A stretch of 64,000 nt of DNA, from NCBI RefSeq assembly GCF_003722355.1, contig NZ_QWDD01000003.1, positions 124,001 to 188,000 of the forward strand. The letters run 5' to 3'. A program made the position numbers and the translations under genes. The stretch is from Methylocystis hirsuta (GTDB taxonomy: Bacteria > Pseudomonadota > Alphaproteobacteria > Rhizobiales > Beijerinckiaceae). Below are positions 1-64,000 of the stretch, piece after piece (position 1 is the stretch's first letter; every line of letters starts with the position of its first letter). The notes below the pieces were generated by a model that was given only the letters and a program-made list of their open reading frames with translations, was not told where the DNA came from and searched no databases.

Positions 1-1
1 C

Positions 2-256
2 GCGCCGGTGCAGGTGGTCTGCGGCGCGCCCAACGCCCGCACGGGCATGAAGAGCGTCTTTTCGGCGCCGGGGACATACATTCCAGGAAAGAAGATCACC
101 CTCGGCAAAGGCGTCATCCGCGGCGTCGAGTCGCTCGGCATGCTGTGCTCTTCGGCCGAACTCGAACTTTCCAACGATCATGAAGGGATCATCGATCTGC
201 CCGACGACGCGCCTGTCGGCGCCGTCTATGCGCAATGGGCCGGGCTCGACGATCCG
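2..256 (+). pseudogene. pheT: PheT (phenylalanyl-tRNA synthetase beta) N-terminal fragment
   Basis: The open frame from the window edge reads the tRNA-binding (EMAP/OB-fold) domain of bacterial PheT, with the family motifs [20 protein letters not shown] and DHEGIIDLP. It continues to AGLDDP, then leaves the family at the point where PheT should continue into its B3/B4 region. The true start lies left of the window and the 3' two thirds of the gene are absent, so this cannot be a functional synthetase. The frame runs straight on into an acyl-CoA ligase sliver and a transposase. A complete pheT must exist elsewhere, so this is a duplicated and truncated copy. Confidence 0.85.
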
Positions 257-301
257 ATCGACGAGAAGGGCTTCGTGCGTATCGTCGATCGCAAGAAAGA
301 G
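257..301 (+). pseudogene. Acyl-CoA ligase (FadD) sliver fused in frame to PheT
   Basis: About fifteen codons read [15 protein letters not shown], the conserved segment around the hinge and catalytic motif of long-chain acyl-CoA synthetases. The DNA closely resembles positions 2668-2710 of this window, where a longer fadD remnant lies, but differs at several bases, so it comes from a different copy. It is joined in frame to PheT on the left and to an ISL3 transposase on the right. Confidence 0.7.
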
Positions 302-1327
302 GGCGGACGCGTCTTCCTCTGCGGGCTTTACGCCCAAGGCATCCGGCAAGGGGTGCCGCAAGCTCGACAAGTCGCTGACCGCTTTCATTTGCTGCAGAAC
401 TTATGCGAGAGCATCGAGCGACACATGACTCGGGTCAGCCGCTTCGCAGGTCGCCCCCAACTTCCGCCTGTCCCCGGAGATCATCAAGCAACACTGCACG
501 GCGAGCGCGGCCGCGCGCGTCAAGCTCTATTTGACTGAGCCAAGTTGCTGCATGACTCGGGCAAGACTTTTATCGACATCGCCGCGCAGATCGGCGTCGA
601 CCACAGAACCGTCGCCAAATGGATCAAGACGGATTTCCTGCCACATCGTCGGCGCTTGGCGTTGAAGCCGAGTTCGCCGCTCTACTTCAAAGATTTCCTG
701 GCCCGTCGATGGGCCGAGGGCGACCGGGTAGGCCGACGTTTGTTTCACGACGTTCGATATCGAGGCTACACGGGAAGCTTCTCAAATCTGGAGCGCCTTT
801 TGTCGACATGGCGCGCAGATAGCTGGGCCGGTACGCAGCCGCAGCAGCAATTTAGCAAGCCCATTGAAGAGGGCCCGGCTGTCGATCCGGCGACCGGCTG
901 GCAAATTTCTCCGGTCGTTGCCGCTTCTCTCTGTATGAAGCCGACCCGGCTGCTCACGCCCTCCGAGACCGCCAAGGTCGCCGTCTTGAAGAAAGCCTCG
1001 CCGAGCTTCGTCGTCATGCGTCAGCTCGCGATGCGCTTCCGCGGCATTCTGCGCGGCGAAGATCCTAACGAGCTCAATTGTTGGCTTCATGACGCAAGGC
1101 ATTCCGGGGTGCGCTCAATGCAACAGTTCGCCCGAACGTTGAGCCGGGATATCGAGGCCGTCAGGAACGCCATCGCGGAACCCTGGAACAGCGGCCAAGC
1201 CGAGGGACAGATCAATCGCCTCAAGACGTTCAAGCGCGCCATGTACGGCCGAGCAGGCATTGAGCTGCTGCGAGCGCGAATGCTCCCATTCGAATCCGCC
1301 ATATGCACGTAAAGTGACGCAGACCCC
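302..1327 (+). mobile_element. ISL3-family transposase remnant, 5'-truncated with internal stop
   Basis: The frame shows ISL3 DDE transposase segments: [19 protein letters not shown] followed by HLLQN, then DPATGW, MRQLAMRFRGIL and WNSGQAEGQINRLK near the C-terminus. A TGA at 536-538 interrupts the frame, which resumes in the same phase to a stop near 1312. The N-terminal zinc-finger half is missing. The sequence AGTGACGCAGACCCC (1313-1327) resembles the ISL3 right end also seen near 53013-53027. The element is inactive as it stands. Confidence 0.85.
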
Positions 1328-1470
1328 TCAACGCCGAGAAGCAACAATGCTACGGTCGCGCGGAGAGCGCCCTCGAGCGGCCAGATGCGCGCCCGCACGC
1401 GACTCTTTTCGACATCGGTCAATCGCGCGTCTCCAAATGGTCGAACCCGTCATGCATTTCCCTGACGCGC

Positions 1471-2220
1471 CTATCGCGGAGCAAGATCGGCCCGCCAGCT
1501 TTTTGGCCAAAGAAACCAGCGTTCGACATGGAACTGTCGCAGCAGAATTGGGAACATCGCGATCAGAATGATCCCTATCGAGGACAGACACCATATCGCC
1601 GGCGATTCGTTGACATTACTCGTGAGAAAATTCGCGAGCACCGGCCCAGCGAGCAGATGGAAGAGCGCAAAGCGCCATGATCCATAGAGAAACGGCAAGA
1701 CAAGGACAGTCAAGACATAGGTTGGAAACCCCCAATTCGCGCCAATCGCGTCATCAAATGGTCGGGCAAGGCCGTTGTAGGGAATGTCCCAAGCAATGTG
1801 CCACTCCCCTGAACGTAAGCATAATTCTCTGCCGCAAAAAACCTGGCCAATCCGACATGTCCCCGCCCATTCGAAAGGATAGACCTGGGCCAGCATGAAC
1901 GTTGCCGAGACCGCACACAAGAAATATACGCTGACGCGAACCCGCCGGCTCACCGGGGCCGGCACCAGTTGCATTGCGAAGGCGTTGATGACGAAAGGCT
2001 GAAAAACAATATGCAGGTACGATAATGTGGTAATCAGCCGATTGGCGGGCGAACCGCATGCGTCCGCCACGAAATAGCCGGCGGCCTGCAGGCCTTCCAT
2101 GATGCTGAAATAGCCGACGGTGACCCATATAGCCCTTGGCACCCCCATATGCACGGCAAAGAGAGTTGTCGTGGCCCCAATCGCCGCCACCGCCACTGAA
2201 GCAGCCAGACTCCAACACAT
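1471..2220 (-). CDS. DUF5765-type multi-pass membrane protein
   Basis: A 249-residue, very hydrophobic protein beginning MCWSLAAS with about seven predicted membrane spans (stretches around VYFLCAVSATFMLA, YVLTVLVLPFLYG and IIGIILIAMFPILL-like segments). The N-terminal MCxS start and length fit the DUF5765 family of uncharacterised inner-membrane proteins. The start at 2220 is preferred over an upstream ATG because GAGGA lies eight bases before it. It stands alone between an ISL3 remnant and an acyl-CoA ligase remnant. Function is unknown; a second MCxS-type membrane protein of another family lies at 54379-55065. Confidence 0.75.
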   Translation of the reverse strand: MCWSLAASVAVAAIGATTTLFAVHMGVPRAIWVTVGYFSIMEGLQAAGYFVADACGSPANRLITTLSYLHIVFQPFVINAFAMQLVPAPVSRRVRVSVYFLCAVSATFMLAQVYPFEWAGTCRIGQVFCGRELCLRSGEWHIAWDIPYNGLARPFDDAIGANWGFPTYVLTVLVLPFLYGSWRFALFHLLAGPVLANFLTSNVNESPAIWCLSSIGIILIAMFPILLRQFHVERWFLWPKSWRADLAPR

Positions 2221-2403
2221 GCTTGCATCCTCAGGGGTCACAACGTCAAAAAAATGCAATTCCGTTAGCGCTCACCACGGACTGTTGGTTCGACGCGAAC
2301 CTTGCAATGGCGCAGCTTTTTAGACAAGCCCGCCGACCAGTCCTCCGGCGATAAAAACGATGGACCCGACCGCAGCTAACCGAGCAATGGTCGGGCCACG
2401 TGG

Positions 2404-3019
2404 ACGGCTCGCCAAATGCCTTGTGCTATAGCGCCGACAGGCGCAACCCAACCGATCTGGCGGAGTTCAATGGGTCGTGCGGCGTGCCTATTCCATCGAC
2501 AGACATCGCCATCAAGAACGAGGACGGTGCGGATCTGCCGATTGGCGAAGCCGGAGAATTGTGCGTGCGCGGACCGCAGGTCATGAAGGGCTATTGGAAC
2601 AGGCCCGACGAGACGGCGAAAGTCATGACCTCTGATGGCTACTTGCGAACCGGCGACATTGCGACCATCGACGAGAAGGGCTTGGTGCGCATTGTCGATC
2701 GCAAGAAGGATATGATCAATGTCTCGGGCTTTAAGGTGTATCCCAGCGAGGTCGAAGAAGTCCTTTCGAGACATCCGGGAGTTCAGGATGTCGGCGTGGT
2801 GGGCATTCCCGATCCAGTTTCCGGAGAGCGGGTCAAGGCGATCGTCGTCAGGCGACGCGACGTGTCGTTAACGCAGGCCGAACTCGAGGCGCACTGTCGC
2901 AAATATCTTACCCGCTATAAGCTGCCGTATATATCGAGTTTCGAAACGAGCTGCCGAAAACGAGCTTGGGCAAAGTATTGCGGCGTGCGTTGCGCGAAGC
3001 CGAGCCTTGGAGCTTGTGA
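2404..3019 (+). pseudogene. Long-chain acyl-CoA synthetase (FadD-like), 5'-truncated and frameshifted
   Basis: The C-terminal third of an AMP-forming acyl-CoA ligase: GEAGELCVRGPQVM, GYLRTGDIATID, IVDRKKDMI and the C-terminal SGFKVYPSEVEEVL are all present. The adenylation N-domain with its TSGTTG loop is missing. A one-base shift near 2930 breaks the frame after RYKLP; the next frame continues correctly with IEFRNELPKTSLGKV, the conserved lysine segment, and ends at TGA 3017-3019. Truncated at one end and shifted at the other, it is a pseudogene lying just upstream of polX. Confidence 0.85.
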
Positions 3020-3037
3020 TCATACGGAGGCGTTGGG

Positions 3038-4753
3038 ATGCCTGTCCACAATGCCGAAATCGCCGAGATGTTCGACCAGACGGCGGAGCTCCTCGAGATC
3101 AAGGGCGACAATCCGTTCCGCACGAGAGCCTATCGCCGCGCCGCGCGCGTGCTCGAGGGCTTGCCGAAGAGCGCGGCGGCGATGCTCAGCGCGGGCGAAG
3201 ACCTCGCCGAGCTTCCTGGGATCGGCCATGATCTGGCGGGCAAAATCGCCTCCATTGTCGAAACGGGCAAATTCGACGTGCTTCAGTCGCTCAAGCGCGA
3301 GCTTCCTGGCGACCTCGGTGAAATCGTCGCGATCCCAGGTCTTGGACCGAAACGCGTCAAAGTCTTGATCGACGAACTCGGCGTCCGATCAATCGAAGAC
3401 GTCCGCCGCGCTGTGAAATCCGGCCGTTTGAACGAGCTTCGCGGCTTCGGTCCCAAGCTCCAAAAGAATATCGCGGCGGCGCTCGCCAAGCCCGTCGCCG
3501 TGAAACGCTTCAAACTGCCATTCGCCGAAGCTGAAGCGACGGCTCTGATCGAGTGGCTGCGTGGCGGCCTCGACGGCGGGCAAGTCGTCGTGGCGGGAAG
3601 CTTTCGGCGCCGGCGCGATACAGTCGGCGATCTCGACGTTCTGGCGACGAGCGCGAATGCGGCCGCCGTCGGCGACAGGCTGGCGCATTATGAAAATGTT
3701 GCGCAAGTGATCGCCCATGGTCCGACCCGAACGACCGTTGTCCTGCGCTCAGGGATTCAGGTCGATCTGCGCGTCGTAGAAGAAAAGAGCTACGGCGCTG
3801 CGCTGCTCTATTTTACCGGCTCCAAGGCGCACAACATCGCATTGCGTAATATCGCCGTCGATCGCGGCTGGAAGCTCAACGAATACGGACTCTTCAGCAA
3901 GACAAGGTCGATCGCCGGCGCGCCTGAAGCGGAAATATACAAGAAGCTCGGTCTTCAGTTCGTGCCGCCGGAATTGCGCGAGGACCGCGGCGAGATCGCT
4001 CTCGCACAAAAAAATGCGCTGCCCAAACTCGTCCAGTTGTCGGACATTCGAGGCGACCTCCACGTCCACTCGAATTGGAGCGATGGCGATGCGCCGATCG
4101 CCGAGATGGCGCAAGCGGCGAGAGCGCGCGGCTATGAATATATGGCGCTAACCGATCACAGCCGGCGGGTGACTGTCGCTCATGGGCTAGATCGCGCGCG
4201 CCTGTTGCGTCAGATCCGCGAAGTTGATCGCCTGAACGGCAAACTGCGCGGTTTCACCGTGCTGAAGGGCGTTGAAGTCGATATTCTCGCAGACGGAAGC
4301 CTCGACTTGCCGGACGAGGTTTTGTCGCGGCTCGATATCGTCGTCGCCGCCGTACACTATAAGTTCGACTTGCCACGCGACGAGCAAACCGAGCGCATCA
4401 TTCGCGCGATGGACAATCCCCGTGTGTCGGTCTTGGCCCATCCGACCGGCCGCTTGATCGAAGAACGCGGACCCTACGACATCGACGTGGATCGCGTGAT
4501 GAAGGCGGCTAAGGAACGCGGCTGCTGCCTGGAGCTTAACGCAGAGCCAGACCGCTTGGACCTGACTGACGTCGCGGCCAAGGCGGCGAAAGCGTTGGGC
4601 GTGAAAATAGCGATCTCGACGGATGCGCATTCGACCGCCGGCCTTGCTTATATGCGCTATGGCGTGGACCAAGCGCGTCGCGGCTGGTTGGAGCCTGACG
4701 ATGTCATAAACACCCGGCCGTTAAGGGAGCTGAAGAAATTGATCAGGCGATAG
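3038..4753 (+). CDS. polX: PolX family DNA polymerase/PHP 3'-5' exonuclease
   Basis: A 571-residue protein with the usual bacterial PolX layout. Residues 1-150 hold the 8-kDa/helix-hairpin-helix part (LPGIGHDLAGKI, IPGLGPKRVK). The polymerase palm follows with GSFRRRRDTVGDLDVL carrying the metal-binding aspartates and VDLRVV the third. From about residue 335 a PHP phosphoesterase domain shows DLHVHSNWSDG, ALTDHSRR, KGVEVDI, AAVHY, AHPTGR and STDAHS. Such enzymes fill short gaps in base-excision repair and trim 3' ends. The start follows a GGAGG five to ten bases upstream. It appears intact although both neighbours are broken ligase genes. Confidence 0.95.
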   Translation: MPVHNAEIAEMFDQTAELLEIKGDNPFRTRAYRRAARVLEGLPKSAAAMLSAGEDLAELPGIGHDLAGKIASIVETGKFDVLQSLKRELPGDLGEIVAIPGLGPKRVKVLIDELGVRSIEDVRRAVKSGRLNELRGFGPKLQKNIAAALAKPVAVKRFKLPFAEAEATALIEWLRGGLDGGQVVVAGSFRRRRDTVGDLDVLATSANAAAVGDRLAHYENVAQVIAHGPTRTTVVLRSGIQVDLRVVEEKSYGAALLYFTGSKAHNIALRNIAVDRGWKLNEYGLFSKTRSIAGAPEAEIYKKLGLQFVPPELREDRGEIALAQKNALPKLVQLSDIRGDLHVHSNWSDGDAPIAEMAQAARARGYEYMALTDHSRRVTVAHGLDRARLLRQIREVDRLNGKLRGFTVLKGVEVDILADGSLDLPDEVLSRLDIVVAAVHYKFDLPRDEQTERIIRAMDNPRVSVLAHPTGRLIEERGPYDIDVDRVMKAAKERGCCLELNAEPDRLDLTDVAAKAAKALGVKIAISTDAHSTAGLAYMRYGVDQARRGWLEPDDVINTRPLRELKKLIRR

Positions 4754-4924
4754 CCGCGGCGCTATGGCCCATGGCGGCGCGGCATTCTCATCGCCCTTGG
4801 GTTCTTGCCCATCAAAGAGCTGTTGCATAAGCTCAATTGGCCAAGTCCGACGCGATAACGCCTCTGATCGACGCCGCATATTGGACGATGGAAGAAGAGG
4901 CGTGGCGGCTGCGGGAATTATCGA

Positions 4925-5788
4925 ATGCGCGCCCCTGACGACGCTGCCCGTTATGCGACGATCCACAAGGATCCGGCTTCCTTTGCGATTCCGCCAAACC
5001 TTGCGGACTATCGCGCCGTCTGCGCCGTGTTCAGCTGGGAGGCGGCGCGGACGGGTTTGAGCGGTTTGCCGCAAGGAAGTGGCCTGAACATCGCTTACGA
5101 GGCGGGGGACCGACACGCTTACGGCCCCCACGCGGATCGGGTGGCGCTGCGTTGGATTGCGAAGACCGGAGAACGTCGCGATTATTCCTATCGCGAACTG
5201 GCCCTCGCAACCAATCGCCTCGCAAACGCCTTACAATCCATGGGCGTCAAGTCGGGCGACAATGTCTTCGTTCTACTCGGCCGCGTTCCGGAGCTTTACG
5301 TCGCCGTTCTGGGCGCGTTGAAGATGAAATGCGTCGTCACGCCGCTCTTCTCCGCCTTCGGGCCCGAGCCAATCGCGACCCGCATGGAAATCGGCGACGC
5401 GCGCGTCCTGGTTACGACAGAAGCGCTCTATCGGCGCAAGGTCGAAGCGCTGCGAGGGCGATTGCCCAAGCTCGAGCATGTCATTCTCGTTGACGCCGAG
5501 GAGCGCGGCGACGCGGTCCATTCCTGGCGTAAGCTCACGCAAACGGCCTCCGACGCCTTTGAGATTGCGCCCACCGATCCGCAGGAGACGGCGCTGCTGC
5601 ATTTCACCAGCGGCACGACCGGCCGCCCCAAGGGCGTCATACATGTGCACGAGGCCGTCGTGACGCATTACGCGACCGGACTCTATGCGCTCGATCTTCA
5701 TGACGACGATCTCTTCTGGTGCATGGCGGACCCCGGCTTGGTGACTGGAACGAGCTATGGCGTGATCGCCACAAAAGAAGATCGCTGA
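4925..5788 (+). pseudogene. Acetyl-CoA synthetase-like ligase, N-terminal half only
   Basis: The product begins like an acetyl/propionyl-CoA synthetase (ADRVALRWI, YSYRELALATNRLANAL) and contains the nucleotide-binding loop FTSGTTGRPKGV at about residue 220. It stops soon after WCMADPGLVTGTSYG, where the family would continue for another 300 or more residues with the adenylation and CoA-binding domains. The break is followed by an IS6-type remnant on the other strand, so truncation by a mobile element is likely. The start codon is not well supported by a ribosome site. Confidence 0.8.
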
Positions 5789-5828
5789 TCAGATGATGAT
5801 GAAAGGTCATATGGTCCGCGGCGAGGCC

Positions 5829-5940
5829 GACCTCAACACCACGCGCGGCGCGCATCTCTTCAACCATTCGCAGGCTCAAGGGGAAGAAACGGAAATAGAG
5901 CCAAACCGCAAAAGGAGATCACCTCAGCGGGAAAACGATG
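5829..5940 (-). mobile_element. IS6-family transposase N-terminal remnant
   Basis: Read on the minus strand the DNA encodes HRFPAEVI, then after a one-base shift AVWLYFRF and PLSLRMVEEMRAARGVEV, the conserved opening of IS6/IS26-type transposases. The match ends at GVEV, so the HTH and the DDE catalytic domain are missing. No terminal repeats were identified. Confidence 0.65.
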
Positions 5941-6489
5941 ACGCCGATAGAGAGATCAAGAGGCTGTTTCGTAGCCCATAGACGCCAGTCTCTCCATGCT
6001 CCGTTAAATTGACGAATCTGCTATGGAACAAAGCTTGGTTCATGTTTGCTGGTCACAACTAAGCCGTCCCCGCTCGATGAGGCTATTATCTTGCGCTTTC
6101 GGCGGCCCGAACTTCAATTTCGAAATTCCACAGTTCTGGCTCTAATCGGCGGGCGGCTGCAATTACCTTCAAACGGCGGCCTCCAAATCACCGATCTCCA
6201 CGACGTCGGCAACATCGGAAACCAACTGTTGGCCGTTCCTTTTGATTGAGATGCTCGTCAACATGGGTCTGCCCCCTTTGTTATACGCTGTGCATACCAA
6301 GGGAGCTCCGGACCCTAGGGTTTGTCAACCAGGCTAAATTTCAAACTGATCCAACGCCCGTATCATCGCGCGAGTCAACAATCTCCTCTATGGGATTGCG
6401 TCACATCTTACCCATAGGGTCACCGACGGCCATATCTGCGGCTTGTATCTCACCGCTGTCACGCGTCTCTTACAGAAGCCGGAAAAACT
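5941..6489. other. Intergenic stretch without recognisable gene
   Basis: About 550 bases between the IS6 remnant and the acyl carrier protein gene. Short open frames occur on the plus strand but none has a recognisable motif or a convincing ribosome site. It probably holds scrambled remains of the ligase locus and the promoter of the ACP gene. Confidence 0.4.
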
Positions 6490-6714
6490 ATGACGGACGC
6501 CGAAATCAGAGCGATCATCCTGGAGCTAATTGGCGAAATCGCGCCCGAGGCCGATCTCGCGTCGGCTCGCGATCAAAACGATTTACGCGAAGTATTCGAT
6601 GTTGATTCGATGGAGTTCGCCAATCTCGTCATCGCCATTCATGATCGACTGGGGGTCAATATTCCCGAGGCCCACTACAATCAGCTCTTCACACTAGCAG
6701 CCTGTCGGACTTAA
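6490..6714 (+). pseudogene. Acyl carrier protein interrupted near its 3' end by an IS1182 element
   Basis: A phosphopantetheine-binding acyl carrier protein: DVDSMEFANLVIAI carries the attachment serine at about residue 40 followed by helix II. The last codons before the insertion read NQLFTL. Removing 6698-8293 together with one copy of CTAG (8294-8297) joins them to DAGARLLCAKS and a TAA at 8330-8332, giving an 80-residue protein, the normal ACP length. As found, the product ends ACRT from IS sequence and loses only the final helix, so residual activity cannot be excluded. Former neighbours are acyl-CoA ligases. Confidence 0.8.
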
Positions 6715-8293
6715 CGGACGACAGAGGCATCCGATAGAATCATCGCGTTGATTCTCGCAAGATGACGGGCTCTGTCGGATGAGCAACTTCCGCACGATTG
6801 ATCGACAGACGGGGTTCCTGTTGCCGCCGTCGGTTGACGAGTGGCTGCCGGAGAAACATCTGGCTCGTTTCGTTGTGGAGGTGGTCGAGGGGCTCGACCT
6901 ACGCGCGATGAGCAGCAGTTATCGTGGCTCCGGCTCGGCATCTTATCATCCGCGAATGCTGCTCGGCATTCTGGTTTATGGTTATGCGACGGGGATGGTT
7001 TCGAGCCGCAAGCTGGAGCGAGCTACCTATGATTCTCTTGCGTTTCGCTTCATTGCGGCGAACGATCATCCCGATCGCGATACGATCGCGGCGTTCCGGC
7101 GGCGATTTCTCAAGGAGATCGAAAGTCTGTTCGTTCATGTGCTGCTGCTTGCTCGCGAGGCGGGGGTGCTGAAGATGGGCACGATCGGCCTCGACGGCAC
7201 GAAAATCCACGCCAACGCTAGTCGGCACAGTGCGCTTTCTTATGAACACGCGGGCAAGATCGAGGCGCAATTGAAGGCGGAAGTCGCCGATCTCATGGCC
7301 AGAGCCGAGGCGGCGGACGCAGCGAACATTCCCGATGGCATGTCGATTCCCGACGAGCTGGCGCGGCGCGAGGAGCGTTTGCGCAAGATCGCCGAAGCGC
7401 GTGTGAAGATTGAAGCGCGCGCCAAGGAACGCCACACGCGCGAGCGGGCGGAGCATGAAGCCAAACTTGCGGCGCGGGTGGCCAAGACGGCAGCCACAGG
7501 TAAGAAGCCCGGCGGCAAGGCGCCGCAACCGCCGACCGAAGGACCGTTGCCGAGCGATCAGACCAATCTCACCGACGAGGACTCACGCATCATGCCGGTG
7601 GCGGGAGGCGGTTTTGAGCAGTGCTACAATGCACAGGCCGCTGTAGCCGCAGGGAGCATGCTGGTGGTCGCGGTTGATGTTGTTCAAGCCCCGAATGACA
7701 AGCAGCAACTTGAGCCGACGCTGGACAAGATCGGCGCTATGCCAAAGGAATTGGGCGCGGCCGAAACGCTGCTGGCCGACACGGGTTATTTCAGCACAGC
7801 GAATGTCGAGGCTTGCGAGAAGGCGGGCGTCGAACCCCTGATTGCGATGGGCCGTCAACCACATCATCCGCCGTTGCAAGAACGCTTCGAGACCGCGCCG
7901 CCGGCGCCCGAAAATCCGACGCCGGTCGAGGCCATGGCGCATCGGTTGAAACGCCGGAAGGTCGGGATCGCTACGCCCTGCGCAAACAAACTCCGGAGCC
8001 GGTGTTCGGCATCATCAAATCGGTGCTCGGATTCCGTCAGTTTTCGCTGCGCGGGCTCGACAAGGCGCGCGGCGAATGGAGTCTCGTCACCATGGCCTGG
8101 AATATCAAGCGGATGTTTGTCCTCACCCATGCCCGATGAAGGCACCACGCGGCCTGACGTCGAAAAAGAACTCGGTCGCTAAAATCAACCCGGCTGACAC
8201 CACACGATTTGGGCGCGGATTAGCACCCCAGAGAAGCTTGCAGCAGCCAAACCGCCGCCCGCCGTCCGCCGCAAATCTCAGTCCGACAGGCTG
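6698..8293 (+). mobile_element. IS1182-family insertion sequence, 1596 bp
   Basis: The element is bounded by the perfect inverted repeat CAGCCTGTCGGACT (6698-6711 and 8280-8293) and flanked on both sides by CTAG (6694-6697 and 8294-8297), read as a four-base target duplication. It encodes one transposase, which is frameshifted. The insertion interrupts an acyl carrier protein gene seen on both sides. Confidence 0.9.
6779..8139 (+). pseudogene. IS1182-family transposase, frameshifted near its 3' end
   Basis: The product starts MSNFRTIDRQTGFLLPPSV and shows the family order: PDRDTIAAFRRRF, GLDGTKIHANASRH, a long charged helical insertion, then YNAQAAVAA and LADTGYFS. Near 7950 the frame shifts: the continuing protein TPEGRDRYALRKQTPEPVFG and the terminal MAWNIKRM lie one frame over and end at 8139. 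The simplest explanation is loss of one A from an AAAA run in TTGAAAACG. Without the shift the protein would be about 453 residues, usual for the family. A programmed frameshift is possible but IS1182 is not known for it. Confidence 0.85.
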
Positions 8294-8378
8294 CTAGATG
8301 CTGGCGCGCGGCTACTTTGCGCCAAATCATAATGGCTTGGCGGCCAGCCGCAAGGTCGGCCGAGTGGGAGCTCTCATA

Positions 8379-8990
8379 GTGCCGGTAACAGACAAGCTGC
8401 TGAACGAAATAGAGGCCGCCGCCACAATCAAAAGCGGCGCCCGGCAAGCGCGCGTTTTTGTGGGCGTAAAGGTCGCACCTGAAATTGCGCATGAACTCGC
8501 TCGCTTTGCGCGGTGTTTGGAACGCTTTTCCGTTCGGCTCGTGCCGACCAATGACGTCCATCTTACGCTCGTGCCGCCATGGAACGAAGCTTCCATACCG
8601 ACGGCAGTCGTAAAACTTCGCGCGGTGACGGACAGATTCGGCGCATTTACGTTGATATTCCAACGTCTGGCTTACGGCCCGCAGCCTAGACGGCCCCGTT
8701 TGCTGTGGGCGGAGTGCGCGGCCACCGATGACGTCACATTATTACACGCCGCGCTTCTCCAAGGTTTCGGTCAACACGACGATCGACCGTTTCGGCCGCA
8801 TGTGACGCTTGCCCGCATTCGCGGCAATGGATCCGCCCTCGCGCGACGACAGCCGATTGATCAAGAATTATCGATTACGCAGCAGGTCGGATCAATCGAA
8901 CTCTTTCAATCGCCTCCTCCCGGTGGGGCCGGCTACAAGATTCTTGTCTCCTTGCGATTGGGTGACGGAGCGCAGACGGCGGACGCGTAA
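8379..8990 (+). CDS. thpR: RNA 2',3'-cyclic phosphodiesterase (2H family)
   Basis: A 203-residue 2H phosphoesterase with the two catalytic repeats HLTLVP and HVTLAR about 85 residues apart, and the family opening RVFVGVKVAPEIAHELA. ThpR/LigT enzymes open RNA 2',3'-cyclic phosphates to 2'-phosphates and can act in reverse on tRNA halves. A GTG start at 8379 is chosen because GGGAG lies nine bases upstream; an ATG at 8298 touches the IS junction and would be artificial. It follows the restored ACP stop by about 45 bases and fits with RtcB, archease and a polynucleotide kinase elsewhere in the window. Confidence 0.85.
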   Translation: MPVTDKLLNEIEAAATIKSGARQARVFVGVKVAPEIAHELARFARCLERFSVRLVPTNDVHLTLVPPWNEASIPTAVVKLRAVTDRFGAFTLIFQRLAYGPQPRRPRLLWAECAATDDVTLLHAALLQGFGQHDDRPFRPHVTLARIRGNGSALARRQPIDQELSITQQVGSIELFQSPPPGGAGYKILVSLRLGDGAQTADA

Positions 8991-9129
8991 TTTCCGCGGC
9001 GTGACGTAACGCCGACCTTGGGCGTGTGCGACAATAAGATAGATTCCGTGGGCGTTTTCCTCCAAAGTGGGATACGGACGTCAGTCGCCATGAGTCCGCA
9101 ATGTGGGGGCGTCGGGGAGAGGGCAGCGA

Positions 9130-9645
9130 ATGCAAAGCTACCCCATCAATATCGAGCCCCAGCAGATCGTTCAGTGGATCATGGCCGAGCGTCGGGCCGC
9201 GCCATCGAAATTCAGAATTATCGTCAGACGCGCCTTGGAAACGCGCGAACTTCCAGAAAGAAAGGAAGTGCGCCTCGGCGACGATGAGCGCGAGAATCTG
9301 AGCGAAACCGTTACCGTGGCGACGCGACAAATCGCGCCAGCTCATCCAAGCGACGGCTGGCTCCTGACTGTTGTCGTCGAGGACGAAATCGGCCCAAGTG
9401 CGTCCGAGGAGGCTGAAATGACCGAAGAAGAACAAGAGATCGACGTCGACGTCTTCTATAACGAGTTCATCCACCCTGGGCGGGGAAATGCAAGCGTCTT
9501 CGCGGAAGTAGCGAAGCCAGCGGGCAAGGCGCGCTTGGCTCGTCTCATCAATAGCATCGAGAAAGATCGTCACGCGTCAGATCGCAGGGGGGCGCCGCGC
9601 TCAATGAGCGCTTCTGAAACAACGTCCGACGGGTGCCCGCGCTAA
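9130..9645 (+). CDS. Conserved hypothetical protein with acidic middle
   Basis: A 171-residue protein starting MQSYPINIEPQQIVQWIM. The first 90 residues mix basic and acidic patches; residues about 95-115 are strongly acidic (EEAEMTEEEQEIDVD); the end has PAGKARLARLINSIE and an Arg-rich tail. No enzyme motif is visible. The ATG at 9130 is preferred because it follows GAGAGGGCAG; the upstream ATG at 9103 lacks one. Protein of this type sits between the RNA phosphoesterase and the stress genes and may be expressed with them. Function unknown. Confidence 0.6.
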   Translation: MQSYPINIEPQQIVQWIMAERRAAPSKFRIIVRRALETRELPERKEVRLGDDERENLSETVTVATRQIAPAHPSDGWLLTVVVEDEIGPSASEEAEMTEEEQEIDVDVFYNEFIHPGRGNASVFAEVAKPAGKARLARLINSIEKDRHASDRRGAPRSMSASETTSDGCPR

Positions 9646-9751
9646 CATTGGCGCTGACTCCTCTATAGGAACGCACACCATTTTCGGAATGTTGTCGCAC
9701 AGTGTGAGGCCCTTTGAAATCACTGGGCCAGATAATTATCAGGAGGTGCTA

Positions 9752-10018
9752 TTGACGCACAGTCCAACCGAAACTGAGAAGCTTCAAGCGCTAGCGACCT
9801 ACGCCGATGTGAAAGGCGTGCTCGGGGATATGGATGACGCCATGATAACGGCGATTTTGGCCTTGCGACCAACGATCGTGGACATCGAGGAGTCCTCCAT
9901 GTGGCTTTCGGGAGATACCGACGTTTTCGGACCTGGTCAGCCTTTGAAGGATGTTCCGGGACAGATTGTTGCGCTTCTTACCGCTGATGAAGAAGAGAAT
10001 ACGTCACGCACTCGTTAG
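9752..10018 (+). CDS. Small hypothetical protein (TTG start)
   Basis: An 88-residue acidic protein, MTHSPTETEKLQALATYAD onward, with GDMDDAMITAILALRPT suggesting a short helical bundle. A TTG at 9752 is chosen as start because a perfect AGGAGG lies five bases upstream (9741-9746); the ATG at 9689 has no ribosome site. It precedes the hsp20-lon pair by about 95 bases. I do not recognise a family. Confidence 0.55.
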   Translation: MTHSPTETEKLQALATYADVKGVLGDMDDAMITAILALRPTIVDIEESSMWLSGDTDVFGPGQPLKDVPGQIVALLTADEEENTSRTR

Positions 10019-10113
10019 CAGGCGCGATAATTTTAACGTGTGACTTCGGTAGGGCGATGTGCGCGGCGTCGTTTAGTCGACGTCAGGTCGCTGGAAGCCA
10101 ATAGGCAAGAGTC

Positions 10114-10525
10114 ATGGACCAAGACCTTATGCGAAACTGGATGTGGTTAGAGGCATGTGAAATGCTGACCCGAGCGGAGCGACTGCATCGCAAGTTCTTC
10201 AGGCCGATCCAGTCGGTTTCGCGGTTGCCCACATGGGAGCCGCCGGTAGATATTCTGGAGACGGAACGAGAGATTCTCATTGTTGCGGCGTTACCGGGCG
10301 TCAGCGAGGACAGCATCGAAGTGGCGACCGAATCGGGTGAGTTGGTGTTTGCAGGAATTCGCACGCTCCCCGCCGAACTACAGACTGCGGTCATCCATCG
10401 CATGGAGCTTCCGCAGGGACGTTTCGAGCGTCGCGTCCGGCTACCGGCCGGCGCGTATGGCGTCATCCGACGCTCGACCGTCGACGGTTGCCTGCTGATC
10501 ACCATCCAGAAAGAAGGCGCATTTC

Positions 10526-10533
<8 letters not shown>
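10114..10533 (+). CDS. Hsp20/alpha-crystallin small heat shock protein
   Basis: A 139-residue sHSP. The alpha-crystallin core starts near residue 47 at PPVDILETEREILIVAALPG and includes the beta-strand segment LVFAGIR, FERRVRLPAGA and a final strand GCLLITIQKEG in place of the more usual GVLxI. These chaperones hold unfolding proteins without ATP. The reading frame overlaps the GTG start of lon by eight bases, which implies coupled translation of a holdase with a protease. It is divergent from the second Hsp20 at 26390-26887. Confidence 0.88.
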
Positions 10534-12985
<2,452 letters not shown>

Positions 12986-13090
12986 TTGATAGCTCTTTCA
13001 TCAACGGCAAAGCTAGGTTCAATCTGAGGTATGTCGCCAAATGACGTAGGCGCGGCATATGGCGATAGGCCGATGTCAGAAACTAGAACT

Positions 13091-13930
13091 TTAACTCTGG
13101 CTCCAACTGACGGATGCTTCGAAGGCCTGCTCAATGTGACGCACCCGCATCGAGATGTGAAACCAGTCGAGGACATGAGTGATTTTCTGTCGCGCCGCGC
13201 TGATCACGGCGCCTTTGAGCGCTGAATCGCCGTCGCTGAAAACCGAGAAATCTCTGCCAGGAATCCAACCCTGGGCGCGCAACGCAGCTCGAACAGCATC
13301 GACGTTGCTCGTCGAAATATTTGGAGCGACCGCAAAATGGCGTGGCGCGCGTCCATCGGGTTCGACGTGTCCCATGATTTTCTCGAACTGTCGTGTCAGA
13401 TATCCCGGCACAGCACGGATGTGGGCGCCATCGATGAAAACGGACATCGGGCCCGGTCCGACACGGCTCATGCGATGCGGGTTCGCCAAATCTTTTGTCT
13501 CGATCTGATCTGCAAGCCGTGCGAGCCGATTTCGAACGCTTTTGTGATTGTGAGGGCGGGCGGCGGGCACGAAAAGATCGAGAACCCGGCTGGCTTCGCG
13601 GAATGAAAGCCGCGCACCGAGCTCCGCCTGCACGCGCTCCGGCTCTGGCGTTGTTCGTCCAGCCAACAGAGTCGGCAATCGATTTGAAGACGTCGCATCC
13701 TGCGGCGGCGAACAGTATCAGAGATGGTTTTGCCTTCTTCCAGGGTCAGGCCGAAATCTTTGAGATGAGGCTGGTCCACATTGCGCCGGACAAGGAAAAT
13801 CTCTCGTCGCGCCGAAATGCCATCGACACCGACAAATTCCGCCAATATCGTCAACTCAATAATTCCCGTCACAGGCCTGCCTCCTCGATGGAAAATTTGA
13901 GCTTACACGACCTGAGGGACCCCCACCTTT
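13091..13930 (-). mobile_element. ISKra4-family transposase remnant
   Basis: Minus-strand pieces of an ISKra4 transposase in two frames. The N-terminal part (VDGISARREIFLVRR, LTLEEGKTI) gives way to SFREASRVLDLF, VRNRLARLADQIE, MSVFIDGAHIR, FSVFSDGDSALKG and HVLDWFHISMRVRHIEQA. The zinc-binding middle is missing or scrambled and the C-terminus is cut. The DNA beside the start (GTCGTGTAAGCTCAAATTTTC near 13898-13918) resembles the leader of the two better-preserved ISKra4 copies at 47-49 kb. Confidence 0.75.
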
Positions 13931-13934
13931 TTCC

Positions 13935-14356
13935 CACTCCCGTCGGCGTCTCGACACGCTCCAACGCAGCTCCGACGAGATCGGAAAGACCGCCGCGAGA
14001 CACGACGGCGGAAATGCGCTGAGCCTCGTGGGCCCCAGCGACCAGCGCCGCCGCGGCTCCAGTAATTGCGCCGAACAGGCCGATCGCCAGACTGCGAATG
14101 TCGCGGCGTGCGACGCCCAGGCGATAACCTCCTGCACACGCGCGCCAAGCAATTGGATGTCGAAGAGGTTACGGCAATCCTCGGCTTCCACGTCCGTAAG
14201 CAGATCGAATAGTAGAGCCGCGAAGCCATACTCCACGAGCCGCTTCGCTACAAATATGTTGCGCGGGCTTAAACGAGAGGAACCGCTGCCAAGGGCGAAG
14301 ATTATCACCCCGATTGGATCGGTGCAGGTGATCGCCGAAATTTTCGATCCCGCCAT
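13935..14356 (-). pseudogene. Dienelactone hydrolase-type alpha/beta hydrolase, frameshifted and truncated
   Basis: The frame opens with GVIIFALGSGSSRLSPRN, FVAKRLVEYGFAALLFDLL and LLGARVQEVIAWA, a hydrolase of the dienelactone-hydrolase class often joined to phosphoribosyltransferases in stress clusters. Near 14110 the frame shifts; the next frame continues RSLAIGLFGAITGAAAAL, the nucleophile region, and VVSRGGLSDLVGAAL, then stops at ERVETPT where an ISKra4 remnant begins. The nucleophile elbow reads GLFGAITG, with Ala where the catalytic residue (Ser/Cys) normally sits. The C-terminal Asp and His are missing. Confidence 0.7.
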
Positions 14357-14569
14357 CGCCGCCGCCTACGGTCCTGCGAAAGACGAACGCGTCGTCCCGA
14401 CCCATTGCGGCTCGCGCGGACTCGGCCGCCAGATCGAACCACCCCGGCGCTTATAAGGGTGTGCGCGCCGTCGTAAACTCGGCGAGGCCGGGGGGGGGGG
14501 CTTACGAAAAAAGTCGCGTTTCTGAAGCCGCTCTTTTGCATAAAGGGGTGAGGAGCGCTCACGCCGGGT

Positions 14570-15634
14570 TCACTTCTGGAGCCATTGCGCGACGCGCGGC
14601 CATTCCGTCCCCAGCGTTAGGCGTCCCATGAAGAGCGCAAGATGTCCACAAGGTGCGAGCGTCGTCTCGATCTCGCTCGCGCCGACAAGCCTGGCTGCGG
14701 CGAAGGCTTGCGCCGGCGGCGCGATGGCGTCCTGCGCGCCCGCCAACAGAAACAAGGGACAGCGCAGATCGCGCAAATCGATAGTGCGCCCAAGCGCCGG
14801 AAATGTCCCGGTCGCAAGACGGTTTTCACGATAGAGCCAATCGAAGACCTGACAATAATAAGGCGCCGGCAGGTCGAGCGACCGCCGGTCCCACCGGGCG
14901 AAAATCTCAACCGCTTTACCCGCTGCGTCGGTCGTCAACGGCGCCGACAGTTGTAGCGAGTCGCGGATACGCAGCTCTTCATCATATTCGCGCGGCCAGA
15001 GTGCGGTCATGTCTCGTCCAAGAAGAAGGCCGTCTCCGCGGCGGATCAGCTCGTCGATAACGACATCGGACAGAGAACTCATCGGCGTCGTCAAGGCGGA
15101 CGGCCCCACCTTGATGTCGATCGGCGCGCCGACGAGGACGAGACGACGCACTTGCGCGGCATAGACGAGCGACAGCCAGCCGCCTTGACAAAGGCCGATC
15201 ATGTCGACGGGGCGTCCGATGTCGTCGATGGCGACATTGAGGGATGCGAGCTGTGTATCGATCGTATGCAGCCTTGTCGCCGACGTCGCGGATTTCCATT
15301 CGACAAGGTGGAGATGAGCGCATCCATCGCGCAGCAGCGCCTCAAGAAGACTGTGTCCGGGCGCGAGATCGGCGAGTTGAGCGTCGTGAAGCGCGAAAGG
15401 CGCAACAACGACGACAGGATTGCGGTCGCTCGCGGTCGAAAAGTCGCGAAGGCGCAGCGCGGAAAGCTCCAACGCCACGCGGTTCGGCGTCGTCCATTCC
15501 AGCGCTTCGGGTGGCGACCTCGCGTGGCTTTCGACGGCGGCGGTCTCCAGCTCAGCACCCGCCAACTGCAAAGAGCGGCGCCACATGTCTATCGTCGCCG
15601 CCCATGGCCATGCCCATATGTCCCATGCGTTCAT
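14570..15634 (-). CDS. PhaC-like alpha/beta hydrolase (polyhydroxyalkanoate synthase class)
   Basis: A 354-residue protein with the PhaC fold: VVVVAPFALHDAQLADLAPG, the nucleophile elbow GLCQGGWLSLVYAA with a cysteine as in PHA synthases, an acidic residue in LLAGAQDAIAPPAQ and the histidine in PCGHLALFMG. Length matches class III/IV PhaC rather than the 580-residue class I. Compared with the second copy at 53030-53748 it lacks the RFPDK residues after the nucleophile helix, an in-frame deletion close to the active site. It may polymerise or transfer hydroxyacyl groups; the substrate is unknown. Flanking hydrolase genes are broken. Confidence 0.75.
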   Translation of the reverse strand: MNAWDIWAWPWAATIDMWRRSLQLAGAELETAAVESHARSPPEALEWTTPNRVALELSALRLRDFSTASDRNPVVVVAPFALHDAQLADLAPGHSLLEALLRDGCAHLHLVEWKSATSATRLHTIDTQLASLNVAIDDIGRPVDMIGLCQGGWLSLVYAAQVRRLVLVGAPIDIKVGPSALTTPMSSLSDVVIDELIRRGDGLLLGRDMTALWPREYDEELRIRDSLQLSAPLTTDAAGKAVEIFARWDRRSLDLPAPYYCQVFDWLYRENRLATGTFPALGRTIDLRDLRCPLFLLAGAQDAIAPPAQAFAAARLVGASEIETTLAPCGHLALFMGRLTLGTEWPRVAQWLQK

Positions 15635-15764
15635 CCGAAATTCCTATGCGCTCGAGACTCCGACGGGAGCGTGATGTATTCTTTGAGCAGGCCAGCTTCG
15701 ACCGATCCAAGTCAAGATTTTCATTCAGGGCCAGCGAAGGCGCGGCGCCCATTTGACGTTTTTT

Positions 15765-16100
15765 TCAATTCTCCTCAACGATGACGCCCGCACCGCGTAA
15801 GGCGTCGACGGCGTCTTGGCCGCCTCTCAACGTAATTGAGCGTGTGGTGGAAAGTCGCACATGCGTTTCAAATCCGGCCGCGATTGCGTCGAGCGCGGCG
15901 GTGCGCACGCAGAAATTCTGCCCAAGCCCGACAATCAGGGCGCGATGGATCCCGCGGCGGCGTAAATGATTCGTCAGGCTCGTGCCATCAAACGCTGAAT
16001 ATTGGTCCCGTCGCGCGCCTCTCCCTTGCTGACGATTAATGCGTCTGGCGGCAGGCGCAGATCGGCGTGCTTGCCGGTCCTCGGAAGTTGAGCTCTAAGA
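15765..16100 (-). pseudogene. Nicotinamidase/isochorismatase-family C-terminal fragment
   Basis: Two minus-strand frames carry pieces of a nicotinamidase: LPPDALIVSKGEARDG, then one frame over QYSAFDGTSLTNHLRRRGI, RALIVGLGQNFCVRTAALDA and AAGFETHVRLSTT, ending at TGA 15765-15767. NFCVRTAALDA carries the catalytic cysteine segment. The N-terminal half with the aspartate is missing and a shift separates the pieces, so it is not functional. It abuts the start of the ABC exporter gene on the other strand. Confidence 0.65.
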
Positions 16101-16106
16101 ACGAAT

Positions 16107-17825
16107 ATGACTGAAGCCCTTATTTCAAACCCAGTCGACGCACGGCTCCTGCGCCGCTTCGCAAGTCTCTCCTTCGGCTTCTGGACCGGCGCGACGCGCC
16201 GCAAGGCGTCCCTGTTCGCGCTCGGGCTATTTCTTTGCCTAGTCCTGAACCTCGCCCCCGCCATTGCGGTAAACCGATGGCACAAGTTCTTCTTCGACGC
16301 ACTGCAGAACAAGGACCAGCGCCTGATTCTGTTCAGCATCGGCCTGATTCTAGCGCTGGCAGTCGCCTCTGCGTTGGCGAGCGTCGCGCTGCTGCAGGCG
16401 CGCATGCGCTTCCAGTTACGCTGGCGTGAATGGCTGACGCAGACACTCGTGCGGCGCTGGATGGAGCGCCGCCGCTTTTATCAGCTCAGCGTCCTTCGGC
16501 TTGTCGACAATCCGGAAGCGCGCATCGCCGAGGATGGGCGGATCGCCATCGATCTCTTCGTCGACTTTGCGACGGGTGTCACGAACGCTCTGCTCATGGC
16601 GGTCTCCTTCGTCAGCGTGTTGTGGTTCATCGGAGGCTCGCTGACGGTTGGGGGCGTGACGATCCCAGGCTATCTTGTGATCGCGGTCGTGATCTATTCC
16701 GCCTCGACGTCCTTCGGCATGCTACTTTTGGGCCGCCCGCTCGTAGCGCGCGTCGAGGCGAAGGCGGCCGCCGAGGCGGACTTTCGCTATGAACTCACGC
16801 ACACTCGTGAGAACGCGGAAACGATCGCGCTCATTGGCGGCGACGACGCTGAACGGGAGAAGCACTACGCCAGATTTGATCATGTCGCATTGCGCTGGAT
16901 CGAGGTGATCGGACGACAGGCGCGCATGCTCTTCCTGTCGAGCGGTAACAACGTGCTCGCGCCGATCACCCCGCTCCTGCTCGGCGCTCCGAAATATCTC
17001 GCCGGCGAAATGTCGCTCGGCGATCTCATGCAGGCGGCGGCCGCCTTCATACAGGTGCAATTGGCGCTCAACTGGCTCGCCGACAATTCGCTGCGCCTTG
17101 CCGATTGGTTCGCCTCGGCGCGGCGCGTCGCCGCCCTTGACCGCTTCTTCGATGACCTCGACGAGCTCGCGACGGGAGCCGAGGACAGGATGATCGATCT
17201 CGCCTTCAGCGAAGACGGCGCATTGCATTTTTGCGGGCTCTCCATCGCCCAGCATGACGGGACGCTGATGCTCGCGGACACCGATGCGGTGATCGGACGC
17301 GGCGAGAAGGTTCTCGTGAAGGGAGATTCGGGTGCCGGCAAGAGCACGCTGATCCGCGCTATGGCCGGGTTGTGGCCCTGGGGCAGCGGCCGCATCCTGC
17401 GTCCGAGGGGTGCGCGCATCGCTTTCATGCCGCAGCAGCCGTACATGCCGCGGGGCACGCTGCGCGATGCGCTCGACTATCCCCGCGACGACACGCCGCC
17501 CGACCTTGCGCGCGCCGAAAAAATCCTCACCGCCTGTGGCCTGGCTCATCTCGTATCGCGCCTGGAGGAGGAGCAGAGCTGGTCCGATGTGCTATCCGGC
17601 GGCGAACAGCAACAGCTCGGCTTCGCGCGCGTGCTGCTGAGGCCGCCAGACATTATCATCATGGACGAGCCCACCTCGGCGCTGGACGACCTCAGCCAGA
17701 CGCGGCTGATGGAGCTGCTCTGCGAGGAAGCGCCGGGCTCGACCATCATCCATGCCGCACGCCGCAATGTAGACGAGCGCTTCTACGACCGCGAGATCCA
17801 GCTCAACGCGAGAGCCACATCTTAG
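16107..17825 (+). CDS. ABC transporter, fused permease and ATPase (SbmA/BacA-like YddA class)
   Basis: A 572-residue half-transporter. The first 330 residues form about six membrane spans (FALGLFLCLVLNLAPAIAV, LILFSIGLILALAVASALA, LLMAVSFVSVLWFIGG) of the SbmA/BacA type with EADFRYELTHTRENAE. The ATPase follows: Walker A KGDSGAGKSTLIRAMAGLW at about residue 405, signature LSGGEQQQLGFARVLL, Walker B IIIMDEPTSALDD and a histidine switch in TIIHAARR. Such proteins move peptides or cobalamin-like substrates across the inner membrane. It is complete and has no partner gene beside it. Confidence 0.88.
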   Translation: MTEALISNPVDARLLRRFASLSFGFWTGATRRKASLFALGLFLCLVLNLAPAIAVNRWHKFFFDALQNKDQRLILFSIGLILALAVASALASVALLQARMRFQLRWREWLTQTLVRRWMERRRFYQLSVLRLVDNPEARIAEDGRIAIDLFVDFATGVTNALLMAVSFVSVLWFIGGSLTVGGVTIPGYLVIAVVIYSASTSFGMLLLGRPLVARVEAKAAAEADFRYELTHTRENAETIALIGGDDAEREKHYARFDHVALRWIEVIGRQARMLFLSSGNNVLAPITPLLLGAPKYLAGEMSLGDLMQAAAAFIQVQLALNWLADNSLRLADWFASARRVAALDRFFDDLDELATGAEDRMIDLAFSEDGALHFCGLSIAQHDGTLMLADTDAVIGRGEKVLVKGDSGAGKSTLIRAMAGLWPWGSGRILRPRGARIAFMPQQPYMPRGTLRDALDYPRDDTPPDLARAEKILTACGLAHLVSRLEEEQSWSDVLSGGEQQQLGFARVLLRPPDIIIMDEPTSALDDLSQTRLMELLCEEAPGSTIIHAARRNVDERFYDREIQLNARATS

Positions 17826-18227
17826 CCTAACAGCCGTGGGCGTTTTGACCTTTTATTCCTTGGAGCTAAACGTAAGTAGCGTGACTCGGCGTGTCGCGAT
17901 GAAGGCTGTGCTGACGACGCTTCGTGGGCTGATTTTGTGACGGTGGCGCTGTTCATCTATCACGCCAACGCGATGGCGAAAGACCAGCTTCTCGACGCTC
18001 GCCCCCGCCGGCTGAGCGTGCGATCGGTATTCGACGAGGAAGGCGCTTAAACTGGGAAATTCGCGGTGAGTGCCGGCGGTCGTCGGCTGGTGGCGCTAAA
18101 ACCTTTCGTCAAGAGGAAGCGCCTTACCAAAAGCACGCTGGTTCCCTGCAGCGCTAGGACGAACGGAATCGAGGGACGAGGAATCGCTTGCCGAGAACAC
18201 GATGCGCGAAGCCTTGCACCCCCTCGA
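17826..18227. other. Intergenic stretch, no supported gene
   Basis: About 400 bases after the ABC transporter. One plus-strand open frame near 17938-18050 encodes ALFIYHANAMAKDQLLD and RRLSVRSVFDEEGA and ends TAA, but lacks a proper start and family. It may be a gene remnant. Confidence 0.4.
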
Positions 18228-18395
18228 TCAATTCCGGGCATTCAAAATCTGCACGATCAGGGCCTGACAGTCGATGAAATCGCCGCACGGTTTTTCTTCG
18301 GTGGGCAGGTTGCGCACCGCCGCCTCAAACTCGCGGTGGCCAGTCCAAAACGGCTCGATCTTTATGTCGCCGAGGAGCACGCTGGAACAACTCAT
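18228..18395 (-). CDS. Small hypothetical protein beside parDE
   Basis: A 55-residue open frame, MSCSSVLLGDIKIEPFWTG onward, with protein-like composition but no recognised family. The start is uncertain and the ribosome site weak. It lies downstream of the broken parE on the same strand and could be a further remnant of the same locus. Confidence 0.3.
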   Translation of the reverse strand: MSCSSVLLGDIKIEPFWTGHREFEAAVRNLPTEEKPCGDFIDCQALIVQILNARN

Positions 18396-18525
18396 GGCCT
18401 TCTGCGTCACCGGCGATCACGCGCGTCAGGAGTCGCTTTCATCATCCAGCGTCAGGCGAAGCAACCCGCGAAGCGTCGCCATGAATCTTGCGCCGCCTGG
18501 GCGCAAGCGCCCGCACTGAAATCTC

Positions 18526-18814
18526 TCACACCAAATCCTGCAAGCGCAGGCATCCATGAACATAGCGGACAATCTCCACGCGGTCGCCAAGGTTGCGGTA
18601 GAGGACGAGGTAGTCGCCAACGGGAAAGTGCCGCAGGTCGGCGGCAATGTCGGGCGGCGCCATGCCGCGGCGCGGGTTTTCGCTGAGCAGTTCCGAAAGG
18701 TCATGCAAGCACGCCATCAGCTTTTCAGCCGCCGCCGGACTATCCGCGGCGATCGCGGTTGCCGATATCCTCAAGATCGCGCGCGGCGCCGGGCGTGATG
18801 ACAAGCCGCGTCAT
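18526..18814 (-). pseudogene. parE: ParE/RelE-family toxin, frameshifted
   Basis: The first codons MTRLVITPGAARDLEDIGN match a ParE toxin and start with an ATGA overlap on the stop of parD. After about 19 codons the frame runs into a TAG; the correct protein continues one frame over with IAADSPAAAEKLMACLHDL, RHFPVGDYLVLYR and VEIVRYVHGCRL-type ending, stopping at 18526-18528. One inserted or lost base around GGCAACCGCG explains the break. The toxin, which would poison DNA gyrase, is therefore inactivated while its antitoxin remains open. Confidence 0.75.
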
Positions 18815-19086
18815 ATCTTGCTGACGGCGAGTCGCTGATATTTGCCGCGCAGCCGCTTGAACACAGGCGTGGCCTCGACCGCCGCGCCGCCTTCAATTCC
18901 TTCCTGCCACAGCCGCCGCAGTTCCTCCGCATCGAGCTCGCGCAGGGCGCGGCGCTGTTTCCAGTCGCGCAGCGCGTCGCGGACGACTTCGCTTGTCGAG
19001 GTGTATTCGCCGGTTTCGATGGCCTCCCTAATCAAGGCGAGAAATTCGGGGGAGAGGGCGATGCTGACCTTTTGGATGTTGGACAT
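18811..19086 (-). CDS. parD: ParD-family ribbon-helix-helix antitoxin
   Basis: A 91-residue antitoxin. The ribbon-helix-helix half (KVSIALSPEFLALIREAI, YTSTSEVVRDALRDW) binds its own promoter and the charged C-terminal half (LDAEELRRLWQEG) wraps the ParE toxin. The gene precedes parE with a four-base overlap, the usual order. Because parE is frameshifted, parD here probably survives as an orphan that could neutralise related toxins or only repress itself. An AT-rich TACTAT lies in the upstream region at about 19108-19113. Confidence 0.85.
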   Translation of the reverse strand: MSNIQKVSIALSPEFLALIREAIETGEYTSTSEVVRDALRDWKQRRALRELDAEELRRLWQEGIEGGAAVEATPVFKRLRGKYQRLAVSKI

Positions 19087-19253
19087 ACGGGCGCCTTTCT
19101 TGCCCCAATAGTAGCAAAATCGGCAGGATGATCACGACAATTCGGGCACGCCAGGTTTTCGATTGTCGCCCTGCCTAGGGCGCAATCGCGCCGTGGGCAT
19201 GGGGAAGCGCATCAGCCGTGCGAGGCGTTTGGGGTTGTCGCGTTGCACATAAT

Positions 19254-20109
19254 TGGGTCTTCCTCAAAGTATGTGCTCGGTTGGGACGCGTAGCGGCAAC
19301 ATCCGTGCGCGAAGGAGTTCAGTGCTTGCGCGACCGTACTTAGCGCGTTTGAGAGTTTCCAATCGATCGATTAATCCCTCGGTTTGTCCGTTGCTCCAAC
19401 GTTCGGTCAGCGCATTTCTGACTGCATCGATATGCCGTCGCAAGGTGCGGATGAATCTTTGCATTGCATAAATCGCTGAACGATGTGCATCACTCAGCCA
19501 GCCGCCAAGCCTCTGAGCGTCATTGCTTCGAAGGATGCCTCGGAACCGCATCGAAAAATGACGCATTGCGATGAAATCAGGCGACGATTATTTCAACACA
19601 TCTACCTTCGCTATCTGACCAGGTGTCAGCAACGCGCGCGGTTTCATGCAGAGTGCTGCGGCGACGATTAGCGAGATCAACCAGCCCGTTGCGGGATCGG
19701 CGGCGTGCGCGAACAGCTGGACGAGTTCCGCGACTCGCTGGGTTCGGCGTGCGTGACGAGGAGCAATTTCAGGCAGTTGATCAGAAAACGTTCGGCGCTC
19801 ACAATCCGCGTTGCAGTATCGCCATCGGCTTACCCGAAGCCTCACGGTCACGATCAACCCCTGGACCGGCAGGTCTTGCAGAAGTTTGTTATGCCAGCCG
19901 TGCCGCAGCGCAGATCGTTTGCCACATCCCGGGCAAATTCCAGACGCATGACTCGCGATTGCCGAAATTAACCATCCGCCGCGGACGCGCTCGGCGGTGA
20001 GAATTTGAGCGCTCGAGCCCGGAGCCCAACCTGATTTTGTTTGCATCCGCTCGGATAAGACCGCCGCCTGGCCAATCAAGCGGGCACCACAGACTTTGAG
20101 GAAGACCCA
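19254..20109 (-). mobile_element. ISL3-family element with internal deletion, 856 bp
   Basis: Ends carry a perfect 17-bp inverted repeat, TGGGTCTTCCTCAAAGT at 19254-19270 and its complement at 20093-20109. Inside, the minus strand encodes the transposase N-terminus with zinc-finger cysteines (CPGCGKRSALRHGWH, RRTFSDQLPEIAPRH) joined after HARRTQRVAELVQLF directly to the C-terminal part (DPATGWLI, MRHFSMRFRGILR, LTERWSNGQTEGLIDRLE). The catalytic core between them is deleted and a stop follows. No clear target duplication is seen. It could be mobilised only by a related transposase in trans. Confidence 0.85.
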
Positions 20110-20175
20110 TTTAAGAGTGAGCTAGAGTCTGGCCCCGATCGACCCAATGACGAGCGATGTGACGAGGCGCAGTCC

Positions 20176-20212
20176 GGGGAATTATCGCGATCGCGAGTTA
20201 ACGTAATTCCCC
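20176..20212. repeat. Nested palindrome
   Basis: GGGGAATTA (20176-20184) is repeated inverted as TAATTCCCC (20204-20212). Between them sits a perfect 12-base palindrome TCGCGATCGCGA and then GTTAAC. It lies 124 bases beyond the DUF2267 stop. It is not a typical terminator, since no T-run follows; a protein-binding site or an excised-element scar is possible. Confidence 0.6.
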
Positions 20213-20335
20213 AAGCGCCACTACCCGACGAGACCGAAATTGACGAAGGCCTCCGGCGCGGGGATGAGTCGCGCCGACGCGAGGATCTTCGGTCAAGCAA
20301 GGCTGTGCGCCTTATGGAAGGCGGAAGTCCAATGC

Positions 20336-20773
20336 TCAATCGGCCTTGGGAGGCCATAGCGCACGCAGGTCGGATGGCAGGGCTTGGCGCACCTTGTCAA
20401 TCTCGCCGCCGCTGATTTTGTCTGAGAGCAGACGGAATGTCGCCGTGACCGCCTCCAAGGTGTCGCTCATCGGGTCGGTGACGAAGGCGTCGTCGATTCG
20501 GGCGAGGAAACTCGCTTTGTCGCGCTTCTTGACCGGGGTGGCGGCGGGCCGCCAGTCCTCATAGTAGACGCCACGCAGCAAGAGCGGCAACTGCGCGCCG
20601 AGATGCGCGGTATCGTTTACCTGCAACCAGTCGCGTACAGCTTGAAGCACCGTCCTCAGTAAGCGATAGGCGCGCGGCTTGTTGTCCCAACCAACCATTG
20701 CATCCAATTCATTGATCCAGCGATGGGTCAACTGAACCGTGCGATCAATTCCATCGAAACCTGCTGTGCTCAT
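20336..20773 (-). CDS. DUF2267 domain protein
   Basis: A 145-residue acidic-helical protein of the DUF2267 family: RTVQLTHRWINELDAMVGW, AYRLLRTVLQAVRDWL and LPLLLRGVYYEDWRP are typical. The family forms a helical repeat domain and is common beside CBS, Hsp20 and PHA-type genes in stress clusters. Start at 20773 (MSTAGFDGID) is chosen over upstream ATGs because homologues begin here. It is followed on the left by an empty region with a nested palindrome. The function is not known. Confidence 0.8.
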   Translation of the reverse strand: MSTAGFDGIDRTVQLTHRWINELDAMVGWDNKPRAYRLLRTVLQAVRDWLQVNDTAHLGAQLPLLLRGVYYEDWRPAATPVKKRDKASFLARIDDAFVTDPMSDTLEAVTATFRLLSDKISGGEIDKVRQALPSDLRALWPPKAD

Positions 20774-20915
20774 GTGACGCGCTCCCCAGTGTAAGGTTTC
20801 TATAGCAAGGCCTCCGGGACGCATCTCGCGGCAGCAAACGCCCCTCGCTCGCGCCGTATTGATCGACGGATCCGGCGCCGGTCGCGACAGCGAATTCACT
20901 CTGTAGCTTAACGGC

Positions 20916-21335
20916 TCAGGCGTGATGCGCCGAAACGGCCTTCATAACTTCGGCCGAGAGGTCGCGCGACCCTGCCTGAGAAATATCGCCAAGGGTGACA
21001 ATTCCAACCATGCGCTTGTTTTCATCGATCACTGGAAGGCGGCGAATCTGCTTGCTTTCCATGATGCGTGCCGCATCGTTGATCTCCTCGGCGTCGCGAC
21101 AATAGATGACGCCGCTGGTCATCACGTCGCGCGCCGTGAGCTTAGAGATGTCCTTACCCTGAGCAACGGCCCTAATTGTGATGTCGCGGTCGGTGACCAT
21201 ACCGACAAGACGGTCATTTTCACCGATTGGGATCGCGCCAATGTCATGTTCCAGCATCTTCTTCGCCACAGTGGCGATCGGCGTATCGGGCGAAAGCCAT
21301 TCGACGCCCCTGTGCATTACATCTCGAACCTTCAT
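20916..21335 (-). CDS. Two-CBS-domain protein
   Basis: A 139-residue stand-alone CBS pair, starting MKVRDVMHRGVEWLSPDTPI, with the motif GMVTDRDITIRAVA in the first domain and GIVTLGDISQAGSRDL in the second. Such Bateman modules bind adenosine nucleotides and act as energy or redox sensors. AGGAG lies eight bases before the start at 21335, so the longer open frame upstream is not used. It lies in the same direction as DUF2267, 142 bases ahead of it; a shared transcript is plausible. Confidence 0.9.
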   Translation of the reverse strand: MKVRDVMHRGVEWLSPDTPIATVAKKMLEHDIGAIPIGENDRLVGMVTDRDITIRAVAQGKDISKLTARDVMTSGVIYCRDAEEINDAARIMESKQIRRLPVIDENKRMVGIVTLGDISQAGSRDLSAEVMKAVSAHHA

Positions 21336-21967
21336 GGGAAAACTCCTGAGATTAGTCGTATAGGGGTTTATCGCAGCGCTTCCGCTTACTTCATTGTCCC
21401 CCGGCTCCATGCGCCTCCCCAGCCCGCGAGCACAACCTAAGAAATAGGGTTGCTCGTACAAATTAAACACTGCCGACTCAATTCATTCTGGGCGTTGATG
21501 CGGGTCAAGTCATATCCAACAGGTGTCGCTCCGGTCGAGCCAGGAAGCGATCACGCCGACGCCGTCTCGTTCGTGCGACGTTATGCGATTTCATGTTCGA
21601 ATGAGTTGGATTTATAGTGAAAAAATATGCAGCGGCAAACGCGAGTGCGACGAAGACGTCCTCCTCGTGGCGTCAATCTCTTTGTTTCGGCACCGCCTCA
21701 GTCGCGTTCACATTCGCAATGGAATCGGACATGCAGAACGACGCTAACCCCAAATACGTCGTGGCCTACGAAGTGGTCGCGACGAAATATTCTTGCTCGC
21801 ACCCTCAGTCGATGTCTCTCTTGGAACTTCGTACGAGTCGCTCTGCCTTCGCTACCACCTGCTTCGCCTCAAGCGATTGCGGAGCGGAAATCTGTTGCAG
21901 GAGCGCTTGCGTAAAATCCTGAAGCGGGGACGAATGTCGCCCCATCCAAGTTTACGTGATAACGCCG
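21336..21967. other. Intergenic stretch, no supported gene
   Basis: About 630 bases between the CBS gene and the esterase. Overlapping plus-strand frames occur near 21617-22044 but their composition shifts midway and they show no motif. The CBS promoter presumably lies in the left 150 bases. Confidence 0.4.
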
Positions 21968-22864
21968 TCATAGTTTACTTCGCAAGAAGGCGCCGATGCG
22001 CGCGATTGCTGCACGCCCTTCTGGCAAGATGCGCGCGAACATAGGCCAGACATGGAACATTCGCGGCCACACTTCGAGTTCGACATCCCGATCGGCTGCT
22101 CGCAGGCGCTCGGCCATTCGCATTGCATCATCGCGCAGCGCCTCATCGCTGCCGACAAAAATGAGAGTCGACGGCAGGCCCGTCGGATCGCCATAAAGTG
22201 GAGAGGCGTAGGGCGAGCGGGGATCCGCGCCGGCGAGATAAAGCTCGACGGCCTTCGGCATCAACTCAACCGGCACCATCGGATCGGAAGAGCCGTACTC
22301 AGTGAGTGATTGGCCGGTCAGCGCGAGATCGGTCCACGGCGAGAGCGCGACGGCGGCAGCCGGCAAGGGTAAGCCCTCATCGCGCAGACGCATCATGCTC
22401 GCGAGCGCGAGCCCGCCGCCGGACGAATCTCCGATAAACGCCACGTGGCGCGGCTCGGCGCACTCCGAGATAAGCCAACGATAGGCAGCGATCACATCCT
22501 CGATCGCCGCCGGAAACGGATGCTCGGGCGCAAGCCGGTAGTCGAGGCACAACACCCGCGCGCCGGCCGCGTCGGCGATGCGCCAGGTAAAATCGCGAAA
22601 CAGCGCCGGAAAGCCGAGGAGATAGGCGCCGCCGTGCAGGTGCAGGACGTATCGGTTTGGAAGCGAGCGGGGCGTGGCGATCCGCTCGGCTTTGACGCCG
22701 CCGGCGTCAACTACAATCAGCTCGGTTCCGCGCGGCGGGGGTGGCACGAGATGCGCGAAGCCGGCCACCTCTCGACGGACATCCTCGATTTGAATGTCCG
22801 CTCGAGACCGTGGCCGCATGAACCAAGGCAGGCAGAAGCGGATAAGCTCGGCACGCAAACTCAT
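21968..22864 (-). CDS. Hormone-sensitive-lipase family esterase
   Basis: A 298-residue alpha/beta hydrolase: oxyanion motif LHLHGGAYLLG, nucleophile elbow IGDSSGGGLALAS, then LSPWTDLALTG, the acid residue region SDEALRDDAMRMAERL and the histidine in RMFHVWPMF. These enzymes cleave short acyl esters. The start ATG at 22862-22864 overlaps the TGA of the preceding archaemetzincin gene (ATGA), so a longer upstream frame is rejected and the two genes are read as translationally coupled. Confidence 0.88.
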   Translation of the reverse strand: MSLRAELIRFCLPWFMRPRSRADIQIEDVRREVAGFAHLVPPPPRGTELIVVDAGGVKAERIATPRSLPNRYVLHLHGGAYLLGFPALFRDFTWRIADAAGARVLCLDYRLAPEHPFPAAIEDVIAAYRWLISECAEPRHVAFIGDSSGGGLALASMMRLRDEGLPLPAAAVALSPWTDLALTGQSLTEYGSSDPMVPVELMPKAVELYLAGADPRSPYASPLYGDPTGLPSTLIFVGSDEALRDDAMRMAERLRAADRDVELEVWPRMFHVWPMFARILPEGRAAIARIGAFLRSKL

Positions 22865-23397
22865 TTGCTCAAGCCACTGGAGCGGATGCGCGCTAAGCGG
22901 AGCGTCTCCTCGCAGCGGGGGCAGTAGGAGGCTCCTTTTCGGTCCGTCTCGCCCAGGGTATTGCTGAACCACATGACGCAGCAGGGATCGGCGCAATGGC
23001 CGAGCCCGAAGGTGTGGCCGAGCTCGTGCATCGCTTCCTTCAAAGCGCGGCCGCGAAAGCGCTCTTCGTCGGCGTCGAGATAGAGCCGGAACAGCGAGAT
23101 GACGCAGGCCTTTCCGTTCGGCCGGGCGACGCCAAAGACGAAGTTCAGATCGCCCGCGTAGAGGTCAACGTCCGTGACGGCCAGCACGCGCTCGGCCCTG
23201 GCCGAAAGCGCCAGGCCGAGCAGGCCATCGGCATGGAACTGGCCGCGCTTGGCGTCGAGCGCCCGCTGCGGCAGCGCGCGCCGCCTGGCCAGTTCGACAA
23301 CGAAACCCATGCCGCCTAAGTCCTGCGCCAAGTCGTCCAGCGCGCGGCGGTCAGGGTTGCCCACCGGCAGCAAAGTGATATGGGGCATGTCCGTCAT
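22861..23397 (-). CDS. Archaemetzincin-family zinc metalloprotease
   Basis: A 178-residue protein with the full archaemetzincin signature: MHELGHTFGLGHC gives the zinc histidines and glycine, followed by ADPCCVM and, some 16 residues on, CPRC, the second structural metal site. Family members are known mostly from archaea and vertebrates with scattered bacterial examples. No signal peptide is visible, so it should act in the cytosol. It overlaps the esterase gene by four bases. The start may be the ATG at 23397 or the one three codons later. Confidence 0.88.
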   Translation of the reverse strand: MTDMPHITLLPVGNPDRRALDDLAQDLGGMGFVVELARRRALPQRALDAKRGQFHADGLLGLALSARAERVLAVTDVDLYAGDLNFVFGVARPNGKACVISLFRLYLDADEERFRGRALKEAMHELGHTFGLGHCADPCCVMWFSNTLGETDRKGASYCPRCEETLRLARIRSSGLSK

Positions 23398-23447
23398 GGA
23401 ATCGATTGACTTCGCGTTAGGCCGGAAACACGCCGCTCGCGGCGCCG

Positions 23448-23708
23448 CTAGTAGGTCCTGTGGAACAGCCCCGCGATCTGCTCCGTCTTGCGCAAGCCGT
23501 TGTACAGGTCGTCAGCGTCCTGCGTCGGCAGCACGTTGGTCCCTAAACACGCCGTGCAGAGTGCCATTGCGAGCCATTTCCAGTCATTGCGCTTGAACAG
23601 GATATTTGCAGGAGCGACATTGCCCTCGACATTAACAGAAACTTCAAGGGTCGTTGCCGGCGGTTTTTCGGCCCTTGAGCATTCGAGCCGGCAATAGAGG
23701 GGGCACAT
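23448..23708 (-). CDS. Possible small hypothetical protein
   Basis: An 86-codon open frame, MCPLYCRLECSRAEK onward, ending DDLYNGLRKTEQIAGLFH. The C-terminal 60 residues look protein-like. However its start codon overlaps the divergent DJ-1 start (CATG), which is unlikely for two real genes, and I recognise no family. It would precede the archaemetzincin gene on the same strand. Confidence 0.3.
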   Translation of the reverse strand: MCPLYCRLECSRAEKPPATTLEVSVNVEGNVAPANILFKRNDWKWLAMALCTACLGTNVLPTQDADDLYNGLRKTEQIAGLFHRTY

Positions 23709-24216
23709 GCGAGCACTGATCGTCAGCTCCGACCGTTTCGAAGACAGCGAACTCTCCGAGCCGCTGCAACAATTGCAGGCAAAAGGGGTGGAAGTGGACA
23801 TTGCCGCGCCGCAGCAGGGACCGATCACCGGTAAGCACGGACACAGGGTGAGTGCCGGCCTGGCCCTCAGCGCTGTGCGGGCAGAGGATTACGAGCTGCT
23901 GCTGCTGCCTGGCGGCGAAGCGCCGGCGAGTCTGCGGAAGATCCCCGAGGCGGTGGCCATCGCCCGGCATTTCCTTCAGGCCGACAAGCCCGTGGCCGCG
24001 ATCTGCCACGGGCCGCAGCTCTTGATCGCCACCGGCCTCATGGCGGGACGCACCGCCACCTGCTATCGCGCGGTGAGACAGGAGTTGGAGGCCGCAGGCG
24101 CGAACTACTTGGACCGCGAGGCGGTCGTGGACGGCAATCTTGTCACCTCGCGCCAGCCGGCCGATATTCCCGCCTTCATGCGGGCGATCTTCAGAATCAC
24201 GAGACTGTCGGGCTGA
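23707..24216 (+). CDS. DJ-1/PfpI family protein
   Basis: A 169-residue protein of the DJ-1/PfpI superfamily: ALIVSSDRFEDSELSEPL at the N-terminus, LLLPGGEAPASLRK, the nucleophile elbow AAICHGPQLLIATG with the reactive cysteine near residue 103, and VVDGNLVTSRQPADIPAF near the end. Members are stress proteins with protease, glyoxalase or deglycase activity claimed. The order of motifs matches the general stress protein 18 subgroup. It faces away from the archaemetzincin-esterase pair. Confidence 0.9.
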   Translation: MRALIVSSDRFEDSELSEPLQQLQAKGVEVDIAAPQQGPITGKHGHRVSAGLALSAVRAEDYELLLLPGGEAPASLRKIPEAVAIARHFLQADKPVAAICHGPQLLIATGLMAGRTATCYRAVRQELEAAGANYLDREAVVDGNLVTSRQPADIPAFMRAIFRITRLSG

Positions 24217-24672
24217 GATTGGCAGTTTCCCACCCAAGAACCCGAGGCCATCGAGAAGCGAGTTGGCGGTTTTCGAATTCCACCCCATGTCGAAGTGGTG
24301 GACGGAAATGCACATACTGCATGGCTCGCATGAATGTCACGAGATCTGACTGGTTCGCTGCGATGAGGTCGTTCGATGCTTTCGGCCAATTAACTCGGGC
24401 TTTCGTAATGGCCCGCGTGGAGTCAAGTCCCTCGTATCAACTTCTCCAACCTTTGGTCTTCGTCGCCGGTCTCTTGCTTCCGTCCGTGGTCGGCGCGAGG
24501 CCGCCACACTATGCCATCAGAGGAAACAGCGAGCCTATCTAACTACGCGTAGTCCATCGCGAGATGGCCACGGCCCGATTTCCGGCTTCACCGATTCCAT
24601 CGTCCCGGCGACGGGACTTCGGACGAAGCGGGCCTTGTCAGGTCCGCTCCGGAATCCTTGTTTCCTTCTGGT
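24217..24672. other. Intergenic stretch, no supported gene
   Basis: About 450 bases between the DJ-1 gene and the IS110 element. A plus-strand frame at 24219-24542 has no motif. The right 100 bases probably belong to the IS110 element, but no end could be fixed. Confidence 0.4.
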
Positions 24673-25719
24673 TTAGGCGTTGACGTGTTGCGTCGCCTTT
24701 CCTTCTTTCGTCCAGCGGAAGCTCGTTCCGTCGACCCACATCCGATGAAGGATCACGCCGATCTTGCGCGCCAAGGCGACCTTGGCCCGTTTCGTCCCAC
24801 GCCGTTTCGCGACGTCCATTCCCCAGCGCTTCAGCGCCGAGAAACGCGTGACGCGCGACAGAAGGGCATTGGCCGCTTCGTAGAGCGCGGTGCGCACCAT
24901 CTCGTCGCCAACGCGCGTGACGCCGCCCGTCACGTCGGTTTCTCCCGACTGGTATTTCCTCGGCGTCAGGCCGAACAATGCGCCGACGGCTTTGGATTTC
25001 CGGATCCGCGTCGGATCGTCGATCGCTGTCTTGAACGTTATCGCCACCAGCGCGCCGACGCCCGGCGCGGTCATCAGGTGGCGGCACACAGCGTCGGCGC
25101 GCACGATCGCCAGCATGGTTTTATGCAATCTCGAATATTCCTTCTGCAGGGTAGCTCGCGCCGCGAGCATCGCCTCGGCGATCTTTTCCAACATCGCTTG
25201 GCCGACACACAGCTCGCGCGCCCGCGCATCGAAATTCTTGCGCGTCACCACGCCCATTTTGAGCCCGAACCCGCGTAGAATGCCGCGAATGCTGAATTCC
25301 ACGTCGAGCAATTTGCCGAGTAGCTGTTTACGAGCGACGAGCAGCGCTCGCACTTCCTGTGAACCAGTCGATTTGCAATGAACCGACCGAAACCAGCCCA
25401 TCCGGATCAGCTGGGCGATGCCGCGCGCATCACGCCGATCCGTCTTCACGGTCATCGCCGACAGCGCCGCCTTCACGTGCCGGGTCTCCAGAAGAACGGT
25501 TTCAAAACCGGCCGCGGTCAATCCGGCGTGTAGCCATTGTGACAGCGGTCCGGCTTCGAGCCCGATCCGCCCCACCGGAATGCGAAGCCCCCTGAAAAAA
25601 CCGATGAGCGCAGCGGGATCGCTCGGGACTTTCGTCTCTCTCACGATCTTCCCCTTCGCATCCACAATGCAAACGCTCGAGAGTTCCAAAGACACGTCGA
25701 TCCCGGCATAATGTTCCAT
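24673..25719 (-). mobile_element. IS110-family transposase, intact
   Basis: A 348-residue DEDD transposase. The RuvC-like N-terminus reads YAGIDVSLELSSVCIVD and KTDRRDARGIAQLIRMG, and the C-terminal serine-containing domain reads MTAPGVGALVAITFKTAI and ARKIGVILHRMWVDG. IS110 elements move through circular intermediates and usually leave no inverted repeats; none was found. It lies next to the 3' end of an AI-2E transporter remnant. It differs from the second IS110-type element at 39521-40888. Confidence 0.9.
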
Positions 25720-25839
25720 GGTTGTCCTCCGTCCGGCGATGCTTGGGGCCTGGCGTCAAACCAGAACCCCGTTTCACCATCATACGGGGGACAACCACCC
25801 CTCCGCCCAGCTCAGGGTGCGGGCCATTACGGCATCTAA

Positions 25840-26272
25840 TGCGATCGGTCAGCCGTCGAGCCGTCGCGTATCCATGCGCTTGCGAGATCCCATGCCACAG
25901 CGAGGACAACTGGGCCCCGAAGAGGCCGGCAACGCCATGCGCATGCCCGCCGCCAATGACGCCAATGAAAATCGCCATCGTGGGGTTGGTGAGGCTGCGC
26001 GATAGAAGGCACGGCTTGAGGAAATTGTCCATAAAGTTGACGATCAGCCTACAAATGGTGTGGCTAACGCAGCTCCAGTCACCCAAATTTGCGCAGCCCC
26101 ATATTATAACGGGGGCGACGATGACTAATGGTCCAAGTTGAATAATTCCCAAAACAAGAACCGTAAGCGCCAACAGGCTTGCGCCGGGAACGGCCGCCCA
26201 TGTCATGCCGACTCCTGCAACGATCGACTGAAGTAGCGAGAGGCCGATTACGCCGCGAAACTGCGGCGGCAA
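25840..26272 (-). pseudogene. AI-2E family transporter (PerM-like) C-terminal remnant
   Basis: The minus strand shows GVIGLSLLQSIVAGVGM, VPGASLLALTVLVLGIIQLG, VIIWGCANLG, then NFMDNFLKPCLLSRSL and GVIGGGHAHGVAGLFGAQL, the conserved final third of AI-2E/PerM proteins. The first two thirds are missing, and local wording after GDWSC is unlike the family, which suggests compensating shifts. The 3' end runs into the IS110 region. Not functional. Confidence 0.7.
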
Positions 26273-26339
26273 TCCCCGGCGGGGGGTATGGGCGGCATGG
26301 AATACTGACGCCCAAAAAACTGCGAGAGATTAGTAATGA

Positions 26340-26366
26340 GGCCCTGGGGGATCTCCCCCCAGGGCC
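26340..26366. terminator. Strong GC hairpin between AI-2E remnant and hsp20
   Basis: GGCCCTGGGGG, loop ATCT, then CCCCCCAGGGCC form an 11-pair stem. On the plus strand it is followed by TTTC and on the minus strand it lies 23 bases beyond the hsp20 stop. It is most simply an intrinsic terminator for hsp20, though the T-run is weak. Confidence 0.65.
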
Positions 26367-26389
26367 TTTCACGTGCAGCACGCCTAAGG

Positions 26390-26887
26390 CTATTTCGTTT
26401 TGATTTCGATTGTTTTTTGCGCTTTTTGAGCCTCCGGCGTCTTTGGAAGGCGGACCGTTAGCACGCCCTTGTCGAACGAGGCCTCGATTTTGTCCGCATC
26501 GACACCCTCGGGGAGGCGGAAGGCGCGCTTGAAGGAGCCATAACGCCGCTCAGAGAAGTAGTAGCCTTCCTTCTTTTCTTCCTTCTCTTCCTTTTTTTCG
26601 CCGCCGATGGTCAGCGTCCCGTTCGACAGCTTTACCTCGACGCTTTTGTCGTCCATGCCCGGCAGTTCCGCCGTGATTTCATACTCTTTTTCCTTTTCGA
26701 CGAAATCCACCGCGGGCGTCGCTGGGAACCCGCTGAGAAGGCGATCGAAGGGTTCGAAAGCGCTGACGCTTGCTGGAGCAGGAAACTCCTCAAAGAGCCG
26801 ATTGATCTGGCGCCGTAACGTTTCGAAGGGGTGCCACTCTAAGCCGGTCTCCTTTTTTACCGGCAGTTTGGTTTCTTTTTCCGCCAT
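26390..26887 (-). CDS. Hsp20/alpha-crystallin small heat shock protein
   Basis: A 165-residue class A sHSP. After a charged N-terminus (MAEKETKLPVKKETG) come the LRRQINRLFEEF helix, PAVDFVEKEKEYEITAELPG opening the alpha-crystallin domain, a lysine/glutamate-rich loop (GGEKKEEKEEKKEG) and the final GVLTVRLPKTPEAQ. The start at 26887 follows GGAAGGAAACGGAC. It resembles the IbpA-type partner often found beside dnaK; here the divergent neighbour is a dnaK fragment. It is a holdase that would feed DnaK and ClpB or Lon. Confidence 0.92.
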   Translation of the reverse strand: MAEKETKLPVKKETGLEWHPFETLRRQINRLFEEFPAPASVSAFEPFDRLLSGFPATPAVDFVEKEKEYEITAELPGMDDKSVEVKLSNGTLTIGGEKKEEKEEKKEGYYFSERRYGSFKRAFRLPEGVDADKIEASFDKGVLTVRLPKTPEAQKAQKTIEIKTK

Positions 26888-27274
26888 GTCCGTTTCCTTC
26901 CGTAGACGACAAAGTTGCCCACCACGATTGCTGTCGCGAAAAGTGAGACCGAGCGGGAACGCCGCAGTCCCCACGGCATAAACTCGCCGGTATCTGCGAC
27001 AGATTCAAGTCGGGGCGCGCAGGTCAAATCGCTGCGATCGACATGCCCAATCAGCGTGAGAAGGATTGAAGGCCGCTGCGTTCTCTCACGAACCGCCGGC
27101 TTGCGTCGGCGACTTGGAGCTAAAGAAGGCACTGCGCCGCCGCAGCGGCAGCGTCCCGGTCGGCGACCGATAGCATCTCGGTCAGAACGGACCAGCGGTT
27201 GCGAGGAGGAATGATAGCGGTCAAAATCAACCCCAGACGGCTCAGCATTTGTAGTCCCGTCAAGGAACGCAAAT
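26888..27274. promoter_or_regulatory. Divergent control region between hsp20 and the dnaK fragment
   Basis: Nearly 390 bases between two outward-facing chaperone genes. On the hsp20 strand a CTTGAA (plus-strand TTCAAG, 27004-27009) fits a sigma-32 minus-35 box, but no clear CCCCATNT-like minus-10 follows at the right spacing, so this is weak. AAGGA lies before the dnaK start. No CIRCE repeat is present. Confidence 0.35.
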
Positions 27275-27646
27275 ATGCCGATTATCGGTATCGATCTTGA
27301 CAGCTCGAATTCGGCCGCTGCGGCGCTGCGGGGCGGCCGCCCAACGGTCATCCCCAGCTCCGAGGGCTTTACCTTGGGCGGGAAGGCTTTTCCGAGCTTT
27401 GTTGCATTGACTGCGGGCGGACAGATGCTAGTCGGCGAGCCCGCGCGCCGGCAGGCGACAGCGAACCCGGAAGGGACGACCACCGCCTTCAAGCGATTGA
27501 TGGGCCGCCGCGAGAAGGTGCGTCTGCGCGATCGTGAGTTTTCGCCCGAAGAGCTATCGGGCTTCCTGCTGCAGAAGATCAAGCGCGATGCTGAGGCCTT
27601 TCTGGGCGAATCGATCAAGCAAGCAGTCGTGACGGTCCCAGCTTAT
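27275..27646 (+). pseudogene. DnaK/Hsp70 N-terminal fragment
   Basis: The first 124 codons encode the start of an Hsp70 ATPase domain: [15 protein letters not shown] (phosphate-1 region), [32 protein letters not shown] and [12 protein letters not shown]. The normal continuation DDNQRxATKDAG is missing and the frame runs into DNA antisense to the next genes. The phosphate loop reads LDSSNS instead of the usual DLGTTNS, so this was already a divergent Hsp70. The remaining 80 percent of the gene is absent. Confidence 0.85.
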
Positions 27647-27727
27647 TTTGCATGGCTGTTTCCGCTCGGAACTCCACTTCGGCAAAGAAGTCAGGGGCGA
27701 CATTGGCTTTCCGGCGCCAGAGTTCTC

Positions 27728-28735
27728 TTACCATGTCCAATTGATCTGCCCGAGTTCGCTTCCGTCCGGCGTTACGTAGAGGTCGCCGAACTGGACGATC
27801 CTCGCCTGGTCGCTTCCCACCGCGGTCGTCAGCGCGAGGACTCGACTCGAGAAATCGATGCGATCGATTATTCCAAGCCCGCGGCAGCGTCCCGTTTTGT
27901 CGGCGACCCCACACAAAAGGCTGTGTTCGAAGCCCACGGGCAACACTTTGCTGCCTGAGGGCGCCCGGTCCGGCGCGCCGACGATTAGAAGACCTTCGGC
28001 CGTCTGCTCTGCATGCACGGCGCCCTCCCGAGCGGCCGGCTTGCCCGTGAACAGCAGCGTGCGCTGGAAAGCGAGCGCTTCCAACGGCAGCTCGAGGCGA
28101 TTTGCGTTGGCGAAGTGCCGTGCGTAGGCCCGCGTGCGCACCTCGATCCTTTCGCCATTGTCTTTCGGACGCGCCGCGCGGGAAGGCTTAAGCCGGATAA
28201 AGTGGGCGTGGCGATTGGCCACACGAATGGGCGCAAGCTCGTTTCGCCGCTCCAGGGCGACAATAACGTCGGGCCGCACGGCTTCGATCTTGTAGTTCTT
28301 GAGCACTCGCCCCGTGTCGTGAATCAGCCCTGTGGTGTCGATGATGATGAACGGGGCGCTGGCCTGGTGCGCGAGGTTCGCCGTCCCGATCACGAGGGGC
28401 AGGAGGCGGCCCATCGGATTCGTGCTTCCGACAAAGAAATGGGCGAGGGGCGACGCCGCCGAAAAATCGACCGAGCCGCTGAAACGAGCGAGCGAAATTG
28501 TTGCCGGCGGCCCGAGATTGGTCTGCCCGATATCGGCGTCGACAACGTCCACCTCGGCTCGCTGCCCCAGGGTTTCGGCCAGATAACGACAAAAACTGCT
28601 CTTGCCGACGCCAGCGCCGCCAACGAGAAGGACGGTGCATCGAACGCGTCGGAGTATCTCCGCAGCGGCGGCTTCCCATTCGGGCGGAATGTCGAGTCCG
28701 CCGCCTGATTTCACGTTCACTGGCAGCCTCCTCAC
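27728..28735 (-). CDS. Grc3/Clp1-like polynucleotide 5'-hydroxyl kinase
   Basis: A 335-residue P-loop protein of the Clp1/Grc3 class: Walker [18 protein letters not shown] near residue 40, [19 protein letters not shown] (the kinase Walker B and metal-binding DxDxGQ), the [19 protein letters not shown] segment with [15 protein letters not shown], and a C-terminal beta domain with [15 protein letters not shown]. Archaeal and eukaryotic relatives phosphorylate RNA or DNA 5'-OH ends. The start is GTG at 28733-28735 and overlaps the TGA of the THEP1 gene, so the two are coupled. Bacterial examples are uncommon. The frame is intact. Confidence 0.85.
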
Positions 28736-29295
28736 GCAGCGGGTGGTTGAGATTTCCTGGCGAGCCAGGTGATGATGCTAGCAGGCAGATCATTGCGATT
28801 GGCGGTTGTGACCTCCCATAGCTCGCATTCCGGCATGCGCTTGACCTCGGCGATGAAGCCGCCTCCGCGTGCGCCGACGGTGGCGACGATCGGCGCTTCG
28901 TACGAGAGCAGGGCGCGCATGGCGGTGATGAAGCGATCGGAAAGGCATTCCATCTTGCCGATCTCGTCCACCAGATAGGCGCGCGCGCCGGAGTCGGGGC
29001 CGAGCAACCGCGCCGCATCATCGAGCGCCCTTACGTCTACGCCGTATTTGCCTACGGCGTGGGTTTTCGGAAAACCCACATGAGCGACGACGCGCGCCCT
29101 CTGGTCGAAGTCCACAAGCCGGAAGCCGCGTCGTTCTCCATCCTCGCGAATCTCTTCGGTATAGAAGCCCCGGAGCCCTTTCGATCCGAGACGTTCGGCG
29201 ACGCGCCGGATCACCGTTGTCTTGCCGACGCCGGGCGCTCCGGTGAGCAACAGGACGCGACCGTCTGTATCGAAGCTTTCGGACATGCCTGTCAT
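28732..29295 (-). CDS. THEP1-type nucleoside-triphosphatase
   Basis: A 187-residue NTPase of the THEP1 family: Walker A LLTGAPGVGKTTVIRRVAER, GLRGFYTEEIREDGERRGF, and Walker B YLVDEIGKMECLSDRF, with FIAEVKRMPECELWEVT near the end. The archetype from Aquifex aeolicus hydrolyses NTPs; the human relative (cancer-related NTPase) is similar; the cellular role is open. It is the first gene of an overlapping pair (GTGA) with the Grc3/Clp1-like kinase, which suggests a joint role in nucleotide or RNA-end chemistry. The start could be 29295 or the ATG three codons later. Confidence 0.9.
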   Translation of the reverse strand: MTGMSESFDTDGRVLLLTGAPGVGKTTVIRRVAERLGSKGLRGFYTEEIREDGERRGFRLVDFDQRARVVAHVGFPKTHAVGKYGVDVRALDDAARLLGPDSGARAYLVDEIGKMECLSDRFITAMRALLSYEAPIVATVGARGGGFIAEVKRMPECELWEVTTANRNDLPASIITWLARKSQPPAA

Positions 29296-29708
29296 TTCAT
29301 CAGCAGCGGCGCCTTGCCTGGGGCGTGGCTTTGTTCCCGTAGTCCCGGATGAGTTCCAGGTAACGCTCCCTTGTCGCCTTCAACTGGGTTGAAACGAAAT
29401 ATCGGGGCCACACAGCAAGGCTGCGGTGCGTCGCATCGAGACTTGCTCCATGTCGAACGGGCGCAACATGCGCGGAATAAGCCAAACTGAGTCTTCCCTT
29501 TTTCCTGCCAGTGCGACTCACTCGGGTTCGTAAGTCTCAAGCTCGTCGATTCGGGCGAAACGCAAACCGCTCTCAATCGAACGAGCGGGAGACGATCGCA
29601 ACAGCTGACAGCCAGGAATGACGAACCGCGACGAAAACCGACTGCGCGAGGGCTACGCAAGCAAATTCAAAATACGATAGTCTACCCGTGCTATTCAGGA
29701 GTCTTCCC
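29296..29708. other. Intergenic stretch with a possible minus-strand remnant
   Basis: A minus-strand open frame at 29300-29521 encodes LKATRERYLELIRDYGNK near its end and might be the tail of a lost gene; no family is recognised. The right 20 bases contain the AGGAG ribosome site of the flavodoxin-type gene. Confidence 0.35.
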
Positions 29709-30259
29709 ATGAAACCGATTTTGATCGTCTATGGCGCAACTAAAGGTCAGACTCCCATAATCACAGAATTTCTGGCGGAGCGCTTACGCAAACAGGGGAA
29801 CAGCGTGGATCTGGTCGACAGCGCAACGAATGCCGCAGACCAGGTTGTCCCGATCTATGTCGGCGCGATCATTGGTGGATCCATGCACTACGAAAAGCAC
29901 CAAACCGCGTTGACGCATTTCGTCAAAATGAATTTGGCCTGCCTGAATACGATCCCCACTGCGTTTTTCTCCGTAAATCTCGCGATGCTGGAGAAAGACG
30001 AGAAGGGGCGCGCCGAGGCGAAGCAGTATGTAGATAGGTTTCTCGACGGGACGGGCCTGAAGCCGATCATCACGCGCCTGATCGCCGGCGCGTTGAAATA
30101 TACGCAGTACGACTTTTTCAAGCGCTTCATTTTGCGGCATTTCACGAAGCTGGGGCTGCCCTCGCTGAGGCCGAGCAGGATACCGAATATACAGATTGGG
30201 CCGAAGTGGGCGCCTTCGCCGACGAGTTTCTCTCCTGCGTGCAAAACGAGGGTAGATAA
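29709..30259 (+). pseudogene. HemG-like flavodoxin-domain protein, frameshifted
   Basis: The product starts ILIVYGATKGQTPIITEFLA, the FMN-binding loop of HemG-type (menaquinone-dependent protoporphyrinogen oxidase) flavodoxins, and continues VYVGAIIGGSMHYEKHQ-type and NTIPTAFFSVNLAM segments. Near 30160 the frame shifts; the next frame continues AEAEQDTEYTDWAEVGAFAD and ends TAA 30257-30259, the usual C-terminus. Only the last 35 residues are affected, so the FMN domain might still fold. The start at 29709 has AGGAG eight bases upstream. Confidence 0.8.
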
Positions 30260-30373
30260 TTCGGGCGGTGAGACGATCGGAGGATTGTTCAGAATTCGCG
30301 CGAGCGGGCGTGGGTTTACCTGCGATTCACGTGCGAGTTAAGCCTCCAAAGACGCGCATTTACGAATGGAATC

Positions 30374-30905
30374 TCAGTCCCGTTTATTCTCGCACATTCG
30401 TATCTGAGTCGCTGCGTGATATCTGCCGCCACTTCGTTCCGTTTGGCCCGCCAATGCTTCTCTTGCAACCCAACGCCGCTGCGCTCGCGGCCGCTTTTTC
30501 AATTGGCGAACGTTTTGCGACTCGCTTTCGCTTTTCTCTCTGGCGAGAATGTCGGCCCAACCCGCAGGTACCAGAACCGAGCAAGCCAGGGGGAAGATCT
30601 GACGCTCTTCAATCTCGATCTTCCGCCTTTCATGTTGCATGAAGCTCCGCGCAGCTTCGTCGAAATCTTGGCGTGAAACGCGCTGTTCGTTGAGAATCTC
30701 TTGGCGGCGTTCGCTGAGAACCTGGAGACCCGAAGCGGCCATGGCTCGCTCGGCCAAAACATCGTCGATTGCTCCGGCGTACGCTTTGCCCCGGCTTTTG
30801 ATGAGAGCGAAGAGGAAGTCCTCACGTTGGGAGCAGTATTCGCTGAGGAGCAGTCGGAAATATTCGACGGTTTCCAAAGTCGCGTCGCGTCAACTGCATT
30901 GTCGG
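30374..30905 (-). pseudogene. Hemerythrin-like (HHE) domain remnant
   Basis: The frame shows VEYFRLLLSEYCSQREDFLF, then FDEAARSFMQHERRKIEIEERQIFPLA, which has the layout of HHE cation-binding proteins (helices 2 to 4). The first helix with its histidine is missing, and the usual HHPKED is replaced by CSQREDF, so the diiron site is incomplete. The tail after LVPAGWADILA is unlike the family. Probably a decayed gene. Confidence 0.55.
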
Positions 30906-31382
30906 TCGCATTGGATCGCCAGAGTTGAGCGGGACAAGAGACGCCGCGAGTTGGGCGAATATTGACCCGAACGCAGAGCTCAAACAGCCCGACACTGCAT
31001 TTCCTCCAATCAAAGCGCCCTGTTCACCATCGGTTTGTTCAGTGGTGCTGCCCGCCGGTCCGCGCAGCCGGCCAGGGGCCCAGAGATCCCCCTCACTCGA
31101 CACTCACCTCACGTGGCATAGGTATGTTAGCCTAGTCTGCTACCCGCTGTCGTCGTTGGCAAAAATTTCGTTTTGCCTGAACCCCGGCAACGACGCTTAA
31201 GAGCGACATTCGTAGCGTAGCCTTTGTGCTTGTGGCCAAGGTCAATCGCCAACGCGATCCGATGATGCTATTTTTTGTATCTGTTCGTCGCGATGGTGCG
31301 CGACGCCGTGAAGGGCTTCATTTCCTTCGATCGGGTGTTTTGATCGGGTCGAAGCGAAAGCTGATGTGAAAGGGTTAAGCCC
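30906..31382. other. Intergenic stretch upstream of archease-rtcB
   Basis: About 480 bases with no supported gene. It must contain the promoter of the archease-rtcB operon. No sigma-54 type minus-24/minus-12 sequence and no rtcR gene were seen, unlike the Escherichia coli rtcBA system. Confidence 0.45.
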
Positions 31383-31826
31383 ATGAGCTGCTCCGCCTCA
31401 ACCGCCAAGAGCGGCGGGAAATGGGAACATTTCGCGCATGATGCGGACGTTGGGGTGCGCGGGTGCGGAGCGACTGCCGCGGAGGCTTTCGAGCAGGCTG
31501 CCTGCGCGCTGACCGCCGTTGTCACTCATGCCGAGGTCGAGCCGCTGGTTTCAGTGGAGGTCGAATGCGAAGCGCCTGATCTCGAGCTTCTGCTGGTCGA
31601 ATGGCTCAACGCGATCATCTATGAAATGGCCGTTCGGAAGATGTTGTTCGGACGCTTTGCTGTTCGGATCGATGGTACGCGTCTCGCAGGGACGCTGTGG
31701 GGTGAACCGGTCGTGATCGAACGGCACAGCCCGGCCTGCGAGCCCAAAGGCGCCACTTACACCGAGCTGAAGGTCGTGAAGGATCCCGATGGCGCCTGGT
31801 CGGCAGGATGCATTGTGGACGTGTGA
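31383..31826 (+). CDS. Archease, RtcB activator
   Basis: A 147-residue archease: WEHFAHDADVGVRGCGATAAE carries the conserved H-x-DxG metal-binding start, LLLVEWLNAIIYEM is the conserved middle helix, and the end reads ELKVVKDPDGAWSAGCIVDV. Archease speeds RtcB guanylylation and allows multiple turnover. The gene is 13 bases upstream of rtcB, the standard order, and both read in the same direction. Confidence 0.93.
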   Translation: MSCSASTAKSGGKWEHFAHDADVGVRGCGATAAEAFEQAACALTAVVTHAEVEPLVSVEVECEAPDLELLLVEWLNAIIYEMAVRKMLFGRFAVRIDGTRLAGTLWGEPVVIERHSPACEPKGATYTELKVVKDPDGAWSAGCIVDV

Positions 31827-31839
31827 CGGAGATCGAGCG

Positions 31840-33270
31840 ATGGACCCAGGTCGTTTCACTCAGGTCGATGCCACGACTTGGCGTGTCGATCCGTGGGGCG
31901 CGATGCGCGTGCCAGCGATCATCTATGCCGACGAGAACCTGATCCGAGACATGGATAATAAGGTTTATGACCAGGCCGTGAACGTCGCTACGCTGCCCGG
32001 GATCGTTCAAGCCTGCTACGCCATGCCGGATGCTCACTGGGGCTATGGATTTCCGATTGGTGGAGTGGCGGCCTTCGATCCGGATCGCGGCGGGGTTGTT
32101 TCTGCAGGCGGTGTCGGGTTCGACATTTCGTGCGGCGTGCGCACCATGCTTACCGGCCTAGCGGTCGCCGACGTCCTTTCAGTTCAGAAATCGCTCGCCG
32201 ACTCGCTATATCACCAGATTCCAGCCGGCCTCGGCAGTCGAGGAGCGATCACTCTCGATGCCCTCGAGATGGACGCAATGCTTATCGGGGGCGCCCGCTG
32301 GGCCGTCGAACGCGGCTGGGGTGAAGCGCGCGATCTCGAACGGATCGAAGAAGAAGGATGCATGGCTGGCGCGCAACCCGACTGGGTTTCCGAGCGAGCC
32401 AAAGAACGCCAGCGCCGAGAAATGGGGACGCTCGGCTCGGGTAATCACTATTTCGAGATTCAGGCGGTCGCCGCGATCTACGATCTCGCGGTCGCTGATG
32501 TCTTCGGGCTCGTGCAGGACGAGGTGGTGGTGACAATTCATTGCGGATCGCGTGGCCTTGGCCATCAAATCGGGACCGAGTACCTGAGGGAAATGCTGGT
32601 CGCCGCGAAAGAAGCCGGCATAGAGCTTCCCGATCGCGAGCTGGCCTGCGCGCCGATCAACTCGGAAGTCGGTCGGCGTTATCTCGGCGCGATGCGCGCA
32701 GCCATCAACTGCGCGTTGGCCAATCGCGAAATTCTCGGCCATTTCGCTCGGCGCATTTTTGCGCATTTCTTCCCGAACTGCGATTTGCGCCTTCTCTTCG
32801 ATGTCTCCCACAATACCTGCAAGGTCGAACCCCACATCGTCGACGGGCGGCGACGTGAACTATTCGTTCATCGCAAGGGCGCAACTCGGGCCTTTGGGCC
32901 CGGCCATGAGAGCCTGCCTGCGGCGCTTCGAATGGTGGGTCAACCAGTGCTCATCGGCGGCAGCATGGGAACAGGCTCATACGTTCTCGTCGGCGAGGCG
33001 ACGAGCGAGGCGAAGGCCTTCTCCTCGGCCTGTCACGGAGCCGGACGAGCGCTCTCGCGTCATGCGGCGCTCAAGCAGTGGAGCGGTCGCCAGACGGTCG
33101 ATGACTTAGAGAAAGAAGGCATCCTGATCAGATCGCCTTCGATGCGCGGCGTCGCCGAAGAAGCGCCTGGAGCGTACAAGGACATCGGCGCAGTGGTTGC
33201 TGCGGCCGAGCACGCGGGCCTTGCCCGGCGCGTGGCGCGTCTCAGGCCGCTGATTTGCCTCAAGGGATAG
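31840..33270 (+). CDS. rtcB: RNA-splicing ligase RtcB
   Basis: A 476-residue RtcB with the manganese and GMP-binding motifs: GGVGFDISCGVRTM (cysteine ligand), LGSGNHYFEI, IHCGSRGLGHQIG, VSHNTCKVEPH and the guanylylated histidine in SSACHGAGRALSR. RtcB joins RNA 2',3'-cyclic phosphate or 3'-phosphate ends to 5'-OH ends, repairing cleaved tRNA and rRNA. The start at 31840 has GGAG eight bases upstream; an earlier in-frame ATG lies inside archease and is rejected. The gene is intact. Confidence 0.95.
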   Translation: MDPGRFTQVDATTWRVDPWGAMRVPAIIYADENLIRDMDNKVYDQAVNVATLPGIVQACYAMPDAHWGYGFPIGGVAAFDPDRGGVVSAGGVGFDISCGVRTMLTGLAVADVLSVQKSLADSLYHQIPAGLGSRGAITLDALEMDAMLIGGARWAVERGWGEARDLERIEEEGCMAGAQPDWVSERAKERQRREMGTLGSGNHYFEIQAVAAIYDLAVADVFGLVQDEVVVTIHCGSRGLGHQIGTEYLREMLVAAKEAGIELPDRELACAPINSEVGRRYLGAMRAAINCALANREILGHFARRIFAHFFPNCDLRLLFDVSHNTCKVEPHIVDGRRRELFVHRKGATRAFGPGHESLPAALRMVGQPVLIGGSMGTGSYVLVGEATSEAKAFSSACHGAGRALSRHAALKQWSGRQTVDDLEKEGILIRSPSMRGVAEEAPGAYKDIGAVVAAAEHAGLARRVARLRPLICLKG

Positions 33271-33415
33271 CCAGCGGCGCTGAGAAGGAAAAGCCCCAAC
33301 CCCACGCTTGCTGAATAGTCAACGCATGCCGAAGAGCGCCCGCAGGCTCGCCGCTCCTCGACTCGGAGCGCGCCCGAAAGAAGCCGTTGCGAGCGCGCTC
33401 TCGTCGTTTCTTCCG

Positions 33416-35959
33416 TCAAAGAGTCCGCTTGATCGCTTCGATGCGATAACACTCGATGACGTCGCCGGGACGCATATCCTGGTAGCTCTCGAAGGCCATG
33501 CCGCATTCCTGGCCGGCGGCGACTTCCTTGACCTCGTCCTTGAAGCGCTTGAGCGTCGACAGCTTGCCTTCGTGCACGACGACATTGTCGCGGATGAGAC
33601 GCACATGCGCTCCGCGCTCCACGGCGCCCTCGGTGACCCGGCAGCCGGCCACTTTGCCGACCTTCGAGACGTCGAACACCTGAAGGATCTCCGCGTTGCC
33701 CAGCATGGTTTCGCGCAGGGTCGGCGCAAGCAGGCCGGACATCGCAGCCTTAACGTCGTCGACGAGATTGTAGATGATATTGTAGTAGCGGATTTCAGTG
33801 CCGCTGCGTTCGGCAGCTTCACGCGCTTCTTTGTGCGGGCGAACATTGAAGCCGATCACGACTGCGCGAGAGGCCTTCGCAAGAGCGATGTCGGACTCGG
33901 AAATTCCGCCAACGCCTGCGTGCACCACGCGCGCCGCCACCTCTTCGGTGTTGAGTTTCTTGAGCGCAGCGACGATCGCCTCGACGGAGCCCTGCACGTC
34001 GCCTTTGACAACCAGCGGGAACTCCTTGCAGCCTGCGCTTTCGAGCCGGCTCATCATGTCGGACAGAGACGAACGCGTGACGCCGCCGCGGATCGCGAGC
34101 TTTTCGCGTTTCCGACGCTCTCGATATTCAGCGATTTCGCGCGCGCGCGATTCTGTTTTGACCACGACCGCTCGGTCGCCCGCCTCCGGCGTGCCATTGA
34201 AGCCGAGGATCTCGGCCGGGAAGGACGGGCCCGCTTCGAGCCGTTTCGCGCCCTTGTCGTTGAGGAGCGCGCGAACGCGTCCCCATTGCGAACCCGCGAC
34301 CACAATGTCACCGACATGCAAGGTCCCGCGCTGCACGAGCACCGTCGCGACAGGACCGCGGCCCTTGTCGAGCCGCGCTTCGATGACCGTGCCTTCCGCT
34401 GCGCGTCCGGCATTGGCCTTGAGGTCAAGCACCTCGGCCTGCAGGCTGATGGCGTCGAGCAATTTGTCGAGATTGAGCTTTTGCTTCGCCGAGACCTCGA
34501 CTTCGAGCGTGTCGCCGCCAAGGCTTTCGACTTGGACCTCATGCTGCAGCAATTCGGTGCGCACGCGCTCCGGCTTGGCGTCGGGCTTGTCGATCTTGTT
34601 GATTGCGACGATCAGCGGCACCTCCGCCGCCTTGGCGTGGTGAACGGCTTCGACCGTCTGCGGCATCACGCCGTCATCGGCCGCAACGACCAGCACAACG
34701 ATGTCGGTGACCTTGGCGCCGCGCGCGCGCATGGCGGTGAAGGCCGCGTGGCCGGGCGTGTCGATGAAAGTGATCGGCGCGCCATTGGGCGCGGTGACCT
34801 GGTAGGCGCCGATATGCTGCGTGATGCGGCCGGCTTCGCCCGACACCACATTGGCGTGGCGAATGGCGTCAAGCAGCGACGTCTTGCCGTGATCGACGTG
34901 CCCCATGATAGTGACGACAGGTGGACGCGGCTCCAGATCCTCGCTCGCATCCGGCGTGTCGAACAGACCTTCCTCGACGTCGGATTCGGCCACGCGCTTG
35001 ACGGTATGGCCCATTTCCTCCGCGACGAGTTGCGCCGTGTCGGCGTCGATCACGTCGGTGATCTTATGCATCGCGCCCTGCTTCATCAGCAGACGGACCA
35101 CATCGACGCCGCGTTCCGACATGCGGTTTGCAAGTTCCTGAATCGTGATGGTCTCGGGCAGGATGACTTCGCGCGCGATCTTTTCTTTCTGCTCCGCCAT
35201 GCCGAAGGATTTCAGCCGCTGCATGCGGCGGCTGAACGAGGCGACGGAGCGCGTGCGCTCCTCGTCGGCCATTGCGGCGGTGGCCACCGTCAGGCGGCCG
35301 CGGCTCTTCATTTCGCCCGCGCGCGATGGGATCGGGCGCGGGACGGCCAAGCCGGAGGGGCGACGCAGGATGCGTTTGGCCTCGGTTCCTTCCAGCTCGA
35401 GTGCTTTGCTCCCCTTCGGCGCGTGGCGATTCGCCTCTTCCTCGGCCTTGCGTTTCGCTTCGGCGTCTCGGGCGATCCGCTCCTCTTCCTCCCGCTTGCG
35501 GGCTTCGGCCGCTGCGCGTTCTCGGAGTTCCCGCTCCTCACGCTCGGCGCGGGCCTCGGCTTCGGCCGCGGCGCGCCGGCGCTCTTCCCCTTCTCGCGTG
35601 CGGGCGCCGAGCAGCGCGCGGGCGCGAGCTTCGCGTTCTTGTTGGGTGAGGGTGCGTAGCACGACTCCTCCGGCTCTGCGGCTCGGAGAGGACGGCTGCG
35701 GCGCGCGCGGTTCTTCCATCTTCACTGAAGCGGGACGCGCAGCGGCGATAACGGGACCAGCCGGCGCAGACGCTGCCGGCGACGCTGGTTTGAGCTCGTG
35801 GGCGGGGCGGCGCTTTACCTTCTCGACCATCACCACTTTGGAGCGGCCACGGGAAAAGGTCTGGCGCACCGCGCCTTGCTCCGTCGAACGCGGCTCGAGA
35901 TGCAGCGTCTTGGAGGCAGCGATGGTCAAGGTCTTGCTGCCGGTTTTCGTTTCACTCAT
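33416..35959 (-). CDS. infB: Translation initiation factor IF-2
   Basis: An 847-residue IF-2. A basic/coiled N-terminus ([20 protein letters not shown]) leads to the IF2_N domain ([18 protein letters not shown]), the G domain with [15 protein letters not shown] at about residue 352, [11 protein letters not shown] and NKIDKP, then the EF-P-like and C-terminal fMet-tRNA-binding domains ([26 protein letters not shown]). The start follows GGAAG. It is full length and in frame. infB normally lies in the nusA-infB-rbfA-truB operon; none of these is adjacent, so this is probably a second copy or a relocated gene. Confidence 0.95.
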
Positions 35960-36642
35960 TCACTTCCAATCCTCGGGGCTCGGGCGTCCCTCGTTCAAAT
36001 CTGTTGTCGATCACCTTCGCCGGCGCACAGCGGCTGGAAATGCGCAGGCTAATTCGCAGTCGCGCCCTCGCTCGGATTGCAAGGTTGCCGCGCCGAGCGA
36101 AGGTCGATTGAACTTGCGTAGATGCAGCAGGCCGTTTGTGAGCCAATGCCCCGGATCCGCTGACGTTTGGGATTCGCCGACCTGGCCTGAGCCAGGGCGT
36201 TTTGAACCAGCGTGTTTCAAGGGAAGGCCGCGCCTGGACGCGGCGGCATCTTGACACTGAAGATGGTTCTTCGGGTCAGAAAAGCAAGTATTTCAAAAGC
36301 ATATCGCCAGAGTTCCGGCGGGCGCGGGCGCAGCAGCGCCTCGCTAGCAAGCAGATCGCCGCGCGAGACGATTGTGCTTCTCGCCGCTAGCGGAAGCCGA
36401 GTGCGTTCGAGCCGACGAGCAGCGATAGCCTTACAATTTCACCCACGGCGGCGTCTATGGGACCCTATTTGCCTATTTGTAGACCCGCGAGCCGAATGGC
36501 ACCCGACTTTGACATTGCCCGAATACGAGCGGTTTTTTGCTTCGCTAGCCTCAGGGGCGAATTCTGTAGAATGGACCCGAGGACGCGCGCCGACTTGAAG
36601 TTTTCGCCGCGATAGGCGGCGTTGACACGGGGGGAGGTTCGG
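35960..36642. promoter_or_regulatory. Region between divergent infB and groEL genes
   Basis: About 680 bases with no supported gene. It holds an inverted repeat (36247-36265) that is shared with the region upstream of the rpoD-like gene, and GGGGAGG at 36630-36636 before the groEL start. It lacks the CIRCE repeat that usually controls alphaproteobacterial groEL. Confidence 0.45.
36247..36265. repeat. Inverted repeat upstream of infB
   Basis: CATCTT-GACACTG-AAGATG, a six-base stem with seven-base spacer, 288 bases before the infB start. The surrounding sequence (minus strand CTGACCC...CATCTTC...AAGATGCCGC) resembles that at 42264-42282 upstream of the rpoD-like gene. Confidence 0.45.
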
Positions 36643-37704
36643 ATGGCGCACAAGCGTGTTCTCTTCAAATCGGCGGCCCGGGAAAAGATTCTCGACGGCG
36701 CTTCGCAGCTCGCCGACGCTGTGCGCGTCACGCTGGGCCCGAAATCGAAGTCCGTACTCATTCAAAAATCGTGGGGGCCGCTGATCGTGTGCAACGACGG
36801 CGTGACCATCGCGAAAGAATTCGATCTTCGAGACCCGGAGCAAAACCTCGGCGTTCGAGCATTGCGTCAAGCGGCGGAAAAAAACGGGAGACGTCGTCGG
36901 GGATGGAACCAGCACCGCGACCATTCTGGCGCACTCCATTCTTGCCGAAGGCGTACGTAATGTCGTTGCAGGAGCGAGCGCGATCGCTATCAAGCGCGGT
37001 CTGGACCGAGGCGCTGCGATCGCGATCGAAGCGCTTCGCAGCATCGCGCGTCCCATCACGACGCGGCAAGAAAAGGCCCAGGTTGCGGCTATTTCGGCGC
37101 ATAACGATATCGGGATCGGCGAACTGGTCGCGAGCGCGATGGAGAAGGTCGGCGACGAGGGAGTGATTTCGGTCGAGGAGTCGAAAACGACGGAGACTAC
37201 TCTCGACGTGGTCGAAGGCATGCAATTCGATCGCGGCTTCATTTCCCCTTATTTCATTAGCGATCCAGAGCATATGGAAGCCGCCCTCGAGGACGTCTGC
37301 GTTCTCCTTTGTGACCACAAGGTCGGCGCATTGCGAGACGTCATCGCTCTCTTGGAGGAAGTCGCCAAGTCCGCGCGCCCGCTGCTCATCGTCGCCAAGG
37401 ATGTCGAAGGCGAGGCGCTGGCGACGCTGATCGTCAATCACATTCGCGGCGTGTTCAAGACCTGCGCCGTGAAAGCCCCAGGCTTCGGAGATCGTAGAAA
37501 GGCCCTCCTGCAGGATATTGCAGTGTTGACCGGGGGCCAGGTGATTTCTGAAGGGCTCGGATTGAAACTCGAGAATGCGACGATCGCCCAACTCGGACGC
37601 GCCAAGCGCGTCGTAGTCGACAAGGACACGACCACGATCATCGGCGGCGCCGGCGGGTGCGCTCAGATCGATGGGCGCGCGCCAAGAAGGTCTGCTCGAA
37701 AATA
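36643..37704 (+). pseudogene. groEL: GroEL paralogue, frameshifted and missing its 3' half
   Basis: The frame starts AHKRVLFKSAAREKILDG, a divergent GroEL, with VTLGPKSKSVLIQ and [12 protein letters not shown]. In a run of A at about 36878-36884 an extra base shifts the frame after RQAAEK; the correct frame continues [19 protein letters not shown], the ATP-binding loop, then [18 protein letters not shown] and [14 protein letters not shown] [19 protein letters not shown]. The match ends at [14 protein letters not shown], about residue 340 of 545, where it meets a phaC fragment on the opposite strand. No groES is adjacent. Confidence 0.9.
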
Positions 37705-38078
37705 ATGAAAGGGAGAGTCTCCCAAGCAGGATCGCTGAAACGTTTGTCGAAAGGCGCAGGCGCGAACGGCCGTTCCGCCGTACGGCTGACGAAACTGCTT
37801 GTCGCAAACCGAACGAGGTTCAGATAGGAGATCCAGGCTTCGAGCAATAATTCGATCTGGCGGCCCGGCACGCGCGCGAGGTGCGCCGTCCAGTCCAACC
37901 ACGCAGACATCTGCGCAAGCGGCGACACCCCTTGGGTGAGCCGCGCGATCGTGGCCCGCGCGACCCGGTCGAGGGTCTAGAAGGAATAGGGCTCGATTGG
38001 ACCCTGATCGGGCAGAGGCGCGCGGCGAGCCCCGGGCTTGCCTTGAATAGTTGAAGCTGACTGAAGCTGAGAGTTCAT
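37675..38078 (-). pseudogene. phaC: PHA synthase (PhaC) N-terminal fragment with in-frame amber stop
   Basis: On the minus strand an ATG at 38078 starts MNSQLQSASTIQGKPG, continues PDQGPIEPYSF, meets a TAG near 37977, then TLDRVARATIARLTQGVSP, WTAHLARVPGRQIELL and DKRFSDPAWETLPF, the PhaC N-domain preceding the catalytic domain. It stops at FEQTFLA, where the truncated groEL begins from the other side. The catalytic cysteine domain is missing. Confidence 0.75.
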
Positions 38079-38410
38079 GGCGGAGCGCTTTCATCCAATG
38101 AGTGGCCTCTCGGCGATATCTCCCTTTCGCCAGTTCTCTCGGGGAGGCAGCCGACTCTATTGGGCGCGCCGCTTCCGGGGCTCGATGAGAGTTTCGAGAA
38201 AGGTCCGCACAGGCCGGAGCCCAGCGTCGCGACGGTAGAGGGATCACTATTTGCCTTGCGTTTTAAATAGGTGAGGCGAGGACCAGCCTCTTCGCTCGAA
38301 GACTCGATTTGCAGATCCAGCTTTCGAACCCAGGCACGATAGATTTTCGGCCGCCTCGAGTGTGATCATCCTCGCCGCCGCGGATCCATCCGGTGCGGTC
38401 AATGTGCAGA
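38079..38410. other. Intergenic stretch, no supported gene
   Basis: About 330 bases between the phaC fragment start and the following small gene, both on the minus strand. No motif or hairpin of note; it should contain whatever promoter served phaC. Confidence 0.4.
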
Positions 38411-38773
38411 TTAGAAGCTTCCCTGCTCGTTGCATCCATCGGGGGCGAGCGCCTGCGGAAAATTGGCAAGCAGGTCCTTCACTTCGGCAATGCGCGACTC
38501 CTTATCGAAATTCACGCGCACATGAACATGCGTCGCGTCCTTCGATTCGATGCACTTGATTTTTTGCGGATCGAAGGCGCCCACTTGCGTCAAATCGCCG
38601 CGGCCGAAGAATATCGGGATCCACCTCCGCTGCGCGTCCCTCTTCGCGTAAATGAAATTTCCTGGCTCGTTCGCCCCGATCTCCGGCGGATCGGATACTG
38701 GATACGTGCACACTTGATAGACGTATTCCATGCCGGAGGCTCCGGTCCAAGTGGATGACGCGTGATTGGCCAC
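38411..38773 (-). CDS. Conserved hypothetical protein, possibly GIY-YIG-like
   Basis: A 120-residue protein beginning (GTG) VANHASSTWTGASGMEYV, with NFIYAKRDAQRRWIPIFFG, CIESKDATHVHVRVNFD and an ending NFPQALAPDGCNEQG. The order of a short aromatic strand, a W-x-P-I-x-x-G loop, H-V-H-V and a terminal AxNPxxNxC-type segment resembles small GIY-YIG-like proteins, but the diagnostic tyrosines are not clear. GAGAGGAG lies about eight bases before the GTG, so this start is favoured over upstream ATGs. Confidence 0.6.
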   Translation of the reverse strand: MANHASSTWTGASGMEYVYQVCTYPVSDPPEIGANEPGNFIYAKRDAQRRWIPIFFGRGDLTQVGAFDPQKIKCIESKDATHVHVRVNFDKESRIAEVKDLLANFPQALAPDGCNEQGSF

Positions 38774-38973
38774 GTTGACGCTCCTCTCTTCGTTGCGGGA
38801 CCGAGGCTGTCGCTCTTTCGTCGCCCCATCGCAGCCGCCGAAGCGCTGGCCCGGGCATCTGGGCTCCACGAGTGGGCGGCAAAGAGCCGCCAACTCTAGT
38901 GCGCCAAAAAGGGCAGGAGGGTGGCCTGTCAAGCCTGCAGAGCGCGTGTTCGGCTTCAGGCCTGGGTGGTCGA

Positions 38974-39520
38974 TCAGCTTTCCGTGAAGCTATGGAGTTT
39001 GCGCCCCCGAGAAGGATGGCGCAGCCTCGCGAGAGCCTTCGCCTCGATCTGCCGGATGCGCTCTCTCGTTACGCCGAAGGCCTTGCCCACCTCCCCGAGC
39101 GTATGCTCCGTCGTGCCGCCGATCCCGAAACGCATGCGCAGGATGGTTTGCTCGCGCGGCGTCAGGCCGGCGAGCGCTTCTGCGATGTGGTCTTGGAGTG
39201 CGTTCGCCTCCACCACAGCATGCGGGTTGATCGCGTCGGGCGCCTCGATGAGATCGCCGAGGGTCGCATCGCCGTCCTCGCCCACCGGAAGATCGAGGGA
39301 TGTCGGTTCCCGCCCGAGCGACAAAATCCACTCGGCATCGGCGACCGAAACTCCGGCCTGCACGGCGATTTCCTCGGCTACTGGCCGACGGCCCTGCTCC
39401 TGAAAAAGCTTGTGTTGCTCTCGTCCGCCATGTGTATCGGAATTCGGATCGTCTGCCCTTGATCTACGATCGCGCGCTCAATCGACTGCCGGATCCACCA
39501 CGATGCGTAATTGATGAAGT
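38974..39520 (-). pseudogene. RpoD-like sigma-70 factor, 3' part
   Basis: Regions 2.4 to 4.2 of a primary-type sigma factor: [29 protein letters not shown], then after a one-base shift near 39415 [34 protein letters not shown] and region 4 with LTPREQTILRMRFGIGG and FGVTRERIRQIEAKALARLR. The 5' part lies at 40889-42125 on the same strand, on the far side of an IS110-type element. The shift plus the insertion make the gene inactive. Confidence 0.88.
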
Positions 39521-40888
39521 GGATGCCCCCTCCTTACGGCATCGCGATGTGCCAAGGTGGCGATGTTTGCGCATCCCACGAACGGAGAGGGCATCCATGG
39601 AAAAGGTTAGCATTATCGGTCTCGACCTTGCAAAGCGGTCCTTTCAGGCGCACGGCGCCCGCGCCGACGGCAGCGTGGGGTTCCGCAAGAAGCTTTCGCG
39701 CGAGAAGGTCCTCGCCTTCCTCGCGGAGCAATCGCGCTGCATCGTCGCTATGGAGGCCTGCGGGAGCGCGCATCACTGGGGGCGAGCGATTCGCGATATG
39801 GGGCATGATGTTCGGTTGATCCCGCCCGCCTATGTCAAACCTTTCGTCAAGCGCCAAAAGAACGACGCCGCCGACGCCGAGGCGATTTGCGAAGCAGCGA
39901 GCCGGCCGACCATGCGTTTCGTCGCGGTCAAGACAAAGGAGCAGCAAGCGCGCGCCATGCTGTTTCGCGCCCGCGATCTTCTGGTACGCCAACGGACGCA
40001 GTTGATCAACGCGCTACGTGGTCATTTGTCCGAGCATGGCGTCGTCGCTCCGCAGGGTCCGGCGAATGTGAAGGTTCTTATGGAGGCGGTTGAGGATGCG
40101 ACGACATCGCTTCCGCTTCTCGTCGTCGAGCTCTCGCGCGTCTTCCTCGAACAGATCGACGGGCTGTCGAAGAAGATCGCCGAACTCGAGAAGGCGACGG
40201 CTCATGAAGCCGCGCGCGGCGCGACAACCCGCCGCCTGCAAACCATGCCGGGCGTGGGGCCAATCACGGCCATGGCGATCGAAACCTTCGCGCCGCCGAT
40301 GACCGTCTTCAAACGCGGACGCGACTTTTCCGCCTGGCTCGGGCTTGTTCCGAGGCAACATTCGACCGGCGGCAAGCAGCTTCTCGGAAAGACCTCGAAG
40401 ATGGGGCAGCGCGACATTCGGCGGTTGCTGATCATCGGCGCGATCGCCGTCGTGCGCTGGGCCAGCCGGAAGGGAGCGCCGCAGGAAACGTGGCTCCATC
40501 ACATGCTGGCGCGCAAGCCGCGCATGCTTGTGGCGATCGCGCTCGCCAACAAGATGGCGCGCTCGATCTGGGCCATGCTGACGAAAAACGAGGACTACAA
40601 GGCTCCTGTCGCCGCGGCGGCCTGATCGAAAATCAGAGCAGCGGCATAGGCGCGTCGGGCGTGTGAGGAGGTCGACGAACGGTAAGGTCAAATGATCGGT
40701 CAGATCCGGGTCTCGAAACGCAGTGGTATCCACGGAGCTCACAGCTCGCTTAAGTGATCTGCGCCAGACCCGCGCATCTCCATACCGGCCAGCGGTCGAG
40801 ACAGGCCGCAACTCAAAGGCCTGATACATGACCGCACCCGATCACGCGATGAAGCCGCTCGAAAACATCTTGCGCGAACGGGGGCATC
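39521..40888 (+). mobile_element. IS110-family (IS1111-like) element inserted in the sigma-factor gene
   Basis: Edges are set at GGATGCCCCC (39521-39530) and its inverted copy GGGGGCATCC (40879-40888), the short repeats expected of the IS1111 group. The flanks are the two halves of the rpoD-like gene. About 250 bases downstream of the transposase are non-coding. The flanks do not rejoin into a clean sigma gene. Confidence 0.75.
39597..40625 (+). CDS. IS110-family transposase
   Basis: A 342-residue DEDD transposase: VSIIGLDLAKRSFQAHGA, FVKRQKNDAADAEAICEA carrying the acidic residues, the middle helix RDLLVRQRTQLINALRGHL, and the C-terminal domain LQTMPGVGPITAMAIETF and GLVPRQHSTGGKQLLG. It is unrelated in detail to the IS110 protein at 24673-25719. 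The frame is open and complete, so the element may still be active. Confidence 0.92.
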   Translation: MEKVSIIGLDLAKRSFQAHGARADGSVGFRKKLSREKVLAFLAEQSRCIVAMEACGSAHHWGRAIRDMGHDVRLIPPAYVKPFVKRQKNDAADAEAICEAASRPTMRFVAVKTKEQQARAMLFRARDLLVRQRTQLINALRGHLSEHGVVAPQGPANVKVLMEAVEDATTSLPLLVVELSRVFLEQIDGLSKKIAELEKATAHEAARGATTRRLQTMPGVGPITAMAIETFAPPMTVFKRGRDFSAWLGLVPRQHSTGGKQLLGKTSKMGQRDIRRLLIIGAIAVVRWASRKGAPQETWLHHMLARKPRMLVAIALANKMARSIWAMLTKNEDYKAPVAAAA

Positions 40889-42125
40889 CATACATGGAGA
40901 CTTTGACGCCACGGCGATAATCGAATTTTTCGACAGCGCGCATGAGGCCCAAGTTGCCCTCTTGGATCAGATCGAGAAAATCCAACGAGCAGCGGCGGCG
41001 GTATTTCTTTGCGATGGAAATGACCAAGCGGAGGTTGGATTGCACCAGCTCTTCACGCTCCCTCTCGATCTGCCGTTGAGTCCGCTGAATCTCCTTGACG
41101 ACGGCGTGAAGCGTGGCGGCGGGCGCGCCGGCACGTTCCGTGATTGTCAAAATTTTCGTCCGCGGCTCGGCGATTCGGTCGACGTGGAGATCGCCGTTGC
41201 GCTGGCGCGCGAGGCGCAAGAGTTCTTGTTCGGCCTGGCGAAGCATGCGCTGCTCGGCTTCCAGCATCTCGATGAGATCCTGGACGCGATCTGCATAGAG
41301 ATGCAGACCCTCCATGTCGCGCTCCAGGCTCGCTAACAGATTTTCGAGCCGCGCAAAGTTGTCCTTTTCGAATTCCTCGCCGTGAGCCAGCGCCGTTACA
41401 TGCGCTCGGCTGAGGCGAGCAATGTCGGCCGCGATTTTCGAAATATGCGACGTGCGCGCCAGAACGCCCGGCATCAGCAAGGCCTCGCGGTCGGCGAGGC
41501 CGACAGCCTGGACCTTCGCGCTAGGTAAACCAGTTTTTTCCTTTGTTGCGGCCTCGACACCGTAATCATCTCCGACGCGCGTTCCCTCGCACTCGGCAGC
41601 GCCATTCGCGATCTGCTCATCGCCCTCGTGCAAGCTCGATTCGTCCCCCAGCGTGGAAATTTCGACGAAATCGCGAAGACGACGGTTGCCTTGGCCCACC
41701 TGATCGGCCCATTCCAGGACGTGATCGGTAAGCATCGGGATGCGCCAGAGCTGCTTGAGGATGATCTGCTGGCCCGCCTCGATTCTTTTGGCCAGGGCGA
41801 TCTCTTCTTCGTGGGATAGCCGCACGCGGTTGCCCATTTGACGAAAATAGGTGTCGATGAGATCGCGCGAGAAATCGCCGCCTTCGCGCAGCGGCGCCTG
41901 CTCGATCTGTGGATCCGACGAGCCTTCGCCCGCCGTCCTCCTCATAGAAGCGAGGGCGCGCGCAGGCGTTGCGTTCTTTTGCGCATAATCGAACTCGTCA
42001 AAAAAGGTCTCCCCGCCTGCATCAATCGTTGCAAGCGGGTTCACGGAAGCATCATCGGCTTGGAGAGCGAGTCCTTCTCCTTGTTGATGAAGCTGAAAAT
42101 CCAATTCAGAAGCCATAGGGTTCAT
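40889..42125 (-). pseudogene. RpoD-like sigma-70 factor, 5' part
   Basis: The N-terminal 410 residues: a variable acidic start ([19 protein letters not shown]), region 1.2 ([20 protein letters not shown]), a long helical insert, and regions 2.1-2.3 ([51 protein letters not shown]). The match breaks exactly at the element end. The insert and spacing fit an RpoD rather than RpoH or RpoS. The primary sigma gene must be elsewhere, so this was an additional sigma-70. Its upstream region carries a repeat shared with infB. Confidence 0.88.
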
Positions 42126-42884
42126 CCTTGAGCGGTGTACGCAGAAGATGCGAATTCAGCGGAGAACCCTCGCTCCTCAGTCTCGTGAGGTTCGAGCTAG
42201 GCGGCGCGTAGCCGCACGATGAGCGGTTCGAAGCTAGGGCCCGGCTGGCGCGCAGGGCAGCGGCATCTTCAGTTCGAAGATGGTGTCAGAAGGCGAAAAA
42301 ACAACAGGCTCAATCGGATACGGACACCGGGAGATAGAGCTTGCCGAACAAGCCGGGCGCTCATTATGCGTAAATGCCTAGCTGAAGTCATAAATGCTCG
42401 CTGTGCAAAGATGATGTGTCTCGTAATCGGGCGAATTGAGCCCAGACTTACTTGCTCGCTCGGCGACCCGCTGTATTTCACCCCGCCACCCTCGATAAAC
42501 ACCGTTTCTATCCTATATACCGCTCATACGCTCCCGCGAGAGAGGCGCCAGGCTCGTCCCACCCTACAATTGGCTCAACGCGAACGAGCGAGTGACGGCG
42601 CCAACGTTCTTCCGAAAGCGCAGACGAGCATTGCCCGGCTGAATGTCCGCAGGCTCAGGAAAAAGCGCAAAACGTCTATCCGCCCGATCCAGCAGAGTTG
42701 GCACGGAATGCCGGCGGTCGACGCGTTCAAAAAACTCGAAGCGCCACCGAATACCGAAAGGCGGCTCATTTAGCGGTGCCCCCTCCTGCGCGGGTGAGCG
42801 TAACCGCGGTGAAAACGCGCAGCAATTGCGGCGTGCGGTCGGAGCGCTACACGGCAGATCAAATCCATGAGAGTAGGAGCAGCC
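42126..42884. promoter_or_regulatory. Region upstream of the rpoD-like gene
   Basis: About 760 bases between divergent genes. A plus-strand frame at 42219-42773 is basic and without motif and is not accepted. The region contains the inverted repeat at 42264-42282. The right end contains AGGAG before the DUF4167 start. Confidence 0.4.
42264..42282. repeat. Inverted repeat upstream of the rpoD-like gene
   Basis: CATCTTC-AGTTC-GAAGATG, a seven-base stem 139 bases before the rpoD-like start. It matches the repeat at 36247-36265 in arms and in the neighbouring GCCGC/CTGAC context read on the minus strand. Confidence 0.5.
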
Positions 42885-43208
42885 ATGCAGAATGACACGA
42901 AAAGCAATAGGAGAACTCGTAGACACGGCCCGGCAGCTGGTCCGCTTTCCAGCGCTTCTCGAAGTTCAGAGCGGAAATTGAACACAATCCCAAGTGTTCG
43001 GAACGTCGATTTCAAAGCGCGTTACGAACGGTACATGGCGCTCGCGCAAGCGGCTAAATCGAGCGGCGACGCAGTCGAAATCGAGAACTATTACCAGCAT
43101 GCAGAGCACTATTTCAGACTGATCAAGCAACAGGCGACGCCGTCAAGCTGCGCTAACCGAAAATCTCGACTGGAGTTTGCGGGCCAGCATCAGATCGCTA
43201 CTGAGTAA
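42885..43208 (+). CDS. DUF4167 domain protein, short form
   Basis: A 107-residue protein: an arginine-rich start (KSNRRTRRHG) and the DUF4167 core NVDFKARYERYMALAQAAKSS followed by GDAVEIENYYQHAEHYFRL. DUF4167 proteins are nearly confined to Alphaproteobacteria and usually carry long low-complexity tails, which this copy lacks. AGGAG lies six bases before the ATG at 42885, so the upstream MRVGA start is not used. Function unknown; RNA binding is plausible from charge but unproven. Confidence 0.82.
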   Translation: MQNDTKSNRRTRRHGPAAGPLSSASRSSERKLNTIPSVRNVDFKARYERYMALAQAAKSSGDAVEIENYYQHAEHYFRLIKQQATPSSCANRKSRLEFAGQHQIATE

Positions 43209-43592
43209 CTGTTGCCGCTTCTGAGCGCGGCGGCTGGCCTCGAGATTGGGTGAATGAGGCGTGGTTTCGACGCCGTCCACGAAAGACATCGTTTATCTGC
43301 CAAAGGCATCGACGCCGCGGGAAGAGAGGCCACCCCGATCATACGGCTGAGTCGCTTCACGTGCGCCGGTCATGCTTAGAAGGGTCGTGCCGTGATCTGG
43401 AGCGACAACGCACCAAATCCATTACTGCGATTCGAGAAATGGCGCGCCAAGAGCGCACGTAACAAATCGGCATAAAGCTCAGAGCGGCGAATTTCCCGTC
43501 GAGTTTGAGACGGTAGCCCTTCCGTCTCCTCGCTGGTGTCGATAGGCTCGACCTCAAGGGCGCGGGCTGCGCGGGCGGAGCGCTTCTGGCGT
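43209..43592. other. Intergenic stretch, no supported gene
   Basis: About 380 bases downstream of the DUF4167 gene. Short frames on both strands lack motifs and ribosome sites. Confidence 0.4.
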
Positions 43593-43805
43593 TCAGGCTC
43601 GGCTGGCGCCGCTGCCCACTCTTACGATCTCAAACCCTGCCTTACGAAGTCCGTTCATCGCGGCCATGGCGAGATGCCTACTTTCATCGCTGTCGCGAAG
43701 AATCGGATCGCGCGGACGACCGCCCTCGAAGCCTGGATAATCGACGTTAGCCCTCATGATCGCTCTTTGCATCACTTCGAGAGCTTCCTCTTCGTCTTCA
43801 TTCAT
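43593..43805 (-). CDS. Small acidic hypothetical protein
   Basis: A 70-residue protein, MNEDEEEALEVMQRAIM onward, with ESRHLAMAAMNGLRKAGFEIV. The composition (acidic start, amphipathic helices, no rare codon stretch) is protein-like, but no family is recognised. It lies just left of an IS66 end and may be cut off from former neighbours. Confidence 0.45.
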   Translation of the reverse strand: MNEDEEEALEVMQRAIMRANVDYPGFEGGRPRDPILRDSDESRHLAMAAMNGLRKAGFEIVRVGSGASRA

Positions 43806-44006
43806 TGTAGCTGCCTCTGCTTTGTGCTGCGCCTCGCAGGGAGATTGGGCGCGTGCGCGAAGCGGTCAAGGCGGCAAGCTGAGATATTGCCGCGGCGCTG
43901 CGGATCCTCCTCCCGAAGTAGTAGAGCCGGAGGAAAACGCTTCGGCATTCCTCGGACGTAAGCGTGATCGGGTGACCGCCTAGCGCAGTGCAATTGGAGT
44001 TGATTA

Positions 44007-44034
44007 GGTGTCCACCATGGGAGAGGTGGACACC
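44007..44034 (+). promoter_or_regulatory. Hairpin over the IS66 tnpA ribosome site
   Basis: GGTGTCCACC (44007-44016), loop ATGGGAGA, GGTGGACACC (44025-44034): a perfect ten-base stem ending two bases before the tnpA ATG at 44037. The purine-rich GGGAGAGG that would serve as ribosome site is in the loop and stem, so translation should be damped by folding. It may also serve as a protein-binding palindrome. Confidence 0.6.
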
Positions 44035-44036
44035 AG

Positions 44037-44492
44037 ATGGCGGCGGCGAAGGATGGCGGCGCACGGCGATCGTGGAGCCTGGACGAACGTCAGCGCATTG
44101 TTGGTGAAGCGCTGGCGCCCGGGGCGTCTGTTGCGGCGGTTGCGCGTCGTCACGGTCTGAACGCCAATCTCGTTTTCAAATGGATACGCCGCGCCCGCGA
44201 GGGTTGGCTTGATCGGCGGAGCGCGCCAGCGCAAAAGGCTGACGCCTGGGCGGGAGACAGCGACGCGCCGGCGTTTGTCCCGGTGTCGCTCGTGGAGCTG
44301 AACGCCGTGACGGCTCCAGCATTGGCGCCGCCGCTGGCGTTGGCGTTGACGAAGCCGGTTCGCGAGCCGCGAAGAATCACGCGACGCGGGGCAATGGAGA
44401 TCAGCCTGCCGAATGGCGCACGGGTGTCGCTCGACGCGGATGTCGACGCCGAAGCGCTGCGTCGCGTCCTGTCTGCGCTGGGCGATCTTTGA
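44037..44492 (+). CDS. tnpA: IS66 accessory protein TnpA
   Basis: A 151-residue protein with a helix-turn-helix (SWSLDERQRIVGEALAPG, VAAVARRHGLNANLVFKWIR) and the C-terminal MEISLPNGARVSLDADVD typical of IS66 TnpA. It binds element ends and assists transposition with TnpB and TnpC, neither of which is present here. Confidence 0.9.
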   Translation: MAAAKDGGARRSWSLDERQRIVGEALAPGASVAAVARRHGLNANLVFKWIRRAREGWLDRRSAPAQKADAWAGDSDAPAFVPVSLVELNAVTAPALAPPLALALTKPVREPRRITRRGAMEISLPNGARVSLDADVDAEALRRVLSALGDL

Positions 44493-44653
44493 TGCTTCTG
44501 TCAACGGCGGCGACAAATTGTGCCAGATGGCGGCGTAAAAGTGTACCGTTCTGGTTGAGAGAAAAGGGCCGTGAAGCCCTTGTGAGTTGGGTTGTCGCGC
44601 GCATTGAGGCGCGCGGAGCGTAGCGAAGCGCGCTTCAATGCGCGCGGCGGCGG

Positions 44654-45496
44654 TTAAATGTCTGCGTCGGCTTCTCCCTTGGTTCTTGGGCTTACGCTAG
44701 GCTCGTCGGCATTGCGCCGTTGCGCCTTCCTGGCTGTCGCGAGACGATAGCTGTCGCCGTTCATCTCCAGAATGTGGACATGATGGGTGAGCCGATCGAG
44801 CAGTGCGCCGGTGAGCCGTTCCGACCCGAACACCGACGTCCATTCATCGAATGGCAGATTGCTGGTCACCAGCGTGGCGCCACGTTCATAGCGCTGGCTG
44901 AAGACCTCGAAGAGCAGTTCAGAACCAACCGCCGTGAACGGCACGTAGCCCAGCTCATCGACGATCAGCAATTTGACGGTGTTGAGATGCTTTTGCAGCG
45001 CCCGCAGGCGGCGCTCGTCGCGCGCTTCCATGAGTTCGTGCACGAGAGCGGCGGCCGAGGTGAAGGCGACGCTGAAGCCCTTTTGGCAAGCGGCGAGCCC
45101 AAGGGCGAGCGCGACGTGAGTCTTGCCGGTTCCGGATGGACCCAGCGCGATGCAGTTCTGTCGCTTCTCTATCCATTCGCACCGCGCCAGCTCCAGAACC
45201 AGCGGCTTGTTGAGTGACGGCTGCGCGGCGAAGTCGAATGTGTCGAGGCTCTTGATCTGCGTAAAGCGCGCCAGGCGAATGCGACGCTCGACATTGCGCC
45301 GCTCGCGATCGATGCGCTCCAGTTCGCACAGGCGCAGCAAATAGCGCGGATAATCGGCGCGATCTTGCGCCGATTCCAGCGCCACTTTCTCATATTCGCG
45401 CGCGAAGGTGGGAAGCTTCAACGCCTTGAGGTGATTGCCCAGTAGCACCTGCGGCGCGACGATCGTTTGGGAGGTCGACTCCTGCGAGGCGCTCAT
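44654..45496 (-). CDS. istB: IS21 helper ATPase IstB
   Basis: A 280-residue AAA+ ATPase: LLGNHLKALKLPTFAREYE, Walker A ALGPSGTGKTHVALALG at about residue 118, Walker B LLIVDELGYVPF, and GATLVTSNLPFDEWTSVFG. It selects targets and activates IstA. Its ATG overlaps the istA stop by four bases. Confidence 0.95.
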   Translation of the reverse strand: MSASQESTSQTIVAPQVLLGNHLKALKLPTFAREYEKVALESAQDRADYPRYLLRLCELERIDRERRNVERRIRLARFTQIKSLDTFDFAAQPSLNKPLVLELARCEWIEKRQNCIALGPSGTGKTHVALALGLAACQKGFSVAFTSAAALVHELMEARDERRLRALQKHLNTVKLLIVDELGYVPFTAVGSELLFEVFSQRYERGATLVTSNLPFDEWTSVFGSERLTGALLDRLTHHVHILEMNGDSYRLATARKAQRRNADEPSVSPRTKGEADADI

Positions 45497-47019
45497 GCCG
45501 AAACTCGTGCACTTGGCTCGATAGCGGCTGCGTTGGCGACGAGCCCGAGATAGGCGCGCGGGTCTGTCGCGCCGACTGTCGCCACTGGCAGATAGGGATA
45601 GAATGTCAGATCGAGCCGGGCTGGCCGGTTCTCCAATTTGGCGAGCAGGAGCATCTTCACCGCGTCAAAACTGATTGCGCCAAGACGCAGCGCCTCCGCG
45701 ATGGCCTGTTCGACGAGATGTTGATGGAAGTCCTCCATCAGCCGCAGCACCTGGATGAACTCGCGGCGCCCGCTGTTCCCCATGCGCGCCTCCATCAGCC
45801 GCCGCAGACGATAGACGCAATCGGCGAGGCGCCAGTCGTCGAGCGGCGCGGCCTGATCGAGCGCCTGGCTCTTGTGTTCGAGCAAGGCGAGATAATGCAG
45901 CGGATTATAAATGAACTCGGCCTTGTCGTAGCTGCGCGCATGCACGGCGACCGTCTCACCGCGACAGACAATCTCGACTCTGTCGACGTAACCCTTCGCC
46001 AACACCTCTTGATGGCCATAGCGGGTTGGAACCGAGTAATCGTTGTTGCGGTAGCGCACCAACGACATGGACGAGACGCGCGTCGCAATCTTGTGACAGG
46101 CGTCATAAGGGGTCGGCGGCAACGGCATGAACGCGGATATGTCCGACTGCATGCGTTCGCTGATCGTCATCGACTGGCCGCGCAATATTGCCTGTCGTCG
46201 CTTCGTGCAGGCGTCGAGGAGCCTTACGTTGAGCGCGTCGAAACTCTCCGCGACAGGCAGAGGCGTCATGAAGTTGCGCCGGACATAGCCGACCAGCCCC
46301 TCGACCTTGCCCTTGTCATTGCCTTTGCCCGGTCTGCCGAAGCGATCCTCAAACAGATAATGGCTTTGGAGTTCGGCAAACATTTGCGAACGCAGGCGCC
46401 TGCCGCCCTTCACGATCTTTGCAACGGCGAGCCGAGTGTTGTCGTATAAAATCGACTGCGGCACGCCGCCGAAAAAATCGAACGCCGCCACATGACCATC
46501 GCAAAAGGCTTCCGCTGTCTCGGCGGGATAGGCCTTGACGAAGCAACTGTCCGAGTGCGGCAGGTCCACGCAAAAGTAATGAAAGCGGACCTTCTTGCCG
46601 GCGATGTAGCCGTCCGCCTCGCCAAAATCCGCCTGCGCCTGTCCGGGGCAATGGCTCAACGGAATAAACATCTCGCGCGACCGCAACAGCGCCCGCGCCA
46701 CATACTCGCGAACGATCGTGTAGCCGCCGGAAAACCCCTCTTCGTCCCGTAACCGTTCAAAAATCCGCTGCGCCGTATGCCGCTGCTTTTTGTGAACGCT
46801 CCGGTCGCCCTCCAGAATATTGTCGATCCAGGCCATATACGGCCCCAGCTTCTTCGATGCCGGCCGCTCGCGCCGCCGATAGCCCGGCGGAATCGAATAT
46901 TGGAGCATCTTCGTGATCGTGTTGCGATGAACGCCAAAGCGCTTAGCCGCCTCCCGCCGGCTCAGCCCGTCCGCCATCACTGCGCGTCGTATCGCGGCAT
47001 AGAGTTCCACTGTGAACAT
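45493..47019 (-). CDS. istA: IS21 transposase IstA
   Basis: A 508-residue transposase with an N-terminal HTH (DGLSRREAAKRFGVHRNTI), a DDE catalytic core (QAQADFGEADGYIAGKK, PQSILYDNTRLAV, GNDKGKVEGLVGYVRRNF) and a C-terminal IstB-interacting tail. The open frame is complete. Confidence 0.95.
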   Translation of the reverse strand: MFTVELYAAIRRAVMADGLSRREAAKRFGVHRNTITKMLQYSIPPGYRRRERPASKKLGPYMAWIDNILEGDRSVHKKQRHTAQRIFERLRDEEGFSGGYTIVREYVARALLRSREMFIPLSHCPGQAQADFGEADGYIAGKKVRFHYFCVDLPHSDSCFVKAYPAETAEAFCDGHVAAFDFFGGVPQSILYDNTRLAVAKIVKGGRRLRSQMFAELQSHYLFEDRFGRPGKGNDKGKVEGLVGYVRRNFMTPLPVAESFDALNVRLLDACTKRRQAILRGQSMTISERMQSDISAFMPLPPTPYDACHKIATRVSSMSLVRYRNNDYSVPTRYGHQEVLAKGYVDRVEIVCRGETVAVHARSYDKAEFIYNPLHYLALLEHKSQALDQAAPLDDWRLADCVYRLRRLMEARMGNSGRREFIQVLRLMEDFHQHLVEQAIAEALRLGAISFDAVKMLLLAKLENRPARLDLTFYPYLPVATVGATDPRAYLGLVANAAAIEPSARVSA

Positions 47020-47143
47020 CCTTTCGGCCTCTCCATGCCTTTCAAAGACATCGATTCGGCCTATCAGGACCGGTACACTTTTGTCCCGCCATCAAAGCGG
47101 CAGATCAAAGCCGGTTCAGTGGTACACTTTGCGCCCGCGCTTT

Positions 47144-47390
47144 ATACCTTCCACTTCACGCCGACATCATGCTCCTGGCTCAACGCCGTCGAAGGCTTTT
47201 TTGCCAAGCTCACAAAGCGTCGGTTGAAGCGCGGCGTCTTCCGATCGATCGTCGACCTTCAGGCCGCCATCCATCGCTTTCTCGAAGAGCATAACGAACA
47301 GTCAAAACCCTTCACCTGGACCGCCGATCCAGACAAAATCATCGCCGCCGTCAGGCGCGGGCATCAAGCGTTAGATTCGATCCACTAGGA
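47144..47390 (+). mobile_element. IS630-family transposase C-terminal fragment
   Basis: The plus strand reads FHFTPTSCSWLNAVEGFF, AKLTKRRLKRGVFRSIVDL and ADPDKIIAAVRRGHQALDSIH, the C-terminus of IS630 transposases, stopping at TAG 47386-47388. The first two thirds are absent, replaced by the IS21 end. Confidence 0.88.
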
Positions 47391-48152
47391 CCCATCGAGA
47401 TTGAGCACCCTTGCCAGCGAGCACTTCGAAATTCCGTTCGGGGCGACGATGCCGGCTGCGCAGATAGCCTCCATCAAGGCCGATCACGACCGCAGGAGTC
47501 ACTGCGTCAATGTCGGGATCTGCCACTTCCTCGGGACGCAGTCGAGCGATATGTTCGCCGACACGGCGGGTTCCATTGCGCACCGTGCCGGCATTGACGG
47601 CGCCGCCGACGGGCAGCAACTCTGCAAGCAGATCAGCCACCTTAGCAAACGGCGCGAGCGCGGCGAATTTGGCGGTGACGTAGGCGAGCTCGGGCGCTAT
47701 GCCGCGTTCAAGCGTCAACGCCGAAAAGCTTCTCGGTTCATCCGCGACTTCACGGCATTGGCAGTTCGCGAACCGACGAACTCGAAGCGGCACGTCGCCG
47801 AAGAGGGATTGAAAGGTGACGGATCTGTATCCTTTGCTGGACAAGGTCGATCCGCAATGCGCGCAGCAGCGGAAGCGCTCGCCCATCGTCGCCGCCTGCG
47901 CGCGAACCATTTCCATTTGAATAGCAGCAGTGAGGCGTTTCCCCTCGCTAAGCGATAGGCCAAGCGCTTCAGGAACCGTGAATTCGTTTCTTTCGATCCG
48001 GGCCACCTCGACGGCGGTTTCCGCGGCTTCGTCCCCAAAGTCAGCGACAAGCTTCACCCGCCAAACCAGCTTTTGCATAGGCTCGCCTTTCCCAAAAAGG
48101 CGATCGTAACCCTCGAAAATTTACATACTCCCCACGACTTTGCATGCTCTCC
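47391..48152 (-). mobile_element. ISKra4-family copy A, 3'-truncated
   Basis: The minus strand starts with leader GGAGAGCATGCAAAG and a transposase (MQKLVWRVKLVADFGDEA, ERFRCCAHCGSTLSSKG, ALTLERGIAPELAYVTAKF, DAVTPAVVIGLDGGYLR). It is cut after NFEVLAGK by the IS630 fragment, with a shift at the last codons. It is nearly identical in sequence to copy B and lies directly downstream of it in the same direction. Confidence 0.85.
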
Positions 48153-49166
48153 AGTCGCTGAAAGTGCCGGCGCCAAGGCCGCGCGCCGCCTGCAAGGCGT
48201 GTTCAAAACGCATGGCGATATGGAACCAGTCGAGGACGAGAGTCGCCTCTGGCATGACCTGACGCTGCAACTTCCACAGTCCAGGGTCGCCGTCGCAAAG
48301 CACCGTCGCCGGCGTGCCGAGACGGACGCCCGCGCTCACAACCGCTTCGGCAAATTCGCTCGCAGAATTGCCGTTGCGAGCAAAGGCGAAGCGATGCTGC
48401 GATCCATCGACATTGAGCACCTTGCCCGCCAGCACTTCGAAATTCCGTTCGGGGCGACGATGCCGGCTGCGCAGATAGCCTCCATCAAGGCCGATCACGA
48501 CTGCGGGGGTCACTGCATCAACGTCGGGATCCGCCGCTCCCTCGGGACGCAGTCGCGCGATATGCTCGCCGACACGGCGGGTTCGATTGCGCACCGTGCC
48601 GGCATTGACGGCGCCCCCGACGGGCAGCAACTCGGCGAGCAGATCAGCCACCTTAGCAAACGGCGCGAGCGCGGCGAATTTGGCGGTGACGTAGGCGAGT
48701 TCGGGCGCTATGCCGCGTTCAAGCGTCAACGCCGAAAAACTTCTCGGTTCGTCCGCGACTTCACGGCAGCATTGGCAGTTCGCGAGCCGACGAACTCGAA
48801 GCGGCACGTCGCCGAAGAGGGATCGAAAGGTGACCGATCTGTACCCTTTGCTGGACAAGGTCGATCCGCAATGTGCGCAGCACCGGAAGCGCTCGCCCAT
48901 CGTCGCCGCCTGCGCGCGGACCATTTCCGTTTGAATAGCAGCGGTAAGGCGTTTCCCTTCGCCAAGCGACAGACCAAGCGTTTCCGGGACAGTGAACTCG
49001 TCTCTTTCGATCCGGGCCACCTCGACCTCGGTTTCCGCCGCTTCGTCCCCAAGGTCCGCGACAAGCTTCACCCGCCAAACCAGCTTTTGCATAGGCTCGC
49101 CTTTCCCAAAGAGGCGATCTTAAACCCCGAAAAATTACGTACTCCCCACAACCTTGCATGCTCTCC
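48153..49166 (-). mobile_element. ISKra4-family copy B, 3'-truncated
   Basis: The same leader and transposase as copy A, but longer: after NFEVLAGK it continues VLNVDGSQHRFAFARNG, LGTPATVLCDGDPGLWKLQ and LVLDWFHIAMRFEHALQAA, carrying the DDE acidic residues, and is cut at ARGLGAGTFSDW, where the leader of copy A begins. The final 100 or so residues are absent. The two truncated copies therefore form a tandem array. Confidence 0.85.
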
Positions 49167-49364
49167 TTTCGCTTCCTCCGAAACGACGTTGTCGCGGCGG
49201 AGCAATTCGACCTGATCAGTCGTCATGGATAGCATTTTCGGGAACAGTCCGAGGGACAACTTACCCGCGATTTGCGTGACGCTCGCCGTCGAGGAAACAT
49301 GGCGAGCAATCGGCGCGTTGCTCGACAACTTCTCGCCGCAAGAATGCAGTCGATACTTCATCAA
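49167..49364 (-). pseudogene. NDUFA9-like (complex I-associated) C-terminal remnant
   Basis: A minus-strand frame contains LGLFPKMLSMTTDQVELL and RRDNVVSEEAKGE, which matches the C-terminal signature TxDQVELLxxDNVVS of NDUFA9-type NAD-binding proteins. The Rossmann domain is missing and the 3' end is cut by ISKra4 copy B. No function is expected. Confidence 0.6.
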
Positions 49365-49398
49365 TGCAGGATATACGTCAAAGTAAAATCATCCCGCT

Positions 49399-50319
49399 CT
49401 AGTGGTGCGTTCCTGGCGGATGAAAGACGGCCATGAAAGCCGTCGCCGCCAGGATGAGAAGGCCGGCAGCTTGTTCGAAGACGATGCTGCGAGTAAGCGC
49501 GGCGAGGCTTCGTGCGGGGCTCGCCGAAAAGCGCGACATCAGAACGAAACGGTTGATCGCCGCGGCCGCGATCATGCCCGCGAGGATGGCGGCCTTCGAC
49601 ATCGCGATCTGTCCCCATCCCGAGGCGGCGAGAACGTCGAAAGAATCCGCTCGCGACGTCAAATTGATCAGACCGCCGAGAAGGATCGCCGCGATGGCTC
49701 CCATCCCCGCCGGCGAAAAACGCCGCAGCGCGAATTCGGCGACGGGCAGCGCCGTCTCGCCGCGCCGGGCGCTCGCCACCAGAAAGCCCAGCGGCAAGAG
49801 CGCGCCGAGCCAAAGGGCGCCGCCGAGCACATGCAGCGCGTAAGCGAGGATGACGACAAGGCGCTCGGCGGCGGGAAGCGAAGCCGGATGGCCGATCCAC
49901 GCCTGGCTGACGAGAAGCAGTGCGGCAACGACGGCGATAAGACCCGTCGCCACGTTGCGCGCAAACAAACGCCGTCGCGCAACGAGCGCAACGGCCATGA
50001 GCGCGAAAACGAGCGCGAGACGAAGCAGCCATATCTTGCCGAAACTCGTCTCGAAAAAATATTGCGACATGGTTTCGGCGTCAAAAATAGCGCCTGGGTC
50101 GTCCGCGAGATCGATTATGGAAACGGCGACCCACGCGAGCGCCGAAACAGACGCCGCCAAGGCAGCGAGGACCAACGCACCGCGCGATAGCTGCGCGACC
50201 TGGCCCGTTTCATCTGAAACTCCCGGCGGAAGCGCGTAAAAAGGAAACAGCGACGTTCCGAACAGGATCGTCGCCGCCAAAAACTGCAGCAGCCGCGCCG
50301 CCACGAGCACAGCCGTCAC
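49399..50319 (-). CDS. copD: Copper resistance protein CopD (YcnJ-type membrane protein)
   Basis: A 306-residue protein with about eight membrane spans (LVAARLLQFLAATILFG, ALVLAALAASVSALAWVAV, AYALHVLGGALWLGALLPLG) of the CopD family, ending HPPGTHH. The histidines in HVLGGALWL and in the tail suit copper transfer across the inner membrane. A GTG start at 50319 overlaps the copC stop as GTGA; a longer frame over copC is rejected. It is the last gene of the minus-strand operon. Confidence 0.88.
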   Translation of the reverse strand: MTAVLVAARLLQFLAATILFGTSLFPFYALPPGVSDETGQVAQLSRGALVLAALAASVSALAWVAVSIIDLADDPGAIFDAETMSQYFFETSFGKIWLLRLALVFALMAVALVARRRLFARNVATGLIAVVAALLLVSQAWIGHPASLPAAERLVVILAYALHVLGGALWLGALLPLGFLVASARRGETALPVAEFALRRFSPAGMGAIAAILLGGLINLTSRADSFDVLAASGWGQIAMSKAAILAGMIAAAAINRFVLMSRFSASPARSLAALTRSIVFEQAAGLLILAATAFMAVFHPPGTHH

Positions 50320-50672
50320 GGACGAACTTCGAAAGTGAAGCTGCCTTCGGTCTTGTGCGTGTCGACCGACAGCGCCCGCCAACGCACTCGGTAAACTCCC
50401 GGCGGCAACGGCCTCAGGCCGACTTGCGCGAGGCTCGCGGCCGAATCGACGCGCGTGCCGCCGGTGTCGACGCGGACGCCGACCGCGTTGAAGACCGCGA
50501 TCGAGGTGAACGCTGGTTCGATATTTTGGGTGAACCACAGCGTCACCGCGGAGGGCGCGGCGCTCACCGTGTTTCCGACCCGGGGCTCCGCATGGTCGAG
50601 CGAGGCGTGGGCTTGCGCTCCGCCGGCGCCGACGAGCGACGCGAGAAGCATAAATGTGGCTGTGTGGCGCAT
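50316..50672 (-). CDS. copC: Periplasmic copper-binding protein CopC
   Basis: A 118-residue protein with a signal peptide (FMLLASLVGAGGAQA) and mature N-terminus HASLDHAEPRVGNTV, the histidine-brace start of CopC. The immunoglobulin-like fold shows VTLWFTQNIEPAF and PPGVYRVRWRALSVDTHKTEG with the third ligand histidine. It should carry Cu(II) in the periplasm. The start at 50672 has GAGG about ten bases upstream; an alternative ATG at 50687 overlaps the preceding stop. Confidence 0.9.
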   Translation of the reverse strand: MRHTATFMLLASLVGAGGAQAHASLDHAEPRVGNTVSAAPSAVTLWFTQNIEPAFTSIAVFNAVGVRVDTGGTRVDSAASLAQVGLRPLPPGVYRVRWRALSVDTHKTEGSFTFEVRP

Positions 50673-50683
50673 AGTTACATACC

Positions 50684-51796
50684 TCATTGGAAGGACAGCG
50701 AGGTTGGCGAACCGATCGTGGTCGGGAGCACGGCCTGTATAATCGGCCGGCCAATCGTCGTGGGGAATATGTCGTCGAGATAGAAGTGGAGCTGAAGCAT
50801 CCAGCCAACCGACTTGCCGCTTGCGCGGTTGATCGGAATGATCGCCTCGGCGCCGAGCTGGAAATACTGGCCCGTCCAAATGACGCCAGGATTTACCGTG
50901 CCGACGAGCTGCCGCCCCGACGTCAATGTATTGGTGAAGGGCTGCGCGAACTTCGCCTCCACGAGGGGGGTGAGGCGATTTATGAAATCCGGCAGCTCTA
51001 GGTCGATCACCTGGGCCTTCAGGTAAGGAAGGCTGTACTGAACGGTGCCGCCCCAAACGAAGGCGTATGGATTGCGCCCCACTTCGTGGTGCAACTCTAT
51101 GTGTTGTTCACCGCCTTCTTCTTCATGATGCTCCTCTTCATGATGCTCCTCCTCAACATGCAACGTGGACGTGACGGTCCGCCTCCACGTCGGCACGGAA
51201 TAGCCAAACTGGCCGGTCACGGCGAAGGGGCGCAAGAATCCGACTGAATCAGGAAGGTCGCCGAAGCCTTTGCCGAAATAAATCATCGGCGTCAGAGAGG
51301 TAAACCGCTCGGCGCCGACCGATCTATTGCCGGTGGCGCCCCATTCAACAGAAAGCCCGGCCTTGACGACGAATTCGGCTTCGGGAGCCGTCAGAAATTG
51401 ATATTGAAACGAGGTTTCGAAATTGTGCCAGCCGCTGGCGCGGGAGCCGCCAATTGCGTGCAGACGCGTCCAACCCGACTCGACTGAAACGGCGAAATCT
51501 TGCGTGATGCGTTTCTGCCACTCACCCACGATCCCGTAGTCGCGCGGGGGCGACGTCGCCCCCGACCCCCCACCACCGTGGCCGTCACCGTGACCATCGC
51601 CGCCGCCGTGACCATGGGCGGCCCCCAGGCCTGAGCCGCCAATAAAGCTAAGCTCGTCATTCACGCAAGGGTCATGCACAGCGAGCGTCGACGGAAAGAA
51701 ACGGGCTCCCACGAAACAATGGGCGAAAGCCGGGGATGCGGCGAGAAGCGCGGCCATGCCCAATGCGGGCGCCGCGACGTTGGATATGCGTGTCAT
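50684..51796 (-). CDS. His/Glu-rich outer-membrane beta-barrel protein
   Basis: A 370-residue exported protein. A signal peptide (LGMAALLAASPAFA) is followed by HCFVGARFFPSTL, so a histidine would be the first mature residue. A glycine-histidine run (AAHGHGGGDGHGDGHGG) and a second run HVEEEHHEEEHHEEEGG then HIELHHE sit in predicted loops. The rest alternates in barrel-like strands and ends LSFQ with terminal phenylalanine near the end, as for outer-membrane proteins. Its place directly before copC and copD suggests copper uptake or binding at the outer membrane. No close family name is known to me. Confidence 0.72.
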   Translation of the reverse strand: MTRISNVAAPALGMAALLAASPAFAHCFVGARFFPSTLAVHDPCVNDELSFIGGSGLGAAHGHGGGDGHGDGHGGGGSGATSPPRDYGIVGEWQKRITQDFAVSVESGWTRLHAIGGSRASGWHNFETSFQYQFLTAPEAEFVVKAGLSVEWGATGNRSVGAERFTSLTPMIYFGKGFGDLPDSVGFLRPFAVTGQFGYSVPTWRRTVTSTLHVEEEHHEEEHHEEEGGEQHIELHHEVGRNPYAFVWGGTVQYSLPYLKAQVIDLELPDFINRLTPLVEAKFAQPFTNTLTSGRQLVGTVNPGVIWTGQYFQLGAEAIIPINRASGKSVGWMLQLHFYLDDIFPTTIGRPIIQAVLPTTIGSPTSLSFQ

Positions 51797-51872
51797 TGAT
51801 TGTCGCCTTTTCGATTCGAACGTGAAGGGCCGACGCGCCAGTAGAATCGCGCCGGAACCGTGAGATTTGCGT

Positions 51873-52343
51873 TCAGATCGAAACTGGCGGAGCGCGCGGC
51901 TGTCCCGAATGCGACACAGCGCGCGGAGCCGGACGCGCCAACTCGAAACGAGCCGGCGTTGACGCCGCGACGGGGGGGAGAATCAGAACATCAAAGGCGG
52001 GAAGAATGCCTGCGAACTGTAAGGTCGTCCCGCAGAGCGGGCAGGTACGGGCGCAGTCCTTGCCGTTGGGCAGCCCGTCGTCCGGGTTCGTTTCGCCGCT
52101 TTCGGCATGGTGCGGACAGGCCGGCGCGCCGAGCGCGGCGTCGCCGCTTGCCGCATAGACAGCGGCGCTTTCGACGTGATGCGCCGGATGATGATGGAAA
52201 CCGATGGCAAGCAGTTGTGCGCAGACGGCGAGAAACGCCGCGAGGCAGAGGGCGACAGACCTCCACCCCGCTCGCGGAGCCAGACCCCCCGCGCCGGGCG
52301 CAACAACTTGTTTCTCGTACTTTCTCCGAGCCACCGAACTCAA
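51873..52343 (-). CDS. DUF2946-type protein, copper-cluster associated
   Basis: A 156-residue protein with one hydrophobic segment (ALCLAAFLAVCAQLLAIG) followed by FHHHPAHH and, later, CPHHAESGE and CARTCPLCGTTLQF, a DUF2946-like arrangement of histidine and cysteine pairs. The start is TTG at 52343 or GTG three codons on; both lack a good ribosome site. It is the first gene of the copper operon, 76 bases before the outer-membrane protein. Metal binding is likely, role unknown. Confidence 0.6.
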   Translation of the reverse strand: MSSVARRKYEKQVVAPGAGGLAPRAGWRSVALCLAAFLAVCAQLLAIGFHHHPAHHVESAAVYAASGDAALGAPACPHHAESGETNPDDGLPNGKDCARTCPLCGTTLQFAGILPAFDVLILPPVAASTPARFELARPAPRAVSHSGQPRAPPVSI

Positions 52344-52549
52344 CCCGATGCGGCGTTGAGCAATTTATATACAATTTTAGAGGTGGGAATAAAGTCCAAG
52401 GCTGTGACTTAGTGAAATGACAGCAGGAATGTGGCAAAAGCGCAACAGCCCTGAAGCCCATTAACGCGGCGCGTTTAGGTGCCAATCGACCGCTCGACGT
52501 CCTCGCCGAGGCGCCCCTCGAGCCAGCGTCGCCAGTATCGACGTCGCCA

Positions 52550-53027
52550 GACTGCGATGCTCGTTCTCCGGCGCCAAGAATCGATCCGACGACTGGTCGG
52601 CACATCTCACCACTCACTGCAGCGGCGCTTTGCGTCAAGCCAAGGGGACAAATGACGAGCCGCCAGATGTGCGTCGTCGATGCTCTGAAGGCGGGGTCGG
52701 AGGAGTTCACTGTGATGCGTCAGCTTGCGATGCGGTTTAGCGGCCTGTTTCGCAGCGGCACCTTGGAAAAGCTGGACGAATGGCTACATGATGCGTTTTC
52801 TTGCGGCATCTACACCATGCGACGCTTTGCGAAGGCATTGCGGCAAGACAAAAGCGCGGTGCAGAACGCTGTGACGGACCCGTGGAGCAACGGACAGACG
52901 GAGGGCCAGATCAATCGATTGAAGACGCTAAAGCGGTCCATGTATGGTCGCGCCAGCATTGAACTGCTTCGCGCGCGGATGCTACCGCTTCAGGATTGCG
53001 ACTTGCACCGAGAGTGAAACAGACCCC
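52550..53027 (+). mobile_element. ISL3-family transposase C-terminal fragment
   Basis: The frame reads SPAPRIDPTTGRHISPLTAA, then EFTVMRQLAMRFSGLFR, FAKALRQDKSAVQNAVTDPW and SNGQTEGQINRLKTLKRSMY with the stop at 53015-53017, followed by AGTGAAACAGACCCC, a right-end-like sequence. The N-terminal two thirds are absent. It ends exactly where a PhaC-like gene on the opposite strand is cut. Confidence 0.85.
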
Positions 53028-53029
53028 TT

Positions 53030-53748
53030 TTATGCGCGAAGCTTGGTCAGGTTCGCGCGGCCAGATCGTGGCCATATATCGTCCCAGTACGCGGCCCTCG
53101 CCAAGACGGATCAGCTCGTTGATCATGATGTCGTTCATGGGATTGTAGGGTACCGACAAGGCCGACGTCTCCGCCGCCATGTCGGACAGGCGCGCCCGCA
53201 AGAACGAGCTTGCGAACCTTGTCAGGAAAGCGCGTCGCATAGATCAACGATAGCCACCCACCCTGACAAAGACCGATCAACGCTACCGGAGCGCCTACAT
53301 CGTCGACAGCAATGTTGAGCTCGGCAAGGTGGCTGTCGATCGTATGGAGCTGCGTTTGCATCGTCGCTGACATCCATTCGACGAGAAAAAGACGTGAACA
53401 TCCATTGGTGCGCAGGGTTTCGATGAGGCTGTGCGCAGGCGCGAGATCGGCGAGCGCAGCGTCATGCAGCGCAAATGGCGCGACGACGTCGACAGGACAG
53501 CAGCCATTCCCCGCCAAAGAAAAGTCGCGCAGACGTAAAGCGGTAAGAACGAGCATTTCGTGGTTCGGCGTCGTCCATTCCGGTTTTTCGCACACTGTTG
53601 GCGCATCATTATCTGGCGGATCATTACATTGACGAGCCCACAACGTCGCATGGCTGCTCAGCTCCAGCGCGCGCTGAAACATGTCCAACGTCGCCACCCA
53701 CGGCCAAGCCCATACGTTCCATGGACCCCATTCTCGGCGTTGCTTCAT
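53030..53748 (-). pseudogene. Second PhaC-like hydrolase, frameshifted and 3'-truncated
   Basis: The product parallels the intact gene at 14570-15634: WNVWAWPWVATLDMFQRAL, VVAPFALHDAALADLAPAH, GLCQGGWLSLIYATRFPDK and VRKLVLAGAPV. A shift after GAPV moves the frame; the correct one continues MAAETSALSVPYNPMNDIMI and ATIWPREPDQASRI and then meets the ISL3 fragment. The acid and histidine residues of the triad are lost. It keeps the RFPDK residues that the intact copy lacks. Confidence 0.8.
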
Positions 53749-53754
53749 GAGTGC

Positions 53755-53991
53755 TTAATCTTCCGCATTCTTCCCCAAATCGCGCTCTAGGTATTCGCTT
53801 TCTGCGTCGGCCGAATGCTCGGTCGCGCGCAGGACGGCAGCGTTGGCCGCGCGGATCGCGTAACCTTCATTTCGGGTCTGAGCGAGGACGCTGTTTGCGA
53901 CCTCGGCCCAAAGCCGACAGAGGTGTGGCGTACCCGCCTTATGCGTTGTGCCGCGGGGCGTCTTGCGGTTGCCAAGGCATTGTTCGTTCAC
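53755..53991 (-). CDS. Small hypothetical protein upstream of the PhaC-like gene
   Basis: A 78-residue protein containing LCRLWAEVANSVLAQTRNEGY and AVLRATEHSADAESEYL, predicted as two helices. It ends six bases before the PhaC-like start, so the two were probably one operon, and its helical form would suit a phasin- or PhaE-like partner, though no sequence signature proves it. The start may be internal. Confidence 0.45.
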   Translation of the reverse strand: MNEQCLGNRKTPRGTTHKAGTPHLCRLWAEVANSVLAQTRNEGYAIRAANAAVLRATEHSADAESEYLERDLGKNAED

Positions 53992-54378
53992 TCCACTGCG
54001 GAGCTCCGATCCGACGGAAACGCATGAACCGAAGCCGGTAACGAGTCGTTGGACGCAGGCGGGCGACCCAGCGGCATTTCCGAGTCGCCTCCTCGGACAT
54101 AGCGCGCCAGCATGCTATCCAACATATAGTGTGCGCCTGCTTGGCGCCTCATAGGATTTGATCTTGTCCAAGGGAAGCAATCCGATTCGATGCCTTGATG
54201 GGTCCGATAATTGCCGCCCTCGGGCCACTGGACTGGCTAGCTTCGAGACCAGCTGCCTCAGTGGGATAGCGACGCCGTAGCATATCGGGAGCCCTTTCCT
54301 TCAGCGTCGCCCAAGCTTACAACTTGTTTCAACTATGAAGCCCTTTACGACAGCGCTTCTCCCCCACCGAGGTCTGGA
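53992..54378. other. Intergenic stretch, no supported gene
   Basis: About 390 bases between divergent genes. Likely holds the promoters of the PhaC-like operon and of the DUF6629 gene; no clear boxes were picked out. Confidence 0.4.
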
Positions 54379-55065
54379 ATGTGTATCTCAGCCCCGATAA
54401 GTTTCACTGTCAGCGCCGCCCTCGCTGCCATTGGCGTTGCCACGATCCGGAAAGCGATGCTCTATGATCGGCGCATGCTCGTCTTCTCCCTGTTTCCCGC
54501 GATTTTTTCGTTTCACCAGTTCACCGAAGGAATGGTCTGGTTGTCATTGAGCGGAGCGGTCGACGGAAAGTTTTACAGCTATGCCTATATTTTTGTGGCG
54601 GTCCTTGTATGGCCGATTTTGACGCCTCTAGCGTCGGCGCTTGCGGAAACTGACCCGGACATGAAACGCCACCGATACGCTTTTTTCGGCGCCGCGCTTG
54701 TTGTCCTCGGCTATCTCGTTTTCAAGCTCGTCAACGCCTCCGGGCTCGATGTGAAGGTGGTCGACCATTCGCTGAGTTATGTCATCAAATATGATACGGA
54801 GCCGCCCGCATATGCGGAATACGTCTATGCCGCTGCAACGCTCCTACCCCTGCTGACTCTGAGCAACTCCGCGCTCAGATTGATCGGCGTCCTCGTCGGC
54901 GCGACTTTTCTATACGCGGTCATGGAGAAAGAAGAGGTCTGGTTCTCGGCGTGGTGTCTCTCTGCTGCGATCTTCAGCACGCTGCTATTTCTTGCGATCA
55001 AAGGTCCAGAGGACGCGTCGGTTGTCGCCGCGGCGGCCTCAAAGCCCACATGGGAGCCGCCGTGA
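54379..55065 (+). CDS. DUF6629-type multi-pass membrane protein
   Basis: A 228-residue membrane protein beginning MCISAPISFTVSAALAAIG with about seven spans (YAYIFVAVLVWPILTPLAS, YAFFGAALVVLGYLVFKL, WCLSAAIFSTLLFLAI) and FHQFTEGMVWLSL between the second and third. The layout fits DUF6629. The C-terminus (AASKPTWEPP) is polar. It stands alone. Function unknown; compare the DUF5765 protein at 1471-2220, which has the same MCxS start. Confidence 0.75.
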   Translation: MCISAPISFTVSAALAAIGVATIRKAMLYDRRMLVFSLFPAIFSFHQFTEGMVWLSLSGAVDGKFYSYAYIFVAVLVWPILTPLASALAETDPDMKRHRYAFFGAALVVLGYLVFKLVNASGLDVKVVDHSLSYVIKYDTEPPAYAEYVYAAATLLPLLTLSNSALRLIGVLVGATFLYAVMEKEEVWFSAWCLSAAIFSTLLFLAIKGPEDASVVAAAASKPTWEPP

Positions 55066-55102
55066 GTCTTTAATCAATTGACAAACTCTCCCTCTTTCCG
55101 CT

Positions 55103-55619
55103 CAGATCTCGTCGGAGGAACTCGAGCAAGCCGAGGAGGAAGGCTGGCTCGCTGGAAATCGCTCCTATCGCGATCTGCGTGGTTGTGGGTGGGACAATGT
55201 TCGCATTGCCCTTGACGTCGAAATCGCTATGATCAACCGTCTTAAAGCAGCCGACGACCTCGCCGCGGCCGCCTTAGCATTTGAGGACGAAACAGGCAAT
55301 TTCATTTGAAGACGAACCGGCGCTTTGGGGCCTAGACGTTGGTGTCGCTGCAGCAACGATTGCGCTTTCAGCCTATGGCGCCACGCCAGTATCAAGCTGC
55401 AATGCGGGCGCGTTCGGCGGGCATCACCAAGCAGCATATCCCTACGTAGCTTTTTTCCTGCCGAAAGAGTTGGCGTCTGAGATAATGCTTTGTGCCGAGG
55501 CGGCTGACGTTGGTCTTGTCTGCGACGAAAATGGCATCGCGCAGATCTATGGAAAAGGGGGTCTAGTTCGGTTCGCAGAAACCGCGTGGAAGATAGGCAC
55601 CGGCTTGAGAATGCCATAA
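55103..55619 (+). pseudogene. Hypothetical protein, frameshifted
   Basis: Two overlapping frames appear to be one gene. The first encodes SSEELEQAEEEGWLAGNRS, YRDLRGCGWDNVRIAL and ends GNFI at 55307-55309; the second (55281-55619) continues SFEDEPALWGLDVGVAAATI, SSCNAGAFGGHHQAAYPYV and AEAADVGLVCDENG. No start codon with ribosome site is seen for the first piece. I do not know the function. Confidence 0.5.
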
Positions 55620-55907
55620 CGCACCCCGAATTTATGCCGGCCTCCGCGCCTCCATCGTCCAACGCGGGCTTAACGCTCAGCGACCGCAACAACCCGCGCC
55701 TGGCGATGTCCTCCGTCGGGTCTCGACGCCCACCCCGCCTTGATCCGCGGCACATTGGCGTCCGGCACTATGGGCTATCGAGCGCAATATCCCGGGCGGC
55801 CCACCAACGTGATCTTTGGCATGTCCCAAACTCCGCGACAGGCAGACGAAAGGCTCTCTCACCCTCTATCCCGTCACGAAACCCGAAGGGACCCTCACTT
55901 TTTCCGC
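55620..55907. other. Intergenic stretch before the toxin-antitoxin promoter
   Basis: About 290 bases with no motif. It ends in the promoter listed next. Confidence 0.4.
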
Positions 55908-55938
55908 TTGAACCAGCCAGATCATGCCATATAATATG
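55908..55938 (+). promoter_or_regulatory. Sigma-70 promoter and palindrome of the MbcA/RES operon
   Basis: TTGAAC (55908-55913) and TATAAT (55930-55935) are separated by 16 bases. The minus-10 box lies inside the palindrome CATATAATATG (55928-55938), a natural operator for autorepression by the antitoxin. Transcription would begin about 25 bases before the ATG at 55967. Confidence 0.7.
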
Positions 55939-55966
55939 CACTATAAAACTGGCAGGAAACCTTCCC

Positions 55967-56437
55967 ATGACCGCCATTAAACCACGCGCCCCGCAGCCCA
56001 AGAAGGCCACGCCATCCGGGCGGAAGGCGACCAGGAAGGCCGCAGCTCCAATCGCCAGCTTCTCGGGCTCAGCGGAGCAGGGGCCTTTGGCCGCGAAGCT
56101 GATGAACCACAAAGGCGTCGTCTCCGTTGACAGGGTCGCCGCGACCTTCGGCATGTCGAAAGGCCAGCTCGCTGAAACCATCGGATTGAGCCGCGAAGCG
56201 CTCTATAAGCTGGCGCGCCTTGAAGCACCCAAGACCCAGTCTCGCCTTAGGGAAATGCTCGAAATCGTCTCGCGCGTCGCTGGGTGGGCCGGCGGCAGGG
56301 AACAGGCCATGGCCTGGTATCGCGCCCAGCCGATCGCGGCCTTTGGCGGACGCACCGCCGAGGCGCTGGTCAAGGACGGGCAAGCGAGCGCATTGCGCGA
56401 TTATCTCGACCACATCGCCCTAGGCGGCTTTGCTTGA
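55967..56437 (+). CDS. MbcA/ParS/Xre-type antitoxin (DUF2384)
   Basis: A 156-residue antitoxin. The basic N-terminus (PRAPQPKKATPSGRKATRK) precedes an Xre-like HTH (VSVDRVAATFGMSKGQLAET, LSREALYKLARLE) and the toxin-binding C-terminal domain (AGGREQAMAWYRAQPIAAF then RTAEALVKDGQASALRDYL). It should neutralise the downstream RES toxin and repress its own promoter. AGGAAAC lies before the ATG. Confidence 0.88.
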   Translation: MTAIKPRAPQPKKATPSGRKATRKAAAPIASFSGSAEQGPLAAKLMNHKGVVSVDRVAATFGMSKGQLAETIGLSREALYKLARLEAPKTQSRLREMLEIVSRVAGWAGGREQAMAWYRAQPIAAFGGRTAEALVKDGQASALRDYLDHIALGGFA

Positions 56438-56952
56438 GGTTTCGGGCGACCTGTTATCGGGCGCATGATCCACGGTGGTCCTTCGCGCCGCTCTCGGGCG
56501 AGGGCGCGGCGGTCCACGGCGCGCGCTTCAATCCCAAGGGGATGCCGGCGCTTTATCTGGCGCTCTCCATCATGACCGCCGTCAAGGAGATCAATCAGGG
56601 CTTCGCGCATAAGATCGAGCCATGCGTACTCTGCTCCTATGACGTCGATTGCGAGGACGTCGTCGATCTTCGTTCCGAGGAAACGCGAAAAGCAGCCGGC
56701 GTTTCCTTCGACGACATGGCCTGCGCCTGGTTCTCCGACATTTCGCAGCGCCGAGAGCCGCCCACATGGCGGGTCGCGCGAATTCTTATCGAGACGGGAA
56801 ATGCCGGCATTCTCGTTCCGAGCTTCGCTCCTGGCGCGACCGACACCGATCAAAATCTGGTACTCTGGAAATGGGGGAAGGACCGTCCCCACAAAGTCTC
56901 GGTCTACGATCCGAGCGGCCGGCTGCCCAAGGATCAGCTCTCTTGGAAATAG
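56434..56952 (+). CDS. RES-domain toxin
   Basis: A 172-residue RES protein: LRFRATCYRAHDPRWSFAP, GAARFNPKG-like HGARFNPKGMPALYLAL with the key arginine, VKEINQGFAHKIEP with the glutamate, and the serine near VPSFAPGATDTDQNLVLWKW. RES toxins (MbcT, Res) destroy NAD+ by phosphorolysis or hydrolysis. The start is TTG at 56434 overlapping the antitoxin stop (TTGA). The module appears complete, unlike parDE. Confidence 0.88.
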   Translation: MRFRATCYRAHDPRWSFAPLSGEGAAVHGARFNPKGMPALYLALSIMTAVKEINQGFAHKIEPCVLCSYDVDCEDVVDLRSEETRKAAGVSFDDMACAWFSDISQRREPPTWRVARILIETGNAGILVPSFAPGATDTDQNLVLWKWGKDRPHKVSVYDPSGRLPKDQLSWK

Positions 56953-57278
56953 CGCCTGATTATTATGACGCCATCGGTCCGGCGGTCGGGACCTGCCCCT
57001 TTGCCGCCTCGCATAACTGGCGAGGCCATTGCTCAGTGCACGCGCAGCGCATGAAGATTGATCATGGCCGATCCATCCGTAGAAAACTTATCACGCTGCG
57101 TTACTGCTGAAGCATGAACGCAAAAGGCGGCTTCTGGAGCCTTGTTGAAAAATGCGGAGCAAACTTATTCTGCGCATGCAAAACGAATGTTCCCATGCTG
57201 CTTTCAACAAGCAGCCAATAACTTGCTTCATTCCGAAGATCGTGTACGTGTTTTCATCGTCTATTCGGGAAGGGATCC
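56953..57278. other. Intergenic stretch, no supported gene
   Basis: About 325 bases after the toxin. No motif. GGGAAGGGATCC precedes the next ATG. Confidence 0.4.
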
Positions 57279-57545
57279 ATGGAACTCAGCAAACGTCAAA
57301 TCCGTCAATTACAAAAGATTGTCGAAACCGCACAGGCAATACTCGCGGATGCGAGGAAGAGATCCCAGCCGCGAAAGTCCAGGACTCCGGCGAGCGTTCC
57401 TGCTCGCGGGGTACGGGCGCGGCGCAGTGGAAAAGCGCTTGTAGCATTCAGGAAAGCGATACGCGCGGAACGCAAGAGAGGCGTGCCCGTTACCGAGATC
57501 GCGAAACGGCACAATGTGAGCACGACATATATCTATCAGCTCTAG
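57279..57545 (+). CDS. Small helix-turn-helix protein
   Basis: An 88-residue basic protein. The N-terminal helix (ELSKRQIRQLQKIVETAQAI) leads through an arginine/lysine-rich linker to RAERKRGVPVTEIAKRHNV and STTYIYQL, a resolvase-like HTH at the very C-terminus. A ribosome site GGGAAGG lies eight bases before the ATG. It is likely a DNA-binding accessory factor; its target is unknown. Confidence 0.6.
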   Translation: MELSKRQIRQLQKIVETAQAILADARKRSQPRKSRTPASVPARGVRARRSGKALVAFRKAIRAERKRGVPVTEIAKRHNVSTTYIYQL

Positions 57546-57609
57546 TTACCGGATGAATGAGGGCTCCTTAAGCGAATTCGCCCTGACCTCGGGCGCGATT
57601 TGGCTTGCG

Positions 57610-58375
57610 CTAAATGCTCAGGCTCAATTGAACGTCAAGCTTCGACTGCTCTTCACTGAGAGACGACAGCGTTACGCCCAACAGCCGAATTCCCCTTGGC
57701 GCCGGAAACACGGGTCCGAGCAAAGCAAGGGCGAGCTGTTCGAGTTGGGCTTGCGTTGCAATAGACGCGGGGCCCGTACGGCTGCGCGTGATCTGGCGGA
57801 AATCTGCATATTTCACCTTCAATGTGACGGTGCGCCCACGTATTCCCGCGCTCTCGCAGTAGCGCCAGACTTTTTCGATGATCGGCTGGAGCGCGGCGCG
57901 CGCCGCTGCGAAGGTGAAGAGATCCTCGACAAAGGTGTTTTCGGCTCCCACCGACTTGCGCACGCGGTCAGGGCGGACCGGCCTGTCGTCGACGCCCCGC
58001 GCAATCCAATAGTAATAAGGCCCCGATTTTCCGAAATGGTGTTGAAGGAAAGCAAGCGTTTGCGCTCTGAGATCAAGCCCGGTTTCGATCCCAAGCCGGT
58101 TCATCTTCGTAGTCGTTGCCGGCCCGACGCCATGGAATTTGCCGACCTGAAGGGCCTCGACAAAGGCCGGCCCCATCTTCGGCGTGATGACGAAGAGGCC
58201 GTCGGGCTTCCTGTAATCGGAGGCGAGCTTGGCCAGGAATTTGTTATAGGAAACACCCGCCGAAGCGGTGAGGCCGGTCTCAGTGCGAATTCTCGCCCGT
58301 ATGTCCTCGGCGATCTGTGTCGCCGACGCGATTCCCTTCAAATTCTCGGTCACATCGAGATAGGCTGTAAATCGG
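57610..58375 (-). pseudogene. dinB: DNA polymerase IV (DinB), 5'-truncated
   Basis: The frame starts in AYLDVTENLKGIASATQIAE and continues TGLTASAGVSYNKFLAKLAS, VGKFHGVGPATTTKMNRLGI and the little-finger domain (GRTVTLKVKYADFRQITRS, RGIRLLGVTLSSL). The first 100 residues are missing, including the metal-binding aspartate of the first motif, and the SxDE motif is replaced by RRFTAYLDV. It cannot catalyse. Family length is about 360 residues. Confidence 0.85.
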
Positions 58376-58596
58376 CGCCACGGAATGACCCCATCTGCAC
58401 CATTTAAATGAGTGACTTCGCGTGCCGATCGGCATCCGGACCCCGCGCCGATTCACACTATAACCCATCCGTCCGAATTCCGCCCGCTAGCGTGTCAATG
58501 CCCGTTGCGTAGCGACAGGCTTGATACGAGGTCTGGTGTGTTCCAATGATCGCTACGCTCGGATCAGCGCGAACCCTCCCACAACCGGAGATGTCC

Positions 58597-59014
58597 ATGG
58601 TCGACAGGAAGGCTGCCACTATCGATCGGGAGAACGTCCGATCCGCGATTACAAGGGCTCTTACCGGCCAGAGTGAGTCCCTGCCCCCGCCCGAGCGGGC
58701 TGAGCATTTCGGAGAACACTTCGCCCGCTTCGGCGACGCTCAGGTCGTGCTTCTCGGCGAGGCGACCCATGGAACGTCCGAATTCTATCGAGCGCGCGCC
58801 GCCATCACCCGGGAACTCGTCAGAAACCATGGCTTCACCATCGTCGCCGTTGAGGCCGATTGGCCAGATGCGGCGCGGATAGATCGCTATGTCCGCCATC
58901 ATGCCCCGAAGGCAGTCTCCGGCGAAGCCTTCACCCGTTTTCCGACTTGGATGTGGCGCAACGTCGAAGTGATGGAATTTTTGGATTGGTTGAGAGACCA
59001 TAACGAGGGACTGC
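58597..59014 (+). pseudogene. Erythromycin-esterase family protein, N-terminal fragment
   Basis: The product shows [40 protein letters not shown] and [20 protein letters not shown], the N-terminal third of the EreA/ChaN-like erythromycin-esterase family. After RDHNEGLP the frame enters an IS21 end. GGAG six bases before the ATG at 58597 supports that start. Family members in stress clusters are usually about 420-450 residues. The catalytic core is lost. Confidence 0.85.
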
Positions 59015-59150
59015 CTGTCAACGGCGGCGACAAATTGTGCCAGATGGCGGCGTAAAAGTGTACCGTTCTGGTTGAGAGAAAAGGGCCGTGAAGCCCTTGT
59101 GAGTTGGGTTGTCGCGCGCATTGAGGCGCGCGGAGCGTAGCGAAGCGCGC
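59015..59150 (+). mobile_element. Solo IS21 end, identical to the IS21 at 44498
   Basis: These 136 bases, beginning CTGTCAACGGCGGCGAC, match 44498-44633 without a difference that I can find. Neither istA nor istB follows. The flanking sequence on the right (CGCAAGCGTGGG) is unrelated to IS21. Confidence 0.9.
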
Positions 59151-59161
59151 CGCAAGCGTGG

Positions 59162-59431
59162 GTGTGGAGCCAATATAAAGGCGTTTTGGCGGGCGTTGAA
59201 AGCCGCGGCTCTGCCGTAGTGAAACAGTCTGTTCCACCTTCGGGGAGCCGGACTCAGATCAAGGTAGAGCTCCTGCAAACGGTCAGCGACCGCCAATCGG
59301 CGCCTGAGACGGAAGCGCTGATTCGCGCGGACAGAGCGCGGCATCCGCTTGCAGTCGCAGTCGGGTTTGCGGCGGCAATTATGATCCTCGTCGTACTGGC
59401 TTGGCTCTTTTCTCTTGGCTCCGCGCCGTAG
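59162..59431 (+). CDS. Small C-terminally membrane-anchored protein
   Basis: An 89-residue open frame with a soluble start and one C-terminal membrane span (LAVAVGFAAAIMILVVLAWLF). The first 19 codons abut the IS21 scar, so a GTG at 59219 (VKQSVPPSGSRTQ) may be the original start. No family is recognised. Confidence 0.45.
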   Translation: MWSQYKGVLAGVESRGSAVVKQSVPPSGSRTQIKVELLQTVSDRQSAPETEALIRADRARHPLAVAVGFAAAIMILVVLAWLFSLGSAP

Positions 59432-59674
59432 AGCGGAGATGGCGGCGCGATCCGGTAGGGGAAAAAGGAAGTTCCGTGTCAGTACTACGCGACGCAGATG
59501 CGTTGCCTAACAATCCCAGTCGTCGGACGACGAGGCGTGAGGGAGTTCTTCCCTTGAATCGTAAAGATATTGGTTCGGCATGTTGGGAGGCAAGCAAACG
59601 ATTATATGGGGAGGGGGAGGCTACTCAGTGAATTGTAACGCCGATCTCCGACGGCCCTAATCCATCGCCGACTA

Positions 59675-59887
59675 TCAGAAGAGTTTGCCGGCACGGTACA
59701 GGAGCGAACCGGCCCACAAGACGAGCGCCAGATAGTAGAGCGCCCAGCCCTCGGCCGGTGGAAACCAGCGAGAGATCGTGCGGAAGTGCCGCACGTACTA
59801 CTCGCTGCCGAATCTCACCATCAGGTTGGCGCTAATCGCATCGATGAGGAGGATGGAGAAGATAATCGCTTCGATACACGCCATCAT
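59675..59887 (-). pseudogene. Small membrane protein with in-frame amber stop
   Basis: The minus strand reads MMACIEAIIFSILLIDAIS, ANLMVRFGSE, a TAG, then YVRHFRTISRWFPPAEGW and ALYYLALVLWAGSLLYRA ending GKLF and TGA. Two membrane spans flank a basic loop. One base change would restore a 70-residue protein. No family name is known to me. Confidence 0.5.
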
Positions 59888-60059
59888 GCGCGACTAATGG
59901 TTCGGCATGGCGATTTGGGCCTGGCGCACAAGATTCCTGACAGTCGTCAGCGCTGTTGCCACCTCATTCTAAAAATGGGTTCTGACCCACTTGAACTCTG
60001 GATGCAACGAGATGAAGTGCTGCCACCAGGTAAGGTCGTCTCTCAATACTGGGGACCTG

Positions 60060-60497
60060 TCATTGAGCCTGAATTGAAAAGCTCGGGGTTGGTACTTTAA
60101 TGCATCGACGATCGCGCCTACCATCTGTGCGCCCCAACCCGGCGCGCAGCGAGTTAATTTCTTCAATATAGAGCTCGGGCGGATCATACCTGTTGGTGAG
60201 CATCAGCGATATACCCGACGCTTTATCATTTCCCGCTTTAACGATCATTTTGGGCGAGGTCGAAGCGAAAATCTCCCAGAAACCGGGGCCATAGGATTTC
60301 AATGTTACGTACAACTGTAGCCTCCGCAAATTTAGATAAATTGCGCTGGCAATCGTCTCAACCTGCCGGTCGTCGGGTCTTCCTTCAGTGCTCATGCTAA
60401 GCAGATATTCTAGTTTCTCGCAGATAGTAATACACCCCGCAAACGTCGCCATCGCAGTTCTGCATTCGTCGTCCAACGAATCACCAGTGGTAGGCAA
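60060..60497 (-). CDS. Hypothetical protein
   Basis: A 145-residue soluble, helical protein with VETIASAIYLNLRRLQLYVTL and YGPGFWEIFASTSPKM. Composition and length are protein-like, but I do not recognise a family. The start is TTG at 60497 or an ATG sixteen codons in. It lies alone, divergent from the amidase. Confidence 0.5.
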   Translation of the reverse strand: MPTTGDSLDDECRTAMATFAGCITICEKLEYLLSMSTEGRPDDRQVETIASAIYLNLRRLQLYVTLKSYGPGFWEIFASTSPKMIVKAGNDKASGISLMLTNRYDPPELYIEEINSLRAGLGRTDGRRDRRCIKVPTPSFSIQAQ

Positions 60498-60636
60498 CGG
60501 CGGTACTTGAACAGCTCAAGGCAGCTTCAATCAGTGTGCCAAGAGGCTGGGCGGCGGCAACGACCGGGTGATAAAACCTCGAAGTCTCGGCCCCTAAAAT
60601 TGCTTCGACTCCCGACAACACAGGGGAAGTATCCGC

Positions 60637-62082
60637 TTGGTGGATGTTCTGTCCCTCGATGCGACCGATCAATTGAAGGCGCTCGTCGCCCGAGAGATCA
60701 GCGCTCGCGAGTTGCTCGACGCCTCTGTTGCGCGGACGGATCGCCTGCACGCGCGATTGAACGCAGTCGTCGCCAGGGATCTCGAGCGCGCCTATGCAGC
60801 CGCAAAAGCAATCGATGATCGCCGCGTTCGCGGTGGGCGCCTCGGTCCTCTTGCCGGCCTGCCGATGACGGTGAAGGAGGCGTTTGACGTCGAAGGCCTT
60901 CCCGCTTGTGCAGGCGTCAGGAGCCGCCTGAATCGCATAGCAAAAGACGCTTTGGTTGTTGACAGGGCGCGCTCAGCGGATGCGATCGTTTGGGGCAAGA
61001 CCAACACACCGGTCAACTCGGCGGACTGGCAGACCTACAATCCGGTTTATGGGACGACCAATAATCCCTGGAACGTGAAATGCACGCCCGGCGGCTCGTC
61101 GGGGGGATCGGCCGTTGCGCTCGCGGCAGGCATGACGGCGCTCGAGATCGGGGCGGACATGGGAGGATCGCTGCGCGTCCCGGCCAGCTTCTGCGGCGTC
61201 TTCGCCCATAGGCCGACCTATGGCCTTGTGCCGCAGCGGGGTTACGTTCCGCCAGTCGATGCGGCCGCCGATCTCGACATGGCGGCGGTGGGGCCGATGG
61301 CGCGGTCAGCTCGCGATCTGCAACTACTCCTATCAATCATTGTAGCTTCGCCCGCCTTGAGCCAGCCCGCGCCTGTCGAACTCAAAGACTTGAAAATCGC
61401 TCTGTGGCTGGACGAGCCAAGTTTTACGATAGACCCCGAGGCGAAAGCGGTGATCGTCCGCTTCGCCGAGCGACTGGCGCAAAAAGGCGCCGTCGTGGAG
61501 TCGATCAGGAGCCCGGCGCCGACAGCAGCGATGATGTTCGCATTCACCACGCTTCTCCTGGCCGTCATTGGATTTGAGATGCCTTGGCTCCAGCGCGCCT
61601 TTTACGAGCTGCTGCGTGGACCGGCGAAAATTGCTCGCGCATTTGGCGCTGGGCCCTTCTCCTGGGCGCACGGCGCTCTCGGCGTGACAGCACGCCATCG
61701 TGAGTGGCTGGAGGCGAATGAGACTCGCGCCAAATTCGCGCTTTCCGTTCGCGAGTTCTTTACCCGGTTCGACGTTCTGATTGCTCCAGCGACGCCCGTC
61801 GTGGCGTTCCCGCATAACCATGCGCCAGTCCTGTTGCGAAGGCTCAAGTGTTCGGACGGACGCTCTGTCAAATATCTCGAAATGCTCGATTGGGTCGGGT
61901 TCGCGACGATGTTCAGCCTTCCTGCGACGGCGGTCCCGGCGGGGCTGACCCGTGACGGTTTGCCGGTGGGCCTCCAGATCGTTGGACCGCATGGCCGCGA
62001 TTCGCTGACTCTATCGCTTGCGCAGGCCATTGAAGAACAGATCAACGGATTTCGGCCGCCGCCCTGTGTCCAGGCTATTTGA
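60637..62082 (+). CDS. Amidase-signature family hydrolase
   Basis: A 481-residue amidase: the catalytic lysine in GLPMTVKEAFDVEGLP near residue 80, the serine pair in CTPGGSSGGSAVALAAG at about 150-160 and MGGSLRVPASFCGVFAHRP carrying the nucleophile region. The C-terminus ends TAVPAGLTRDGLPVGLQIVG. It would hydrolyse an amide such as indoleacetamide or an aryl amide; the substrate cannot be deduced. GatA is unlikely as no gatB or gatC is nearby. The start is GTG with GGGGAAG upstream. Confidence 0.9.
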   Translation: MVDVLSLDATDQLKALVAREISARELLDASVARTDRLHARLNAVVARDLERAYAAAKAIDDRRVRGGRLGPLAGLPMTVKEAFDVEGLPACAGVRSRLNRIAKDALVVDRARSADAIVWGKTNTPVNSADWQTYNPVYGTTNNPWNVKCTPGGSSGGSAVALAAGMTALEIGADMGGSLRVPASFCGVFAHRPTYGLVPQRGYVPPVDAAADLDMAAVGPMARSARDLQLLLSIIVASPALSQPAPVELKDLKIALWLDEPSFTIDPEAKAVIVRFAERLAQKGAVVESIRSPAPTAAMMFAFTTLLLAVIGFEMPWLQRAFYELLRGPAKIARAFGAGPFSWAHGALGVTARHREWLEANETRAKFALSVREFFTRFDVLIAPATPVVAFPHNHAPVLLRRLKCSDGRSVKYLEMLDWVGFATMFSLPATAVPAGLTRDGLPVGLQIVGPHGRDSLTLSLAQAIEEQINGFRPPPCVQAI

Positions 62083-62385
62083 GCTGACGCGGTCACTGGC
62101 CGCCGCTCAGTGCTCGGAGCAAGCCCTTTCGGAAGCTGACGTTCGTCTCTGAGTTGAGGCCAAGTTCGCCCAAATGATTGCCCCCCTGCGACGGGTCCAA
62201 TATCAATGGAAAGTGGTTCCCGATCTAGCGCGGGCGGCGGGCAGGGGCCGCCCAACCCACGCCGCCAAAATCGTTTGCGAATTGCGGACGAACGAACAAC
62301 CGCGGCGAAGCTCTTGGTGTGGTAAGGAATTCAAGACGCCGCTCTGCGGGAACAGCGCATCTGTCGCAGCGAAGGAAAAGCAGCA
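62083..62385. other. Intergenic stretch, no supported gene
   Basis: About 300 bases with no supported gene; AAGGAAAAG lies before the next start. Confidence 0.4.
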
Positions 62386-62739
62386 ATGCATTTCGTCATC
62401 TCCGCTACTTACGGTCCAACTGACCCAACCAGGGCTATGCTGCCTTTTATCTTTGCGGCTTCGGCGCTGCAGGATAATGACCAGGTGACGATCATGTTGT
62501 TTGCCGACTCGGTATTTGCCGCGGTCGAGGGCGCAGCCGCTAAGCTCGTGCCGGTTGGGCCGCCCAATAGATACGAAGAGGTTGCTGGCCACCGCAACGT
62601 CGCCCCATTAGCTTGCAAGCCTTGTCTTGAAGCGCGAGGTCTGAGCCCCTCAGTGCTGGATAAACGCGTTAAGCTCGGCGGCATGAATGATTTTCATGCG
62701 GCAGCGAAAGAGCCAAATGCGCGGGTGGTGAACTTCTAG
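62386..62739 (+). CDS. DsrE/DsrF-like protein
   Basis: A 117-residue single-domain protein: HFVISATYGPTDPTRAMLPF, ASALQDNDQVTIMLFADSVF and a cysteine pair in LACKPCLEARGL, followed by GGMNDFHAAAKE. The layout matches DsrE-like sulfur-carrier proteins with the reactive cysteine in the third helix. A role in sulfur relay or redox sensing is possible. The start follows AAGGA by seven bases. Confidence 0.75.
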   Translation: MHFVISATYGPTDPTRAMLPFIFAASALQDNDQVTIMLFADSVFAAVEGAAAKLVPVGPPNRYEEVAGHRNVAPLACKPCLEARGLSPSVLDKRVKLGGMNDFHAAAKEPNARVVNF

Positions 62740-63020
62740 TCTCTGACTTGAAAGATACTGCCTGAATAAGCATCTTGGGCGACAAAATGGCGAGGACTTC
62801 CGCTTCAAAATCTTCAGCGCATTTTCCAGACCTACCGGAAACTTCCGGTAGGCCGGGTGTCGACAGCTTTAACATGCTGAACTCGCGTGAAGCTGCGACA
62901 AATTCCTGCGTTTTTTATCCACGATCCAGTCATCTCGCAGCCCCCCGCGAAGCAGCGAGCTTTCTTCCATTTATATTTCTTCGAATCACCCTCGCCGCCG
63001 ATTCAACCAGGCCGTGAGCC

Positions 63021-64000
63021 GTGCCGCGCCACTTCGATCCGACCCTCGTCAATGACCCCTTCGATGATCCCGGCCTGTACGTGGATCTCGTTTTTGAACG
63101 ACGCGCGCTGCTTTTCGATCTGGGCGACATTGCGCGACTGTCGCCTCGTAAAATTCTGCGCATCAGCGACGTCTTTGTCACGCATCGGCATATGGATCAC
63201 TTTGCTGGCTTCGATCAGTTGCTGCGACGCGTTCTCGGCCGGGAGAAAATGCTCGGGCTTTACGGCCCTGCAGGCACGATCGATGCGGTGGAGCACAAGC
63301 TTAAAGCGCATACTTGGAATCTCATCGACGAATATGGCGGCAACCTCGTCTGTAGCGTGACGGAGATTGACGAGGCGGGACGCCAGACGTCGGCGAAGTT
63401 CTGCGGACGCACCCGATTCGAGCGCTCCAACGTGGAAACGCAGCAAGCCGACGACGGCCTTCTGCATAAAGAACCGGGCTTTCAGGTCCGCGCGACGACG
63501 CTCGACCATGGAGTGCCGGTGCTGGCCCTCGCGCTCGAAGAGCGGGCTCAGATCGACGTGTGGCGTAACAAGGTCGATGCCATGGGGCTCGCGGTCGGGC
63601 CGTGGTTGCGGAGGTTCAAAGAGGCGATACTTCGCGGCGTGGACGACGACGTTCTTGTCGACATCGGATGGGCTGTCGGGCAGCTTGGAAGGCCTACAGC
63701 TCTTCCCCTTGGGTTGCTCAAGCGGGAGATTATGCAAATCACCTCTGGACGCAAGATTGTCTATGTGGTCGATTGCTCTTTCAGCGATGCTAACCGTGAA
63801 AAAATCATTCGGCTTGCCCGAGATGCAGACATCCTTTTCATCGAAGCGACTTTCCTTGACGCCGATGCCGCGATCGCTCAACAGCGTCACCATTTGACCG
63901 CATGCCAAGCGGGAACGCTTGCTCGCCTGGCCGGAGCTAAGCGGTTCGTAACCTTTCACTATTCTCCTCGCTATAAAGGGCAGGGTCAGCGACCTATCTT
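63021..64000 (+). CDS. MBL-fold hydrolase, RNase Z-like, runs off the window
   Basis: An open frame from GTG at 63021 continues without stop to the last base (about 326 residues). It shows GLYVDLVFERRALLFDLGD, the zinc motif FVTHRHMDHFAGFDQLL, TTLDHGVPVLALALEE, DIGWAVGQLGRPTALP and IVYVVDCSFSDAN, an RNase Z/ElaC-like metallo-beta-lactamase. RNase Z trims tRNA 3' ends. TGA just before 63021 excludes an earlier start. The last zinc-binding histidines are in or near VTFHYSPRY at the edge. Its C-terminus lies outside the window. Confidence 0.82.
   Translation, partial: MPRHFDPTLVNDPFDDPGLYVDLVFERRALLFDLGDIARLSPRKILRISDVFVTHRHMDHFAGFDQLLRRVLGREKMLGLYGPAGTIDAVEHKLKAHTWNLIDEYGGNLVCSVTEIDEAGRQTSAKFCGRTRFERSNVETQQADDGLLHKEPGFQVRATTLDHGVPVLALALEERAQIDVWRNKVDAMGLAVGPWLRRFKEAILRGVDDDVLVDIGWAVGQLGRPTALPLGLLKREIMQITSGRKIVYVVDCSFSDANREKIIRLARDADILFIEATFLDADAAIAQQRHHLTACQAGTLARLAGAKRFVTFHYSPRYKGQGQRPI

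What the first reader, a model, noticed from the sequence alone, without database searches (positions are those of the whole stretch)
8379..33270. Dispersed RNA healing-and-sealing toolkit
Within 25 kb lie ThpR (opens or reverses 2',3'-cyclic ends), a Grc3/Clp1-like 5'-OH kinase with a THEP1 NTPase, archease, and RtcB (seals 3'-P/cyclic-P to 5'-OH). An RNase Z-like gene closes the window. All five core genes are intact while most neighbours are broken. Together they could process every kind of end left by RNases or toxins such as those in the same window. That they act as one system is an inference.
Basis: partly seen in the sequence, partly recalled or inferred. Interest (0 to 1): 0.75.

Follow-up and report, generated by a model that had tools for sequence, protein, structure and literature searches.

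The report
Plasmid stress island with RNA-end enzymes
A bacterial plasmid carries a cluster of stress-survival genes that includes enzymes for rejoining, trimming and phosphorylating broken RNA, but they look like partly opposed activities travelling together rather than one repair line.

Summary
The genes are real and read open at the stated places: ThpR, a Clp1/Grc3-like 5'-OH kinase behind a THEP1 NTPase, archease, RtcB, and an RNase Z-subfamily gene at the window end. They lie on a 260-kb contig of an alphaproteobacterium that has two further intact archease-rtcB operons and one broken pair. "Most neighbours broken" and "RNase toxins in the window" did not hold.

The co-occurrence test splits the set. 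So ThpR, archease-rtcB and probably RNase Z belong to one mobile stress island. The kinase does not clearly belong: in G1119 it lies 1.24 Mb away near DJ-1, and no THEP1 reached the cut-off.

By published chemistry, a 5' kinase and a cyclic phosphodiesterase make ends that RtcB cannot join, and the PF09414 ligase family was not found in this genome. "Healing then sealing" is therefore unlikely. I prefer a stress island in which RtcB reseals while ThpR, and perhaps the kinase, commit ends to other fates. A seal-or-clear switch is possible but unproved.

The parts
8379..8990 (+). ThpR, RNA 2',3'-cyclic phosphodiesterase (2H family)
   Evidence: TIGR02258 70.8 bits, cut-off 65.7; LigT_PEase and 2_5_RNA_ligase2; both H-x-T motifs kept in the 4 island homologues aligned
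9103..9645 (+). uncharacterised protein that follows ThpR in the same order on contig C4
   Evidence: C4 order ThpR - this gene - 9689 gene at L089 8391-9957; homologue in G1119 island
9689..10018 (+). uncharacterised 109-aa protein, third gene of the ThpR trio
   Evidence: 67% identical on C4 in the same order, 56% in the G1119 island next to ThpR; no Pfam
14105..14435 (.). remnants of an abhydrolase and of RtcB (38 residues), a dead copy of another archease-rtcB neighbourhood
   Evidence: tblastn; RtcB profile match C3:138322-138435, under the cut-off
20336..20899 (-). DUF2267 island gene
   Evidence: Pfam; recurs on C4 and in G1119 island
20916..21470 (-). two-CBS-domain island gene
   Evidence: Pfam; recurs on C4 (93%) and in G1119 island (52%)
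23707..24216 (+). DJ-1/PfpI, near the Clp1-like gene here and in G1119
   Evidence: 88% identical, 2.7 kb from the Clp1-like gene in G1119
27728..28735 (-). Clp1/Grc3-like polynucleotide 5'-hydroxyl kinase
   Evidence: CLP1_P 110 bits; [18 protein letters not shown]
28732..29295 (-). THEP1-like NTPase, upstream of and overlapping the kinase gene
   Evidence: NTPase_1 125.9 bits; PDB 1ye8 and 2i3b
31383..31826 (+). archease
   Evidence: PF01951 126.6 bits; 4n2p Protein archease
31840..33270 (+). RtcB RNA ligase (ORF opens at 31789; start inferred from homologues)
   Evidence: PF01139 548 bits; nearly full-length match to 1uc2 RtcB; motifs
63021..64000 (+). RNase Z-subfamily metallo-hydrolase (runs past the window)
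   Evidence: NF002558 396.4 bits, cut-off 315; stop codon at C3:188029; 45% identical homologue 1.2 kb downstream of rtcB in G1119

Best explanation
The window holds part of a laterally moving, plasmid-borne stress-survival island of Hyphomicrobiales-type bacteria. Among genes for DNA repair (PolX), protein quality control (Lon, Hsp20) and stress sensing (CBS, DUF2267), it carries an archease-rtcB operon, ThpR and an RNase Z-like enzyme. RtcB, activated by archease, would rejoin tRNA or rRNA broken under stress (3'-P or 2',3'-cyclic-P to 5'-OH). ThpR would open cyclic ends that are not resealed. The THEP1-Clp1 operon is a separately acquired neighbour; its kinase would put a phosphate on 5'-OH fragments, which withdraws them from RtcB and may mark them for 5'-P-dependent decay. 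Shown: genes, open frames, selection (all but THEP1 and RNase Z), and co-location in a second genome for all but THEP1-Clp1. Inferred: all enzyme activities, substrates, regulation, mobility, and the fate of kinase products.
For: G1119 holds RNase Z-like, rtcB, archease and ThpR within L067 6389-18475, with DUF2267 and the two ThpR-trio homologues, and PolX, CBS, DUF2267 and S30AE-CSD in the adjoining 20 kb. The window RtcB is sister to G1119's (support 100/99), apart from the host's chromosomal copy. The host has intact archease-rtcB on C1, C3 and C4, plus a broken pair on C4 among Hsp20, ABC, DUF2267 and CBS homologues. The ThpR trio keeps its order on C4. dN/dS (NG86) is about 0.06 for RtcB, 0.10 archease, 0.17 kinase, 0.22-0.26 ThpR; dS is 1.2 or more, so these are rough.
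Against: Linkage is not universal. In G618, ThpR and archease are 424 kb apart. The G537, G541 and G620 ThpR matches are weak (28-35% identity), lie on other contigs, and have no island genes but generic ABC-ATPase matches in the stretches fetched. The island view rests on one outside genome plus the host's own replicons. No shared regulatory site was found: a FixK-like pattern (recalled) is at chance level. Only 10 of 31 window genes recur in the 60 kb taken from the G1119 island, one of them weakly (25% identity).
Confidence: 0.6

Rival explanations
1. One integrated healing-and-sealing system: ThpR and the kinase prepare ends that RtcB-archease then seals, with RNase Z trimming.
For: Six RNA-end genes on one contig; four recur clustered in G1119. 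The five Clp1-bearing genomes other than the host that I tested also have archease, 5 of 5, against 5 of 297 in the order; 3 of the 4 distant ones also have a strong THEP1 (145-188 bits).
Against: The kinase's product (5'-P) and the cyclic phosphodiesterase's product are stated to be unsuitable for RtcB (PMC6456296, passages). No PF09414 ligase in the host. Kinase 1.24 Mb from rtcB in G1119 and no THEP1 over the cut-off there. The four distant Clp1 genomes (two Atribacteria, Scalindua, Methanoxibalbensis) belong to groups in which archease and THEP1 may be common; base rates were not measured.
Confidence: 0.1
2. Neutral reading: a large stress island gathers many damage-response genes, and the RNA enzymes are an unremarkable sample with no joint role beyond the known archease-RtcB pair.
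For: The island also carries PolX, Lon or LonB, Hsp20, CBS, DUF2267, RNR and AlaDH. Six of the 25 other window genes recur in the G1119 island, against 4 of 6 RNA genes (counted), a weak contrast. The RNase Z-like gene was not found near archease in the other loci compared.
Against: Co-occurrence of ThpR with archease: 5 of 5 against 6 of 292 (p 2.5e-8; 3 of 3 without the window's genus, p 2e-5).
Confidence: 0.35
3. THEP1-Clp1 has nothing to do with RNA damage: the pair serves nucleotide or DNA-end metabolism.
For: The best PDB stretches cover only about 120-140 of 331 profile positions. Ts-Clp1 also phosphorylated ssDNA at high enzyme amounts (PMC6777427, section 14 read). The gene seen near the kinase in both genomes is DJ-1.
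Against: The GK of Walker A, DADIGQ and DTTG are invariant in the 19 sequences aligned; the bacterial Clp1 tested in PMC6777427 prefers ssRNA.
Confidence: 0.2

Closest known systems
Archease-RtcB operon of bacteria and archaea (Desai et al. 2014, PMC3973293, passages)
   Same: archease directly upstream of rtcB, same strand; both full length
   Different: here on a plasmid-size contig in a stress island; the host has three intact copies, two of them behind an S30AE-cold-shock gene
RtcR-regulated rtcBA RNA repair operon (PMC7790460, search listing only)
   Same: RtcB as stress RNA ligase
   Different: archease beside rtcB; RtcR and RtcA were not searched for in the genome
Bacterial Clp1 family kinases such as Ts-Clp1 (Saito et al. 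2019, PMC6777427)
   Same: CLP1_P domain with kinase motifs; very rare in bacteria (14 of 1,543 species in that paper)
   Different: 335 aa against about 27 kDa for Ts-Clp1; follows a THEP1 gene
Kinase-mediated decay in yeast (PMC6456296, passages)
   Same: a 5'-OH kinase competes with ligation and exposes fragments to 5'-P-dependent decay
   Different: there the kinase is Trl1 and the nuclease Xrn1; the bacterial counterpart is inferred only
RNase Z (ELAC1 / NF002558 subfamily)
   Same: above the NF002558 subfamily cut-off; best PDB match ELAC1
   Different: far below the TIGR02651 equivalog cut-off (113.5 against 292.95)

Membership tests
RtcB RNA ligase | PF01139 domain full length | tested here: met
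   548.2 bits, profile 1-426 of 426
RtcB RNA ligase | active-site motifs (GGxGxDIxCG, GSGNH, HxGSRG, HNxxK, HGAGR; motif list recalled) | tested here: met
   all present; alignment with 1uc2 from residue 9 to the end
RtcB RNA ligase | 3'-P/5'-OH ligation | not testable with these tools
   needs enzyme assay
Archease | PF01951 domain over cut-off | tested here: met
   126.6 bits against 25; the NCBIfam model NF001617 ('hypothetical protein') gives 102.9 against 126, not reached
ThpR / LigT 2H phosphoesterase | TIGR02258 over cut-off and two HxT/S motifs (motifs recalled) | tested here: met
   70.8 against 65.7; HLT and HVT. The G1119 homologue scores 64.2, just under the cut-off
Clp1/Grc3 kinase family | CLP1_P domain with Walker A, DxDxGQ and Walker B/clasp region | tested here: met
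   110 bits against 26.6, profile 1-187 of 188; motifs. Lid motif not settled; no NCBIfam model matched
Clp1/Grc3 kinase family | 5'-OH RNA kinase activity | not testable with these tools
   needs enzyme assay
THEP1 NTPase | PF03266 over cut-off | tested here: met
   125.9 against 23.9; NF010248 equivalog 136 against 156, not reached
RNase Z (equivalog TIGR02651) | score over curated cut-off | tested here: not met
   113.5 against 292.95; subfamily NF002558 met, 396.4 against 315
Integrated healing-and-sealing system | kinase and RtcB genes co-located across genomes | tested here: not met
   1.24 Mb apart in G1119, the only Clp1 genome found in 391 of its family; about 10 kb apart in one Atribacteria contig with other, unidentified ORFs between; in the other three distant genomes the kinase contig and the archease contig differ in length, so no linkage is seen
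Integrated healing-and-sealing system | a ligase that accepts kinase-made ends (5'-P/3'-OH) | tested here: inconclusive
   PF09414 absent in G000, one sub-threshold match in G1119; other RNA-ligase families not searched

The most novel reading that the evidence does not exclude
A bacterial seal-or-clear switch for stress-broken RNA: archease-RtcB reseals 5'-OH/cyclic-P ends, while the THEP1-Clp1 kinase (with ThpR) makes the same ends unsealable and exposes the fragments to 5'-P-dependent RNases. It would be a bacterial counterpart of kinase-mediated RNA decay, carried on a mobile stress island.
Probability: 0.13. Interest if true: 0.75.

Novelty: new variant of a known kind. Interest (0 to 1): 0.42.

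Why it matters
Bacterial Clp1-type kinases are very rare (PMC6777427), and I know of no established cellular role for them. A genome that carries such a kinase with THEP1 near RtcB-archease, ThpR and an RNase Z-like enzyme gives a direct place to test whether RNA 5'-kinases in bacteria oppose RtcB repair. Linking RtcB-archease to a stress island, and in several loci to an S30AE-cold-shock gene, also points to RNA or ribosome damage under stress as the likely substrate.

Tried and rejected
A scan of genome contigs for kinase relatives returned only four distant loci; viral contigs and plasmids gave none. A FixK-like site was no more frequent than in shuffles. Rfam and tRNA scans of the window were empty. 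Contig-length matching of archease with kinase homologues gave 0 matches at or above 4 kb (0.125 expected); archease with THEP1 gave 1 (0.05 expected), too few to use. Reading the kinase as part of the archease-rtcB island was rejected because of G1119. A paper on RNA repair systems in biological conflicts that I recalled (Burroughs and Aravind) is not held; I saw nothing of it, so it may already discuss such neighbourhoods. Searches of the held library for RtcB and archease with operon and Hsp20, with ThpR, with alphaproteobacteria, for RtcB with genomic island and Rhizobiales, and for at least three of six island terms found no paper; one paper holds RtcB, archease, Clp1 and Grc3 together and none of the two listed for THEP1 mentions Grc3. 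This covers open-licence papers only.

Rows set aside: the co-occurrence count uses all 297 genomes as given, taking the 297 and to be the same draw (same request, same handles where listed), and a second count leaves out the window's genus. In one search, 8 of 385 genomes were over the family's Pfam cut-off; besides the window's own, 7 were so only marginally (25.7 bits or less for the best single stretch, 26.7-29.7 with neighbours). I took these for other P-loop proteins, did not check them, and did not count them as Clp1. In one search the window's own protein in each list and P0201 (no contig length) were left out; the window's own archease row and P0318 and P0334 (no contig length) were left out.
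Full report
Setting. The window is bases 124001-188000 of a 260,028-base contig (C3) of a genome with a 3.78-Mb contig (C1, taken as the chromosome) and a further 158-kb contig (C4). That C3 and C4 are plasmids is inferred from size. Against the plasmid collection, 24.9 kb of the window found 5 records; the best three are Methylocystis, about 83% over 1.7 kb, under the ABC exporter gene only. Names attached to kinase, THEP1 and archease relatives are Pseudolabrys, Bradyrhizobium sediminis, Hyphomicrobiaceae and Xanthobacteraceae. An alphaproteobacterium of the order Hyphomicrobiales is inferred; no name is given for the genome.

The observation. All named genes are present and open. ThpR starts at 8379 and passes TIGR02258, with both HxT motifs. 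The kinase passes CLP1_P along nearly the whole profile and has [14 protein letters not shown] and DTTG. THEP1 passes NTPase_1, and its stop overlaps the kinase start. Archease and RtcB pass their Pfam models, and RtcB aligns over nearly its whole length with the Pyrococcus enzyme. The gene at the window end is RNase Z-like: over the NF002558 subfamily cut-off, but well under the RNase Z equivalog cut-off. Two side claims fail: many neighbours look whole, and the toxin families seen among the 69 window ORFs scanned (ParE, RES) are not RNases by recalled knowledge.

Copies in the same genome. Archease-rtcB occurs intact on C1, C3 (window) and C4, and broken on C4; a 38-residue RtcB piece also lies in the window at 14322-14435. 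The C1 and C4 rtcB genes show no difference in DNA, within a 6-kb stretch of 90% overall identity. In the archease tree G1119 is also the window's nearest row, but that fork is not supported. The kinase occurs once in this genome, and THEP1 once over the cut-off, with one further match under it.

Rarity. With the alignment of 19 kinase sequences, 1 of 397 genomes of the order (the window's own) and 1 of 391 of the family of G361 (G1119) match at E 1e-20 or better. A Pfam search of 385 genomes of the class gave one strong match, the window's own; 8 of 385 were over the Pfam cut-off, the other 7 marginally and unchecked. The protein database nevertheless lists 435 relatives among 8000 candidates scored; nearly all of the 120 shown carry no species name. 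Archease is found in 5 of 297 genomes of the order, yet 5658 database relatives exist and the best 120 are at least 73% identical to the window's.

Co-occurrence. (1) ThpR: with the window's ThpR as query, 11 of 297 genomes match at E 1e-6 or better, including all 5 archease-bearing ones; 6 of 292 others match (Fisher p 2.5e-8; without the window's genus 3 of 3, p 2e-5). Against this, only the window's genus exceeds 35% identity in that set; the other three archease genomes match at 28-35% and on other contigs, and genomes are not independent. (2) Linkage: in G1119 the RNase Z-like gene, rtcB, archease and ThpR lie within 12.1 kb (L067 6389-18475), with DUF2267, alanine dehydrogenase, a LonB-like protease and homologues of two other window genes between or beside them; PolX, S30AE-CSD, CBS and DUF2267 lie in the adjoining 20 kb. 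On C4 the ThpR trio keeps its order, and ThpR is about 14 kb from the broken archease-rtcB. In G618 ThpR and archease are 424 kb apart. (3) Kinase: the five Clp1-bearing genomes other than the host that I tested all hold archease, 5 of 5, but in G1119 the kinase is 1.24 Mb from rtcB, near DJ-1, as DJ-1 is near it in the window. THEP1 has only a sub-threshold match in G1119, and is strong (145-188 bits) in 3 of the 4 distant Clp1 genomes, weak in the fourth. In one Atribacteria contig kinase and archease are about 10 kb apart with other ORFs between. (4) THEP1 and kinase: equal contig lengths for 8 pairs of homologues against 1.7 expected (maximum 6 in 112 shifts), 6 of them in the same source against 0.5 (maximum 3); one of the 6 is too short to carry both. 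This suggests a conserved THEP1-kinase pair but is indirect.

A further association. Directly upstream of archease-rtcB lies an S30AE (hibernation-factor type) plus cold-shock-domain gene in 5 of the 8 intact loci examined (C1, C4, G618 and two loci of G537, one cut by the contig end). No match was seen in the window, G541, or directly at the G1119 locus, though G1119 has one elsewhere in its island. The two domains were shown by Pfam only for C1 and C4; the rest are tblastn matches to the C1 protein. It fits a ribosome or RNA-damage role better than the kinase does.

Selection. dN/dS estimates between the window copies and their relatives are about 0.06 (RtcB), 0.10 (archease), 0.17 (kinase) and 0.22-0.26 (ThpR); synonymous change is near saturation, so only 'well below 1' is safe. 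For the RNase Z-like gene dS could not be estimated. THEP1 had no second locus to compare.

Mechanism. RtcB joins 3'-P or 2',3'-cyclic-P to 5'-OH, and archease activates it (PMC3973293, passages; PMC10630183, passages). A yeast study discusses that a 5' kinase such as Clp1 may at once inhibit RtcB joining and promote 5'-P-dependent decay, and that opening the cyclic phosphate to 2'-P makes an end unfit for RtcB (PMC6456296, passages). That ThpR leaves a 2'-P is recalled, from no call. A bacterial Clp1 (Thermus scotoductus) phosphorylates RNA (PMC6777427: abstract, passages, sections 14 and 15). So ThpR and kinase would compete with RtcB rather than feed it, unless a 5'-P/3'-OH ligase is present; PF09414 was absent from this genome and gave one sub-threshold match in G1119. 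Other ligase families were not searched.

Noticed in passing
L015 11420-14058, L017 13623-16118, L068 9392-11880, L070 5929-3487, L071 1-2361: An S30AE plus cold-shock-domain gene (Pfam for the first two, tblastn for the rest) sits directly upstream of archease-rtcB in 5 of 8 intact loci, hinting at a ribosome-linked role for this RtcB.
   Followed up: partly
window 33416-35959 -: An open 847-aa frame that I recognise as translation initiation factor IF2 on the plasmid-size contig, with no match in the other island stretches compared; whether the chromosome has its own copy was not tested.
   Followed up: no
G000:C1:1097760 and C4:126820: rtcB on the chromosome and on C4 show no DNA difference while the surrounding 6 kb is 90% identical overall, as after recent gene conversion or transfer.
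   Followed up: partly
L072 (G620:C48): Archease of the window type (69%) without a recognisable rtcB beside it on the 9.5-kb contig.
   Followed up: no
window 22861-23397 -: An M54 (archaemetzincin-like) peptidase that matches only the second half of the profile (97-192 of 194).
   Followed up: no
L055 15877-19993 and window 23707-28735: DJ-1 (88% identical) and the Clp1-like kinase lie near each other in two families; G1119 also has a PCMT protein-repair gene there.
   Followed up: partly
window 55586-56952 +: RES toxin with Xre-type antitoxin, besides ParDE at 18526-19086.
   Followed up: no
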